From: Morinoia aosen
Lineage: Eukaryota > Arthropoda > Malacostraca > Amphipoda > Talitridae
NCBI GenBank assembly: GCA_030386875.1
Contig: CM059568.1
Span: forward strand, 11,146,316-11,210,315
Direction: 5' to 3'
DNA length: 64,000 nt
This document shows positions 1-64,000 of this stretch, piece after piece. Made by a program: the position numbers and the translations under genes. Within the stretch, counting starts at the first letter, position 1. Every line of letters begins with the position of its first letter. Below the pieces are notes generated by a model, which was not told where the DNA came from, made no database searches, and saw only the letters and a program-made list of their open reading frames with translations.

Positions 1-2933
1 GGGGTAGAGGTAGGCGTGTCAGATGTCGCGGCCTCAAGTGCGGCGAGCGCAGGCATAGAGAACGACGCACACACGAACACACGCACGATACAAGCCGAGG
101 CTTTGCAGGGCAAGGAGGCGGACGTGACGTCTGAACACAGGCCCGCACAACCGGAGCCAATCACAGCTCGCCAAAGCTATGACGCAAGAAGGTGTGTCTC
201 AACACGCACCAATGAGAGTCCCAGACGTCAGAATAAGCAAGGATTCCGCCAATGAGGTTGCAGATGCTGCCTCTGTAGAATGGAAGCGTCGAGAACGATC
301 TCGAAAGAGGGAACCGAAACACATATAAGGATGCGAGATGAAGCCTCGTGAGTCGTGAGGAATTTTTGAACACACGTGAGAGACTGCGCACGACGTCTCA
401 CGTCTGAGGGTGTTCTACACAATAGGCCAGCCTCGTCGGCTGGCCTTATACGGTTATACCCAACTGCAACTTGAAAGTTAATAATTCGAGGCACATAAAA
501 CAACGTTGGACGTCGGAAGTCATTGGAGCACCGTCTTACAAAGGAAGCCTAATTGAAGTAAACCAGCCTCGCATCGGGGATCGTCATGAATAAACGCGTC
601 GGAGATTCAACCAAGAGCAATCAACATCTGTGCATCGGGGTCGAACTCACAATCAACTTCAGCGGCAGTCGTCAACATTGCAAATGGCAAACAGTTAAGA
701 TCGCTCACCAACACTGCAAAGTTCAACGCATGAAACTACAATGAATCAGCTCACAACCGCTTCAAGGGATCAGCTGCCCGTAGAAAGAAGCGGGGGAGGG
801 CACCACTGCAGCGAGGTAGCAAGAGATCAGCCCACGCCAGCAGCAAGCCTAAGCTGCGACGCGGAACATCAGCAGTGAGCAATAACATCGGCTGTGAACG
901 ACGCGGAACATCAGCAGTGAGCAACAGCATCGTCAGTGAATGTCCATCAGTGAATCATTTATTATCAAAAGGGCGAGTGTTTTATAGTTGTGAGAGCTCT
1001 TTAGGTGGTGATAGAAGTTCAATTTCAGATGTAGATCAGCACACAGATAAGTGCTTTTCAAAGTTTCGCGAAGATTCATCTAATTTTATAGGCAATCGAT
1101 TTCCTGTGTTTATTTAGTCGAGGATCGACTTCCCGTTGTATGGTTCGACACCGTGTCACAATTCCAGGTTAAATCGTGATGTGTTATTCTCGCAAATATT
1201 ATGATTTGTGTTACTGTGGAGCTGGCTGTTTTGTGTATGAGTAAATCGTTGTCAGCGATGGAGTGTGTGTAACTCGAATTTTCGGTAAGCATCACCTTTG
1301 TGTCAGGTCGTGTTTAAATATTTGCGGCGGTAGAAACTTACGTACTATTCATTGACGCCGTTGTGCCATTTCAAATCATTTCGTCCCCATGCCTTGTGTG
1401 TTTATCCACGTGTTTCCCAATAAATTCGTGTTAATCTTGCTAACTCTTTTATTCTCCAAGTCTGGTATGCAGGTGTACGCGAGCATAAAGGATAATACTA
1501 TAACATGTTTGGGGGTTGAGACTCCCCCTGCGTGCGTGATTAGTAACCCCTTTTCACGCATCGCGACACATGTTTCTAATTCATTTCTTTACACAAAAAC
1601 CATCCGGTTAATAAATTTTATTGCACTAGCGAAATGATTCAAAAATAGATCTCCCACTTACACCAGAGGACGTCTCTGTGAATCGGATTAATGACAAATA
1701 CAATTAATGAAATTAATCGTAATTTGAGCGTATGAATCGTGGTAAAATTATCTTTCTGTCCGTATGTTGTACAAGCAAATTTTGATGTTGAGTATATGTT
1801 TGTTTGCGCATTTCTGCCAAAATTTTGTAGATATTTGTCAATCATGAGTGGTAACTGGCCTACACTGTATCTCCATTTTATCCCATGTACCCATGTCCGC
1901 ATGATGTTGCAGAGAATATCGAGAAGATATGATATATGATATGATATATTGAAGATATATTTTTTTTTTGTTGTTGTTCCTCAGCGGTAACTTGAGTTTC
2001 CTTAAAATTTCCTTTAGGAAATTAAAAAACCATTCCATTTATACGTTTTTCGAAGTCCTTTTCTATTCCTTATCTTTCCTCAGGTTATTTCTTACGATTC
2101 ATCAGAGCTTGGGCTGCCATTTTAAATATTGAAAGAGTAAGATTATTTTTCATGTCTATTAGCATTTTTCTTATATTCGTTTTCAATACGTATATATATG
2201 AATATGTGTGTTGGTGTGTGCGTGAGTATGTACGTGTGCGCACGCAAACATAAATGTTTATGTATCAGTGTAAACATGCACACGTTTCGCACACATATAT
2301 GCGCACATGTACATATATCGGTTTCTATTTCTACTTTTTGCATAAAAAGCAAAACCTCAAGACACATTACATTTTACCTAAAGCTCTGCGATCAGTTAAC
2401 ACTGCATCAAATTTCAGAAATAAACAAATTGATTGCGCTTGCTTTATGATTTATAAATCGATCTATCACGACCCCGAAGGGCATTTCTGTGAACAGAAGA
2501 AATTAAAAAGTATAAACAGACAAAGGAAATAAAGCACTCGTGCAAAAATTATCTCTATATTTGTATGCCGAACAAGCCATGCTTTTCAATTTTGAGTGTA
2601 AGTTTGTTTACGCATTCCTAGATGTGCGTGCTGTGTTGCGCGATGTTCTTTACAAATTATTTCGAGACTATCTTTTTCTCAATACTTGATTGTCATTTAA
2701 GGTGTTGTTTCAATCTAGTACGGTGTAGCGTTTTTTTTTATTTTTCCTACTTCGATGATCTTATAAATAATTCGAAAAATACTAAAGAATTCTTCGAAAC
2801 TGCCAAGTTCTTAGTTGACATTATCGAAGTAGGAAAAAGGCAAGAAGCGCTGTACCGGAATCTCTTGGAATATAAAATATCCAAGAGATAATATTTCTCA
2901 TTTCTCATTCAACTACCCTTGACAGAGTTAAAC
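1..2933. other. Non-coding stretch, no gene supported
   Basis: Open frames here are below 95 codons, overlap on both strands and show no domain. The notable content is a 42-bp tandem duplication at 858-923 (GACGCGGAACATCAGCAGTG twice), an AT microsatellite near 1920-1965 and an alternating purine-pyrimidine tract at 2190-2320. Confidence 0.6.
858..923. repeat. 42-bp tandem duplication, 1.6 copies
   Basis: GACGCGGAACATCAGCAGTG occurs at 858 and again at 900, with related sequence between. Short and local. Confidence 0.75.
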
Positions 2934-3470
2934 TATTAGCACGACCCGTATGGTTTGTCTATTAGTACGCCTCGTATATTTTTTCTATTAATATGCCTCG
3001 TATGGTCTATCTTTCTGTACACCTATGATAGTATTGTCTAATATTACATCTCGTATAGTTTGTCTATTATTATGCCTCGTACGGCTTATCTATTTGTACA
3101 CCTCGTATGGTTTGTCAATTAGTATTCCTCGTATGGAACTTTGTTAGACTATTAGCACACCACGTGTGGTTTGTCTATTATAGTACGCCTCGTATATTAT
3201 GTCTATTAATATGCCTCGTATGGTCTATCTATTTGTACACCTCTGATAGTTTATCTATTAGCACACCTCATATAGTTCGTCGATTATTATGCCTCGTATG
3301 GCTTATCTATTTTTACACCTCGGATGGTTTGTCAATTAATACTCCTCGTATGGATCTTTTGTTTTAGGACGTCTTATATTAAGGAACTTTTAAAAGCCAA
3401 TATGTTGGCATATGTATCTCATGTGACAACTTGGAAATAAACGGTTTTGTTTTGTTTTGTTTGTTTGTTT
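2934..3470 (+). repeat. 26-bp higher-order repeat element with retroposon-like 3' tail
   Basis: Sixteen units of about 26 bp, consensus TATTAGTACGCCTCGTATGG plus TTTGTC, from 2934 to about 3360. Units 1-8 and 9-16 come in the same order of variants (the second block starts at 3150), so the higher-order period is about 215 bp. A unique 3' part follows and ends with TTGGAAATAAACGG and a TTTTG/TTTG tail at 3431-3470, which looks like a non-LTR-type 3' end. A second copy lies inverted at 21.3-21.7 kb. A + strand frame of 86 codons is open through the second block. Confidence 0.8.
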
Positions 3471-4476
3471 GCTTTGTGCTGTTGGAAACGTTATTAAAAA
3501 AATAGGTTGCATATTATCATGTGTATTGATTCAATTGATGCGCAGAGGGTTGGCCAACCCGTATTATTAGGGTAGTATTATCAGGAGGCTATGACGCTCG
3601 AATCTTGTTTGGAATTCTGGCAGTTGTGTTAGGATCTGGAGAAGGGTAGTTTGCTCAGGGTGTCATGTGTGTGCCGCGAGCATAAATTCTTTCCGATAAC
3701 CTCTGCAGTATTAATACATCCCCTCGCAATAGGCCTTCCAGCAATTCAGATACGCACAGAAACGCGTTGTAAGTGGGTCAGCTGTCGTCGGTGAGTACCG
3801 TTTGTTTTAGTATATGTACTGTAATGTTAATTAATTTCTTGATTTTTGTGTGTTTAGGTTTGTGTCTGGAGGTGTGCCATTCCTCTATTCCGAGAACCTG
3901 ATCTTCTTGTTAATGAAATGTTAACAAGGAGAAGGGCCCATTTCTCGTGACACACGCTTCTTTCAATTGGCGCAAATTTCGGACGAGTTTTCACGCACCT
4001 TGCGAAGGTGGAATGTACGTTTGAAGTATTCTTGCCGTAAAGAATATGTAAAGTTGGGATGTAAGTACTTGTACCGTATAGAATATCGGCAGTCGGTCCA
4101 TTTCAACTTTATGCTATTTTTTATGTATCATGGAAATGTGCAAATTATTAGAAACTGTAATTTTCCATTCACTGAGGGCAAATGAGAGGTTTCTAATTCC
4201 TAACCTATCAATTAGTTATTTTTTGGTATTCCGAGAGTACTGAAAATGAATATTTTCACGCAAAATTGAAGCTTTCGGCAATGTTTACCTTAGGTTTTAT
4301 GGCATAAATTAAGTAAATTCTATCGGTGCTACATTCCAATCGGCTCTGTTGCTTTAATGAGAGAGGTCTTGGGAGACATCGTTGGGCATCACGGTAGGTT
4401 GCATCTCTGAGCTTTTTGGGCTCTTGGGTGAATGTTTGCGTTCTCCGCAGACGAGCCTACGAAAGAATTCACTACG
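3471..4476. other. No feature seen
   Basis: AT-rich sequence with no open frame above 75 codons and no repeat that I recognise. Confidence 0.5.
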
Positions 4477-4667
4477 TAAAGCGGCCCATAAGCGATCAAT
4501 TTAATTGTCAATATCATTGATTCAATATATTGATGAAATTTTTTTTTGCCCACTAAGTCAATTAATTGACGGTCGTCAATCAAGCTCACAGACGATCAAT
4601 TAAATTGTCAATATCCATTATTGTCAATTATATTGACAATAAAATTGATCGTCTATGGGCTGCTTGA
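4477..4667. mobile_element. Short MITE, family B, copy 1
   Basis: About 190 bp with terminal inverted repeats close to AAGCGGCCCATAGACGATCA and multiple internal copies of TTGATCGTC and TATTGACAAT in both directions. Closely similar along its length to 49690-49878. I cannot resolve a target duplication, so the superfamily is open. Confidence 0.75.
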
Positions 4668-7600
4668 GCCTCGACATACACCTGCACACACCGCACGCTC
4701 TGTTCTCTCACTACTGACTCCATCACTAGCTAGTGAGCCGCAACCATGGTACACCGTGGCCGCAACTCCCTCGTTCTGTACAAAGCTCTTCAGGAAGGGA
4801 GCAATAATATGTATAAAACGGGAGCGTTTAGTTAGTTGAATTAGTTCATAGATCCGATCAAAATGCCATGGAAAGAAATAGTGTTTTGTTTTCAGATGTA
4901 TACCTAATTCGTATATTGTGCGAATTATAATTCATTTATTTCAAACTCACTGCGTACCCAAGTTTAATGTTGTGAAGTTTTGCCAGTGTCTTGGTTAAAA
5001 CTGGAACGCATGTAAACGCTATCTATAGCATGGTTTGAAAATTGAGCTTCAAAACTCGTTCTCATCCTCCAAAGCCTCCCAAAAAACTGAGCGAAATTCT
5101 TGTCGCCAGAGGCCGCATGAGCCCAAACTTCTCTGTGACGTCAGCACTCACACAGCGACGTGCGGCACGGTGCGGGTGCCATGGGCGGGTGCCCGCTGAT
5201 GTCGAAGGTGTGCTGAGTGTGCTCACTCCGCTCTATCGTCTACCATGCTCCGCTACCGGTGCAGGACTCGCGTGTTACTTTCAACGATCTGCGATTGTTC
5301 AGTTTTTACGCTGACCAGCGATGCATCTCTCTGAATATCCTTAATAACGTTATGACGATCCAAATGATAATGAAATCCTCGCACGCTCATCTGGGGGATG
5401 GTACTTAGAGAGCGTGTCAAACGTGATCACATAACTTAGAACGTGGTCACATTCCTAGTTGTCCTCCTCAGAACCTAAGCTAGGAGGAATTAAATATTAT
5501 CCTCACAAGTCTACAAACAGTCGTGAGACATCATTTTGTTATTGTGGAATCTGTGCGCTTCAATGCCATCGTCGCCCGCCGGAAATCCTCCAGCAACATC
5601 CAGCACGCCGCACAATCTTGCGTTTCATGTTACCCCCTACCTACGACACTGTTGTCGCAATGGTTAGCAGATATTCGCGTAGTCTCCCCCTCGATACGGG
5701 GGTGCGGCGTGCAGCAAGGTACGGTAGCGGGCGTCGTGTTCCTGCGCTGCTTTCGCCCGATAAACTCACTTCCTCAGCACTCTTGCAGCTGCTGCTGCTG
5801 CTGCTCGTGCCGCTCTTCTGCTCGCATCATCGTCACTCCTGGTCGCTAAGTTCGGTGTGTTGTAGTAGTCTAGTGGAGACAGTCTTGGGCGTATTCAATT
5901 ACCTTCAGATGATTAAAGTAGCGTTTACTCAACAGCTTCGTCGACTTCCGTTTGAACCTCGTAAGACTTTTTACTACGAAAGATGTTGGTGGCATCGGTA
6001 GTAATCTACGTTCCTTGTTAATTTTATGACAAAATATTCACACACCAAAGCAGGTGCTTCGAGTTCCTTAACATGGCTATGTCATTGAGACACGGAGTCT
6101 TTAGCCTATATAGCACCTCACCTCCGCGGGCCAAGAAACATTTTCTATGTATTGTATTTACCATTCAGAGGGTGTGAGTTGTGTAGCACTAGAAAGAGAG
6201 AGAGCGCAACTGAAAAATCAGCGGCAAATAGAGCACTAACGAAATTTAAGATGAGATAACAATCACATTATGGCCTACGGCGATGTGAATTTGAGCGGAG
6301 AGCCTCACATGAGTGGGATAGTGTGTTTAAATCAGCTAGTGATAGCCTGGGATAGAATGATAATATTCACACATTTTCTTTGACGTGGTAGAAGCATACC
6401 AGGAATTTTGAGCAGTGAGGAAAGGTTTGCATCGGTCGGACGAGTTTTCAAGAACACCCAGCACCGGAAACGCAAAGGTACAGAGCTGCCAATAGATTTA
6501 CAAACGAATGGTAAAACCTCCATAGTGTGGTAACAGGAAATTGCTACTTCTGTTGAACTTTTCTCATATTCGGGTACATTCCTAACTTTTGAGGGAAAAC
6601 GCCAACAGCCAGTCTGTAAAGTATTTATTGCACTTATTTGTAGGGGGGCTAGAAAGTTTTCGTGCAGTGTGCAGCACTGCAAGAGGCTTGCTTTTTATAA
6701 GCTGCTCCGCCGTCAAAAAGTACCACACCAGCAGTAGATCCTACCTTACCAACGTACCTTCTAAGCCAAATTTGCTAAGGGGGTCTGCTAGAAAGACACT
6801 GCAAGAAATGTACGATTTGGTCCATACTTCTTTCTAAAGCTATTGCTGAATACTGGAGCCTAAGTACCATAGGACTCATAAGCGCGGTGTGGACGTGGCG
6901 TGAGGTAGCAGAAGGTTATCTTCAGTTACAGTATATGAACGCACTCTTATCCTCGCGTTGGAACGTACGAGTTGCCTCAAGGTGTTTTGCGAGTGATACG
7001 CTATCTGCTGGGGAGGGGAAGGACACTAATGGCGCGTACAATCAAACTCTGCAGGATGTAACATGCAGTACAAAACAAGAGAAAGTTATATTAGTTCCCC
7101 AGTTGTGTTTTTAACTCATCTGGAAGTGACGGTTTGACGCAAATAATTATAATCAGCATAACATTGTAAAATTGTTTGAGCAAATCCAAGTTTGAAAGAA
7201 CAATTAAAACATTTTATTCAGTGGTGAAGGTAGTAAACTTGAAAACAAATTTTTCGTCTACCATAGTACTGATGTGTTAAGAGTGGCCCATTTCCAACAA
7301 GGCACTTTTCCTATTAGTTCGCAGTGCTAAGCTTTACGTGTAACTCTGAACGCGAAGCCAAAATTCAGACACGTAGTTGCACAAAATTTATTTCTTTTAT
7401 CAGTGGAGACGAAAAAAATTCAATTTCCATGGGCTAATCTTGGGCTTAATTAGTCTGCGTCAATTGAACTTATTTTACAGGTTAATGTTGTGGTTGGTAG
7501 CAATAAATAGTTCAATGGTTTCCGGGAAACTTCGAATGAGCTCATAATGGAAACGAACTTAGTGCATTTAACATAAAAATGAGATGCGACCGTTCTATAT

Positions 7601-8099
7601 AATCTCAAATCTCGTACTACGCTTGATAACGTTGCTTCCAATAGAGAATTTGCGCACTAGACTCCTATGGTTTTTTGCGTAGCCTATTCAGCGAAAATTA
7701 GCATGAAAAAATGAAACTTTTATCTTTTTTCTCGGCACTAAACAATAGAATTACTGACAAAAATTGTGGCCTTTTGTCGACGTGAAACTACCATAGGAAT
7801 TTGCATCGAAAAGCTCATTTGAGAAAAGCAGCTCTTGCATCACACTTTGCAATGGCAGCGACCAACAAAGCGCCTCGTGTTCATCACATCTAACTTTCGC
7901 TTACGACATCACTGGCTCGGCAGTGCGATAGTGTTTCCAGAAACGACTTCTCATCATAGATCTCAAAGAAGCCAAAGCCAAGCGAAGCAATCAGTGCACT
8001 GAAGAGACTCTACCAAGCGCGGCCAGCCACGCCGCTCACGACAATACGACTATTGTCGGTGTTTGGGAGATTTCTCGGCTCTCCAGTGGCGGTTCTACG
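4668..8099. other. Non-coding stretch, no gene supported
   Basis: The longest open frame is 180 codons (5459-6001, +). It has no domain, no splice-supported neighbours and irregular composition, so I do not call it. Nothing else is recognised. Confidence 0.45.
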
Positions 8100-8661
8100 C
8101 TGGCGGCCCGCTCGCACAGGGTCCTGTCTCGCGAATTTCTACACCGCCCAACCCTCTCCCTCCACCTACAAGCAGCTACATAAAGTTGCCATTCGCGCCA
8201 ATTATTGAACTATGTAGTACTACTGAAATTTATTAACGTCTCTGTTCGTGATACATTTATTATTAATCACTGCATTATAACCACTACAAGTACTTAGTAA
8301 GTGGATACTTGAGCGGAATGTTAAAGTTAACCTGTATTAAATCCTTATAATAAGTTTTGAGAACGACCGCTGGTGTTTTGCTATTCAACCCTCCATCTCG
8401 GCACGCAAAAACTTGCATTTTTAAACTTTTTGAAGTTAACCTTAAACTAACTGAACTTGGCCTAACCTAACCCAACCTAACCTAACTTAACCTAACCTCT
8501 TAACCTAACTTAACTTAACTTAACCTAACCTAAATTAATTTAACCTGACATTTCTGTAGCTGATTGGAGGTGGGCACTGTAGCTGCTTGGAGGCGGAGGG
8601 AGAGGGTTGGGCGGGGTAGAAATTCGCGAGATTGGACCCTGTGCGGCCCGCTCAAGCCAGC
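8100..8661. mobile_element. Foldback-like inverted repeat enclosing telomere-like DNA
   Basis: The arm at about 8100-8181 pairs with about 8578-8661; both contain the block read as TAGAAATTCGCGAGA and GAGGGAGAGGGTTGGGCGG on the + strand of the right arm. Arms are roughly 80 bp with mismatches. The loop carries the CCTAA-type stretch described separately. The outer ends diverge, so no target duplication can be read. Confidence 0.6.
8456..8547. repeat. Telomere-like CCTAA/CTTAA stretch
   Basis: About 90 bp dominated by AACCT and AACTT pentamers, the complement of TTAGG and TTAAG. TTAGG is the common arthropod telomere unit. The array is impure and internal, so it is either an interstitial remnant or a simple repeat of the surrounding element. 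Confidence 0.65.
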
Positions 8662-11600
8662 GGCCAGGCACGCAATAGCAGAGATGCGTCATCCTGGTCC
8701 CAGAACTGAAACGGCAGGACGTGTCACACTGCTAATAAGGAGTAGATGCTCCTGACGTATGGTGGGAATATTTTGGGTGTCACTGCAATTTGCGTTGAAG
8801 TGAGTCATTGATGACATGTAATTGATATAATTACTGTTCTGATTCTTCGTTAGATTCTTTTTCTTTGTTGGTTAAATTCCTTCCGAATTGCTTTTTTCGT
8901 TACTCAAATCAAACGTTGAAATATATTTTTTTTCATTTTGATTTTATTATAGTTTATTATCTAGCCTAGTCAAAGAATACGTTCTGCAGTTCACAAGGAT
9001 GAAACAGGTTTTTTCTGCGAAGGTCAATGCAGCTCATGGACAACCTTGTGCATTACAACATGTCAACTATTGAGCTAAGGAAAGAGATCCAACAAAGTAA
9101 TCTGTTCAATTCTCTTATATTTTAAATGTATTTTACTCAGGTGATTCAACACAGTATTCGATGTAAGAAAAAATAAAGCTCAACAATAATCGTCATTTTT
9201 AACATGAGAAATTACTAGAATTTTTCGCTTAGAAGTAGTTTTGGCCTTTAGAAATTGAGTACAAGATGTGGTGGTTTCTCCCAATTCGCATTCTCGGCGC
9301 TATAATGTTCAATGCTCATCGCGTGTTTTGGCTCTATACGTACATGAGAAATACTGAACGCACTTATCACATTGTACCAGGGACCAAGCGTGTTTACTAA
9401 ATGTTGACGTTGAATGTTTTCATTAGATTTACTTACCAATGAATTAAGAAATTAAACAATGTGTTTATTATCTCGAGTAAAACTTCCGTGGAATCATTCC
9501 TAACCGAGGAGAGGTTGTGCTATAACTACTTGTGTGAGCGACAAAGTTCAATAACTTCCAGGACATCTTACGGAAACCTCATTCTTCGTTTACAATTTAA
9601 TATGCTATGGAACACTTAACTGAAACGAACACGCGAATGATCTAATGGTTGCCTTAGTGTGAGAGAATTGAAAATGAAGTTATTATAATTTGCCATACTA
9701 TGAAATGATGCTAGAGAGAACTTCTGGTCAATTGCATTAGTTCTTACTCTTTCACTCAGTTCATGTGGGTCAAGTCGAAGGTTCAACACCCCACGGTGAC
9801 TGTGAGGCGGCCACTAAAGTACAACCACACTCAGCCTTGCCCATGCGCTGAGGAGGACCTAAGGCAAGCTAACCTTGCCCGAGGGTTAGACGCGTTGTTG
9901 CAGTGAGGGCCCACACAAAATGGAAGCGGTTGTGTGGCTAGCTTTTCGTGGTGTGCAATGCCTGCAGCACATATCGTGACACTGGTTGAGGGTCTGACAT
10001 CAAGCAGTGCAGGTCGCAGTGTGCTCGAGTTAATTATGAGGGGAAATTTGTATCGCTCGAAATTGCGAAGTTTCTTTGAATATAAATGAATTCTCAATGC
10101 GGTCTTTAAGTGCATTCCGAGATTTAACATTTCTGCAAAAATCCCTGGAAGCACTTGGACCTAACACAAAATTTTTCACTTCAATAGTTCACGTATATAT
10201 TTTTATTAACCTTTATGGTAAAGCTATATCATTGAAGCGGTCTAACTTGTTCAGTCCGTGGTTCAAACGCGCTACCTTGTGCACCTGCAGTGAGGTGCAT
10301 GCGGCGCTGCGCGACGCTTGGTCCTGTGCCACCACAGCCAGCTAGTGGACAGCATAATGTAAGTTACGTATGTTCTATAATTGCAGCTCAAAACTGTTCG
10401 GCCGGCTGTTACTAGGTTACTAGTCTCATTAATTCATCCATGTTCAGAAACGAAAGACCCAGAGTGTGACATTCTCATAGAAATTTAAGTAAAACCCCGT
10501 ATGTTGATGGAAGTTTAACTAGGTTCATTAATATTGCATATCTCATGATCCTTACATCGTACCTTTACACGCTCCCATCGTATCGTACGTCATTACGCTC
10601 AAGGCTGAACACGGCGACTGTGTGGCCACATTTGGCGGAGGAGCGTCGCGCAGCTCGCGCTGCACACGCTGCTGTCACGCAGTGCAAGGCGAGAGTCACG
10701 CACCACGCAGGTGGTGAAACTCAGCCTGTAGCGGCGTGCACTGCTGCAGGAATGCGGCTTTTCTGTCGCATTTTCTATTTTGCGGGCCGCCTGTTTGTGA
10801 GAAGCAGCTTTCCAGTTTGAGGGCACATGGCCGCCGTGGGTGAATCCAGCTCGTGTAATTACGTTAGGTTTTCAGTTCTTAGAGGGCAAGCGCCAGTCTG
10901 TGAAATCTCGCATGCAACCCCACTCATTGGGAACTCGGATGGACCCTAATCTAATAGGGATTCCTTTCTCATTTTAAAAAGCCCTATGTATACTCTCTAT
11001 AATCTTCCCTTTGATTATGACAGATATTATAATATTTCTGCCAATCAAAAGCCAAATCGGAGAAATGTTGACTTAGCGAGCTGCCGTTCACTTAACATTG
11101 AGCACAAAGTTCTGTCCGTATCAGGTTCTTTTCTGTCAAGAAAATTCAATGTACAATAAACTTTCAATCAGTGAAAAAATTGCAGAATTTTCCATTGAAT
11201 TTAAGATTCTTTCATTTATCTAGACAATCACAAATGACGTAAAAAATTGGGAACTAAAATATTTGCCGATATCTTAGTTTTATTTCCCCGTCACCTGGAA
11301 CGTACTGCTAACATCGTTTATATCGCCATCTCCACTCAAGTTAACTTCCAGCGGCAGTACATCGAGCTGTCCCTGTGTCCCGGCACACTTGCCAGCCCTA
11401 GTTCCGCCAGGGGCGCCCACAGCAAGTCTATTTGTTGGCCTGACCATTTTTTGCAGCGTTCGTACTAGATCTTCAGCCGCCAAGCTCTTCATGAGAGAAC
11501 AAGACTCGTCTTCGCTGAACTCAATGTAGGGCGGAATCATAACATCATGATTGACACGTTCACCTGTCCCACTTTCTGAACTTGTAACAGAAGCTCACGA

Positions 11601-14600
11601 GCGGAGCCTGGAGGTGCGGACTCCGTTTTGCAGTCGGGGGAAAGTCCTGCGCCTCGCTCTTCATTTCGCTGGATCGTGACCAAAACAAAACATCAGCGGC
11701 CATTTGTGCAAGTCGAGGCTCCTCGTGAGTGCGTGTGAATCTGAGAAGCGGAATGCTTGCTTTTGTTTCTTTGCAGTTTCACGTCGGTTGACGTGCTGCA
11801 GTCTGAGCCGACGCTGCGCCGAGCACAGCACCATGATGAACAAGAAGGCTAATTCGAAGATATTTGTAAAATTCTAGTTGAGAGAGATTCTGGGGGATGT
11901 GTAAAGACCTTCCTATTCAGAAGGATGCACTGCGCCCTACATCGCTCTCCCTTCAACTCTCAACAAGCAGGGGTCAGTCTTGGTCCCAGTCACATTGATT
12001 TTAACTCTTCTCTGATCGATGGTCATTGTTTTAGGATTAACTAATTGACGCCTGTAACGTTCAGTATTTACAGTAAGGTCTCATACAGTTATTCTCTGCC
12101 TTCACGTTCAGATGAAGTTGAGGGGGCGTGTTTCATAGCTAGCAGACGTCTTTATAATTTGTGGTGCTCTAATATTCCCCGATATTTTTGATCATCTAAT
12201 TTTTGCTAAGTAACCACCAGCGCAGATTTAAAAGAACAAATCAGTTACGTCACATGATGGTATTAGCCCCTTAAAGGTATGTCTAGGTACAGCAATCTAT
12301 CTCACTGCGGTAGCACTGACACTAAAGGCCAGGTGTAAATGCACTCATATTGATCGCAGTGAAAAATGTGCTATAGGTTTGTGACGCTTACGATGTTTGT
12401 CATTTAGGTAAAAATTTAATTTTTATCATGCAACTCTAAATTCCCAGAAGTTCAGCAAACGCATGCAAAACTAAAAAATTAGGCAATGTTAATAGAATTC
12501 ATTGTTGTTGAAGTTGTGGTTGCGATAACTACGACTGAAACAGGTATCTGAGATCATTATACTGTCTAGAAACAATACTACTATCTATGCAAGTGCTACC
12601 TCTTAAAAGATGCTGTAGTTGCTACGAGTGTGACAGCTCTTTTTGGAACAATAGTGATGAACTTTGCGATTGCAATGGTAGCCATTGTAGCAGTAGTGAA
12701 TGAAACCATCATGGCTTGAAAAGTTGAGTTTGCCACAGCCAGGCTTGATGGCATATATGACAGCGCAGTGCGGTCTGCCACGCTCGTGCATCGCCATCAG
12801 TTCTGTTACGTATCGACGGACAAGCCGTCGCAGAGGCAGTTTACTTCGGTGTACAGTACTCGTCTCCACAGCTTTTATTCATTGGAAGATAATCTTGTTT
12901 GCATTTCCCATTGATTGTCGCTGCACCAATCACGTTCTTTTATGGTTACCCTATAATTTGGTTCCATTACTGTATGTACAATTAACGATTGTGCACCAAA
13001 TTTTGGCGGATACTTCTGAAGAACAAAGAAATTTGATATTTGGGTTTGCTCAGGGGTTGCTGTAATTCCAAACTTGTTCGTTCGTCATTGAAATCGGGGC
13101 GTTGAAATTTTATCTCAGAAAGTGTATTGGGTTGCATGTGTGTCTTGGAAGTTAGGGAGAAAAATATTCTATTTATGAAGCCATCGTTTAAGAGAAAGGA
13201 AATTGATTATCATCATTCGATGCAAGCTAAATTTTGTGTGTACTGAGCCAATATCTGACGTATCTGCAGGAACCGAATAACAATTGATTGATAACACAAA
13301 ATTTTATTTTGAACAATCAATAATTCAGAGACTTTTCAACAGCTAATTATTATGTTATATTGTTCAAAATGTGAAGCTAGTTTTGATATTCGAAAGTACT
13401 CATTGACTCGTACGTGTATGGACCACTGCTCATATTTTGAATTCTGTCAAAAGAGAACGTATGAGTGTGGGTTTCAGACTAATGAATTTGCTGCACATGT
13501 GTTTGTTTAGCATACGATAATCTGCTACTTTCTTGCATATGTAGTCCATGTATCTCACGCTCTCAGAGTGAAATCAAGAAAATAATACTTTATAACATTA
13601 AGTTATGTTAGTTTCAGGTCTATGTGTGTGTAGCATGTTTGAGCGCATGACAGTATTTTTATGAACTTATTCGCAGCTAGTGCTACTTTAATCTGCCACT
13701 GAAATAGTCTGAGGGCAAATTAACCGGGTCGTAAAGCCGTAGAGTGCAAATCACTGCCTGTAAAATGCGCAATGAGCCTAAATATGATCGAGTTATTACA
13801 TAAGAAAGTAATGTTACCATCATTTTGGTTACGTGCCGTTCTGGTAGGCGAGCGTCATCTAGCTGCATGTGCACCAATAATTAATCCAACCATACAGTAC
13901 AACGCAGGCTAATTGCGCTACATGCTTCAAATTACGGTGGTAATGAACGCCTTAATCTTATTCCATTTGGACTCCGTAAAGCTTATACGAGGGCTGACTG
14001 ATGCGTCTGACTAGGTAGGAGCGCTTAGGCGACGAACCAAGTATCGTAACGCTGTACCCTCACTTGCCGAGACTTGCGACACGCTAGCGTTCAGCAAAAC
14101 AGCGCAGGCAGTAGGACGCCTCGTGGGCTGGAACCTGCATGGTTTCGGCGGTTCGTCATGAGCCGTCCTTCCTGCAGTCCGCTCCCATCAATTAAGGGAA
14201 AGGAGGTGGGAATGGCAATGACCCGATGAGTGGCAGGGCTTCCAGCCATCCTGGTGCGATGTCCCTTCCTGATGGCGGAAAGCTTTGCGGTTGCACTGGT
14301 TGCCCCCACGCTGGCGAGCAGCAGCTCTTGCGCCAAGGGTGGGTCATGTCAAGAAACACATCGCCCGTGCAGGCACATCGGGTGTGGGGCATGTACTCAT
14401 TAATGAATGTCCTTATTAATGTCCTCATTTCAAAATGAGAACATAACGTATTGAAACGTGTTCGGAAGGAGTGCTACAAACTTCTGGAATTACTTTAATT
14501 TTACAGTGGAGCAACTGTTCCATAATTGTATCAAATATTTGATGTCATTACAAATCATTATAGAATATCTATATCACTTTTTCTATAAGGGAATGATAAA

Positions 14601-17600
14601 AGTATTAGATGATATTGCAAGTTCCTTCAAAACATTGAATTTAAAATACTGCCATGCAGACCATATTCCACATGGAAACTATAAGTTTTATACAAAATAT
14701 CGTCTCAGACCGTTGTGTCGCGCAAAAAAAATAGAGCTGGTAGCCATCTCCAACCCTAAACTATATAGAGAAGGCTGTGCTGTACGCTGTAAAGTACTCG
14801 ACGCTCTAAGTTGCCAGGGCTGCATCAGTTGTAAAGAGTTTTGTATGAACCTTCTCAGCCATAAAATATTGCTTCGTCTCTAGCTACGACCATCAATTCA
14901 GCGACAAAGTGTCTGACCAAACCAAAAATAAGTCATCAGCGTGTGTACATTTGATTTTGTTCGTATGCGTCACAAACCCTTCGGTCACAAGCGCACTTGC
15001 TGCCACATAGTAAACACTTCGATAAAAGCCGCTGCTGTTACCATTGTCCTACGCGATTAAGGCTATCAGAATTATTTTGCCCAGCAGATAAGATTGATCG
15101 TTGTCGTAGCGGTACAATTTGATGCACCAGAACTGCGCAATGTGAACTGCAGAGAAGTGGTAGAGCATCCAAGTTGCTCCATTAAATTACCTGTGTTCCA
15201 AAATTATTTTTATTTCAAGCTTTCATTGGAATCGAAACATTATATTAGCGAAAGAAATCGTAAATTTTCTCTAAACTATGAGATGGAAGTGAACTAAACA
15301 GCTAAGAACACGTTGCCTCTTGACACCGTGAGGGTTCGCTGCACCATCGCCAGTTGGTGTGGGCACACAAACTGAATGGACTCTTCTCTTTCATTCCTAA
15401 CTTCTATCCCGGATGTTAACTCGACTGCATAGTCGTTTGTCTTCCTCTAAATGTTACGAGATGGTAAGTACATTTTGAATGAACCGGAATGATGTTAATT
15501 CTACGCTAATAGCGTTCAACTGATCGTGCAGTGTTTCTAAGCATATAAATGCAAAGGTCTTTTTTAGTAAAGAAGAGTACGGATACAAGTGCAGCAGTAC
15601 AATACAGAGAAACAAGCAACAGGCAACGAAATGAAAAATCTAACTGAATTTAAAATTTTGGCGGTAATATCTTTTAGTAAGTGATTAAACCATTTGCGAG
15701 TAATTAAGGACGCCATGAAACATTATAAAGCACAGTACTGGTTGAAGATTGCACCCTACAAGTGTGACGGCTGCGGGGTTTATAGCCTGCTAAAATCGCG
15801 ATCTTTTATTATTATCTGTTTAAAATATGCCCCATTGAGAGCCATGAGCGGCTTGTTTAAAATCTGGAAACAAGTGTGAGTCAAACGCGCGCTGATGGTA
15901 GCTAGGATCAATGGAGTGCCTCCAACACATCGAGAGGTAAATGGCATATCCAGGAGCTGCTTCTGCGAGCGCCACAACGTCCGTTCTGTGAGAATCACAT
16001 AGAGCATTCCACTTGAACTTGCAGAGCTGTTCTGTGCAGACACAATACTGCTGAGCATGGACTGCGGGAACTGACCTGCGTCGGCCTCAAGTGCTGAACT
16101 TTTTAGAATAAAAGAACTTGTCATTCGAAGTCTGATGTAATATTCCAACTTAATGACCAGCCACCAGTTAGTGGGAAGAAAGAATATAAGGAAGTACCTT
16201 AGAATAATTTTTTTCAACCGTCTGTTAAACTATCTCCTCTTAGCTACTCATCTCAAAGTTGTACGACATTGGAAATTTTGAATAATTCATTTGAAGAAGT
16301 ATGAAAATTTAAACAAGCTCGTTATAAGCTTGAAGAATTTGAGACTCCTCGTACCAACATACTCAGAAAATGCTTCGAGCAGCACGGCGACGTATTTCGC
16401 ATTGACATATTTCGACGAAACCCAGTCGTTTTTTTACAAACGCTTGAACTTGAAGTTATAATGAACCAATAATAGAAATATTTACTAAAAATGCATCATG
16501 TTTTGCCTCACTTTCCAGTTTTAATACTTTAGTACCCCCTCACCTTGAATATATTCTAGCATTCCCGCTCCAACCTGATTAGTCAATGTAGAGCGCAAAT
16601 TGTGCGATTTTGTAACAACCGAGGGGATTCATGGAACTAAACTATAGGGCTGTATACGTCAAAGTATTCTATTTTTACGCAGCAATTTTTTACGTGTAAT
16701 ATGATCTAGGTAGCTGTTATTATCATTGAACATTGTTCATTTGAAAATCATTCAAAGCCTAGCTGCTAGAAAATTTGATTCCTAAAATTTTCTTTTAGCG
16801 TCAATAAAACCATAAGGTTCACTTTTTAGATATGAGTGAAAGGTTATGAGGCACAAACAAATTATGTCGTCCATTTATCATATTAAAATCGTATGGTTAC
16901 TGAAGAAAAATATAACTTAAACAATGACCACAGACAGAGAGGTGTAGCATAGTTTCCGTTAAAAGTTCATTTTTTGTGAACCTTTTGAAGGTAAACTACT
17001 CAAAAGTTTTGTAATCTTTGGTAACAACCAAAAGACGCTTTTTGACGAACAGCCTATATTATAGGTTTTATTTTTTTGCTGGATTAATTTATTTTTAGGT
17101 AACACATGTCAGCTATTCAACTGTTTTCTTTTCAAAATAGGCTAAATTTATATTGCAGATATGGATTCAGTCAACTATCCAATGATGTTAGGCCTAATAG
17201 CTAGTACAAAATGAAAAAGGCGTTAAATAGTTCATTACGAAGTTAGTGGGAGCAACTTTGAGCTAAAATGAAATAGAGAGAGCAGTACAGATAATTTCAG
17301 GGTAAACTGTGCGGCGATCGAAGAGAGGACAAAAGTTGCGCTCATGAGCTGTTTTATACATTATATACCCCTCACATCTCTCGTTCTCACTAATATTCAT
17401 CGCTTCATTACGTGATAAAATTGCCACTAAATATCTTACTTGTGTTCAATTCATTGAAGTCACACAATAATAATTAAAAAGAGTAAAGACATCGTTCATA
17501 TGCGAGTTCTCCTATATAACATTGAGTTCAATGTGTAGTTTAACTAATGTATAATTTATAGCATTTCCAACATAATTGAGAACTAATTTCAAACTTTTAT

Positions 17601-17832
17601 AATGTTGATAGATAGTTATTTTTATAGTACAGCTTATTGCTTATTGTACAGTACCACGTATTTGAAAAAATTTTATGCCATGACGGTGAATGGGGAAGCT
17701 TCAGTAAACAATTGTGATAATATTCATTTATTAGCCCTTTAACAAGCTTTTTCTTCTATTTTACATCATTTTTAACTCCATAGAGATTGCGTATTATAGA
17801 ATTAAATGGGCGATTTTTAGGAAATCTAATAC
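8662..17832. other. 9 kb without a recognised gene or repeat
   Basis: Open frames reach 145 codons (15780-16217, -; 14458-14883, +) but none shows a domain. A few GC-richer islands occur near 9.8-10.0, 10.6-10.8 and 14.0-14.4 kb. I see no family A copies here, unlike the second half of the window. Confidence 0.45.
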
Positions 17833-18128
17833 GTAAAATGAAAAGAAGAACCAATATAAAAGGGAACATTCTTTTAATCGCAAACGTTTCGGAATCTCGC
17901 AAACGTTTCGGTTCCATCATCAGTGCTGTAAAACAAGGAATGAAAAACGATATTGAACAAATTTTTGATGTAGGTATAGTGATATTAATTTCTTTTAGTT
18001 TTTTTCGCAATTTGTTCATTATCGTTTTCATTCCTTGTTTTACAGCACTGATGATGGAATCAGAGATTTCGAAACGTTTCCGATTAAAAGAATGTTCCCT
18101 TTTATATTGGTTCTTCTTTTCATTTTAC
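17833..18128. repeat. 296-bp near-palindrome (foldback element)
   Basis: Arms of about 115 bp: GTAAAATGAAAAGAAGAACC on the left mirrors GGTTCTTCTTTTCATTTTAC on the right, and the inner part pairs through AAACAAGGAATGAAAAACGAT. The left arm carries a duplicated GCAAACGTTTCGG that the right arm has once. The sequence TTTTTAACTC occurs just outside both ends (17768 and 18130). Open frames on the two strands here are mirror images. Confidence 0.8.
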
Positions 18129-20688
18129 ATTTTTAACTCTAATGAAGCATTTAAATATACATAATAAATCTTTGCTTAGGTTGTTAGTATTAAAATCTTA
18201 TGCTGATATTGTGTCACAAAGGGGTAAAATAATTTACGCTGAATTTGTACATCTGACAACTCATTATTGAAAATGAAAGTAATGTAATATCATTCAGCAA
18301 TATTCTTCTTCATAAAATGCCGAGATAAATGAGTTGTTTAAAATCAGTAAACTTATTTAGGGAAATTTGTAGTAAATTTTGGGGTATTCAAGTAAGAAGT
18401 CGTGGGTGCAACATGCACGGTGACGTCAATTTCAGTCAGTGTGCAATAGAGCACCGTGAGTGGTGGAGGTGTGCGAGTGGCACTGGCTACGTCATGGGCG
18501 TTCACTCTGATCATATGTTTCATTTATGTTCTCTCTGTGTAGTACGTTGGTACGGTCAAGCATGTGTAGAGACTAGACGAGGTTGTGGTTAATAACTCGG
18601 AAATACGGGCAATTTGTAGTGTGGTACAGAAACCAACTATTACCCATGGTAAACATTGAAGTTAAAACTCGTAAAATTTTTAATGACAGTTTTTATAGTT
18701 TAGAAAAAAGAAACTCGTTAGACTTATGCTCTGCCACGGCAACAATAATATGGTTGGAGCACTATTTTGTGAGTGAGGAGGCCGTTCTGTGCCAAGTGAG
18801 CCCTAGAGAGAGAGGGCTTGCAGTGCGAGCAAGCAGACTAGCCTATGCAAATTCTCCAGTAATTTGCCTTAGGTTTGTTCAGACCGCATCGCTGGGTGCG
18901 GTTTGTTGACGTTTCCAGGACTCCTGCCGCACCTTCGTATTTTTTTTTCACGAATTCCTAATGCCAATTTTAACCGGTTCCACAAATTTGCTCGTGATTT
19001 TGAGTTAACAAAACATTTCGATCCTCGTCTCGATTGATAATCATAAAAGGTACCAAATAAAATTTAGAAATGATTAGCGTTTCTTGTGAGGAATTCGTTG
19101 TGATTAGCGTTTCTTGTGCAAATACTCTGTAAAGTAACATAAATACATCTAATAGGATATAATGGATATTGTTTTGTAAAACTAATTCTTCTTTAGCAGC
19201 TGGTGAACGAATAACCGAGCTGCTGCCTCATGCAAATTTTATAAATGTCTGATGACGTATCGTCGATTATTAGCATTTCCTTATAAAGTCCCAAAACGAA
19301 ATAATTTGCCATTTTTATGATAAGTAACCCTTTTAAAAAAACCCATGTTGACATTCCTTAAATGAATTTGCGCTACTGTTTTTTGGCATTGTTTTAAAAT
19401 TTACATGGTATAAAAACTACAGCTTTTCAAATTATCGTAAACCTTTTTTTGAGGCATGTGCATTAGGTAAAAAAGTTTACTAATTTCGCTGCAGAAAACT
19501 TGAGAAGTGTCAAAGCACCTCGTGAGGTGAGCAACACTCGTAAGACCCTGCATTTGCATAATGCATTCACGAGTAACTGTCATCGTATGACCACCGAAAT
19601 TAATGCATCTACCTAGGAGAGCCAGCGCTCAGCAGTGAGGAATCTGGCCAATTGAGGCGCCGAGTGCACAGCGTGGGGGCGTGCATTGATTGGTCGAGCG
19701 CCCGGTGCTGAGAGCCGAAGTGCCTCGTGAGTGGTGACGGCGCTGGTCGAGGTTGAGAGCTTATTTACCCTACACCGTGTTCGTGTGACGCCTCTTGTGC
19801 TCCAACCTTAATATGTTTGAAATGGATAGCCGCCATGACAGTATGGGCAGCTGTGTGGTGGCCTGGGTGCAGTTATGCAGGCGTACAGATAGTCCTAATA
19901 TTATGTGTGTGATTCTTCTTGCCAGGTCGGTGGTGGCATATAAGTTTAGCAGCAAGTTTTTAAGAAGTTTCGAGTACCTGAACGTACCTCCATTGGTTTT
20001 TATTGTTGTTTAGACCTGTTTATGATCTTCGTCTTATCCTGCCTGAGTGAAGAGAGCTGCTGAAAAGTTCCATGCCAGGTAAGTACAGCTCATCCAATAT
20101 TAAAAGTACTAGGGTAATTCATCAAATATCGAACTGAACTGATTATCGAACAACTTTGAAAATATGCGCGTAATAAATTTAGTAAGCATCCAAACTTGCT
20201 CAGTGCCAGTGATCTTACATCTAAAACTCCTATTTTAGTGATAAAAACTCATTTCTGTGAGCTGCAAACTGCTACCAGCGGTTGCGAACGCATTTTCTGT
20301 ACGACCCTTACAAATTGGTCGAATTTTTTCACTCGAAAAATCTTACGCACCTCAGGAAAATTGCGACGGTTTAATTGTTGTTGGGTCACCGTCAACCTCC
20401 CGTCATAACTAGAGAGTAGTGTTGTCATATGATGTTCTGTTGCTGTATTTTTTTCTTTTCCGCCAAAAACTTGATAATTATTCCATGTTCGACATTCAGT
20501 TCCTTTTTCATGTCAGTATTAAATACTGAACAAAGGTGTTCGAATCAAAATTCCTTAAAAATCATGAATTTATGCCTCGAACTAGGCTTTTCGATTCTTA
20601 ATTCTTTTAAATAACTGAATCGATCTATTGAACGCCTGTTTTATTTCATTAAAATATTGTATTAACGCTTGATAATTACATTGAATAG
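18129..20688. other. No gene supported
   Basis: Mostly AT-rich. A 17-bp direct repeat (GATTAGCGTTTCTTGTG) occurs at 19073 and 19101. Nothing else is recognised. Confidence 0.45.
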
Positions 20689-21054
20689 TTGAAGATGGGA
20701 ATTCTGGTGAGGGGCTACCAATCAGCTGCTGGTGTTCCAAGGCCCTCAAGATCATCAATGATTCGTCTGGCTACATTTACTGATGATCAATCCCTTGCCA
20801 AGAAAATTGATGCAAGCATCAATAATAATTCATTGACGAGTGCTTTACACTCTACTCCAAAAAAGGTCACACAGGTTGATGATCACAATGATGGTTCAAC
20901 AAACACTGCAAATGAAACATCGACATCATATTCAAATTTTGATAACTCTCCATTCAAATACATCTTGAAAATAATTAATGAGACAGTTATTTCAAACCAA
21001 CAAACAAAACAAACATCGGCATCTTTGGGATGCTTTATTTCCAATCAAGCCTGA
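20689..21054 (+). other. Unassigned open frame of 121 codons
   Basis: Contains a Ser/Thr/Asn/Asp-rich stretch (KKIDASINNNSLTSALHS) with regular codon composition that looks more protein-like than its surroundings. The last part runs into the tail of the inverted SINE, and no splice or homology support is visible. It may be an exon or a fragment of a decayed transposon. I do not recognise it. Confidence 0.2.
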
Positions 21055-21296
21055 TACAAATGATCTTAAGCATTGGTTTTTCAAATGTCTTATAACTAAC
21101 ACTATATATAGGACACCATGACGGCTCCCCCGTAAAGCCGGTACCCATTTCCGACACCTGGGTCGAGTGGGGTATTGTGCTTGAGCTTTCCCTTATACCC
21201 AACGGGAAAAATCGCAGCGCCAGCGCCGGGATACGAACCCGCGACTCCAACATACAAGTCCGATCCCTTAACCGCTGTGCCACCGCGAGCATTTCC
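20996..21296 (-). mobile_element. tRNA-derived SINE, copy 1
   Basis: On the minus strand there is a pol III A box (TGGCACAGCGG, complement of 21272-21282) and a B box close to consensus (GGTTCGTATCC, complement of 21229-21239), then a body shared with 43425-43703 and a tail GGCTTGATTGGAAATAAAGC and GATGCCGATGTTTGTT with TTTG repeats. The head resembles a tRNA gene with acceptor-side pairing lost, so it is a SINE and not a functional tRNA. Confidence 0.85.
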
Positions 21297-21316
21297 AAGA
21301 AAATCCAGTGCACCAA

Positions 21317-21682
21317 AGAAAAAAAAGAGTGAAAGAAAAACGTTTATTTTCCAAGTGGCCACATGAGATACATGTCAACATATTGGGTTTTAAAAAGTTT
21401 CTTAATATAGGACGTCCTAAAACAAAAGTTCCATACGAGGAGTACTAATGGACAAACCATCAGAGGTGTACAAATAGAAAAGCCATATGAGGCATAATAA
21501 TTGACAAACTATACGAGGTGTACCAATAGACAAACTATCAGAGGTGTACAAATAGATAGACCATACGAGGCATATTAATGGACAAAATATACGAGGCGTA
21601 CTAATAGACAAACCATACGGGGCGTGCTAATAGTCTAACAAATGTTCCATACGAGGAGAACTAATTGACAAACCATCCTGTT
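21317..21682 (-). repeat. 26-bp higher-order repeat element, inverted copy
   Basis: Reverse orientation copy of the 2934-3470 element with one block of eight 26-bp units in the same variant order, plus the start of another, and the same 3' part ending AAACGTTTATTTTCC on the + strand. It begins about 20 bp from the SINE. A 64-codon frame on the minus strand is closely similar to that of the other copy. Confidence 0.8.
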
Positions 21683-22010
21683 CGAATCAAAATTCTTGTT
21701 CGATTCATGTTCGATATTGATGAAATTATGTTATTAAAGAATTCGATTTTTAGAACAATAAATAAATTCCAACAATCTACGTTGTCTTTAAAGCGACATC
21801 ACAGAACAAGAAAGCAACTGTTCAAGAATAATCTTGAGGCCCGCAACAGTTATTCAGAGCAAAAGTTACCGATTTATGAAGGTTGTTTCTAGACGCACGT
21901 GGTTTCTGTTCGACATTTGATGAATTACCCTACTCACCCACATAATTGTGCTGCATTACTGTAACTGTTACAATACTACTGCTGTCATCGTACTGCAGGT
22001 GCTGTTGTAA

Positions 22011-22250
22011 TGCGGTTGTGACGTAATGTGGTTGCGGTTACGGTGCGGTTGTGACGTAATGTGGTTGCGGTTACGGTGCGGTTGTGACGTAATGTGGTTG
22101 CGGTTACGGTGCGGTTGTGACGTAATGTGATTGCGGTTACGGTGCGGTTGTGACGTAATGTGGTTGTGGTTACGGTGTGTTTGTGACGTAATGTGATTGT
22201 GGTGTTAATGTGATGTGGTTACGGTTGTGGCGGTTGTGACGTAATGTGGT
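22011..22250. repeat. 33-bp minisatellite
   Basis: About six units of TGCGGTTGTGACGTAATGTG plus GTTGCGGTTACGG, becoming irregular after 22190. Each unit contains TGACGTAA, similar to a CRE half site. Confidence 0.85.
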
Positions 22251-22352
22251 TGTATATTAACGTGATGCGGGTGCGACAGCACTAAGTAGCAGTTCAAGCC
22301 ATCACGCAGTACTGGATTTCGGTAATTTTTTTATTTGTATGCTTGAAGCAAC

Positions 22353-22725
22353 CCTCCTCAGAGGGATACAGCTATGCATCTGAATGAGTTGTCACTCCTA
22401 GGGGAAATGTGAAGTCCCGAGCTGATACTTAGGTAGGCCTTCCTTTTGTTGAAATTGAATAGGTGTTTTGTTTTGTTAAGGATCATCTTTTTTCAGTTCA
22501 CTGCTGTCATGTTTTTCAGCACCTACTATTTTCATCTTCAACTTTTATTTTGTTTTATTACCTACTTGTCTTCTCAACTTGTTTCTATGCGCGAAAGTTT
22601 TGTGTTGGAACACACGTTCTGCATAGATTCCGCGTTTCCTTAGCTCCATACTAAATGGTGCTTCATCCTTTCTCTCTTTGGAACACTTTTATTGTGGTTA
22701 GAAAGGCTTAGACTAACTCGCCAAG
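22353..22725 (+). mobile_element. Family A retroposon, copy 1
   Basis: Near full length: CTCAGAGGGATACAGC head, TTAGGTAGGCC, GTTTTTCAGCACCTACT and TCCATACTAAATGGTGC in order, ending GGCTTAGACTAACT. Diverged from the better copies; no target duplication visible. Confidence 0.8.
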
Positions 22726-23570
22726 TGTAATGGTTATAGTCTCCTGCTTTTACTCTGCTCTCTTTAATATCTTATGAAGAAATAAAATAATTCATTGGAA
22801 AATTACGATAACGACTTGCGTTCGAGCCTGATTCGTTCAACTAAGTAAAATATCTTCTCGTGCAACTACACCGCCAAAAGTATGCACTGTTCACTTAACC
22901 AACAATTCGCAGAGCGTTTCAACAGGTATAGCTCAACTCGTTCCTGGCTGCAGACACCCAGGAAATCTATACTGCGTTTAACACCGTATCACTGAGGTGG
23001 CCGTCGAAGTTCGTATTCAGTATTACCAGGATGCCTTAGCTAGCGATGTGCTGTATTACGTAGCACCAATAAGGTAGTTTGGTACCTCAGTTCGACACCT
23101 CTGCGTTAAGAAGTGCTGGCAGGGGAGGGGCTGGAGACCCGGAGCCATAGCAGGGGGGCGCAGCTCCCACCCAGGCTTGGCTCGTTCAATACACACGATG
23201 CGACTGCTGCTGCACAGCTGATGTGCCCAGCTGACTGCCGCTGCTGCACCTGCCTCAGCGTGTGCGTCTCGTTATGTAGTCCATCTCTCCGTGTGATAAA
23301 ACTTGATGCAGTACCAGAATTACACTCACTTCAAAGTAGATGTGTGGTAATAGGAGCGACTGCTGTAAGCGCAGCGCCATAAGGATGTAGAGCTTAGGCT
23401 CGTATTCTCGGTGTGCTTGCTATTCCCGTTACTGGGAGTGTTCTGCGCTTCACGTCCTGCACGCTACGCTCTTGTTCCCATAGTGTTGTGTGTTGCTTTT
23501 CTCTAGTCCTTTCTCTGTCTTAATGGTGTTCAAAAAAATTGCTGTGAACTTATGCCTCTCCTCTCATTTG
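22726..23570. other. No feature seen
   Basis: Mixed-composition DNA with no repeat or gene recognised; the open frame at 23113-23382 has no support. Confidence 0.45.
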
Positions 23571-23800
23571 TTAACACGTTAGTTGCGATGGGTTAAACAG
23601 AAGTTCAATATTCAACTTAAATTTAAAGTCAAAAGTGATAAGTAAATTTGTAAATATCAAACATTAACTAGGCCTGTTAAATACCATTAATTTAGAAAGG
23701 TTATTAGAATTTTTCAAAACGACCCATCGATGGGTCGTTTCGCAGCAGCAAAAACCTAACTACGACCCACCGGTGGGTCATACCGCAATGAATGTGTTAA
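23571..23800. mobile_element. TTAA-flanked MITE, copy 1
   Basis: TTAA at 23571-23574 and 23797-23800 brackets 222 bp with terminal inverted repeats starting CACGTT and CACATT. Inside, two palindromes around GACCCATCGATGGGTC and GACCCACCGGTGGGTC flank GCAGCAGCAAAAACC. TTAA duplication is typical of piggyBac-type elements. Confidence 0.8.
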
Positions 23801-24228
23801 GGACTGAAACCGAAAAGTATTACAGTGACTGCAGCAATGATTCACTTGCAGGAATTTAAACCAAATCGTAAAGCTGCTTTTCTTATCCGCCCGTTGGGCG
23901 GTAGTGAGAAATTTCCGCGCTTAAAAGAGATGTACATGCATCCCTGAGGAAAGAACAGGAAAATGAAAGGAAACATTCAACGAATGTGAAAAGTTGAACA
24001 ACAATGCAGGATGTACTTTCGAGATGACTTTCATGAAGCGTAAATGAAGCGCATATATATGCCGAACTACGATAATTATTCGTTCATTGGTTTACTCTCT
24101 ATCTTCTTTCATAAATCTTGCAGTGACGTTGAACTTCTTGCGGAGCGGAGCTGCTGCTGTGAAATTCTCAGCTTTAGGATCTGGTTCAACAGCAAACTTG
24201 ACGGTGTTCTTACTGGAGAAACTCCGAC
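23801..24228. other. No feature seen
   Basis: Sequence between the MITE and a truncated family A copy; nothing recognised. Confidence 0.4.
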
Positions 24229-24360
24229 CTCGGGGGGATACAACTATTGTATCTATGGGAATTAGCATTCCCAGGGGGAAAATGTGAGGTCTCAAGCTGA
24301 GAGTTTGGTAGGCCTTTTCGTTGAAAGGTTTTCTTTGTTTTATTAAGGACTTTCTTTTCA
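24229..24360 (+). mobile_element. Family A retroposon, copy 2, 3' part missing
   Basis: Head GGGGGATACAACTATTGTAT, GAATTAGCATTCCCAGGGGG and GGTAGGCC are intact, but similarity stops after the T-rich body begins. Confidence 0.8.
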
Positions 24361-24573
24361 CGTTTCGCCTCAGTTTCTCCGCCGTCACCCTTGACGGCAA
24401 CTGACGACGCTACTTGGTGGATATTTGGTGTTGGTTGGTGTACAATTTCCTGCAGTTCACTCAGCACCGGCTCGGTATTGCGATGTACTATCGCCCTCTC
24501 GCAACTGCTGGACTGAAATGTTGGCTAATGTCTAGTTAATGACATATCGAGATGGTGATAATTGCGAATTTTT

Positions 24574-25326
24574 GGTCAATATATATTTTAGGTGCCTCAC
24601 GGAAATTAATAATTCCGTTCCAAGCAATCACTAAAGAAACCCATTCAAAAACGTTTTACATGAATGTCATTCTGCTCGCTGATGCGTTATTTTAGAGTTA
24701 TTTAACTTCGAAGTTATAGGAGCGGCGTTGATGGAATGGCATTCGCGTGCAAAGGATAGGGTGTTCCAACCATAAAATTGTTTTCGCAATATATGGCGTA
24801 CTGAATTATTTACCGACCCCGCGGAGCCTGAGCCCACTTCTAGGATGTTTTAATTAATAACACAGTAAAGGTTATCACCCTAAAATATTAGCGTGACCGT
24901 GCCGGGCGCCGCCATCTTTAAAAATGGCGGCGGCCATACTGGGTGGCCGTCATTTTAGAACTGATGTAAACAAAGTCTTCAGTAGTCAAGTCTCGCTAAT
25001 ATAACCTTTCTTGTGTTTTAAACCAAAACTTCCTAGAAGTGGGCTCAGGCTCTGCAGGCTCCGCGGGGTTAGCAAATAATAAATTACGCAATATATTGCG
25101 AAAACAATAACTTTTCTCCTGCTTGCCGTGCTCGTTGCGTTGTTGGAACGCACGCGAAAAACAGTTCATGAGCGACGCTCCTAAAACTTCAAAGTTGAAT
25201 AACTCTAAAATAACGCATCAGCGTGAAGAATGACATTCATGTAAAACGTTATTAAATGTGTTCCTTTGGTGATTGCTTGGAACGGAATTATTAATTTCCG
25301 TGAGGCACCTAAAATACAAATTGACC
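24574..25326. mobile_element. 753-bp foldback DNA transposon with 8-bp target duplication
   Basis: Arms start GGTCAAT and run inward with high similarity for about 150 bp (for example TTTTAGGTGCCTCACGG, CCGTTCCAAGCAATCAC), then less well to the centre at GCCGCCATCTTTAAAAATGGCGGC. Flanked on both sides by GAATTTTT (24566-24573 and 25327-25334). An 8-bp duplication fits hAT, P or Merlin elements; the GG terminus would suit Merlin (inference). No transposase frame is present. Confidence 0.88.
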
Positions 25327-25334
25327 GAATTTTT

Positions 25335-26159
25335 AGATGAACTTTGACTTGGCACTTTTAACTGCACTCGACGTAGACCAAATTTTTTTCTGTATTTATA
25401 TCGATATCGAATTTGATGCGTCTGTATGAAACCTAATGAAAATATTACTATGAGCATTTAGCGTGTGTCAATGTGTGTTTGAAATGGGTATACGTGTAAG
25501 TTATCCTTGATTTTACTGGTCTTTTGGAAGTATTCCAAGCGTTCACGTTCTATAATGCGTTTAAAAAAGTATGCACTGGTTGATTGGCGCCACCTCACTC
25601 AGGGTAATTTTTTCGTTGTAGTATAAGTTTACAAACTTACTTTGGACGGAAAAATTTTTCGTGAGTGTGGTGGCGTCAATATCTAGTCTTAGTTGAGTTG
25701 TTTGAGAGCGGCGGTGGCCTCTGCGTTAATGCACCGCGTCCTTTACTCAAGCGACAGCGTGCAGCTAAACAGTCGCTGATTTACTCTGTCGGCTATGTTT
25801 TGACTCGGGGAAAAATATCATCCTTGCCCTAAGGACGGTGCATTTACTCTAGATATCTTGTGATATTCACCTGCTGCGAGAAGTTTTCTTTTTTTCTTCG
25901 TGTGAGGACACACTGCCTCTGTGCATATGCTATTATTAGCAACTACGCAAATCTTAGTCGCTTCAGTTGTATATCTCTCCACCTTGCTTCCTGAGGCTCT
26001 CCACTGGGCCTTTCAGGGATAGTCTGTTACAAAAGGCTCTCGTGTTGTGTTCAAGTTATTCGCAGCTGCTTTGACCCTTTGAAAACCAAAAGGGACACTG
26101 GTGTTCTTACTGCAAAATGCCTGAAGTGTATATTTTTTTGTCGAAAGAAAGAAAAAGAA
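25335..26159. other. No feature seen
   Basis: Short inverted similarity near 25560-25690 (AAAAAGTATGC, AAATTTTTC) is too weak to call. No gene. Confidence 0.4.
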
Positions 26160-26310
26160 AAAAAATGTGTTCGAATGTGTTCTGTGAAGAGCACTGCCGA
26201 GTGGCAGTTCTCTCCTCATTCTGGTGTCGGCAACAACCCGACGCCTGTGCCAGTCTAGTAATTGTTGTTGTTGTGACGGTAATATGAGTACACAGTTCAG
26301 GTGATATTGG
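26160..26310. repeat. Dispersed repeat, copy 1 (unclassified)
   Basis: A roughly 140-bp block (AATGTGTTCTGTGAAG, GAGTGGCAGT, GCCTGTGCCAGT, GACGGTAATATGAGT) that recurs, diverged, at 54250-54400 in the same orientation. Class unknown. Confidence 0.6.
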
Positions 26311-26845
26311 ACTAATGGAATAATGCGCTAGTGAAAAAGTCGCGCTAATTGGGTGCCCTGTTAGCTCTGCTCACGCTCGTTTGCTGCGAGAGCTGAACTC
26401 GTTACCAGAAAACTGACGTTGCTCTTAGCTAAAGGTACAAGCTTGCAATTTCGAGATGCCAGTTTAGCATGTCGATATTCAATCAGGATGCTTTGCTGTG
26501 ACCAAAGTATATTACATTTATCATGTTGGTGCAAAAGTAATGTCCGATTTAGAGATCTTAACCCATGACTATAAAAATATTTAATTGGTCAATAGCTATG
26601 GAAATATTTATTAAAATGCTCTCCATTGCTTTCAGTGACCTCATTCCACCTTTCAAAAATCTTATAAATGAATTGCTTGTAAAATTCTGTTGGTTTAAAA
26701 TCAAAATTCAAATTCTCTTTTCTTGTTGTTATCCTAAGTTCGCTAAAATGGTTCTGGAGTCCTCGGAACGAATGAAAATCAGAAGCAAATTGTGTAGGTC
26801 GCATCAACTGTCTTACAATTTCCCTCGTAGCAACAGTAGGATTCA

Positions 26846-26935
26846 TCCCCATGAGGGGATACAATTATGGATTGAGCTTATGGGAATTATCGTTTTCAGG
26901 GGGAATATGTGAGGTTTTGCGCTATAAGTCTGAGA
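26846..26935 (+). mobile_element. Family A retroposon, copy 3, fragment
   Basis: Only the structured head remains: GGGGATACAATTATGGAT, TATGGGAATTATCG, AGGGGGAATATGTGAGG. Strongly diverged. Confidence 0.65.
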
Positions 26936-27348
26936 ACCTTCAGTAGAGTAATTACAGGGTGAAAATTACAATTTTTTATTAAAAAATATAGGAAATGTTG
27001 GAAAGCACTTAACGAAGAATATAGCCAAAACAATACAAGTCCAGCAAACAGTCTTTGAATTATATTATTTTCATTTAAGGTTACGTTTTTTGTGGGACAC
27101 CCTGTGCGGTGATGTAACACAGTGAAGAAGCTATGGGGTCATTTGAGGAGCTACGATGAGAAGCGTCGAGCGAGTGTGTGTGTGCCGGTGGGGGGGCGCG
27201 GTGCGGGACCGCCAGTTGGCTGCCTGCCACGCCACGCTACGCTGCCGCTGCCCTGCGTCACTGCATCTCTACCCTCACATACGTACCTGGTCTGGTGTGC
27301 TTCGTGCAGGCGTGGCTGTGCTTATGTGCCTCATGATTTCTTACTCGC

Positions 27349-27461
27349 ACTTGCATGCAGACGTACATGCACTTGCATGCAGACGTACATGCACTTGCAT
27401 GCAGACGTACCTGCACTTGCATGCAGACGTACCTGCACTTGCATGCAGACGTACCTGCACT
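27349..27461. repeat. 22-bp minisatellite with GCATGC core
   Basis: Five units of ACTTGCATGCAGACGTACCT plus GC, two with ACATGC and three with ACCTGC in the last part. Because 22 is not a multiple of three, three overlapping open frames arise from one array; none is likely a gene. Confidence 0.9.
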
Positions 27462-28657
27462 TAGCGCGTCGCGTGCTGACGTAGCTACCGACTCACCTTG
27501 CATAACCGTAGCTACAGTCGGTACACACCTCGTTCAGACGTGATGATCTTGCACACACGCTCCACGCCGGCAGAGCTGCACCCTCACACGACTCGTACGG
27601 GCCTACCTGCACTCATGCACCTCACACGGACACGCTTGAGTGCAGCCACAGCGGCACGCGATCGCGTTATGTATCTCGAGAGCGTTTTTTTGTACGCGTT
27701 AACTGCCTAACATTTGCGGAGGCCGACACGAGTGTTGCAGGTGCGCGTGCCTATCGCTTGTGTGTCTAGCACGTCGATGCAGGGTGTGCTGCTCTCCCAG
27801 ACACGTTCAGCGCTGGCTGGGAAGCTGCAAAAGCGTTCACTGAACTCAACTGAACGCGTTCAGCTCCCACTCAGTTCACCCGCAATGCTCTTCAATGTTT
27901 TAGCTAATATTTCCTCTGCGAAGAATCTTGTCTTTCTACAATGGTAATGGACAAAGAACAGGACGTCATCTGAGGGCCAAGGACGCAAGAACTAGACAAA
28001 GTTCGGCCTGCTCCCGAAGTATCGGCGAACTTTCTTATTGATCAATGCCGGGTTAAACGGAAGAGGATGCTGATGTCTCAAAGCGGAGATCTTCTTTGCA
28101 GGGTATTTCTTGTGCAACTGTAAATTGTAGCCAGGGTCGCTCCTCCGACCCCTCTTCGGTTATCATTCCTTCTGCAGCCTTCCACTCTCTATCTGATGCC
28201 TTGACATTGAACTGTAATTGTGATTATATTAGTTTGGAAACATTTCTTTGAAAATCGTTTTGGTGAAAGAGTATTGCAGAAGCTGTTTTTCCACTAGTGC
28301 TGAGTATTCTACTAATATTATATAATACGTACAAGAACATGTTATTCGTGAAAATTTTTCAATTCAATGTTTACCACGAAAAACATGGAAATATAGGGAG
28401 AAAAATCTTAACTCTAGTTTCACCGAACGCTCAATTGAGAATGTTGCTTCTAATGAGAGCAGGTTGCTGTTCAGTGAGTGGTGTTGTGCGGACGAAGGCT
28501 TTTATTTTCGTTGCTTTGAAGCTCGTGTTGTCTCGCCACGTGAACGTTACAGTGAACAACCGAATTATTTCCAACAACCGCCGTGTTTGGTATAGATTTG
28601 TTCGTGTCACAGTTCGTAATGTGCTCTTCTGTGCTTAATACTGATGCTATAGCATCC
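27462..28657. other. No gene supported
   Basis: A GC-richer segment to about 27.9 kb, then AT-rich. The 113-codon frame at 28297-28638 has no recognisable feature. Confidence 0.4.
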
Positions 28658-28876
28658 TTAACACTTTGACTGCGACGTGCGCCACCGGTGGTACACGGAG
28701 GTAATTTTCATAATGCTGCTGACCGGCGAACTCAATTTTCATAAATATTTAATCAAAGCTGAATGAAGGCACGATCCAGTTCATGTTTGGTATTTTCCAA
28801 ATAGCTTACTACAAATGACATAAAATTTGAGTTTGGTGTTGAACCTAATATCTAGTAGTCGCAGTCAAAGTGTTAA
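28658..28876. mobile_element. TTAA-flanked MITE, copy 2
   Basis: TTAA at both ends and perfect 15-bp terminal inverted repeats (CACTTTGACTGCGAC at 28662 and its complement ending 28872). Internal sequence of 211 bp. Same terminal family as the copies at 23.6 and 51.3 kb but with a different interior. Confidence 0.88.
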
Positions 28877-29794
28877 GGAATAGTTTATGCGAAATGTAAT
28901 TAATGAATCCCGTAAATGGGAGAAAACTGTCTACGAACTGAAAAATTTTGAGTTGCAGCTCATTCTTTTTTTTAGGTTATGCTTCTAAAGTTGTTACATA
29001 AAACCAGCAGTTGGGAGCAGATGAATTTGTTGCTTTGAAATTATCTGAGCTCATTTACAAGACGTAGTGAAACCACTTCATGCTAATTGATGAAAAGTTT
29101 TTTCTAGGTGCGAGAGCATGAGTCAGAGAGGCGCGGCGCGTTGTGAGGTGCGCCTGCGCGACGCGCACGTCTTGCTGCAACACTTCTCTCTCCACCCTCC
29201 CCCACCTCCGCATTACGCACTCCGACTTGCAATGTACGCAAACAAAATCACGATAGCTGGCGCAAATAGCCAACGTGGTTCTGGCGCTTGTGATGCGTGA
29301 TGGTGCGTCTAAGTGTTTGCATTTGCCAGTTTGTGATCGGTCGTGTACGTCACGAAGGCATGCCTTCATGTGCTGTGGTCTTGGGTGGGTGAGTGAACTG
29401 CATAGCTGCCGCCAGCCTCAACAACGGCTGCATTGGTGCGCCACACGCTGACGACAACTCTGTGACTTGTGTTTGCTGCGGCTCTGCCCTCACGCTCTTC
29501 ATAACGACGGCTCTCAGGGCAAATGGAAGTCGATACGCGAGTAAAATGATCAGATTTATGCATTGCATCGGGAATTTGTGTGTGTTTTCTACTTGCTTTG
29601 CTGACTAGTGAGCAGTTTGAAGAAGGTATTTTATTGTGAGCTGTGCCGCCGCTGCGTCCTGACATGACGCGCTGTGCTGCCCCCGCTGGGGAGGGGGGGT
29701 AGAGAGGCATTCGATTCCCGCACTTTGCTGTGCCTGGCACAACCTGCAGACATCGTGTGCCTGTGCTCTAGTAACTTTGTTTAGAAGGCCTGGT
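28877..29794. other. No gene supported
   Basis: A GC-richer stretch (29.1-29.7 kb) opens frames on both strands that overlap each other; no domain seen. Confidence 0.4.
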
Positions 29795-30199
29795 TCCCTC
29801 AGGGGGATACAATTATTGTATCTATGGGAACTAGGGCTCCCAGGGGACACTGTGAGAGCCCGAGCTGGGAGTTAGGTGGGCCTTCTTTTTTGTTGAAATA
29901 AAATGTTTTTGTTATGTTACGGACCACCATTTTTCGGTTCACTACTGTCCTGTTCTTCAGCACCTACTACTTTCCTCTTCAACTTTGATATTGTTTTCAT
30001 GATCTTCTTTCACAACTTACTGTTTCTATGCCCCTTCAGCATAGATTCCTCATTTTCTTATCTCCATACTAAATGGTGCCTTCCTCCTTCCTCTCTTCGA
30101 TACGCTCTATTTTTGTAGCAGTTAGGGAGGTTTAAATTAACTTATCTAATCTAATCTTGTTGCTGGGTAGGGAGGCTAAAACTAACAACTAATCTAATC
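29795..30199 (+). mobile_element. Family A retroposon, copy 4, with target duplication
   Basis: Complete copy with head GGGGGATACAATTATTGTAT and a duplicated 3' end (the GGGAGG...TAACTAATCTAATC unit appears twice). Flanked by TTAGAAGGCCTGGT at 29781-29794 and 30200-30213, a 14-bp target duplication. Confidence 0.92.
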
Positions 30200-30639
30200 T
30201 TAGAAGGCCTGGTCATCCAGCTCGAATGAAAACTTTAGAATTGGAAAACTTTGATAGAAAGAATAGAATGTAACTTATGAATCCTGATAGAAATGTTAGT
30301 GACGAAATGAAATTTCACATTTCGTTTAGGTAGAGATTTGTTAGAAACAGTTTTGAGCTCTTGCAAGCTTCGGAAATTTCTTATGTTAGACTAAAAGTTA
30401 TCACATTCCGGAGTTACTTCATTATACAATACAAAGTCATCTCAATACACACTGAATAATTAACCTGATTGCACTTTTACTCCGTTAACTACTGTACTCT
30501 CCCACACTTCCTACCGCCGTCACACACAAATGTGCGCCGCATTTTATGTTGGTTGCCTATTCCTTCAAATGGCAGCTCGAGCAGGTGGTGTGTGTGAGCT
30601 GTGCGAATGTGCCACAGTGCCTCTCCCAATCTGCAGACG

Positions 30640-30785
30640 TACACAGCGTGCAGACACAGCGTGCAGACGTACAGCACGATGTACAGTATACCGTGACGTG
30701 CAGACATACAGCACGGTATACAGTATACCGTGACGTCAGCACAGCGTGCAGACACAGCACGGTACACGGTATACCGTGACGTGCA
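30640..30785. repeat. Degenerate tandem repeat around GTATACCGTGACGT
   Basis: About three units of roughly 50 bp built from GCAGACGTACAGCACG and CAGTATACCGTGACGT. A further unit lies at 31862-31915. Confidence 0.75.
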
Positions 30786-30986
30786 GACATGCCGGCCCGC
30801 TGCGCCACTGCACAGCTGACGCGGGGCATCAGGCAGCCCGTCGTAATGCTCGTCACGCTTTCGTTGTTTGTCCAAACTTGCTTTGTTGGTCTGCGGCAGA
30901 CTTCAGCTGAGGGTCGCAGCTCCTCCTCAACGGCCTCGTAACTAACTCGCAAAGAGTGAATGTGTGTTTTTGTTTGAAGTTAGTCT

Positions 30987-31300
30987 CCCTCCTCAGAGGG
31001 ATGCAACTTGTGTGTCTATGGGAATTAGCGCTCACATAGGGAAGATGCCTGAGCTGAACGTTAGGTAGGCATTCCAATTGTTGGGCTAATTTTTTTTGCC
31101 GTTTGGCTGTGGGCACTTTTCCGATTCACTACGGGCCATTTTTTCTGATTCAATACGATCCTGTTTTCAACGCCTATCACTCTTTCGTGATCTTACGTCA
31201 TGTTTCATTAGCTTCTTAACTCGCTGCTTTTCTATGCGGAGATCTTCTGTGAGAACTTGCCTGCCACTCGTCAGATTATCCCAACTCAGCAGGGATGGCA
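30987..31300 (+). mobile_element. Family A retroposon, copy 5, degraded
   Basis: Head CTCAGAGGGATGCAACTTG, TATGGGAATTAGCGCTC and TTAGGTAGGC are clear; the body fits loosely (ACGCCTATCACTCTTTC, TATGCGGAGA). Confidence 0.7.
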
Positions 31301-31861
31301 AATGATACAGTGCTATAGTTATACTGCGGGCTACAGTAGTGTTGGGTGCTATTTTTCGCTAAGAGCAGGCCCCTCTTAGCAACGCACTGCAATGAAAACG
31401 ATCACTGAACGCATCTTCGCATTGGTAGGACAAGTTGACGCTAACGTTCAAGTCGAGAGACGTATTTCAGCCTAGTCCTAAATATCGCTGTGAGATTATA
31501 TTACCTAAGTCGTTAGCTATCAATTCGGCTCTGCTACACGTTGCAATCTGGTTGCTTACATTTGGCTGTCCAACTTTGCTGTAAGGTAGGCCTCGTCTTT
31601 TTTGCCCGTCGGTTATCCGGTAAAGTACAGCCAACCGGCGGTGTCTTCGACCTCCCATAGGAACACGGTATGTGGCGTTTGATCAATTGTTGATGTGACG
31701 TTGTGAGTGCGATGCGACCTGCATTGGTCCTGGTGGTGGTAGTGGCCTCGACGCGGTGCCCTGCCGTCCCTCAGCACCACGGGACCAGGCCTCGCAGCGG
31801 CCGCTACCGGCGCGAGCTGAGCCAAGGTGGCGGTTGTCTCGCTCGTCATTGGCTCATTGCA

Positions 31862-31915
31862 GACACACAGCACGGGATACAGTATACCGTGACGTCAGCA
31901 CAGCGTGCAGACCCA
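31862..31915. repeat. Single displaced unit of the 30.6-kb repeat
   Basis: CAGACACACAGCACGGGATA then CAGTATACCGTGACGTCAGC and ACAGCGTGCAGAC, the same order as the 30.6-kb array about 1.1 kb away. Confidence 0.75.
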
Positions 31916-32052
31916 GGGATTGAACATCCCTCAGCTCTATTGTGTCTTACACTACACTAGTCTCGTTTCTTCAACTTCCGCTTCACGGAGTGTGCGCTAT
32001 GCCACAAAGTCAGCGTATTTGCCTATTATAAAACTTTTCTCTAAGTAAAATT

Positions 32053-32167
32053 AAAAGTGCCAAGATACACGTCTTTAATACAATCGTTATTTTATTTAAT
32101 GAAATCTTTATTATATAAAAAGAAAATGAAATGATGATTTCATTAAAGACGTGTATTTTGACACTTC
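32053..32167. repeat. 115-bp inverted repeat
   Basis: AAGTGCCAAGATACACGTCT and TTAAT on the left pair with ATTAAAGACGTGTATTTTG and ACACTT on the right, with an AT-rich loop. Possibly a small foldback MITE. Confidence 0.65.
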
Positions 32168-33331
32168 TATTTATAATTTGGATTTGCAAAAGGCAAACCA
32201 CTTATATATACATCATTTTCTCTGAGTATTCGCTTTGCAAAGTAGTTTTTTCCATACGACTAGGTGCATGTCCGAGAGAAGGCCTGAGGGAAGTATTTCT
32301 GAGGCTACATTGCACAGGTTGTGTTGTTCCCGATTCTTATTAAGCTAAAGTTATCGCATGCCCCGCTCACGGGCGCACTTGCAGCTGCAGCCTCTTTAAT
32401 CTCGCCGCTGCTCTTGTGCATTAATTTCCTGCTGACGATGCTAATGAGAGTTCTTGCTCATCAAAGTGTTCTCTTGGCCCGCCTCAGCTCGTAATGATGT
32501 CGGGGCGAGACAACTTCTAAATTTTCATCGTTGATATAAGGAAAAATTTTATTTTATCGTTGATAGATGTGAAAATTTTATTTTATAGTTTATACCCTAG
32601 ACCAAAGGAATCGCTTAACTCTTTTACTTTTATCCCGTTACGTGCTTCAGATGTATTCAAGTCTGTACAGAGGGGTGTCTAAAATGAACGTAGTCGGGTC
32701 ATTATGAACAATACTCATGAATTTCACACCGAGATGCGGTGAGCAGCAGGGCAACAAAATACTCGTGCTGCACTGCTGCTAGTGTTCTTTCGCCTGTGTG
32801 AGTGGCAGTTGTAGAATTCGCGCTGCTGAAATATGAAGAACCAAAAGCTGAGTGTGCAATGTGGCCATTGTGGCTGTTGTGTCGCATTGCATAAGACGAG
32901 GTGTAGAGCATTGGCTATAGGCGATGTAGAGCCTTCGGCAACTCGTCAAAGCGGCATCAAGCGCGAGAAGTTGCAAGGTCTGTACGGGGGCTAAAATCAC
33001 TGCCCTCTAAAGGCAACAGTGTGCTATTTTAATACACTAACCATTTTGTGCTCAGTATCGCGGTTCCGCGCGTGGGTCAGTGTACGAGTCAAACGAAGTG
33101 TTCATGGAGTCCTTCCCAGTGAACACCGCTTCGTGTCAAGTACTCCCATGATTTGCACGCAGGCCGCTGTAGCGACATCACTCTGGCAGTGTGCTCAGCT
33201 TCTCATTCTTATGTTCGCTTAGATTCTCTCTGTTTCGTTTCTTTCTGCGAATAACAATGATCCTTTCTGCGATCCTCGGGGAATATAAAGTGGGTGATAG
33301 GTTTAGGTTAGTCAGGCTTGTCTATCTTAAG

Positions 33332-33496
33332 CCCCGTCCAGACCTTGCGATCTAAATCATTTTTTAGACTGCTGATAATGATAACTGATAACTGACTGCT
33401 AATGCAGTCAGTCAAGCCAGTTTGGTCAGGAGCGGTTCTTTTGCAACGCCACTGCGACGATCACAGGCACTATGGGAACGCAAGGTCTGTACGGGG
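33332..33496. mobile_element. 165-bp MITE with CCCCGT termini
   Basis: Left end CCCCGTCCAGACCTTGCG, right end CGCAAGGTCTGTACGGGG: about 20-bp terminal inverted repeats with two mismatches. Left flank contains TTAA, right flank TTAT, so the duplication is uncertain. The same terminus occurs alone at 32968-32992. Confidence 0.75.
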
Positions 33497-33519
33497 TTAT
33501 GCGGTGGGCACCGGTGCCC

Positions 33520-33795
33520 TCAGGGAAGATATTGTAAAGTTATATAGGCTATAGGTAGGCCTTCGGGACTTCTACCTTTTGTGCCCACTTGCTCCATCCA
33601 GTTTTCATGCTTTCTTCGTTCTCTCTACTTTTTCTTTCATTTCTCATCTTAATTTGCTGCATCTTTGGGCACGTCATCGTGTGTAGGAACGCACCTTGTG
33701 CTTTGATTCCCAATTTTATACAGTGCATATTAAACTCTTTCCGCTCTCTTGAGATCGCCTGTGTTGTAGTTAAGGAATCTTAAGCTCATTCAATT
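33520..33795 (+). mobile_element. Family A retroposon, copy 6, old
   Basis: Recognised by order: GCCCTCAGGGA, TAGGTAGGCC, the T/C-rich body, CACCTTGTGC, CTCTCTTGAGAT and GTTAAGGAATCTTAA. Much diverged. Confidence 0.55.
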
Positions 33796-33796
33796 A

Positions 33797-36700
33797 TTAT
33801 ACATTTTTATTTTCTCCACTATTATCGTTTTTATCACTATTTGAATTATTAGGATATTATTCAATAAACTTTGTGTTTCGCATGTTGGAGTACAAAGATT
33901 GTTATCACGAGACGATAAAATTGAGCTTGTTGCCTTTTTCATCACTGCATCGTTTTCCCCCACCCGTGCACATGGTTGGTTGCTCAGCTGTAAGCTTTGA
34001 GTCAGCGGCTGCGGTTAAATTTAAAATTTGCTGAGCGTATGTGATTACAAGATGTACTTTTATAGCCACCAAGAACAGAAAAACCTGGTGAAATTAAAAT
34101 TACACTGGAGTTTTGAAGAGAAATTGATACTAATTATCTGGAAAAAAGAATAACAACAGTGAACAAGCTGCCCATGAAGGCCGTCGAAAGACTTCGGAAA
34201 GGTTTTACGTCTTGGGAATGTCAAGTGAAATGTTGTAGGAATTTAGTGCACGCTTCAGCTCGCTGGACACGAGTTGCACCGTCTGTGTGACGCGATTTGT
34301 GCTCGGAAATTATTTTGCTCTCTTGAGATTTTGCTCGTAAATTTCCCTTCTCCAAGGACCATAACATTGACGTGGAATCAGATTCAAGCTCCTGGATGAC
34401 GTCGGAGTCTGCATATTACTAAAGATTCGACCTTGAAATTTTTGCGGAAGGAACTAGCGGATATCAAGATCAGAAGCCCGCTGAGTTGGATGAAATCTGA
34501 ATAAAAGAATAGAACAATGAATTATTTTGTTTTGATGTAAAAGAATGATCTAAAACTGTTTTAAGTTAGATGACTTGTTTCTGTGGGTACGAGGGGGACC
34601 GCCGTTTCACGAATATTGTGCAATTTAACTCATTATATATGTGCTTCTAAACCAATTTTTCAAATGTGGTGTGAAAGAGAGCGAATGCAAATCCGTGTAG
34701 CGGAGTACGTGCTGAAAGCACCGCTCACGTACTTAGTCATGCATGATACCGTGGTTTATGCAAACTCTCTCGCTTTCACCAAATCGATGCGAAGAGAACC
34801 GAACTATGGCAGTTACGCACGCCATCACCGTCACGGAATTGAATGGCGTTACGAGGGCGTAAATGACACCTGCTCTTGAGCCATCATATGATCGGTCGTG
34901 TGTTTGGGCCTATCGAGACAGAGGCAGACTGGACGCGTTTAGACCTGGGGCTTCAAATGAGGAAACAAACTTCGTTGTCTGCGTCTCTGTACCGAACATT
35001 TGGTTCCCTATGACATCATTTGCTGAACACGCTTTTAAAATTTGATCTCCGTTTGTTCCTAGAGGGGCGTGTGTTGGGAGGCTTGGTGCGTCTCCCGAGT
35101 GCTCTCGAATCACGTCCTTTCAGTTGACATGTGCTCGTGTTTGGTGTTTAGGAACTGCGCATGGTTGCGCAAAGGCTGTAAAAAATACTCATGTCATGGG
35201 AGTTGGCGTGACCGGTCTCTCTTTATTCTCTCAAGAGAGACACAAGTCCCGTGACAGTCACACTCTAGGCAAGTTATTTCCGCAATTATCACGAACAGCT
35301 CGTGGTAATTCAATAACATTCAGTGCGAGACTTCCAGCGAGAAAGTTCGCTTTGCTCCACAAAATTGAGCAAAAACTCCAATTTGCGTAAGCGTTTTGCA
35401 ATGATGTTTTCGTGACCGTCTCGTGAGGAAAAAATTCGCTTTTTGTTCCAGTTTTGTAGGTTTGTGCAACTGCTGTTGTATAGCCTCGGTGTTTCGGCTG
35501 TTCGAGTTGTGAGGCAAGGCGCGGGCTTCTTTGTGTGGGAATCATTAAAAGAGAGTAATGGCAGTCCTACACGGCGCTCGCTTCTTGGTTGGCTGCCGCG
35601 TCACCATCACCGCTGCAGGAGTGGCATTGCGAGAGAGGTTGAATTCCAAGCTCAACGCCATGTCAGGACAGCACATGGTGTGTATTCCTACCTTGCTAAA
35701 TTTGCCAGTCAAGTGTTCGAGGCTCGACTGAGATTCTGAGCTAATCCTAAGTATTTTGTTTCCACTCTGTGTGCTAGAGCTCCAAGTCTTGGTTTTTAAA
35801 AATATATATGAATGCTGCGAATGCCGAACACTTTCCCGACCTTAGTAGGGGCTCGCTGCTTTTACTGAACGTTGAATCTTCATTATTATGCATTTGTGTA
35901 TCACCAATTCATCTGGAAGTATGGCACTTCGAGGTTCTGCTCGGTATTTTCATTTCTAAAATTATAGTATTATTGAAACTGCTATTTACGTTTTCAAACT
36001 ATCAGAGAATCGATAGAATTTCTTCGTGTTTCACTCGAGACCATCATTCATGCACCTTTTTTCTGTTTTCTCGAACGCTTTGAACGCTTCGCTCGACTTG
36101 AGTTCTAAGTTCTAGGTAGTCATTCTGGACCAGCGCAGGAGATGCAACCTGCTCTGCTCATATTTACGTATTTAGTTTGACGTGAGATCTGTGTCAGCAG
36201 CCAATTTTGGACAGTGAGGTATAGTGACGTTGCTGACGAATGTTTCAGAGGAAACCGGAGCGCTGAGATTGTCACTGAATCATATCCTGGCCATCCGTCG
36301 ACCGTAGTCCTAAGCTCTAAGCGCATTGAGTGTCTTACCCGCCGCAGCGAGGATATCCTGCGTGATGACTAAGATTCCGAAGCTTTAGTATCTTGTTTGT
36401 GTGAGCTACGCTAGTATTGTGTATATGAATAACCCCGCATGTGAGGTTTCATCCATGAAAATTGAGATGTGGTTGTTTTCCTCGAGAAGTTTCATTTATG
36501 TTGGCCGATAATTTGTCACGTGAACTTTTTTAACGTTCCTGCAATCTCACGTTTCCTAATAATACATCGCGATTTGAGCCTAAAATTCAGCAATGTCAAT
36601 CGAATTCAAAAGATTAAAAAATTGTGTAAATGTACGTATTTGCCGAGCTGCGCAACTTCTTGCGCAGACTGCTGGTGTATACTGTCCGTTCGAGTTCACT

Positions 36701-38438
36701 TTAGCGTGGGTTAAAGCCAACGCTCTGGTCAGATTTTGGGGCGACCTGAACATGGTGTTGAGGTGATGGCTCCGAGGGCGTGCTTCCGTGTGATCGTACC
36801 TCCCCTCACGTATATTTCGTGCCTCCTTAGGCTCTGAAATTTTTTTCAATCCAATGTTTTATAACGTCTCATGTATTAACTTTTTTGGAAATAAACGGGT
36901 TTTCTTCCTTTGCTGGGCGGGCGCTACCTTACCAGGCTGGCACCCCACCAATGTCAGGTTCCAGCATTGCGAAAGAAGAGGTGTATCGTATCTAGCCCGC
37001 TGATAAGGGATCGGGGTTTGCCCAGCCTGTCTTGGGGAGTTACGAGGCGAGGTTACCTATGGGATTCCGGAGCTACTCGGAAAAGAATTGTGATAGAGCG
37101 GGCCCGCTGATAACTGGGGGTTCAGTGTTTAGTTTTATGTGTTCACGCAGACTCGACATCGTTTGTTGTACCTTGTGCATGCTGAGCCATATAATGTGCC
37201 TATTCTGTTCTTTGTCCTGTCTTGTTGACAGAACTTGCGAGTGTTCAACATTCTTGAAATAGTCGCTTCTTTGAGTTGCATTCAGCCGTTCTCGTTGGCA
37301 TCATAACGGACAATGACAATTCGAGAACTCTAATTACATGACAATCTTGGGGAACGCCGCAAAGTGCCTTCGTTGTGGTCGGGATTGTGGTGCAATAATT
37401 CCATTGATAAAAATGTATATTCCAGACATTAGAAAGGCACTAATAATCAGTTTCACTTATGCATTCTCCTCTGAGATCTGCATTCCCCTCAAAAAAATGT
37501 CTTTGATCGTAGTTTCGGAACTTCGTAGTCTTTGTGGGCCGTGAGGCGCGCAGGATTCAGAAGCTCTACCAAGTGTTCTGCTGCCCCGCGTGTGCTCAAC
37601 TCGGCGTCACTGTGCTCACCGTTACCACTCGATCTAAGCAAATGAGCCACACTGTTGCACCTGGCATTGGTGGGTTATGCAATTTTTTTTGTTTTTTTCT
37701 CTGTTTTCTTGCCTCTTTCATGCTCGTGGGAGTGACCGAGAATTACACAAAGCAAGAAAGTTTTGCGACTCGTACACAACTTTTTTTAATGTTGCTTCAT
37801 TTATTTAGTTGTTTCTTGAAAATTGCGTCGTTCCGACGCTGTGAGCCACTGTGGAAATATGACTGTGTATAGAATTTATCTAGGAAGGGCTAATTTGATG
37901 ATAAACATTCTTGATTACAAATATCAGTGGGCCATTACTATTTTGCGTATTTCAAAACTATTTTCTAATTGGAATGAAATTTAATTCACACGGTGGGAAG
38001 TGTTCCCGAATAAGAATAATCCGTTCTTCCGCGACTGCGCACTACTTGCAGAATTACTTGCAATAACAACCTAGCTATCTTTCGAAAGCTGCGTTTGTGT
38101 CTGTCGTTTGACAAAAATATAATCTAATATCATCTTCCTCCTCCCCAAGTTGTCCACGGCTGGTTACCTCAGCACTCTTCCCACTCTCCTCTTCTGGTTA
38201 GGAAAAATTCTCCGCTACTTAATTGATGTACGAGGCAAAAATTGCGGTGCATTGCAGAGCTGTTGCCTGGCCCTCCTCTGAGGCCGCCGGGTCATGTATG
38301 GCTGATGGGCGGCCCGTGTTGAGTTGAGTGGCCCGGCGGTGTCGCTCTGGGGGTGCCCCCTCACGGACTACGAAATGATCAAGTGATCAATTAATAAAAT
38401 CGGCTCTTCTGTTTTGGCATATTGTTGTTATTGAAGTA
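33797..38438. other. 4.6 kb with no gene supported
   Basis: Open frames up to about 110 codons on both strands without domains. A GGAAATAAACGGG stretch at 36888-36900 resembles the tail of the 26-bp repeat element and the SINE, so a retroposon 3' end may sit there. Confidence 0.4.
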
Positions 38439-38768
38439 GCTCCCAGGGGGACAATGTGAGGGCCCGAGCTGAAGGTTAGGTAGGCTTTCTCTTTTGTTAA
38501 AATAGAATAGGTTTTTTTTTGTTACGGACCATCTTTTTCGGTTCACTGCTGTCCTGTTTTTTCAGCACCTACTACTTTCTTCTTCAACTTTGATCTTGTT
38601 TCATGAACTTCTTTCTCATCTTACTGTTTCTATGACCTTTCTGCATAGATTCCCCATTCTCTCATCTCCATACTAAATGGAGCCTTCCTCCTTCCTCTCT
38701 TCGATACGCTCTTTTTTTTTGTAGCGGTTAGGGAGGCTTAAACTAACTTATAATCTTATAATCTAATC
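38439..38768 (+). mobile_element. Family A retroposon, copy 7, 5'-truncated with target duplication
   Basis: Begins at the internal GCTCCCAGGGGGAC, lacks the first hairpin, then is complete to CTAATCT. Flanked by TGTTATTGAAGTA at 38426-38438 and 38769-38781. The 5' truncation with an intact duplication is what target-primed reverse transcription gives. Confidence 0.92.
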
Positions 38769-38871
38769 TGTTATTGAAGTATTTCCTTTGGTGACGTCTC
38801 TGTGTGAAGTAGGTGAGTGGGAAGTATCGTAATGTTTTCCAGCTCGCTGACTTGAGATCAAGTTAATCACT

Positions 38872-39234
38872 CCCCTCAGGGGGATACAACTATTGTGTCT
38901 ATGGGAATTAGCGCTCTCAGGGGGATTATGTGAGGGCCCGAGCTTAGAGGTTAGGTAGGCTTTCTTTTTGTTGAAATAGAATAGTTTTTTTTCTGTAACG
39001 GACTATCTATTTTCGGTTCACTGCTGTCCTGTTTTTCAGCACCTCCAACTTTCTTCTTCAACTTTGATCTTGTTTCATGAACTTCTTTCTCATCTTACTG
39101 TTTCTGTGCCCTTTCTGCATAGATTCCACGTTCCCTTAACTCCATACTAAATGGTGCCTTCTTCTTTCCTCTCTTTGGATCGCCTTTGTTGCGGATAGGG
39201 AGGCTTAAACTAACTAATAATCTAATCTAATAAT
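38872..39234 (+). mobile_element. Family A retroposon, copy 8
   Basis: Full head CCCCTCAGGGGGATACAACT, TATGGGAATTAGCGCTC, GTTAGGTAGGC, TTTTTCAGCACCT, CATACTAAATGGTGCC and an ATCTAATCTAAT tail. It abuts copy 9. Confidence 0.9.
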
Positions 39235-39428
39235 CTGTCCTGTTTTTCAGCACCTACTATTTTCTTCAATTTTTTCTTGTTTCATGAACTTCTTTCTTAG
39301 CTTACTGTTTGTATGCACCTTGTGCATAAATTCCGCGTTCCCTAAACTCCATACTAAATGGTGCTTTCAACCTTCCTCTCTTTGAACATCTTTGTTGTGG
39401 CAAAGGGATTTTAAAACTTTGTTATACA
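39235..39428 (+). mobile_element. Family A retroposon, copy 9, 3' half
   Basis: Starts abruptly at CTGTCCTGTTTTTCAGCACC within the tail of copy 8, and continues to CAAAGGGATTTTAAAAC. Either a 5'-truncated insertion or an unequal-exchange product. Confidence 0.82.
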
Positions 39429-40865
39429 ATAATGAAAAAAAAGTAAATCACTTCAGACTCAATTCGAGCGTAACGTTGAGAAGCAGCAGGTATGTGTGCT
39501 GCGTTTTTGCAGTACGCTGTAATGCTTTCTCCATCGTTTCAACTGTAATTTGTGTTCAAAATGAGCGAGCGAAAGGTTCATGTAAACAACTTTTACTGCC
39601 TAATTTTGCATTCAGTACTGACGTAATCATGAGGGAGGGGTTATCCGTATATGAGCAGTATTCTGTAGCTCGTAAATGTATGAGCTACAAAAATTTTCGA
39701 CCTTTTCGTAGGCCTCGACTATAATACAGAGAATCTAATCCATCTCCAAACAAAGTGCATGTTTAGCACATACCTCACCCTCATAGATATTTAATATTTG
39801 CTTCATTCTTGGCCGAATTTTCCTAAATGTTAGAAAAATACGTCGTTCTCTACATGACTATCATGTCTTTTACTACGCCAAGAAATACCGTGCAGGATTT
39901 ATGAGGTTACGAACATTCGCCGGTGGCGGACTTGCACCTGAGTACGTACACAGCCGTTCACTTGATGACCCTTACGACATTACAAAACCGTGGAATGATG
40001 CTGATCATTCTTCATTGCCGGCTTTGGAGCCACTAACTGTATCGGGGCACGGGTAGTGGCCGGGACGAGACGCGTAGGCGACCGGGAAGCTTTGGATCTT
40101 GCGTGTGTGGTCTTGCATCTTGTGTGTGTGGTGTGTTACACCAGCGGTATTGTGTCGCCGAGGAAATACATCTTATGTATTGAACATTGCGCCGTGTTCT
40201 CCTGCACGTTTAGCACAAATTTCATTATTATACACTGACTGTTGCCTATAGATAATTACTTTGGGGCTGCTATGGCACTTTGATCCTGCTGAAGGAAGAG
40301 GCTGTGGCGCATTATACGAGGCGTGAGTGCCCCGCTGCGTGTTGGCTGCTCTGTCTCGCGTCGCCTGCCTGTGTGCTGCTACAGGCAGGCAAGCATTTCA
40401 TGCAACACTCGCTCTGCTCTCTTTGGCCGTATATTGCTCACACTTTGAGCTGGCTTCGCAATTGTTGTCTTTATTGGCTGTGGAATGGTTGTACTCATTG
40501 CCTCATTCGATTATAGTTCAGTCGAATGTTAAGTTTTCTAGTGTAATTTGATTTCCAGTGTTTCTCATATTGTACCACTAGTAGTAAGCAGAGAGCGCAC
40601 ACAAGCGCATGTCTCGTACGTACATACATGTGCTTTTATATCTCGCGTGAGTTGCAATTGAACGATTTATTAGGCATGTTCGTTCCTGTCTTATTACTGA
40701 GTCAATAGAGCCAATAGAGCGTGGCATGTGCACAGCGTACCCTCACCCTCTCACCATACTGTGTCTCAATAGTTCAGGTAGGTGGAGTGCGAGTGCTGGT
40801 CAATTTTACTATTTATGCTACGGTCGTAGTGCATGTAAAGGTACACAAATAATACTTGGTAGACG
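39429..40865. other. No gene supported
   Basis: Mixed sequence; the frames at 40056 and 40280 lack any recognisable domain. Confidence 0.4.
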
Positions 40866-41212
40866 CCTCCTTTCAGTGGGATACAACAATGATTATTGTA
40901 TCTCTGGGAATTAGCACTCCCTGGGGGAGTCTGTGAGGTCCCAAGCTGAGAGCTAGGTAGGCCTTGTTTTTTGTTAGAATAAAATGCTTCGTTTTGTTAA
41001 GGACCATTTTTTTCGGTTTACTACTGTCCTGTTTTCAGCACCTACTTTCTTCAACTTTTATCTTGTTTCATGAACTTTTTTTCTCAACTTACTGTTCCTA
41101 TGCACCTTGTGCATAGATTCTGCGTTCCCTTAAGCCCATGTTAAATGATGTCTCCCTCCTTCCTCTCTTAGGAACGTCATTGCTGCGGTTAAGAGGCTTA
41201 AATTAATATCTT
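40866..41212 (+). mobile_element. Family A retroposon, copy 10
   Basis: All landmarks present with a 5-base insertion in the head. Flanks GGTAGACGCCT (40859) and GGTAAACGTCT (41219) look like a mutated target duplication. Confidence 0.85.
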
Positions 41213-43191
41213 ATCTCGGTAAACGTCTTTCGTATCTCCCCTTTTTCTTTTGTCTTTCTAATATTGACATGCTCAAGTGCTTCCGACGTTGGACTAAATT
41301 GATATTGTCTCGAAATATCGGATTTATTCTTTCGTAACGAGAATGGACGAAGTGAGGATTATTCATGGAAAACAAATAGTTGAGAGCTTCCGAACCAAGA
41401 CGACCTTCGCAGCCTTGTTGACGCGTCAAGTTTGACTTTGATAGGACCATAAAAGTTGCGTTGTGACTGGCATTGTGTTGTGTGACGGCGTGCCTGTGCG
41501 CTTGATCGCCACGCAGGAAGAATTAGTGCACACGACGTACTGAGGTGCGTCTCTATTATTGCTGTGCGACCTTGTGCAGGCGGCATCTTCAATGCCTTCA
41601 GTAGCTGCATGCGGCCGGCGGCTGACGCTGCCTTGAAGGCCGCGTTACGTTGTGCGACGCATGCTGCTCTCGTGATCGTTCTGTGACATCATTTGCTCGC
41701 TTCCCCATAAAGTTTGGCTGCTGACGTGTGACGCATCAACTCACAGATTCTATTTAACGTTCCAAGAATTGTGGGAGAAAATCGAAGCCGATCGTTCGCT
41801 ATCACATCGATCGGGCTGTGGAGCTCTGAGAAAAAAAAAACTGGGTGTAACATGGCAAACTGCAAATTGGTTCTACTTTATCAAAATTGCTTTGTATCAG
41901 GAATACGTAAACTTTGTACGTTTGATCTAAATTTGAAGTTACACTCGAGCATTATATCCAGTTATGTTATTGTGAGGAGGCATGAGTTGAAATTTTGGTG
42001 GGCGATGCTTTACTGCTGTCTGCTTGATCCCAGTCTATCATTTTGGCAGGTGCCTCCATGATTTTAGATGCTCAAGTATAGCCTCCGAACAGGGTGGCTA
42101 AAATCATAGATTTTCCGAGGAAAAATTAAGGCTGGGATGTGTTGCGCAATAATGCGAGCGCATTTTGAGAAGTAGCTCAGTGCTTTAGCGGCTGTTCGAC
42201 ATAAACCGAATTAAGCGCTCGCTCAGATAACAGTAACGCCGCCGCCACCGCGAGAGTGTCGGCAGGAATTCTGCTCTGGATACACGATGCTGCCTCTCAC
42301 GGCTTCAGCTCTGGCCTGCTCTGAAATATGTGCTGCTCTTATATTGAGTGCAGAGAGCGTATTCTGTGTCGTGATGTAAAGCTGCTCCAGTGGCGGGGCT
42401 ATGACTACGCGAGACTTGGTTTACCGCTTCGAGGCCATCATCTCGAGTGTTCCGAGAGCGTTCTGCCTTCGAATTTTAGACATACGACAATTTCACCGAA
42501 TTTCGAGCTTCAACTTTAACCTTAAAAATAGTGACGTGCTTGAATTTACGAGCTATTTGATGCTTTCGAATTGATCCTCGGAGACCTGACGTTGAGACCA
42601 CCTCAGCTCAATTTCGTTTGAGCACTGCGCTGCATTGCTAAACTTCCTACTGATTTTTATTCCGTAAGAGATCTCACCGATGTTTGTGGTGCTGCGCTGT
42701 AAACTTGCGCTTAAGGACGTGACCATCTAATATTACGATTATTTTATCGCACTGGAACTTTTCTCGCTGTAATTTTGCTATTGGCGTATATGAGTAAAAC
42801 ATTTGGGTTTCTTGAAGTGAAAATATTGTAGTTTTTATCGAATTCACCAGTAGGTCTCTTGCGATGTTGTGAACTCAATTTTTTCGTGTGATGCAGTGAG
42901 TGCACGTATTCTCATATTGACTGTTGAAACTCGTGTACAAGAACTGCTCGAATAAACTTAGCTAGAGTCACACCCGGACAGCGCGATGCGTGTAAATGAT
43001 ATCACGAACACTCGCTTGCACCTGCAGCTCTGTACACAAATGATGTGACTTTTGTCGCCAAAATGATCAAATTAGTCTTGTTTTCAAATAAAATATGATT
43101 AGTTTGGTGTGGTCAAATACCAGTTTATGAACTATATAGCTCCTGAGATGCACCTTCTGATCAGGTGTTGACTTTTGCATTGTTTGTGCAG
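41213..43191. other. Region upstream of the first RIPOR exon seen
   Basis: No start exon or promoter could be picked out. It contains the dispersed repeat at 42088-42200 and several short open frames without support. Confidence 0.4.
42088..42200. repeat. Dispersed repeat C, copy 1
   Basis: About 110 bp closely similar to 44608-44720, including GGCTGGGATGTGTTGCGCAA and GCGAGCGCATTTTGAGAAGT. Both begin near GGCTAAAATCATAG. Class unknown. Confidence 0.8.
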
Positions 43192-43354
43192 TCGCGGCCC
43201 GGGGTGGAGCTCTGGGAGGTCGGGGCTCTCCTGTCCTCATCTCAGTCCCTGGAGGAGCTGCTGCATGATCCCCACAGCCCGCCTCCACTGCCCTTCCTCC
43301 CCAGCAGCAGCGACACCTCCCCCAACGGGTCTTGGGACCCTGGCAACTGTAGCG
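43192..43354 (+). CDS. RIPOR exon 1 of those seen
   Basis: An open segment beginning SRPGVELWEVGALLSS and rich in Ser and Pro near its end (SPPPLPFLPSSSD). The acceptor is a T-rich tract ending TTTGTGCAG and the donor is GTGAGC; it ends one base into a codon and joins in phase to the next exon. It lacks a start codon, so at least one exon lies upstream. The following intron (43355-45760) holds a tRNA-derived SINE, an unclassified dispersed repeat near 44.6 kb and a family A copy at 45.0 kb. Confidence 0.65.
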
Positions 43355-46300
43355 GTGAGCTTTCCTTGCTTCGATCTTCTACTTTACGTTTTCCAGGTCG
43401 CGTTTTGTTTCTTCTGTGCTCGTCATAGGCGTGTGTCTATAGGCCCTACCGCCGTGCGGGAAACGCGGGTTCGAGTCCCGGCGCTGGATAGCGATTTTCT
43501 CTGTTGGGTATAGGGAAAAAATTCCAAGCACAATACCCCACTCTACCCAGGTGTCTGAAATGGGTACCGGTCTTGACCGGGGGAAAGCGTCATGGCGTCT
43601 TGGTGTTTGTTATTAGGCATTTGAAAAACCAATGCACAAGGTGATATGTATCAGGCTTGAATTGGAAATAAAACAACCGTAGATGCCGATGTTTGTTCTC
43701 GAGTATTTAAACTGAGCCAAGTCCGAGAGTTTTTAATCAAGCTATTGTCTTCCCGCCCTCTAGACAACTGTTGAGTGTTGCGAGCGATGTTCTGCGCGTG
43801 TGTTGGTGTTGGCTCATGCGTAACTAGGCGTGCGTGTTCTTTTTACAATTATTTAGTGGAAATGAGGTGAAAATACTTGAGAGGAATAGCAAGCGGGAGT
43901 CTGCGCAGCAAGCTAATTAATGAGCTACACCAGCGGCCTTTGTTCTCGAGCGAAGGTGGCTGAATGCTGGCAATTTGAAGGGTGAGGCTTATGTATTGTT
44001 TTGTGTGCGTCGTACTTCTATTAGGAGTCGTACCACCTACAATACAGCAGGCTTACCTGAGCTTTCTTTACGCGCTAGTTCTGCTCTGATTGATGGATAT
44101 TTTTTCACGAGACACCTATTTGTAGCTCAAGCACACTCAATCTCATTGTTCTTGGTTGCAATTGAATTCTTAGAGGAGTTTAGGGTTCCAGAGGGATGGT
44201 TTGAATGTGAATGTTGTGCAGTGTGCCGTGGGGACTTGAAGCTTTTCGTTGGTACGAGTATGTGTTGAATTCATGGGCATATCTCTGAGGGCATGTTGAT
44301 GCCTATCCTCGTTAGTGTATCTATTGTCACTACCGATCGTTAATTTCAGCCCTGTTTACTTGTATTAGATGTACTTCTCACAAAAGCTCGTTGACAGGCT
44401 CCCTCCCCGAAGAAACCTCTGTTTCAGTATAGACAGTAGCTGAGCTCCCAAATTCTGCATGATGAAAGGTCATGAGGCTGCTTTTGAACTTATTCTGTTG
44501 CACCTCAGAAGTGACGTTACCATTATTTCCCAGCCTGTCAAAGTTGAGCCAAGCCTAACAAGAGACGAGAACTATGAGATGTGTGCACGAGAGTAAGTAT
44601 AGACTCTGTACAGGGGGGCCAAAATCATAGGTTATGCGGGTAAAAATGAATGCTGGGATGTGTTGCGCAATATTGCGAGCGCATTTTGAGAAGTAGCTCA
44701 GTGCTGTAGCGGCGGTGCACAAGCTGCAAGGACAGCAAAGGCAGCAGGAGTTGCGCCTCACAATAACGTGCTGCGCGTCCCTATTGTGACGCCCGTAGCT
44801 AAGGTCAGCTGGCTCTGCTAATATTGATCTTCAGGTTTAGCCTTGGTCTCTGTTGTCTTCAAGATCATGTTAGCTATTCAAAACCCTGATGTTTTCTTAG
44901 AAGGTTGTGCTTTTATCTCTGTCAAAATTAGCATTAGATCCTCACATGTACTACCGAAAGCTGCTCAGATTTTAGCCTAAGCTAAAGCTTTTTCTGAAGC
45001 AAAACAAAGCTGGTCTCATTTTCTCCTCACGGGGAGACGCAACTAAGTACTGTAGATGGGAGAATTGACGCTCTCTGGAGGAAGATGCGAGGCCTCGAGC
45101 TGAAGGTTGGTAGGCCTTTCATTTGTTGGAGTAAACTAAGCTTCTTGTTATGTTTCAAACATCTTTTCCGGTTCACTTCTGTCCTCGTCATCTTTTCTTT
45201 TATTTATATTAATATTTTCTGCAATTTGCTGATCGTATTAGTGAAGGATCCTGTATGGGAACACGCTCGAGCACAGATTCCCCGTTCTCTTAATTCCTTA
45301 CTATATGGTCCCTTCCTCGCTCTGCTCTTTGAAAAACATTTCATGTAGATAAAGTTTCTTAAGCTATTTTCTAATCTAATGTCGCATTTTCTGCGTGTGG
45401 AGAGACCATATTTCGAGCACGAGACTCAAGTCCAAAAACAGACTGTCGCTAGAAAGCAAGAGGACGTTCTGCTGAAAATTTTGTTAGGATGTGCAAGGCG
45501 CAGGTCATCGCTGTAATCTTATTAGATATTTACGCAGCTGACCACACAATGGCCATGAATTGTTGCTCGATTGTAGAAGGGATAATATCCTTGCGGCTCA
45601 ACTGCCCCTCTCTTGATTCCTGTTCGGTGTGAACTGCGAGGGAAATGTGATGAAAGCGAGGCGTCCTTTTTTATGAGGGGGACACGAGCGGAATATTGAA
45701 GAAATATAACGGTTAAGGCATTTATTGGGTTCGCTGTTGACGAAAGGATTTTGCTTCCAGAGGACCAGACTAGCAGTGACCAGGAGGTGAACGGCCCTGG
45801 AGGCGAGCACGCCCTTGCTACTGCAGGGGGTGCCTGCAGCACGTGTGACGAGGGCGCCCCCTGCTGCTGCAGTGCAGGAGGGGCGTCCATGGCCGGCCAG
45901 CAGCTCAGCAGGTCGCGGTCCTTCGGAGGGGGCAGCCGAAGAGGTGCCGCTGCCTCGGCCCCAGGTGGCACCATGACTTCTTTGGGTGGGTGTCTTGTCG
46001 TGGGTATGTGGGGCTGGGTGTGGGTATGACTCCTTTGAGTGGGTGTCTTGCAGTGAGCCATGTATGGGTGTGTGGTGGTCAGCAGAGTTTGGGTGCTTGT
46101 GTGTGGAGCTCCATGGCTATGGTCCTGTTCAGACTCCAGTCATATCTCAATAGCTAGAGAAATATGGAAATAAAAACGAACCTATTACCTTCATGATCCA
46201 TCCCTCTATTAACAAGTTCAATGAATAACAGTACGTAGATATCATTTGCAATTTTCATAGCATTCGATTGCTTGTTCGTGACAATTTAATGCAGCATTTG

Positions 46301-49300
46301 AGATAACGACCACCGAGAGGAAACTGACTACTAAGGACGATACATGTGTGTGGAAGCCTTACACTCGAGACCTACATTCTCGGTCTGTAGTTTAGTGCAC
46401 TAACAGATTCCGCTCACATGTCTGCAAGAATGACCACCCTACTTGCGCTCGCTGTGTAATTCGTTTGTTTCATTTATGTGAGTTTGACTGTGTGTGGTGT
46501 GCAGGCTCAGCCCACAGCTGGCAGTCGCAGTACTCGGGCCAGGGAGGGACCAAGCGCTCCCCTCCCCCCGTGCTGGGGCAGCAGCCGCCCCCCACTCCCA
46601 GGGAGCTCAGGAGAGCCTTCAGTCTTCCTCCTCACGTCAAGGTAAACAACACAAGGGACGTATCAAATTTTCTAAAAAGTTGACGCGTAATTTGATTCAT
46701 GAATGCGATAAAAAATCAGGCGAGTTATGCGTTTCAGCTAACCTCAAGCGATAGGTAGATCAGCGTTAGTGAGTTATTTAGGAAGTAAAATTGTCTCACG
46801 TCTTGCCCTCGTACATCTTTTGTCGTTTTCTCGTGTCATTTTCCAGCACCTATTAGCTTCTTGTTTAAATTTTTCTTGTTCCATGAACGTCTTTCAGTCT
46901 TGGTTATATGCGCAAGGAATCCCATGTAGGAAAACGCGCGAGCATAGATACTCTTTTCAATAATTTCATACTAAATGGTGCCTTCTTTTTTCTCCTCTTA
47001 GAATACATTTTATGTGGTTCTCAAAGCTTCAACTGACTTATTTAATATATTTCCATGAGAATATTATTAGATTGGGGCTTATCTAACTGTCAATCCTTTG
47101 TGTTCTACATCGAGTATTTAATGTTTAAATGAAGTGCTTCTTCAATCATGTTGAGATGGCCCAACAATGAATCACTGATTGCGATGACCCTACCCTGCCT
47201 GACGTGCACCAGGTGCCGAAGTCACCGCGGCCCGAGCGCTCCCTGACGGTGGGTGGTGCGGTGGTGCGGGGGCTGCGGGAGGGTGTGGCGGTCACCACGC
47301 AGGACCTCATGGCCCTCAGGAGGCTGAGGCACGCCTCGCACCGCGCCATGGTGAGGCCGGGGCACTCTCTCGTTGTGGGGCCTCTCCCTACTGCTGTTGT
47401 AGCGCTCCAGGCTTGTGTTGCTGGGAATGCGCACTCATATGTGCCTGTGCCTGCTGTGTGCTGGCTGTGCAGTGCAGTCTGGCTGTGCAGTATCTGAACG
47501 TGAACATCAGATGGAATGCTCCACGCCAAATCTATTGTACCTCTGCCAGTGTACGGAAATACTCTCTCCTTCTGAGCTGTGTCTGATGGGTGTAGCGTGC
47601 TGTGTGCGAGGGAAGGGTTGGGCTGAGGTCGGCTTTGTGTCCCGCACCTAATGTGAAGCAGGTAATGCACCCTCCAAATTTGACTTGGAGCAAAAGACGT
47701 GAGCCGCTCTAAGTACCTAGTTCATTATGAGTGATATTTCTTGTCGAGCAAACCTCTCGGTATGTCTTGCCTGTGCGTATGTTCTGCTTGCTCTGCCTTT
47801 ATCAACTTTCTTGGGTATCGGCCTGTCTCACCTCCACAGCTGGTGTCTTTTGCTTTTTGGACTTTTGTTGGCGGGGTGTGTTTACTCTACATTATGTTCA
47901 TTTCATGTTCAATTATTATTTTCTTGACACTTTACACTCGAAAAATTTCAATCTTTGCGCTGAAGGTAATAAATTTTCAATAGACAAATGTAAATAGTAT
48001 TTCGGGAAGTTAAACTAGTATAGTGTTTGAAGCGATGCACACATTGTCTATGAGAAAAATACTCCACTAGCTCGAGACTGAACTTCTCAGGCTGCGTCTG
48101 CCCAGCGCGTAGTTAGCAGTCTCATTCACGGGTCGTAGCGGTAACTGATGTTAGGAGTACGTTGATGTTGCTTCTCATACTGTAGGGTGCTGAGGGTGAG
48201 CACAAATTACCTCAAATACGAGGGCATGTATCCCTCTTAATATAATGTCTACGGGTAAAAATATACATCTCTGATACTTAGAACACGCTGGGCAGCCACA
48301 TCCTTGTGTTGTATCGCCACATCCTTGTGTTGTAGCAAAGTTGGCCTTGGCTCACGGAGCATGCGGCCATTTCGAGCACCATGTAGATGAAAGGTCCCCA
48401 AACTCACCAGTCTTAAGGCCATACGAATTACTCCAGTAAGTTCCGAGGGCCAAAACAGTTTTAATTTTCCTGCCATTACCTAAAATTTCTAGAGTACGCG
48501 GTCTAATTTAACTGTCGCGGGTCGGATCAATCACATTGACGGGCTGAATTTGGCCGTATTTTGGAGACCCCTGGTGTAGATATAGGAGTGATGTTTGCAA
48601 TATTGACCTGGTGTTATGTTCCTCCTTGCCCGGGCACTGCCTGCAGTCCCACGGCAGGCTCTACGAGGCTGAGAAAGTGAGTAGTGCCGCGGCATCTTGT
48701 GCATGCCTCCCGTAATTTTGCAATCGATTATCCAAAGGATTTTAACGTGTTGAACTATTTTTAAGTTGTCTTGTCTCTTATTCGAGCATGCCTATTCCTT
48801 ACGTTGATTTCATTTGTGTATTTTTATAATTGGACTGTGTTTTCTTTCTCATATGTTCACTAACGCCGCATCGCCTGCAGCTGTCGCTGCTGCATGAGCA
48901 TAGTGTTGCCGTTCGCGCGCTCCTTTCAATCTTTATTAAATTTCCAAGTGTTTATGTGGGGGAACGAAACGTAATTCTCTTTTGCTACGATGTCCCTTGA
49001 ATAATATGTATTTAATTGTATTATTACCACAGCGTAACCCAAATAATCAGTAATCTGCAGAGTTGATTTGTCTCATCATCTCATGGCTGGCTTGTTCTGC
49101 ATGAAGTATGTATGAAAAGTGTTTCTTTGTTTTGCGTTCAACCTGTAGAGCTTTTTCAATGTATGGCATTTACAAATTATTTTGAGTTTGTTATTTCTTT
49201 AATTTTCATCTGCAGTTCGCTACATTTCAAACTACAACTCCAAACTACGTCTGTGGCTACCTTAGTTAATCAGGCTTTTTTTCGTTCCTCTCTGAGCGCT

Positions 49301-52300
49301 TAACAAACTTGAAAATTTTAAACATTTCGAACGTGAAATTTTTGTTGCATTTGGTTTCTCAAGAGCTCTAAATTTTTTATTCTGACTACTCGGCATCATG
49401 TACATTTCAGTTCATGTTATAGAATTTATGTTATGAGTGCGTGTTGGTATATAAACCTTTTCATTCGCCAAACTAGTTGACGTCGCGTGAAAAAAACTTA
49501 AAATATCAAGAATATTCTATGGTGTCGTCTGGAACCAGGAAGCGTTGTTCTTTTGTATTGAAGTGAACGGCTAATTGCATATTTCTTTGCGCACAAGTCG
49601 GCTGATCTCCTGGTCAGTCTCTCACTCATGTGCTAGGCAAACGCTTGGCTCAGCACCACCCACTCCTACTCTGCCCCCATTTTAATGCGTAAAGTCGCCC
49701 ATAGACGATCAATTTGATTGTCAATATCATCGACTCAATATATTGATGAAATTTTTTTTACCTACCATGTCAATTCATTGACGGTCGTCAATCAAGCCCA
49801 CAGACGATCAATTAAATTGTCAATATTCATCACTGTCAATTATATTGACAATAAAATTGATCGTCTATGGGCCGCTTAAAGTCGCCACAACTTGAGCACA
49901 CGACGCGGCTGCGTACACTGAACTCTGTTCTGGATGTCGTGCAGCAAATGAAGAGCGTGCAGCGCTACCAGAAGCGGCTGGAGTACCACCTCAGCCAGGT
50001 CGAGGATCTGCTCGACCAGTACAGCCTGCACCAGAAGCTCAGAGAGGGGGTGAGTGTGCGCCTCCAATCAAGTAGGTAGGACCCAAGGACTACTGTATCA
50101 TACTGATAGTTGTCCTTGGTAGGACCCGTAATGCTGGCAGCCATATCTTCATGACTTTTTCTCGCCTAAATTTATTCCTTTGCTAACTCGTTTAAGGGGG
50201 CCCTCCGCTTAAACCTGAATTTTGATCCGATTGGTCTGAAATTAAGCCAGTATATGTATTTTGGAAAGAGAAACATATTTGGCGGGAAAACTTTTTTTGA
50301 TTTGGCCTTAGTTTTTTCGAAAAATTTGAAAAATAAGTTTTTTGAGTAATTTTTGTACATATTTCAAAAAGATAGAAGTTAAAAAGTTCTTATGCTAGAA
50401 CAAATTCAAAGACAGTTTTGGAATCCTCGTGATATTGCGAACAAACTGATTGACCTGGAATTTCTATTTGAAGCTTTATTTTTTCTCGATATGCGATATT
50501 TGATCAATACCTAAAATGTACCTATTTTTTAGGCTTTGAACAAGCCTAAAAAAAATTAAATGTACAAATCGGAAAATCAAAGCCAATCAGTTTGTTAGAA
50601 ATGTTTCATGGATTCTAAAACTGTCTTTGTTTTCTTCCTAGCATAAAAACTTTTTGACTTCTATCTTTTTGAATTTTGAAAAGAAGTAACTTTTCAGTAT
50701 AAGCGAAAAACAAAATTTTTTGTTGAAGTGTAATATAATGGAAAATTTATTTAATTGAATGCTGTTTTCATTTTAATTTTGATAATCTCCATGTATAACA
50801 TCATATTCACGCTGTGAATTTTATTTTAGAAAAAAATAAATGATAAAAAAATAATTTACTTGTTTCATAAAATTATGGAATTTTTTGTTTTCAGTCTCAT
50901 TCTTATGAAATTTGACTATTAAATGTAACTTTTGAAAAGAAACACAATTTCTTCTATACATTTTTTTGATTCAGGCCTTAGTTTTTGAAAAAATTTGACA
51001 TATTGGTTTTTAGTCCACTGGTATTGATATTTCAAAAGAATAGAACTCATTGAGTTTTTATGCTAGAACAAAAATAAAGACAGTTTTACAATCCTTGGAA
51101 CATATCTAACAAAAGTACATTCGCAAATTTGCCATTTCTTTCTTTGTTTTCTTTTTATATGGGGTCGAAATGGGGTCGAAAATTTAAGATTTTGGTCCCC
51201 TTGGGGGGGATCTATTGTCCGCAGCGCCATAAAATTTTTTTACCGAATAGTCCACCACCTAAGGGTCCTTTTCCAACAAAAACATGAAAAATGACCATCG
51301 GAGAGAAAAGGGGCCTCGGAGGGCCCCCTTAATACTTTGACTGCAATAAGACCCATCGGTGGGTCGTGTTCAAGTTTTTGCTGCTGCGTAACGACCCACC
51401 GATGGGTCGTTTGAAAGAAGTTTTAACAATCATTCAAAGTTAATGCTATTTAATGAGCCTAGGTAATGTTTGGTATTAGTAAAATTTCTAGCAACTTTTG
51501 AATTTAAATTAGAGTTGAATACTGAACTTCAGTTTAACCCATCGCAGTCAACGTGTCAGGTTTGGCCAAGAGGCGGGGCTCTAGCTGCTTCACATCTTGT
51601 CAGTTTGCCCCTTAAGGGGATACAACTATTGTATCTATGGGAATTGGCGCTCCCAGGGGGACTATGTGAGGGCCTGAGCTAAAGGTTAGGTAGGCTTCCT
51701 TTTTGTTGTAATAAAATAGGTTTTTGTTTTGTTTCGGACCATTTTTTTTCGGTTCACTGCTGTCCTGTTTTTCAGCACCTACTACTTTCTTCTTCAACTT
51801 TTTTCTTGTTTCATGAACTTCTTTCCTAGCTTACTGTTTCTGTGCACCTCGTGCATAGATTCCGCGTTCCCTCAACTCCATACTAAATGGGGCCTTCCTC
51901 TTTCCTCTCTTGGAACATCTTTGTCGTGGTTAAGGGAGGCTAAAACTTTCTTATATAATAATAATAATCTTGTCAGTTTGTGCCAACATTTCTAGTACAC
52001 AACCAACGATCCCGATGGGAACTTCACTCATCGTCGAAGTTGTTTTTGCGATGTTCTCAGGAACTAAACCGCATTCTTGCAGTGCGTTTGTTATCACAAG
52101 TTTCCAAAACCTCTTGGTTTTATTGGTTTAGCATTTTCATAAGTGATGTAATAGAAAATTTATTCCTAATCTACTATTTAATTTACCAAGGTTTTATGGT
52201 TCATTCTGGCCACACAGTCGCTTTGCCATCGATTTTTGCCTTCAATTCTGAATTTTCTCTGATTTTGATGCACTTGTTGTATTCTCTCCAATTTGATAAT

Positions 52301-55300
52301 TCTTTCAAATACCTCGACCAATTTGTGAGCTTATTTTATCTTCCCATTTATTTCGGAGTCTTCCTCGTTGCCTTCATTTAACTGATCTTTCCCTTGTTAG
52401 TCTTTCGATAGTCACGTCTCCCTCGTTCATGCATTGAGTGCATCTAGCAGCTATGTGTTGCTCTCGACCTCCTGTCACGGCAGAAGAGACAAGGTAGGGT
52501 CAAACCAGTCTTTTTGGCGACCGTGTGGCAATGCTGACGTCATGGCAACGGACCAATAACAGCGCTCATATTGCGCCTGGCAACACTGCTAGCCCTAAAT
52601 CTGGCTCCGCTATTAGCCTAACGACATGTCGCAATGGTGACGTCATGTTTGTTTGAAATGAAGCCGTTGTATTGGCTAGCCGAACAAGACAAGGTGTATT
52701 TTCCTCTATAGAAATTACAATACCTTGTTTCCTCTACCGTGCCTGCTGCACACCCTGCCTCAACTCTCTACTCCCGAGCAACACGTACACTCACTACGTC
52801 CCTACGTGCGCAGGTGCGGAACATGGCCTACGCGTACGCCATGTCACCGGGCAAGGAGCGCACGACCGCTCTTAATAACGTGCGCTCGGGCTACAGGGAG
52901 TGCACCGACACCCTCTGCGCTCTCGAGGTGCAGATCGAGCACCTGCTCGGCACGCTCACGCTCGAAATGAAGGGTGAGCAGCCGCTGATGCCAGTCAGCG
53001 TCTCACTACCTTGGGGTTTTTAGAGTCTCTGATGTCATTCTGCCCTTATATTGGGAGCTTGTGTCGTAGGTTCATCCTATAATAATTCATGTTGGTTCAG
53101 AGTACTTAATGGACGTCACCTGGCAGGCAACACACGAGTCAAGTTGCTCTTATTGCAGGAAGAGAAAGTCTTGGCACGTTTTTATTGATGTATTACAACA
53201 AAGCGAGTTTGGCAGCAGGAACTAGGATGGTGTTATTTTATAGCAAAGGTTATATTTATGTGCGTAAGTCTAGCATGGAAATGGCATTCGGCCTCTCGCC
53301 TGAGCGAGCGTGGATCTGGTCTCGCCCTCGTCATGACTAGTCTTCGTGCGTGCCTCCTGAGGGTGGAGACACACACAGCGGAGACGACAGCTGGTAGAAT
53401 TTCATACTACGGTTGTTTGAAAACTTCGAGACCTGAGCAAACGTGACTGCGGAGTATAATTTAACATTTCAGATGAGATCTTGGAGCGACATGGCTAATA
53501 ATCTGCATATTGTACAAATCGAGACGGAATGACTTCACAACGTTCTGGTTGCAATCGTAGATATAAAGACATTGAGAGGTAAAAAAATACGAGCTCCGTG
53601 ACAGCGAAAGTTGAGTGTGGTCAAGTCTCACAGCCTTCTTTGACCTCCCCTTGCTGATAACTTGGACGTGCTCAGATGTATTACTTTGGTAAGTGAGACT
53701 GATATGAATCGTTTGATGAGTTTGTGTATATGTCATTGAAAGTATGAAAGCAATCAACTACAAAACACCTTAACGCAAACTACAACTCACTAAAGGCCTG
53801 GATGGGACAGTCTTCGAGGCGACAGGTCACTGTTAATTAGAGCGCTTCCTGGAACACTTCACTGTTGCGTCGAGGGTTAGAGCCACTGCCTACTTTATGC
53901 GTGACGAGTTGGGGTGCGTTTTGTGTGCAGGTATACAGGGGTTCGCGCGGCTGTGTCCTGGCGACGTGTTCGAGGTGACCATGAAGCACGGACGTCAGAA
54001 GTGGCGCAGCAGGGGGCGCGTCGGGCGGGAGGGCTCCCAGAACTGGGACAACAGCAGGGCTGCCTTCAAGGCCCTCATCGGCGAGGGGGTGAGCTCTCGT
54101 CACTTTGTTGGCAAAGTCCTCAACCCTTTACCTATCAAAGTCCCTAACTCTTTACCGTCAAAGTCCTCAACCCTTTACTGTCGAAGTCCTCAACCCTTTA
54201 CCGTCAAAGTGCATTTCAAAATCATTTGTCATAAACGCTCTAATATATATTATTCCTTATGAAATTTGTGCCCCAATGTGTTCTTCGAAGTTCATTGTCG
54301 AGTGGCAGTCACTTCCTCGTCGTGATGTCGGTGACACATGATGCCGGTGCCAGTTTCATGATCGTGGTTGTGATTACGGTAATACGAGTGCAAAATGCGG
54401 ACTTTAAAGGTTAAATTTGGTGGCTTTTCTCTTCAAGTACGACCTTAAAAATCATTTAATATCTAGCAACCAGGCAGATGCTGGGTGGTCTTCCTTTCTT
54501 AATTTTGCCTTGTGTCATACTCAGTAGCGATGATCTCAGACTGTCTTGGATATTATCTGTTAGTTATCCTCCGTTTTCATTGCACAATTATCATTTTACT
54601 TTCACTGAAAGCCGGTGCATCATCCCCCAACTTTCACTTGCGAATTTCCCTGTCTTATTTCTGCTGTGGACTCGTGTTGCTTTCTCGATGTCCGGTAATT
54701 TTTACCAGTTCAGGGTTATGGTAAACCGGTGCAGTTCTGTTACCCATTAAAATTGCTAACCATATGATACACGCCTTCATAATTGAGTAAATACGTGCGT
54801 GAAAATCGAAATTAATACTAGTGAACTATTTGGTGCTTCACAATCAGTCGTGGATCTTTTTCATTGTACGATATTCAGGAATGAAATTGTCATTATCTTC
54901 ACAGATCATGAGAGGAATTTACGAGATATGATATTCAGATTGAGGGTTCATTATAAACAAATGAATTTCAGTCTTAAAAACTTAGGTTATTGCTTGTTGT
55001 ATACATTGGATGTTCAGAAATATTGATGTGCTCGTGGTGTCGCTTCTCGTGTGTGAGCCGGAAGCCCTGAGGTGTTCCTAGTCTTTAGCCACCGACCTAG
55101 TCGTTAGCCACCGAATGCGCTGCTCTGAGTGTGGAAATCTGTGAGCTTCATATGCCTTAGTTAACTCTGGAGCTTGCTAGAACTCTCTCTCTCTCTCTCT
55201 CTCTGTGACGTTGTGTTCTACTGAGCAATCAACCCATTCAATATCGTAGTTTTCTAGTTCTCTTGCCAATCTAATTTCTTATATTCCCCTGTTGTTGACA

Positions 55301-58300
55301 TCTATTTTGTCGGGTAGGCTCGTATTCCGTGAAGTTTTGCAGTTATAGGTTTTATCTTTTTAGTGCAAAATCTGCTTTGTTATCGATAATTTTACATCAC
55401 ATGAGCATATGCTGCCCACAACATTTTCTCAAAGGCAAGTTTTAAGCTCCGCGTGTGGTGCACGGACGCTATTACTGACACCCCAATTGTTTTAACGTCT
55501 CCGTCCACTCCTGCATGGACTGTCCAGAAGTTACAGTTTTAAATAACGCCTATTTTCTGTGAAGGAGAGCAATTTCTTCCAAAAAAAGAATGCATGGGAC
55601 TTTCCGAGCAGTTGCACATGAAGGCGGTCGAGGTGCGGCTGCTGGGTAAGAGCGTGCTGATCGGCCAGCGCGAGTGTGAGACGAGGGAACTCTTCTCGCC
55701 TCACCCTCAGCTCATGACCGTCAACCTCAACCACGCTGGCTCCCTTAAACTCAGCGTCGTCGTCACGTGGAAGTGAGCACTTCTCATCCCACACTCTGAG
55801 GACTTTATATTTTGTTATGAGTATGACTTTATGTTTTATTATAATGATGACTCTATATTTTATTATAAGTATGACTTTATATTTTATTATAATGATGACT
55901 TTATATTTTATTATAATGATCACTTTTTATTTTACTTTAAAGATGACTTAATATTTTATTTTAAAAAGAGGACTTTATATTTTATTATAAAGATGACTTT
56001 ATATTTATAAAGATGACTTTATATTTTATTTTAAAGATGACTTTATATTTTATTTTAAAGATGACTTTATATTTGTAAAGATGATTTTATATTTATAAAG
56101 ATGACTTGATATTTTATTTTAAAGATGACTTTATATTTTATTTTAAAGATGACTTTATATTTTTCTTTAAAGTTCACTTCATATTTTATAACTAAGTTGA
56201 CTTCATATTTTATAATTAAGATGACTTTATATTTTTTAATAAAGATGACTTTATATTTTATAATTAAGATGACCTTATGTTTTATAATTAAGATGACTTC
56301 ATATTTTATAATTAAGATGACCTTATGTTTTATAATTAAGATGACTTTATATTTTATAATTAAGATGACTTTATATTTTATAATTAAGATGACTTTATAT
56401 TTTATAATTAAGATGACTTTATATTTTATAATTAAGATGACTTTATATTTTATAATTAAGATGACTTTATATTTTATAATTAAGATGACTTTATATTTTA
56501 TGTATTTTTTATATTTCGATCTCGTGGTTAATGTTCTGCGCTTGTTAAACTTTAATACTCTGTTTTCCTAAGGTGTTCTTTTTTCCTACGGTGTTTTTTT
56601 CTTAGCAAAGCTTCTACCGCAAGTATTTAGATAGTTTGCTTTGTAAAAGTTTACCACAATTTCGTTATTTATTTAGTTTGACGCAGTCAGTAACTAACTA
56701 CAATTATCGTATTCAAAATGATGTGCAAGTAGTGTAGACATTAGCATGGTGCAGCGCTTTGGTTTGACGAGTGCTTAGGACAGCCCCCACAATTCTAGTA
56801 AGAACGGTGCATGTGTGCCGACTGTTTCAGTAAACTGGAATTTGCTGCATCCGAACGCACGAAAAAAAGAGACTTTATAGAATGAAGCAACCTTTCATTA
56901 AAAATTGGAGGACAACGCTCACGGTTCCATATAACGACACTTATGAGATTGTGTGCTGAGCAAATTATCCCCCACTAAATTTTGGAATCAACATCTAATG
57001 ATTATAGGTTGTAATCAACATCTAATGGAAGCTCTCTGTTAGAACCACAAGTGTGATCAACATCTAATGGAGGCTCTGTGTTAGAACCACAAGTGTGATC
57101 AACATCTAATGGAGGCTCTGTGTTTGAACCACAAGTGTGATCAACATCTACTGGAGGCTCTGAGTTAGAACCACAAGTGTGATCAACATCTAATGGAGGC
57201 TCTGAGTTAGAACCACAAGTGTGATCAACATCTACTGGAGGCTCTGAGTTAGAACCACAAGTGTGATCAACATCTAATGGAGGCTCTGAGTTAGAACCAC
57301 AAGTGTGATCAACATCTAATGGAAGCTCTCTGTTAGAACCACAAGTGCGATCAACATCTAATGGAGGCTCTGTTAGAACCACAAGTGTGATCAACATCTA
57401 CTGGAGGCTCTGAGTTAGAACCACAAGTGCGATCAACATCTAATGGAGGCTCTGTTAGAACCACAAGTGTGATCAACATCTACTGGAGGCTCTGAGTTAG
57501 AACCAAAAGTGTGATCAACATCTAATGGAGGCTCTGAGTTAGAACCACAAGTGTGATCAACATCTAATGGAGGCTCTGTGTTAGAACTACAAGTGTGATC
57601 AACATCTAATGGAGGCTCTGTGTTAGAACCACAAGTGTTTAACATTTACTGCCCTGTGTGCACACAGCCCTCTGGACGGCGGCGCTGGGGGAGGGCTGGC
57701 GCCTCCAGAGGACTCACCTCACTCGATCATCCGCACGGCATCCCTCTCATCCTCCCCCTCCACCCTTGGCGGTGGGCGCCTCCTGCACACCCCCACGGGA
57801 GGCATGCCGGCCTCCTCCACACCCCTCACTTTCACGCGGGTTTGTCATCCTTTTTGTCGTGTTGCAATTTCTTAACTCGGGGGGAAACGTGTGCATATTG
57901 AAGATTTAGTTCTTGGGGCCAAGAATGAAGTTGATATGTTTTTTATTGTAATAGGAGGCAAAGGAAGTTTTTTGTTTCAGTTAAGAACTCTGTCCACATT
58001 ATGACCAATAATAATAGTGGGGAAGAGTTCAAGCATTTTTTGTGGTAATTTTTCTCTAATTTTTGCTTGCATTCGTTCCTCCGGCTAAGTTCCTCATAGA
58101 CCTCTTTGGAATTTGTCTGACGCTAACTTTACCAGCAAATGATCAGGAGTTGTGCGTTTTCTGCAACTTGACTCTCTGACTCAACCTTACCCGTACGATC
58201 TGGTTGAAAATAGCTCCATATCTTGTAAATATTTCTTCAATTCTGTCAACTAATGTTGAATTATCTGAAGCGGCGTAAAAGATGGAATATTTTCAACTTT

Positions 58301-61300
58301 GAAAGAGTCCATGCTGTCCGACAAGTAAATCGAGGTTCATCTCTTAGTTGAATGTGTGTTTGAAATTCCGTAGACTTTTTCACGTATTTCACGCACCTCT
58401 AATGCAATGGTGTAGAAGGGAGCTAGCAATGGCCGGGTAACATAGCTTGGCTACTGTGGACGTACTTGAAATGTTGACCCTTGTACTGAATACGAACTGA
58501 AAAGTTTTTAAAAAATATAAAGCACGAATTTTTAATGCTATTAATGTAGATTTACGATCCCTTTATTGCGTATTGCCTTTACTATACAACGTGAAAACAA
58601 GCAAATTTGGACAAACGCTGTGAATCGAAGCAATATGAGAGCGTAAACACGCCCCTCGAAACACGGATACGAGTTTCTCTGCGGCGTTTGTGGTTGTATT
58701 ATTAGCTCATGCTTGATACGTTCTCCTCATGCTTAATGAATATCTCTGACTTCCTTAGATCTTTCTGGTGATAGGGCGTACATTGTTTTAAGCTTCGGTG
58801 AAGTTTTTTGACGTGTGTTTAGGGAAGATCTTGTTCATCCAAACACGATGCAGCATCTCACAGTGCAGCTGCGCTGAGTTGCGGTCGTTCATGCGGTGCT
58901 GTGTCTCACTTTCGTTGGTGCAGAGCCGCCGTGTCTCAGCAATGCTACCCCCCTCAGGGGGATACAACTATTGTATCTATGGGAATTGGCGCTCCCAGGG
59001 GGACTATGTATGGGCCTGAGCTAAAGGTTAGGTAGGCTTCCTTTTTGTTGTAATAAAATAGGTTTTTGTTTTGTTACGGACCATCTTTTTTCGGTTCACT
59101 GCTGTCCTGTTTTTCAGCACCTACTACTTTCTTCTTCAACTTTTTTCTTGTTTCATGAACTTCTTTCCTAGCTTACTGTTTCTGTGCACCATGTGCATAG
59201 ATTCCGCGTTCCCTCAACTCCTTACTAAATGGTGCCTTCCTCTTTCCTCTCTTGGAACATCTTTGTCGTGGTTAAGGGAGGCTAAAACTCTTATATAATA
59301 ATAATAATAATAACAGCAATGCTACCAGCCTCCTCTCATGGAGCTCACCGACGGGCAGCAGCATTGGGTGCATTGCTTCAGTTCACTGCACCCTCTAGTG
59401 TGAGATTTTGTTTAGTATTTGACGCGTTGTTGTTGCTGTGCAGCTGCTGTCGAGACCTGACGTCAGCTGCAGCATCCCCGAGTGCGCTGACAACGACAGC
59501 AGCTTCGGCAGCATGTCAGCACGCTCCTCCTCGCCTGACAGCTCTGCCAGCCCACTCCCTGCCACCGACTCTGCGGGCACCGGCGCTGACAACAACGCTG
59601 ACAGCCAGGTCAGCTAAATAAACTTAAATGCCTTTTTCTTCTTCCTTTCGTGTCTACTCTGGGAGATTTGACGCCCAGGTCGCTGCCGAGACTAGGGGTT
59701 ATGGATACAGTATTGCTAGAGATTAACGTAGTGAAAATGGGATGGAAGTTCGGTGCACAGGTCGCTGCCGAGGCTAGAGGTTATGGACAAGGTCCTGACT
59801 ACAGTCATTTTGGGTTCAGTATTGCTAAATTTCTGCGCTTCGAGTTATTTGTGGGATATTCTGTGATGTACTAGTGTTCTACTTCGCTGTTCACTTGCGT
59901 TACTTTTGTAATGTGTTCCTTTTGAGCACCTTTCAGCAGTATGCAGCTGTTGTGTCTCTTCTCAGGTGGATACAACTATCACATTTATGGGAATTAGCGC
60001 TCCCAGGGGAAAAATGTGTGAAGGCCCGAGCTGAGAGTTAGGTAGGCCTTCTTTTTGCTGAAGTAAAATTTTTTTTGTTATGTTAAGGGTCACCTTTTTT
60101 CGGTTCGTTGCTATCCTGTTTTTCAGTACCTACTACTTTCTTCGTCAACTTTTACCTTGTTTCATCAACTTTTTTCTCAACTTACCATTTCTATTCCCCT
60201 TCTGCGTAGATTCCGCGTTCCGCTATCTCCATAATAAATCGTGCCTTTCTCCTTCCGCTCTTCGGAACTTTTTTTTTAGCGGTTACGGAGGCTTAAACTA
60301 ATATCTAATCTAACTGTTGTCTATGGGAATTTACGCCCATAGGAGGGAAACGTGAGGTCAAGAGCTGACGGTTAGGAAAGCCTCCCTCCCATTGAAATAG
60401 AATATTTTTTTGTTTTGATACGGACTCTTTTCGGTTCACTGCCGTGGTTTTCACCACCTTTCCATGGTTCATCTTGATGCAAACTCAGAGGAATGACGGT
60501 CTCTTACAACTTGTTTGTTTCGAAGAAATTTTCTATCTTGGTGTTTCTATGCACAGGGTGTGGTGATATACCTTGAGCATACTTCCCCCTTCCATTAACA
60601 TTAAATGATACATTCCTCTTTTGGGAACACCCTATGTGTGGTTAGGGAGGCTTAAGCTAACTTAAAATCTGATCTGGCATTCAAAGGGGAATAACATAAG
60701 TAATTTAGAAATGATTCCAGTGCTCATGGTGCTGGTGAGCTAATATATGGGACGTAATTGAGAAACGATTCAATGATGATGTTGAGCTAATGTATTTAGT
60801 GGTGGCATGACAGGAGTGCCTGTCGTGCTGCAGCAGCGTGAGCCCCTCGTGCGACACCACCGGCAACTTCACCCTCGTACGCAAGGCCGAGACCCGCACC
60901 GAGCAGTGGGCCAAATATTCCCAGGTGAGCGTATTTTTTTTGTTAAGGGATTCTCGTGCTCTTTTGTGCGCGTTTGTGCAGTCCTGATACGGGTGTAGGC
61001 AGGCTGCATGGCTGGACGATGCCACCAAGATCATGTACGCGCTTGTGTGCCTTTGTAATTTACAATGTCCTGCCAGTTGTACCTAATGACTCGTTACTGC
61101 GGATTTTTCCGCGACCACTGAACAGCAGGTCATTCTTCTGCTGAGATTCGCCTGTTCTTTTCGCCTACAAACCATCGCTCGCCGCTCCTCTAGCGACCCC
61201 TTTCACCGTTGCCGATGTAAAATCATTACATGATACAATAAGGAACATCCAGAAAGAAATAATATGCCTTAGAGTGGGGTAACAAGTGGAACTTTATAAG

Positions 61301-64000
61301 ATATTCTTGCAGTGTTATATTCTAAAACCATTTGGGGTTTTTGGAACGTTTTATTCGTTTTCAAATTTATGTAGTACGTACGTAGTACTTGATGAATATG
61401 CTACGTGAAAACGAACAGAACTCGATTAATTAAAAACGTTCCAAGGAAACAATACGCATAAGCTTTGCTAATTGTTTTGTGATTCACGAGTTATTAAGCG
61501 ACTTAGTGGGTGTAAACTTGACGTGCAGTTCAGCGTATCGACGAGCAGCAACTTGGACCTGATATCTCGGTCGCACCCGCACCTGCCGTCCCTCACCCGC
61601 TCCTCGTCCTGCCTGCACCAAGATGGTGCTCCTGTGCCTCATGCTGACGAAGGCGGACCGAAAGGGGGTGGACTTTCTGCCTCGCTCGCTCAGCTTCACA
61701 AAGACAAAAGTGGCAGCCTTTTATCTCTGCTGAACGCGATGCGGTCGACGCCCTCACAGTCTCCCTTCAGCGAGCCCGTGAGACATTCGGCTCCCGACGG
61801 CTACTCCCTCAGCTCTTCGGACACTCCCAGCGAGGCTCGGAGGGATATTTCCGACTTGTCCCAGCCCTTGTCGCGGTTATCATCACATTCCGCGCTCTCC
61901 ACCAAATCTGCCTTTGAGAAACCTTCCAAGTTTGATTGCCCTGTCACGACGGCTCAATCCTCGAGCGACGTGAGCAATGTGGCCTTCATGTCGCGGTCGT
62001 ACACGGAAGTGGCCACGCCACGCACCAGACTCTGGTCCTCACACACGGACGACGGTCTGACTACAGGCTCCCCTGGTCACGATGCTGCGTTCGGTGACCG
62101 CCCATGCAGTAATGAGGAGGGTGCGGACCGTTCCTGCATCGACGGACCTGTAGGTGTGGGAGAAACTGCTGCAGGAAGTGTCTGTGAGGACGGCGGTTTA
62201 CTGGACTCTCAAAGAGTTGGTCAGGAGCGCAAGTGGGTGGCAGCCGCTCCTGACGTCTGGGATGCCTCGGCCGTGCCTCGCACTCTCCCTGAGGTGAGCT
62301 TTCTTCCTTTTTTTCATGTATAGTCTTTACATTCTGCATATCACCGAGAATGTTGCTTACGCTTGCGGCTAATTGAAATAGCGTGAAAGGGTTTTCTCCC
62401 ACACTTTACATATAATAGTCTTCTTCGTTTTTGTGTAAAAAATTTACTCTGTGGTACACAACCTTGTGTGAGAGCTTGGGAAACCCGTAAATATTTCCCA
62501 CTCTTTACAAGCTAGTAACAGCTTATTTAGATCATGTACTAAATGCTACTCATGTCCTCCACGATCATGCTACTCTTTCCACGTGATGCACATTTTGAAC
62601 CAAAGAGTACAGACAAGTAGTATAGAGTTATTACAAGTAGTTACAAGTTATTATGAAATAGCAGTTGATCACGATTTATTATTCTCCCCACAAAGAATTC
62701 AACTGTTGTATTTATGGAAATTGGCGCCCCTGGGAGGAAGTTGTGAGGTCCTGGGCTGAACGTTAGTTAGATGTTCTTTCAGATGAAATAAAATAGTTTT
62801 TTGTTTTCTCACGGACAATAATTTTCCGGTTCACCGCGGATTTTTTTCAGCACCTATTATTTTCTTCTTCAACTTTTATCTTATTTCTTATACATCTTCC
62901 AATGTTGCGCTTTCTATGTGCGGAGACATACCTTGCGTATAGATCAACGCCCCCTCAATCCCATGCCAAAGGGTACCTTTCGCAAGCCTCTTAGCTGAGG
63001 TTAGGGAGGCTTGAATTAACTTATAATCTTTATCTAATAGGTGTAGTCTACCAGGAAGTCTGCCTTACGTGTCCAGGTCGCTTCTTGGGGTCCAGTTACC
63101 TGAAGTGTCAATGTAAGTGAGATGTGTCGTGTAGGTGACATGTGTCGTGTAGGTGACCGCCACCTTTGAGCAAATATTTAGTGCGGCTGGAATCTGTGCT
63201 GGATGAATTTACGATAGTTAATGTGGATTTTTTTTAAGGATTGCTATCGGAAAGACTTAGACCGCACAAGTACAAGAGAAATAAAAGAAATATACTAAGA
63301 ACTCTTTTAAAAACAAAAGCTGTATTTTTTATTTTGTTGACAACTGGGATCATTTTGATGCATTGGCCCATGTGAGCTAAAAGAAGGCACCATTGCAGCT
63401 CGTGGCCCGCGTGTACGCCTGCCTGGAGGACATCCAAGGCCAGTTCGCTGCGCTGCACCACCTCGAGGAGGCCGTGCACCAACTCAATGTTCTCTGCGCC
63501 GTGAGTCTTGCATCCTGTTGTGCGGATAGATTTCCAATTAGGTCGAAAAAGTATCATTTTCTTGTAGAAAATGTAGAAAAAGTAGACTTGCTGTAAAATG
63601 TGTTACTACCTGATCCCATGTATTGCTAGCCGAACAGTTTGTATTTTTAGAGGTCTCACAGAAGATATGTACTTTTGGCTGAAATTAATAGCCGCGTCTT
63701 TCTAAGACACGATTTATTTACCTCAAGAGTAAGATGTCCCTTTTGTTACTGGGTTAAGGACTGTAACTTAATATCTTCATCGCGCGAGCAGGTAGCGAGC
63801 AGACGAGGCAGTGTGGACTCGAACGCCAGCTTCAACATCGAGGCGGCGCTTGAGTGCTTCGACTTCCTCGACGACGAGACTGACAGCCCACTGACGGCTA
63901 GACGCGTGCTGGCCGACACCGAGAGTGGCGAGGCTTCCGTCAAAAGTCCCGACTCTTTAGACCCTAGGATTTTAGTCAGATCCAACGTGAACTCTCTAGA
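43192..64000 (+). CDS. RIPOR/FAM65-family gene, 15 exons seen, both ends incomplete
   Basis: Known of the family: RIPOR (FAM65) proteins bind Rho GTPases and act in the cytoplasm on cell polarity, migration and filopodia. Seen here: 15 exons join in phase to about 950 codons without a stop. Recognition rests on the FAM65/PL48 core at about residues 190-445: VRGLREG in exon 4, RYQKRLEYHLSQVEDL in exon 6, AYAMSP and SGYRECTDTLCALE in exon 7, GFARLCPGD and GRQKW in exon 8, ECETRELF in exon 9, and a TWNPLD motif created exactly by the exon 9/10 junction. Residues 445-846 are Ser/Pro-rich and probably disordered; exons 14-15 return to a structured, helical-looking sequence. No start codon or promoter is identified upstream of 43192, and the gene runs off the window at 64000. 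Vertebrate paralogues are usually 950-1220 residues, so several hundred codons are probably missing. I cannot say which RIPOR paralogue it corresponds to. Confidence 0.88.
43425..43703 (+). mobile_element. tRNA-derived SINE, copy 2, in RIPOR intron 1
   Basis: Perfect B box GGTTCGAGTCC at 43468-43478; A box region decayed. The body matches the inverted copy at 21 kb (GTTGGGTATAGGGAAAAA, AAATGGGTACCGG) and the tail is GGCTTGAATTGGAAATAAAA then GATGCCGATGTTTGTT. Confidence 0.85.
44601..44720. repeat. Dispersed repeat C, copy 2, in RIPOR intron 1
   Basis: Second copy of the 42.1-kb repeat; its left end CTGTACAGGGGGGCCAAAAT resembles termini seen at 32.97 and 33.49 kb. Confidence 0.8.
45022..45381 (+). 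mobile_element. Family A retroposon, copy 11, in RIPOR intron 1
   Basis: Head CTCACGGGGAGACGCAACTA, GGTTGGTAGGCC, body and ATTTTCTAATCTAATG end. Possible short target duplication CATTTTCT on both sides. Confidence 0.78.
45761..45985 (+). CDS. RIPOR exon 2
   Basis: Encodes a low-complexity Gly/Ala/Ser/Cys segment containing QQLSRSRSFGGGSRRG, resembling the basic SRSRSF-type stretch near the N-terminus of RIPOR proteins. The acceptor is TTGCTTCCAG. The donor is GTGGGT at 45986, leaving a phase-1 end; a GTGTCT a few bases further is a possible alternative. The intron after it (45986-46504) holds G/T-rich simple sequence near 46.0-46.1 kb and otherwise nothing recognisable. Confidence 0.7.
46505..46641 (+). 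CDS. RIPOR exon 3
   Basis: Encodes a Pro-rich stretch (SPPPVLGQQPPPTPREL) followed by RRAFSLPPHVK, a basic segment that could be a phosphorylation or 14-3-3-type site (inference). The acceptor GTGTGCAG and donor GTAAAC are good, and the phase-1 start matches exon 2. The next intron (46642-47212) carries a 5'-truncated family A copy. Confidence 0.75.
46830..47055 (+). mobile_element. Family A retroposon, copy 12, 5'-truncated, in RIPOR intron 3
   Basis: Starts in the body at about ATTTTCCAGCACCTATTAGC and continues through CATACTAAATGGTGCC to the 3' end. Confidence 0.75.
47213..47350 (+). CDS. RIPOR exon 4, start of conserved core
   Basis: 46 codons, phase 0 at both ends, encoding PKSPRPERSLTVGGAVVRGL followed by an REGVAVTTQDLMALRRLR segment. 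The GLRE(x)2AV pattern is what I recognise from the N-terminal helical part of RIPOR proteins. Donor is ATG/GTGAGG. The opposite strand has a 174-codon open frame here, which is a codon-bias shadow. The 1.3-kb intron that follows has no recognisable element; it carries a short direct repeat (CACATCCTTGTGTTGTA, twice) at 48.3 kb. Confidence 0.8.
48647..48676 (+). CDS. RIPOR exon 5, 30-bp microexon
   Basis: Ten codons (SHGRLYEAEK) between CTGCCTGCAG and GTGAGT, phase 0 on both sides. Skipping it would keep the frame, so it may be alternative. It lies inside the coiled-coil part of the core, where vertebrate RIPOR proteins have fewer residues. Support is the pair of good splice sites plus phase; a 30-bp open stretch alone is weak evidence. 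The intron after it (48677-49896) is AT-rich with no element until the MITE at its 3' end. Confidence 0.55.
49690..49878. mobile_element. Short MITE, family B, copy 2, beside the exon 6 acceptor
   Basis: Nearly the same sequence as 4477-4667. Termini GCCCATAGACGATCAAT and its complement. TAAAGTCGCC occurs at the left end and again immediately right of the element (49877), 10 bp direct repeat, but the ends do not line up cleanly as a target duplication. The element ends about 18 bases before RIPOR exon 6. Confidence 0.82.
49897..50049 (+). CDS. RIPOR exon 6, coiled-coil segment
   Basis: 51 codons, phase 0 at both ends, containing MKSVQRYQKRLEYHLSQVED and LLDQYSLHQKLREG. The R-Y-x-R/K-R-L-E motif is typical of the RIPOR coiled coil. 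The acceptor I chose is ACTTGAG/CAC; AAG/TCG at 49881 is also in phase. Neither has a good pyrimidine tract because a MITE ends about 18 bases upstream. Donor is GTGAGT at 50050. The intron (50050-52813) holds a 1.13-kb TTAA element, a TTAA MITE, a family A copy and a CRE/CCAAT cluster. Confidence 0.82.
50192..51332. mobile_element. 1.13-kb TTAA-flanked element in RIPOR intron 6
   Basis: TTAA at 50192-50195 and 51329-51332; terminal inverted repeats GGGGGCCCTCCG. The interior is AT-rich, lacks any long frame, and contains three related blocks (TATGCTAGAACAAA at 50391 and 51060 direct, and inverted at 50636) around AAAGACAGTTTT. A non-autonomous element of piggyBac or Kolobok type (inference from TTAA). 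Confidence 0.88.
51329..51559. mobile_element. TTAA MITE, copy 3, degraded right end
   Basis: Reverse-orientation relative of the 23.6-kb MITE, 223 bp, starting TTAATACTTTGACTGCAAT and ending CATCGCAGTCAACGTG followed by TCAG instead of TTAA. Shares its left TTAA with the 1.13-kb element. Confidence 0.8.
51608..51966 (+). mobile_element. Family A retroposon, copy 13, with target duplication, in RIPOR intron 6
   Basis: Complete copy, flanked by ATCTTGTCAGTTTG at 51594-51607 and 51967-51980 (14 bp). The tail is TATATAATAATAATA. Confidence 0.93.
52535..52675. promoter_or_regulatory. CRE/CCAAT cluster in RIPOR intron 6
   Basis: Two perfect TGACGTCA palindromes (52535-52542, 52638-52645), CCAAT at 52553 and an inverted CCAAT (ATTGG) at 52671. 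GGCAAC motifs lie next to the first site and again near 52590. The spacing resembles a compact enhancer or internal promoter just upstream of exon 7, but this is sequence pattern only. Confidence 0.3.
52814..52973 (+). CDS. RIPOR exon 7
   Basis: Encodes VRNMAYAYAMSPGKERTTAL and a YRECTDTLCALEVQIEHLLG segment ending EMKG. The AFAMSP-like motif and the YxECTxxxCAxE motif match the RIPOR family closely. Acceptor is TGCGCAG, donor GTGAGC at 52974; it ends one base into a Gly codon completed by exon 8. The intron after it (52974-53930) has no recognisable element. Confidence 0.88.
53931..54088 (+). CDS. RIPOR exon 8
   Basis: With the split Gly codon it reads GIQGFARLCPGDVFEV, then MKHGRQKWRSRGRV and QNWDNSRAAFKALIGEG. 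GFARLC.GD and GRQ+W are diagnostic of the FAM65/PL48 domain, the beta-rich part after the coiled coil. It ends in phase 0 at GTGAGC. The intron (54089-55611) begins with a 23-bp tandem repeat, then has a dispersed repeat at 54.25-54.40 kb and a (CT)11 run at 55183-55204; the rest is AT-rich with nothing seen. Confidence 0.9.
54116..54208. repeat. 23-bp tandem repeat after RIPOR exon 8
   Basis: Four units of GTCCTCAACCCTTTACCGTC plus AAA (the first is 24 bp), starting 27 bases after the exon 8 donor. Confidence 0.9.
54250..54400. repeat. Dispersed repeat, copy 2 of the 26.2-kb block
   Basis: AATGTGTTCTTCGAAG, GAGTGGCAGT, GCCGGTGCCAGT and TACGGTAATACGAGT follow the same order as in the 26.2-kb copy. 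Confidence 0.6.
55183..55204. repeat. (CT)11 microsatellite
   Basis: Perfect dinucleotide run in RIPOR intron 8. Confidence 0.95.
55612..55772 (+). CDS. RIPOR exon 9
   Basis: Encodes LHMKAVEVRLLGKSVLIGQR, ECETRELFSPHPQLMTVNLN and LKLSVVVTW. The CET(R/K)(D/E)LF and ..VVVTW segments match the C2-like end of the FAM65 core. The acceptor TTCCGAGCAG gives the expected family spacing, although its pyrimidine tract is poor. The donor is GTGAGC at 55773 after two bases of a codon. The intron (55773-57667) is mostly two minisatellites. Confidence 0.86.
55800..56500. repeat. 24-bp AT-rich minisatellite at start of RIPOR intron 9
   Basis: About 30 units; the last third is a homogeneous 24-bp unit (AAGATGACTTTATATTTTAT plus AATT), the first part is degenerate and of variable length. 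Starts within 30 bases of the exon 9 donor. Because 24 is a multiple of three it keeps a + strand frame open (unit MTLYFIIK). Confidence 0.95.
57011..57640. repeat. 42-bp minisatellite at end of RIPOR intron 9
   Basis: Fifteen units of GTGATCAACATCTAATGGAG plus GCTCTGTGTTAGAACCACAA and GT. On the minus strand each unit reads CGSNSEPPLDVDHT, open for 131 codons until units with a 2-bp deletion (57366 and 57450) shift the frame. Ends about 27 bases before exon 10. Confidence 0.95.
57668..57839 (+). CDS. RIPOR exon 10
   Basis: The first base completes an Asn codon so the junction reads TWNPLD, a RIPOR signature, which fixes the acceptor (CACACAG). The rest is Gly/Pro/Ser/Thr-rich (PEDSPHSIIRTASLSSSPS, GGRLLHTPTGGMPASS), a linker leaving the folded core. 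The donor is a non-canonical-looking GTTTGT at 57840; it keeps phase 0 with exon 11. The intron (57840-59443) contains one complete family A copy with a 13-bp target duplication. Confidence 0.78.
58950..59313 (+). mobile_element. Family A retroposon, copy 14, with target duplication, in RIPOR intron 10
   Basis: Complete and very close to copy 13. Flanked by CAGCAATGCTACC at 58937-58949 and 59314-59326 (13 bp); tail of TAA repeats. Confidence 0.94.
59444..59608 (+). CDS. RIPOR exon 11
   Basis: 55 codons in phase 0 beginning LLSRPDVSCSIPECADNDSS, then a Ser/Ala/Asp-rich stretch (SMSARSSSPDSSASPLPAT). Acceptor TGTGCAG, donor GTCAGC. It looks like part of a disordered, acidic, phosphorylatable linker. 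The intron (59609-60813) holds two family A copies end to end. Confidence 0.72.
59956..60315 (+). mobile_element. Family A retroposon, copy 15, in RIPOR intron 11
   Basis: Complete copy with head CTCAGGTGGATACAACTATC and a CTAATCTAAC end. CTGTTGT occurs at both ends, a possible short target duplication. Confidence 0.85.
60316..60675 (+). mobile_element. Family A retroposon, copy 16, directly behind copy 15
   Basis: 5'-truncated start TTGTCTATGGGAATTTACGC, then the body and GTTAGGGAGGCTTAAGCTAA. Older than copy 15 by divergence. Confidence 0.8.
60814..60924 (+). CDS. RIPOR exon 12
   Basis: 37 codons in phase 0, with a Cys/Ser cluster (ECLSCCSSVSPSCD) then NFTLVRKAETRTEQWAKYSQ. Acceptor GACAG, donor GTGAGC. 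No domain is recognised. The intron (60925-61528) is AT-rich with no element that I can name. Confidence 0.72.
61529..62293 (+). CDS. RIPOR exon 13, large Ser-rich exon
   Basis: 255 codons in phase 0, the largest exon here. It is Ser/Thr/Pro/Asp-rich with repeated S-S, SxxSP and DTPS motifs (LSSSDTPSEARRDISDLSQP, LSRLSSHSALSTKSAFEK), typical of the long disordered middle of RIPOR proteins and likely to be a phosphorylation target (inference). Acceptor is GACGTGCAG; the open frame extends upstream of it but only into intron. Donor is GTGAGC. The intron (62294-63398) holds the last family A copy. Confidence 0.82.
62683..63040 (+). mobile_element. Family A retroposon, copy 17, in RIPOR intron 13
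   Basis: AATTCAACTGTTGTATTTAT, GGAAATTGGCGCCCCTGGG, body TTTTTTTCAGCACCTATTAT and GTTAGGGAGGCTTGAATTAA. Degraded but collinear. Confidence 0.8.
63399..63500 (+). CDS. RIPOR exon 14
   Basis: 34 codons in phase 0: LVARVYACLEDIQGQFAALH then HLEEAVHQLNVLCA, a clear amphipathic helical segment after the disordered region. Acceptor CATTGCAG, donor GTGAGT. The LxDIxGQ pattern fits the region where RIPOR proteins resume conserved sequence. The short intron (63501-63791) has no element. Confidence 0.8.
63792..64000 (+). CDS. RIPOR exon 15, cut by the window edge
   Basis: Reads in phase 0 from GAGCAG/GTAGCG: VASRRGSVDSNASFNIEAAL then ECFDFLDDETDSPLTARR and on to the last base with no stop. The ALECFDFLDD segment matches the conserved acidic helix upstream of the C-terminal helical repeats of RIPOR proteins, which should lie beyond the window. 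Confidence 0.8.

Follow-up and report, generated by a model that had tools for sequence, protein, structure and literature searches.

Copies of a short retroposon, family A, lie almost exclusively on the sense strand of the genes in which they were sampled. In the window (the whole 64-kb stretch of DNA that was analyzed), all 17 copies read in the same direction as the RIPOR gene, and the sense bias proposed in the earlier note proved real, holding beyond the window in the other sampled stretches. Across all of the sampled DNA, one of 126 matches was an antisense fragment. Family A, a non-autonomous retroposon inserted by target priming, consists of ~353 nt and a (TAA)n tail; its copies are independent insertions rather than the products of one local amplification. 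The explanation that we prefer, to which we give about an even chance, is that the sense polarity arises at insertion and is coupled to transcription.

Family A copies in the window and their anatomy

We searched both strands of the 64 kb iteratively with nhmmer, with filters off, and obtained 18 family A matches at E < 0.01, all of them on the + strand and spanning 22,356 to 63,029 (Table 1). One of these matches (30,156-30,197) belongs to the copy that starts at 29,796, being a second version of its 3' end, and the target duplication of this copy stands beyond it; thus, we counted 17 copies rather than 18. This search found no minus-strand copy anywhere in the window and, at E < 0.01, no copy in its first 22 kb, where the sole remaining match was one of 30 nt at 4.16 kb (+; E = 3.3). 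The number, strand, and places of the copies agree with those listed in the earlier note, and the probability given there, about 1 in 65,000, corresponds to 2^-16 for a single strand, given independent copies. The target duplications that had been noticed on four copies were likewise recovered, those at 29,796, 51,610, and 58,951 by a strict search and that at 45,027 by a looser one. The first of several short tandem arrays in the window immediately precedes the first family A copy. The window scan found no tRNA genes, and no Rfam family matched the window at gathering thresholds.

The RIPOR gene lies on the + strand, where four colinear exons matching Pfam PL48/FAM65 were found at 49.9, 52.7, 53.8, and 55.5 kb. 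A probable further exon (61472..62320) had no Pfam match and has the top coding score of the window, although that score had been trained in part on this open reading frame (ORF) itself. Twelve of the copies (22 to 47 kb) precede all of the proven RIPOR exons; that they are part of the RIPOR transcript is suggested by the excess of T over A and by coding-like ORFs. The T-over-A skew was 0.028 before 22 kb and 0.104 after, a step with which a transcription unit starting near 22 kb would fit.

Table 1. Positions of family A copies, gene features, and other repeats in the window
Feature	Position	Strand	Evidence or remarks
Family A copy 1, nearly complete	22356..22723	+	nhmmer model 2-370, 301 bits
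Family A copy 2, 5' part only	24228..24374	+	model 2-155
Family A copy 3, 5' fragment	26848..26931	+	model 1-80
Family A copy 4, complete; 3' end present twice	29796..30197	+	model 1-374 + 335-375; 14-bp target duplication
Family A copy 5	30991..31261	+	model 2-262
Family A copy 6, 3' part	33606..33793	+	model 173-368
Family A copy 7	38421..38758	+	model 20-375
Family A copy 8, full length	38873..39225	+	model 1-375
Family A copy 9, 3' part	39235..39432	+	model 152-375
Family A copy 10	40874..41216	+	model 5-373
Family A copy 11	45027..45379	+	model 2-375; probable 12-bp target duplication (looser search)
Family A copy 12, 3' part	46782..47045	+	model 100-372
Family A copy 13, young, in proven RIPOR intron	51610..51961	+	model 2-375, 361 bits; between PL48 exons; target duplication ATCTTGTCAGTTTG
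Family A copy 14, young	58951..59299	+	model 1-371; target duplication CAGCAATGCTACC
Family A copy 15	59961..60313	+	model 3-375
Family A copy 16	60312..60672	+	model 16-375
Family A copy 17	62688..63029	+	model 3-373
ORF with RIPOR/FAM65 exon, PL48 85-140	49861..50076	+	Pfam PF15903, E 1.1e-9
ORF with RIPOR/FAM65 exon, PL48 131-193	52712..53020	+	Pfam PF15903, E 1.3e-9
ORF with RIPOR/FAM65 exon, PL48 191-249	53837..54259	+	Pfam PF15903, E 4.3e-17
ORF with RIPOR/FAM65 exon, PL48 242-298	55543..55773	+	Pfam PF15903, E 8.1e-12
Probable further RIPOR exon	61472..62320	+	coding score (see text)
Old piggyBac-like TTAA MITE	23571-23799	+	
Old piggyBac-like TTAA MITE	28659-28876	-	
Old piggyBac-like TTAA MITE	51331-51558	-	
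tRNA-derived SINE	43400-43655	+	
tRNA-derived SINE	21050-21307	-	
Tandem array	22000-22230		unit 33 bp
Tandem array	27320-27484		unit 22 bp
Tandem array	55745-56574		unit 24 bp
Tandem array	56950-57722		unit 42 bp

Twenty young genomic copies share one common 353-nt sequence, which starts with C(C)CCCTCAGGGGGATAC and ends with ATATAATAA followed by more TAA units. A TAA-type tail was present in all 20, and older family A copies carry TAATC-type tails. In 35 insertions, target duplications of 10 to 19 bp (mode, 13 to 14) were found after the (TAA)n or (TAATC)n tail, and five copies with a target duplication had been truncated at their 5' end upon insertion (model start, 33 to 337), one of them to only 39 nt. 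Target duplications, a simple-repeat tail, and 5' truncation together are the anatomy of target-primed reverse transcription. The best matches to the Pol III A and B boxes in family A were no better than those in shuffles (0.72 and 0.97 of the shuffles reached them), and the element holds six internal runs of four or more T, which rules out a Pol III SINE in the strict sense. Because a Pol III promoter was not found, the RNA of family A would more plausibly originate from Pol II. An introner was also rejected, as the termini are CCCCTCAGG... and (TAA)n rather than splice sites and several copies can lie between two exons (stretches L036 and L029). The sense strand of the consensus contains an intron-like core at ~77-168, with a donor-like AAG|GTTAGG or TAG|GTAGGC and then an acceptor-like CCTGTTTTTCAG; this core is well preserved even in diverged copies.

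The mover of family A is probably an I-type LINE. We know of no strand rule for I elements. A TAA-repeat tail, described for the I element (PMC3747384), is common to I-clade LINEs and family A, as are target duplications and 5' truncation. An I-type LINE with an RVT_1 match (E, 4e-32) was found in stretch L014, but its 3' end, as judged by eye from this one LINE, is unlike that of family A, and its reverse transcriptase (RT) frame, the only one seen, had no relative in the other sampled stretches. The open RT frame (7864-9783, -) lies on the strand of the local family A copies; this LINE also shows what appears to be an RNase H region and has a tail of TTA repeats.

Family A strand and gene strand across the genome

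Within the genome (1.99 Gb; 29 contigs), an exact 31-mer from the 5' part of family A occurs 9,273 times (4,572 forward, 4,701 reverse) and an exact 35-mer from its middle 8,971 times (4,420 and 4,551); true copy numbers are higher because diverged copies escape exact words. It is important to note that the 4,572:4,701 split is not a 50:50 ratio of the kind that would refute a sense bias, since the assembly strand is not the gene strand. To compare neighbors, we took the matches listed for both words, which cover the first 19.67 Mb of contig C1 and merged into 180 copies. Adjacent copies among these listed matches were on the same strand in 17 of 17 pairs less than 5 kb apart, 21 of 22 at 5 to 10 kb, and 18 of 19 at 10 to 20 kb (56 of 58 pairs under 20 kb in total). 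The same count was 27 of 32 at 20 to 40 kb, 12 of 20 at 40 to 60 kb, 13 of 20 at 60 to 100 kb, 13 of 23 at 100 to 200 kb, and 8 of 19 at 200 to 500 kb, or about half beyond 100 kb. The decay of strand agreement over 40 to 100 kb points to the scale of genes and not of replication domains. Polarity on the scale of chromosome arms or of replication was rejected on the same grounds, with agreement gone by ~100 kb.

We examined 336 kb of sampled DNA, which is enriched for family A and contains the 126 profile matches. In 20 stretches of 10 kb centered on young copies (18 of which carry two or more matches), 83 of the 84 matches had the strand that predominates in their stretch, with a single match against it. 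The T-over-A skew of the masked sequence, oriented by the element, was positive in 19 of these 20 stretches, with z > 3 in 16. Where Pfam-matched ORFs were present in the element-centered stretches, the exon strand was the majority strand of family A in five of five cases: INTS8 (L027), RING (L026), the cysteine-rich FGFR repeat (L025), DnaJ (L022), and ADH_N_2 (L011), the last with a match below the curated cut-off. A second set of 16 stretches, between or beside PDZ/RhoGEF exons, was picked without regard to family A. All 22 matches in this set were sense; they were spread over 12 of the 16 stretches and about ten genes, and the remaining 4 stretches had no copy. The earlier note would have taken a genome-wide sense bias above about 65% as support, and both samples exceed this level (22/22 exon-chosen and 83/84 element-chosen matches). 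The density of family A gave no firm excess that would indicate gene targeting, as the exact 31-mer was present once in the 69 kb chosen by exons (0.32 expected) and twice in the window (0.30 expected).

The lone antisense fragment (L011 9120-9294, +) is old, scores 45 bits, and adjoins the ADH-like exon; a sense fragment pointing away from it lies at a distance of ~97 bp. To all appearances, the antisense fragment is a genuine copy inside a gene. Another apparent exception was a young - copy on contig C4, at a distance of 16.5 kb from a RhoGEF exon on the + strand. Within 3 kb of sequence from this site, both matches were - and the T-A skew, computed with family A unmasked, was negative on the + strand; this copy probably sits in a separate minus-strand unit. 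Further, many PDZ matches were seen on contig C27 of the genome (G000) at ~55-72 Mb; they lie on either strand, each within one long open frame (~340-745 aa), and represent a local expansion of genes that appear to be intron-poor. Identical exon scores were also seen at two places on C4, 97.88 and 99.81 Mb (~2 Mb apart), with similar pairs elsewhere, and these pairs are either large recent duplications or uncollapsed haplotypes.

Other repeats served as controls. A piggyBac-like TTAA MITE of ~230 bp in the same stretches was split 11:10 between strands, and ten minor repeat families, identified with family A and the MITE masked, gave 4 same-strand and 12 opposite links. Thus, the stretches do not force one strand on every repeat. 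The only other recognized retroposon was a tRNA-derived SINE, found at 2 copies in 336 kb; its B-box word occurs genome-wide 732 times exactly and 8,521 times with up to two mismatches. Among the sparse matches listed on C1, tRNA-SINEs up to 50 kb from a family A copy were on the same strand in 8 cases and on the opposite strand in 2, and in a similarly sparse listed sample, tRNA-SINE neighbors less than 100 kb apart shared a strand in 3 of 11 pairs. The tRNA-SINE may share some of the sense bias, which, if real, would suggest a host-wide cause.

Possible origins of the sense polarity

If polarity is coupled to transcription at insertion, the primer would be a 3' end that the template strand offers where DNA is transcribed, and the first cDNA strand would be joined to that template strand, so that the new copy reads along the gene direction. 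Transcription could act as the source of polarity in one of two ways: the template strand may be exposed to the endonuclease, or RNA polymerase II may meet the intermediates on the template strand only, so that these alone are completed by repair. The RNA itself would be a Pol II product, possibly of the host introns themselves. We put a little short of an even chance on the specific claim that priming by family A is almost confined to the template strand of transcribed genes, so that its thousands of independent insertions record which strand germ-line transcription used.

The 20 youngest sampled copies, which are nearly identical, are already co-oriented, and the sense bias is equally strong in the youngest and the old copies. 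The five copies truncated at insertion are co-oriented as well, the 39-nt one included, and thus the body sequence of the element seems irrelevant to polarity. Splice-like signals, scored with rough matrices from general knowledge, were stronger on the sense than on the antisense strand (3' splice site, 9.8 versus 5.0; 5' splice site, 7.2 versus 5.7), and AATAAA occurs on the sense strand only. With such signals, the usual purifying selection should favor antisense copies; the argument that AATAAA on the sense strand speaks against simple selection therefore stands and extends to the splice-like signals. Taken together, the weak target preference (see below), the sense-side signals, and the bias in the youngest and in the truncated copies make polarity at insertion more likely. 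Coupling to transcription is further supported by the 22 kb ahead of the putative unit, which hold no copies, and by the lack of bias in the MITE and the ten minor repeat families, and it is weakened by the antisense fragment within the L011 gene, by the possible bias of the tRNA-SINE, by the lack of a firm excess of exact 31-mers in exon-chosen DNA, and by the unlike 3' end of the one I-type LINE seen.

The strongest alternative is that the strand is random at insertion and that antisense copies in genes are purged by purifying selection, which we regard as possible but less likely. Antisense family A RNA might pair with the many sense copies that its own pre-mRNA or other pre-mRNAs carry, or purine-rich, exon-like sequence on the antisense strand might disturb splicing; the antisense strand is indeed A- and G-rich, with weak splice-like sites. 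Selection would agree with the putative restriction to genes and with the indifference of less abundant repeats, and it could yield the same picture at modest strength, as in population theory a small disadvantage is enough. The sense excess of human Alu near exons has been ascribed to an antisense cryptic acceptor (PMC3088655). However, the splice-like and poly(A) signals of family A are stronger on the sense strand, and the bias has no exception among the 20 youngest copies of the sample and holds for a copy of 39 nt. Moreover, copies of random strand should be common outside genes, unless transcription covers nearly the whole genome, yet strands agree in 56 of 58 adjacent pairs less than 20 kb apart.

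That orientation tracks the direction of the replication fork rather than transcription is highly improbable. Any polar process would be expected to produce local agreement, and human L1 has a replication-strand preference (PMC10030826), but the agreement among family A copies is gone within 40 to 100 kb, and in each of the 10 exon-chosen genes that carry copies, their strand was that of the exons, which replication would have matched only in part. We hold it very improbable that the endonuclease merely prefers a T-rich site in introns that are T-rich on the sense strand: introns do have T over A, and the nick sites of the 35 insertions are weakly biased to T|W, but this preference (1.9 bits), applied to the sampled sequence, predicts just 58.6% sense and is too weak. 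Finally, local or tandem duplication, in which the strand would be copied along with the element, is scarcely credible and was ruled out for the copies tested: some copies do abut or nest (e.g., in L018 and L019), but none of 80 near-complete copies had its nearest relative in its own stretch (shuffled mean, 3.0) and 35 copies have their own target duplication, which bears out the earlier argument against a single tandem amplification.

Comparison with known elements and implications

A sense bias of retroposons is in itself already known, from SIDERs and from Alu near exons. In Leishmania, sense copies of SIDER1 and SIDER2 outnumber antisense ones ~4-fold within directional gene clusters (PMC2689281). 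Family A resembles them as a short retroposon with a strong excess along the direction of transcription, a likeness of behavior alone, the host here being an animal. The hallmark of SIDER-like retroposons is a 79-nt trypanosomatid signature. SIDERs are an extinct family in a polycistronic genome, located mainly in 3' untranslated regions and with an antisense excess between genes; family A, in contrast, has young copies, lies in ordinary animal introns, and has 1 antisense fragment in 126 matches. Alu, L1, and LTR elements are also intronic elements with a strand bias relative to the gene, and the antisense bias of mammalian intronic LINE and LTR elements has been read as purifying selection (PMC3088655). 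Selection of this kind should remove sense copies of family A. According to the same source, the sense excess of Alu is found near exons only, whereas the sense orientation of family A is nearly complete.

Family A does not form the intron in which it lies, and there are several copies per intron, each with its own target duplication. Introners differ in this respect, and their orientation is expected to be fixed because splicing demands one direction. They are described as mobile elements of introns for which one orientation is expected (PMC9860276). Among the matches listed from the open-access literature, we found no family with ~99% sense bias across animal introns; the bias of family A is stricter than that found described for other such elements.

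When elements in introns show a strand bias, selection is the usual interpretation. Family A is 98 to 99% sense, including its youngest copies, beside unbiased repeats in the same introns, and the outcome is either that insertion is coupled to the direction of transcription or that selection is unusually sharp. If insertion is coupled, target choice in target-primed retrotransposition becomes testable, the copies could also annotate germ-line transcription, and a strand-faithful insertion machinery, if true, would be of use for gene delivery. Either way, family A copies mark the gene strand and could be used to annotate transcription units in an unannotated genome.
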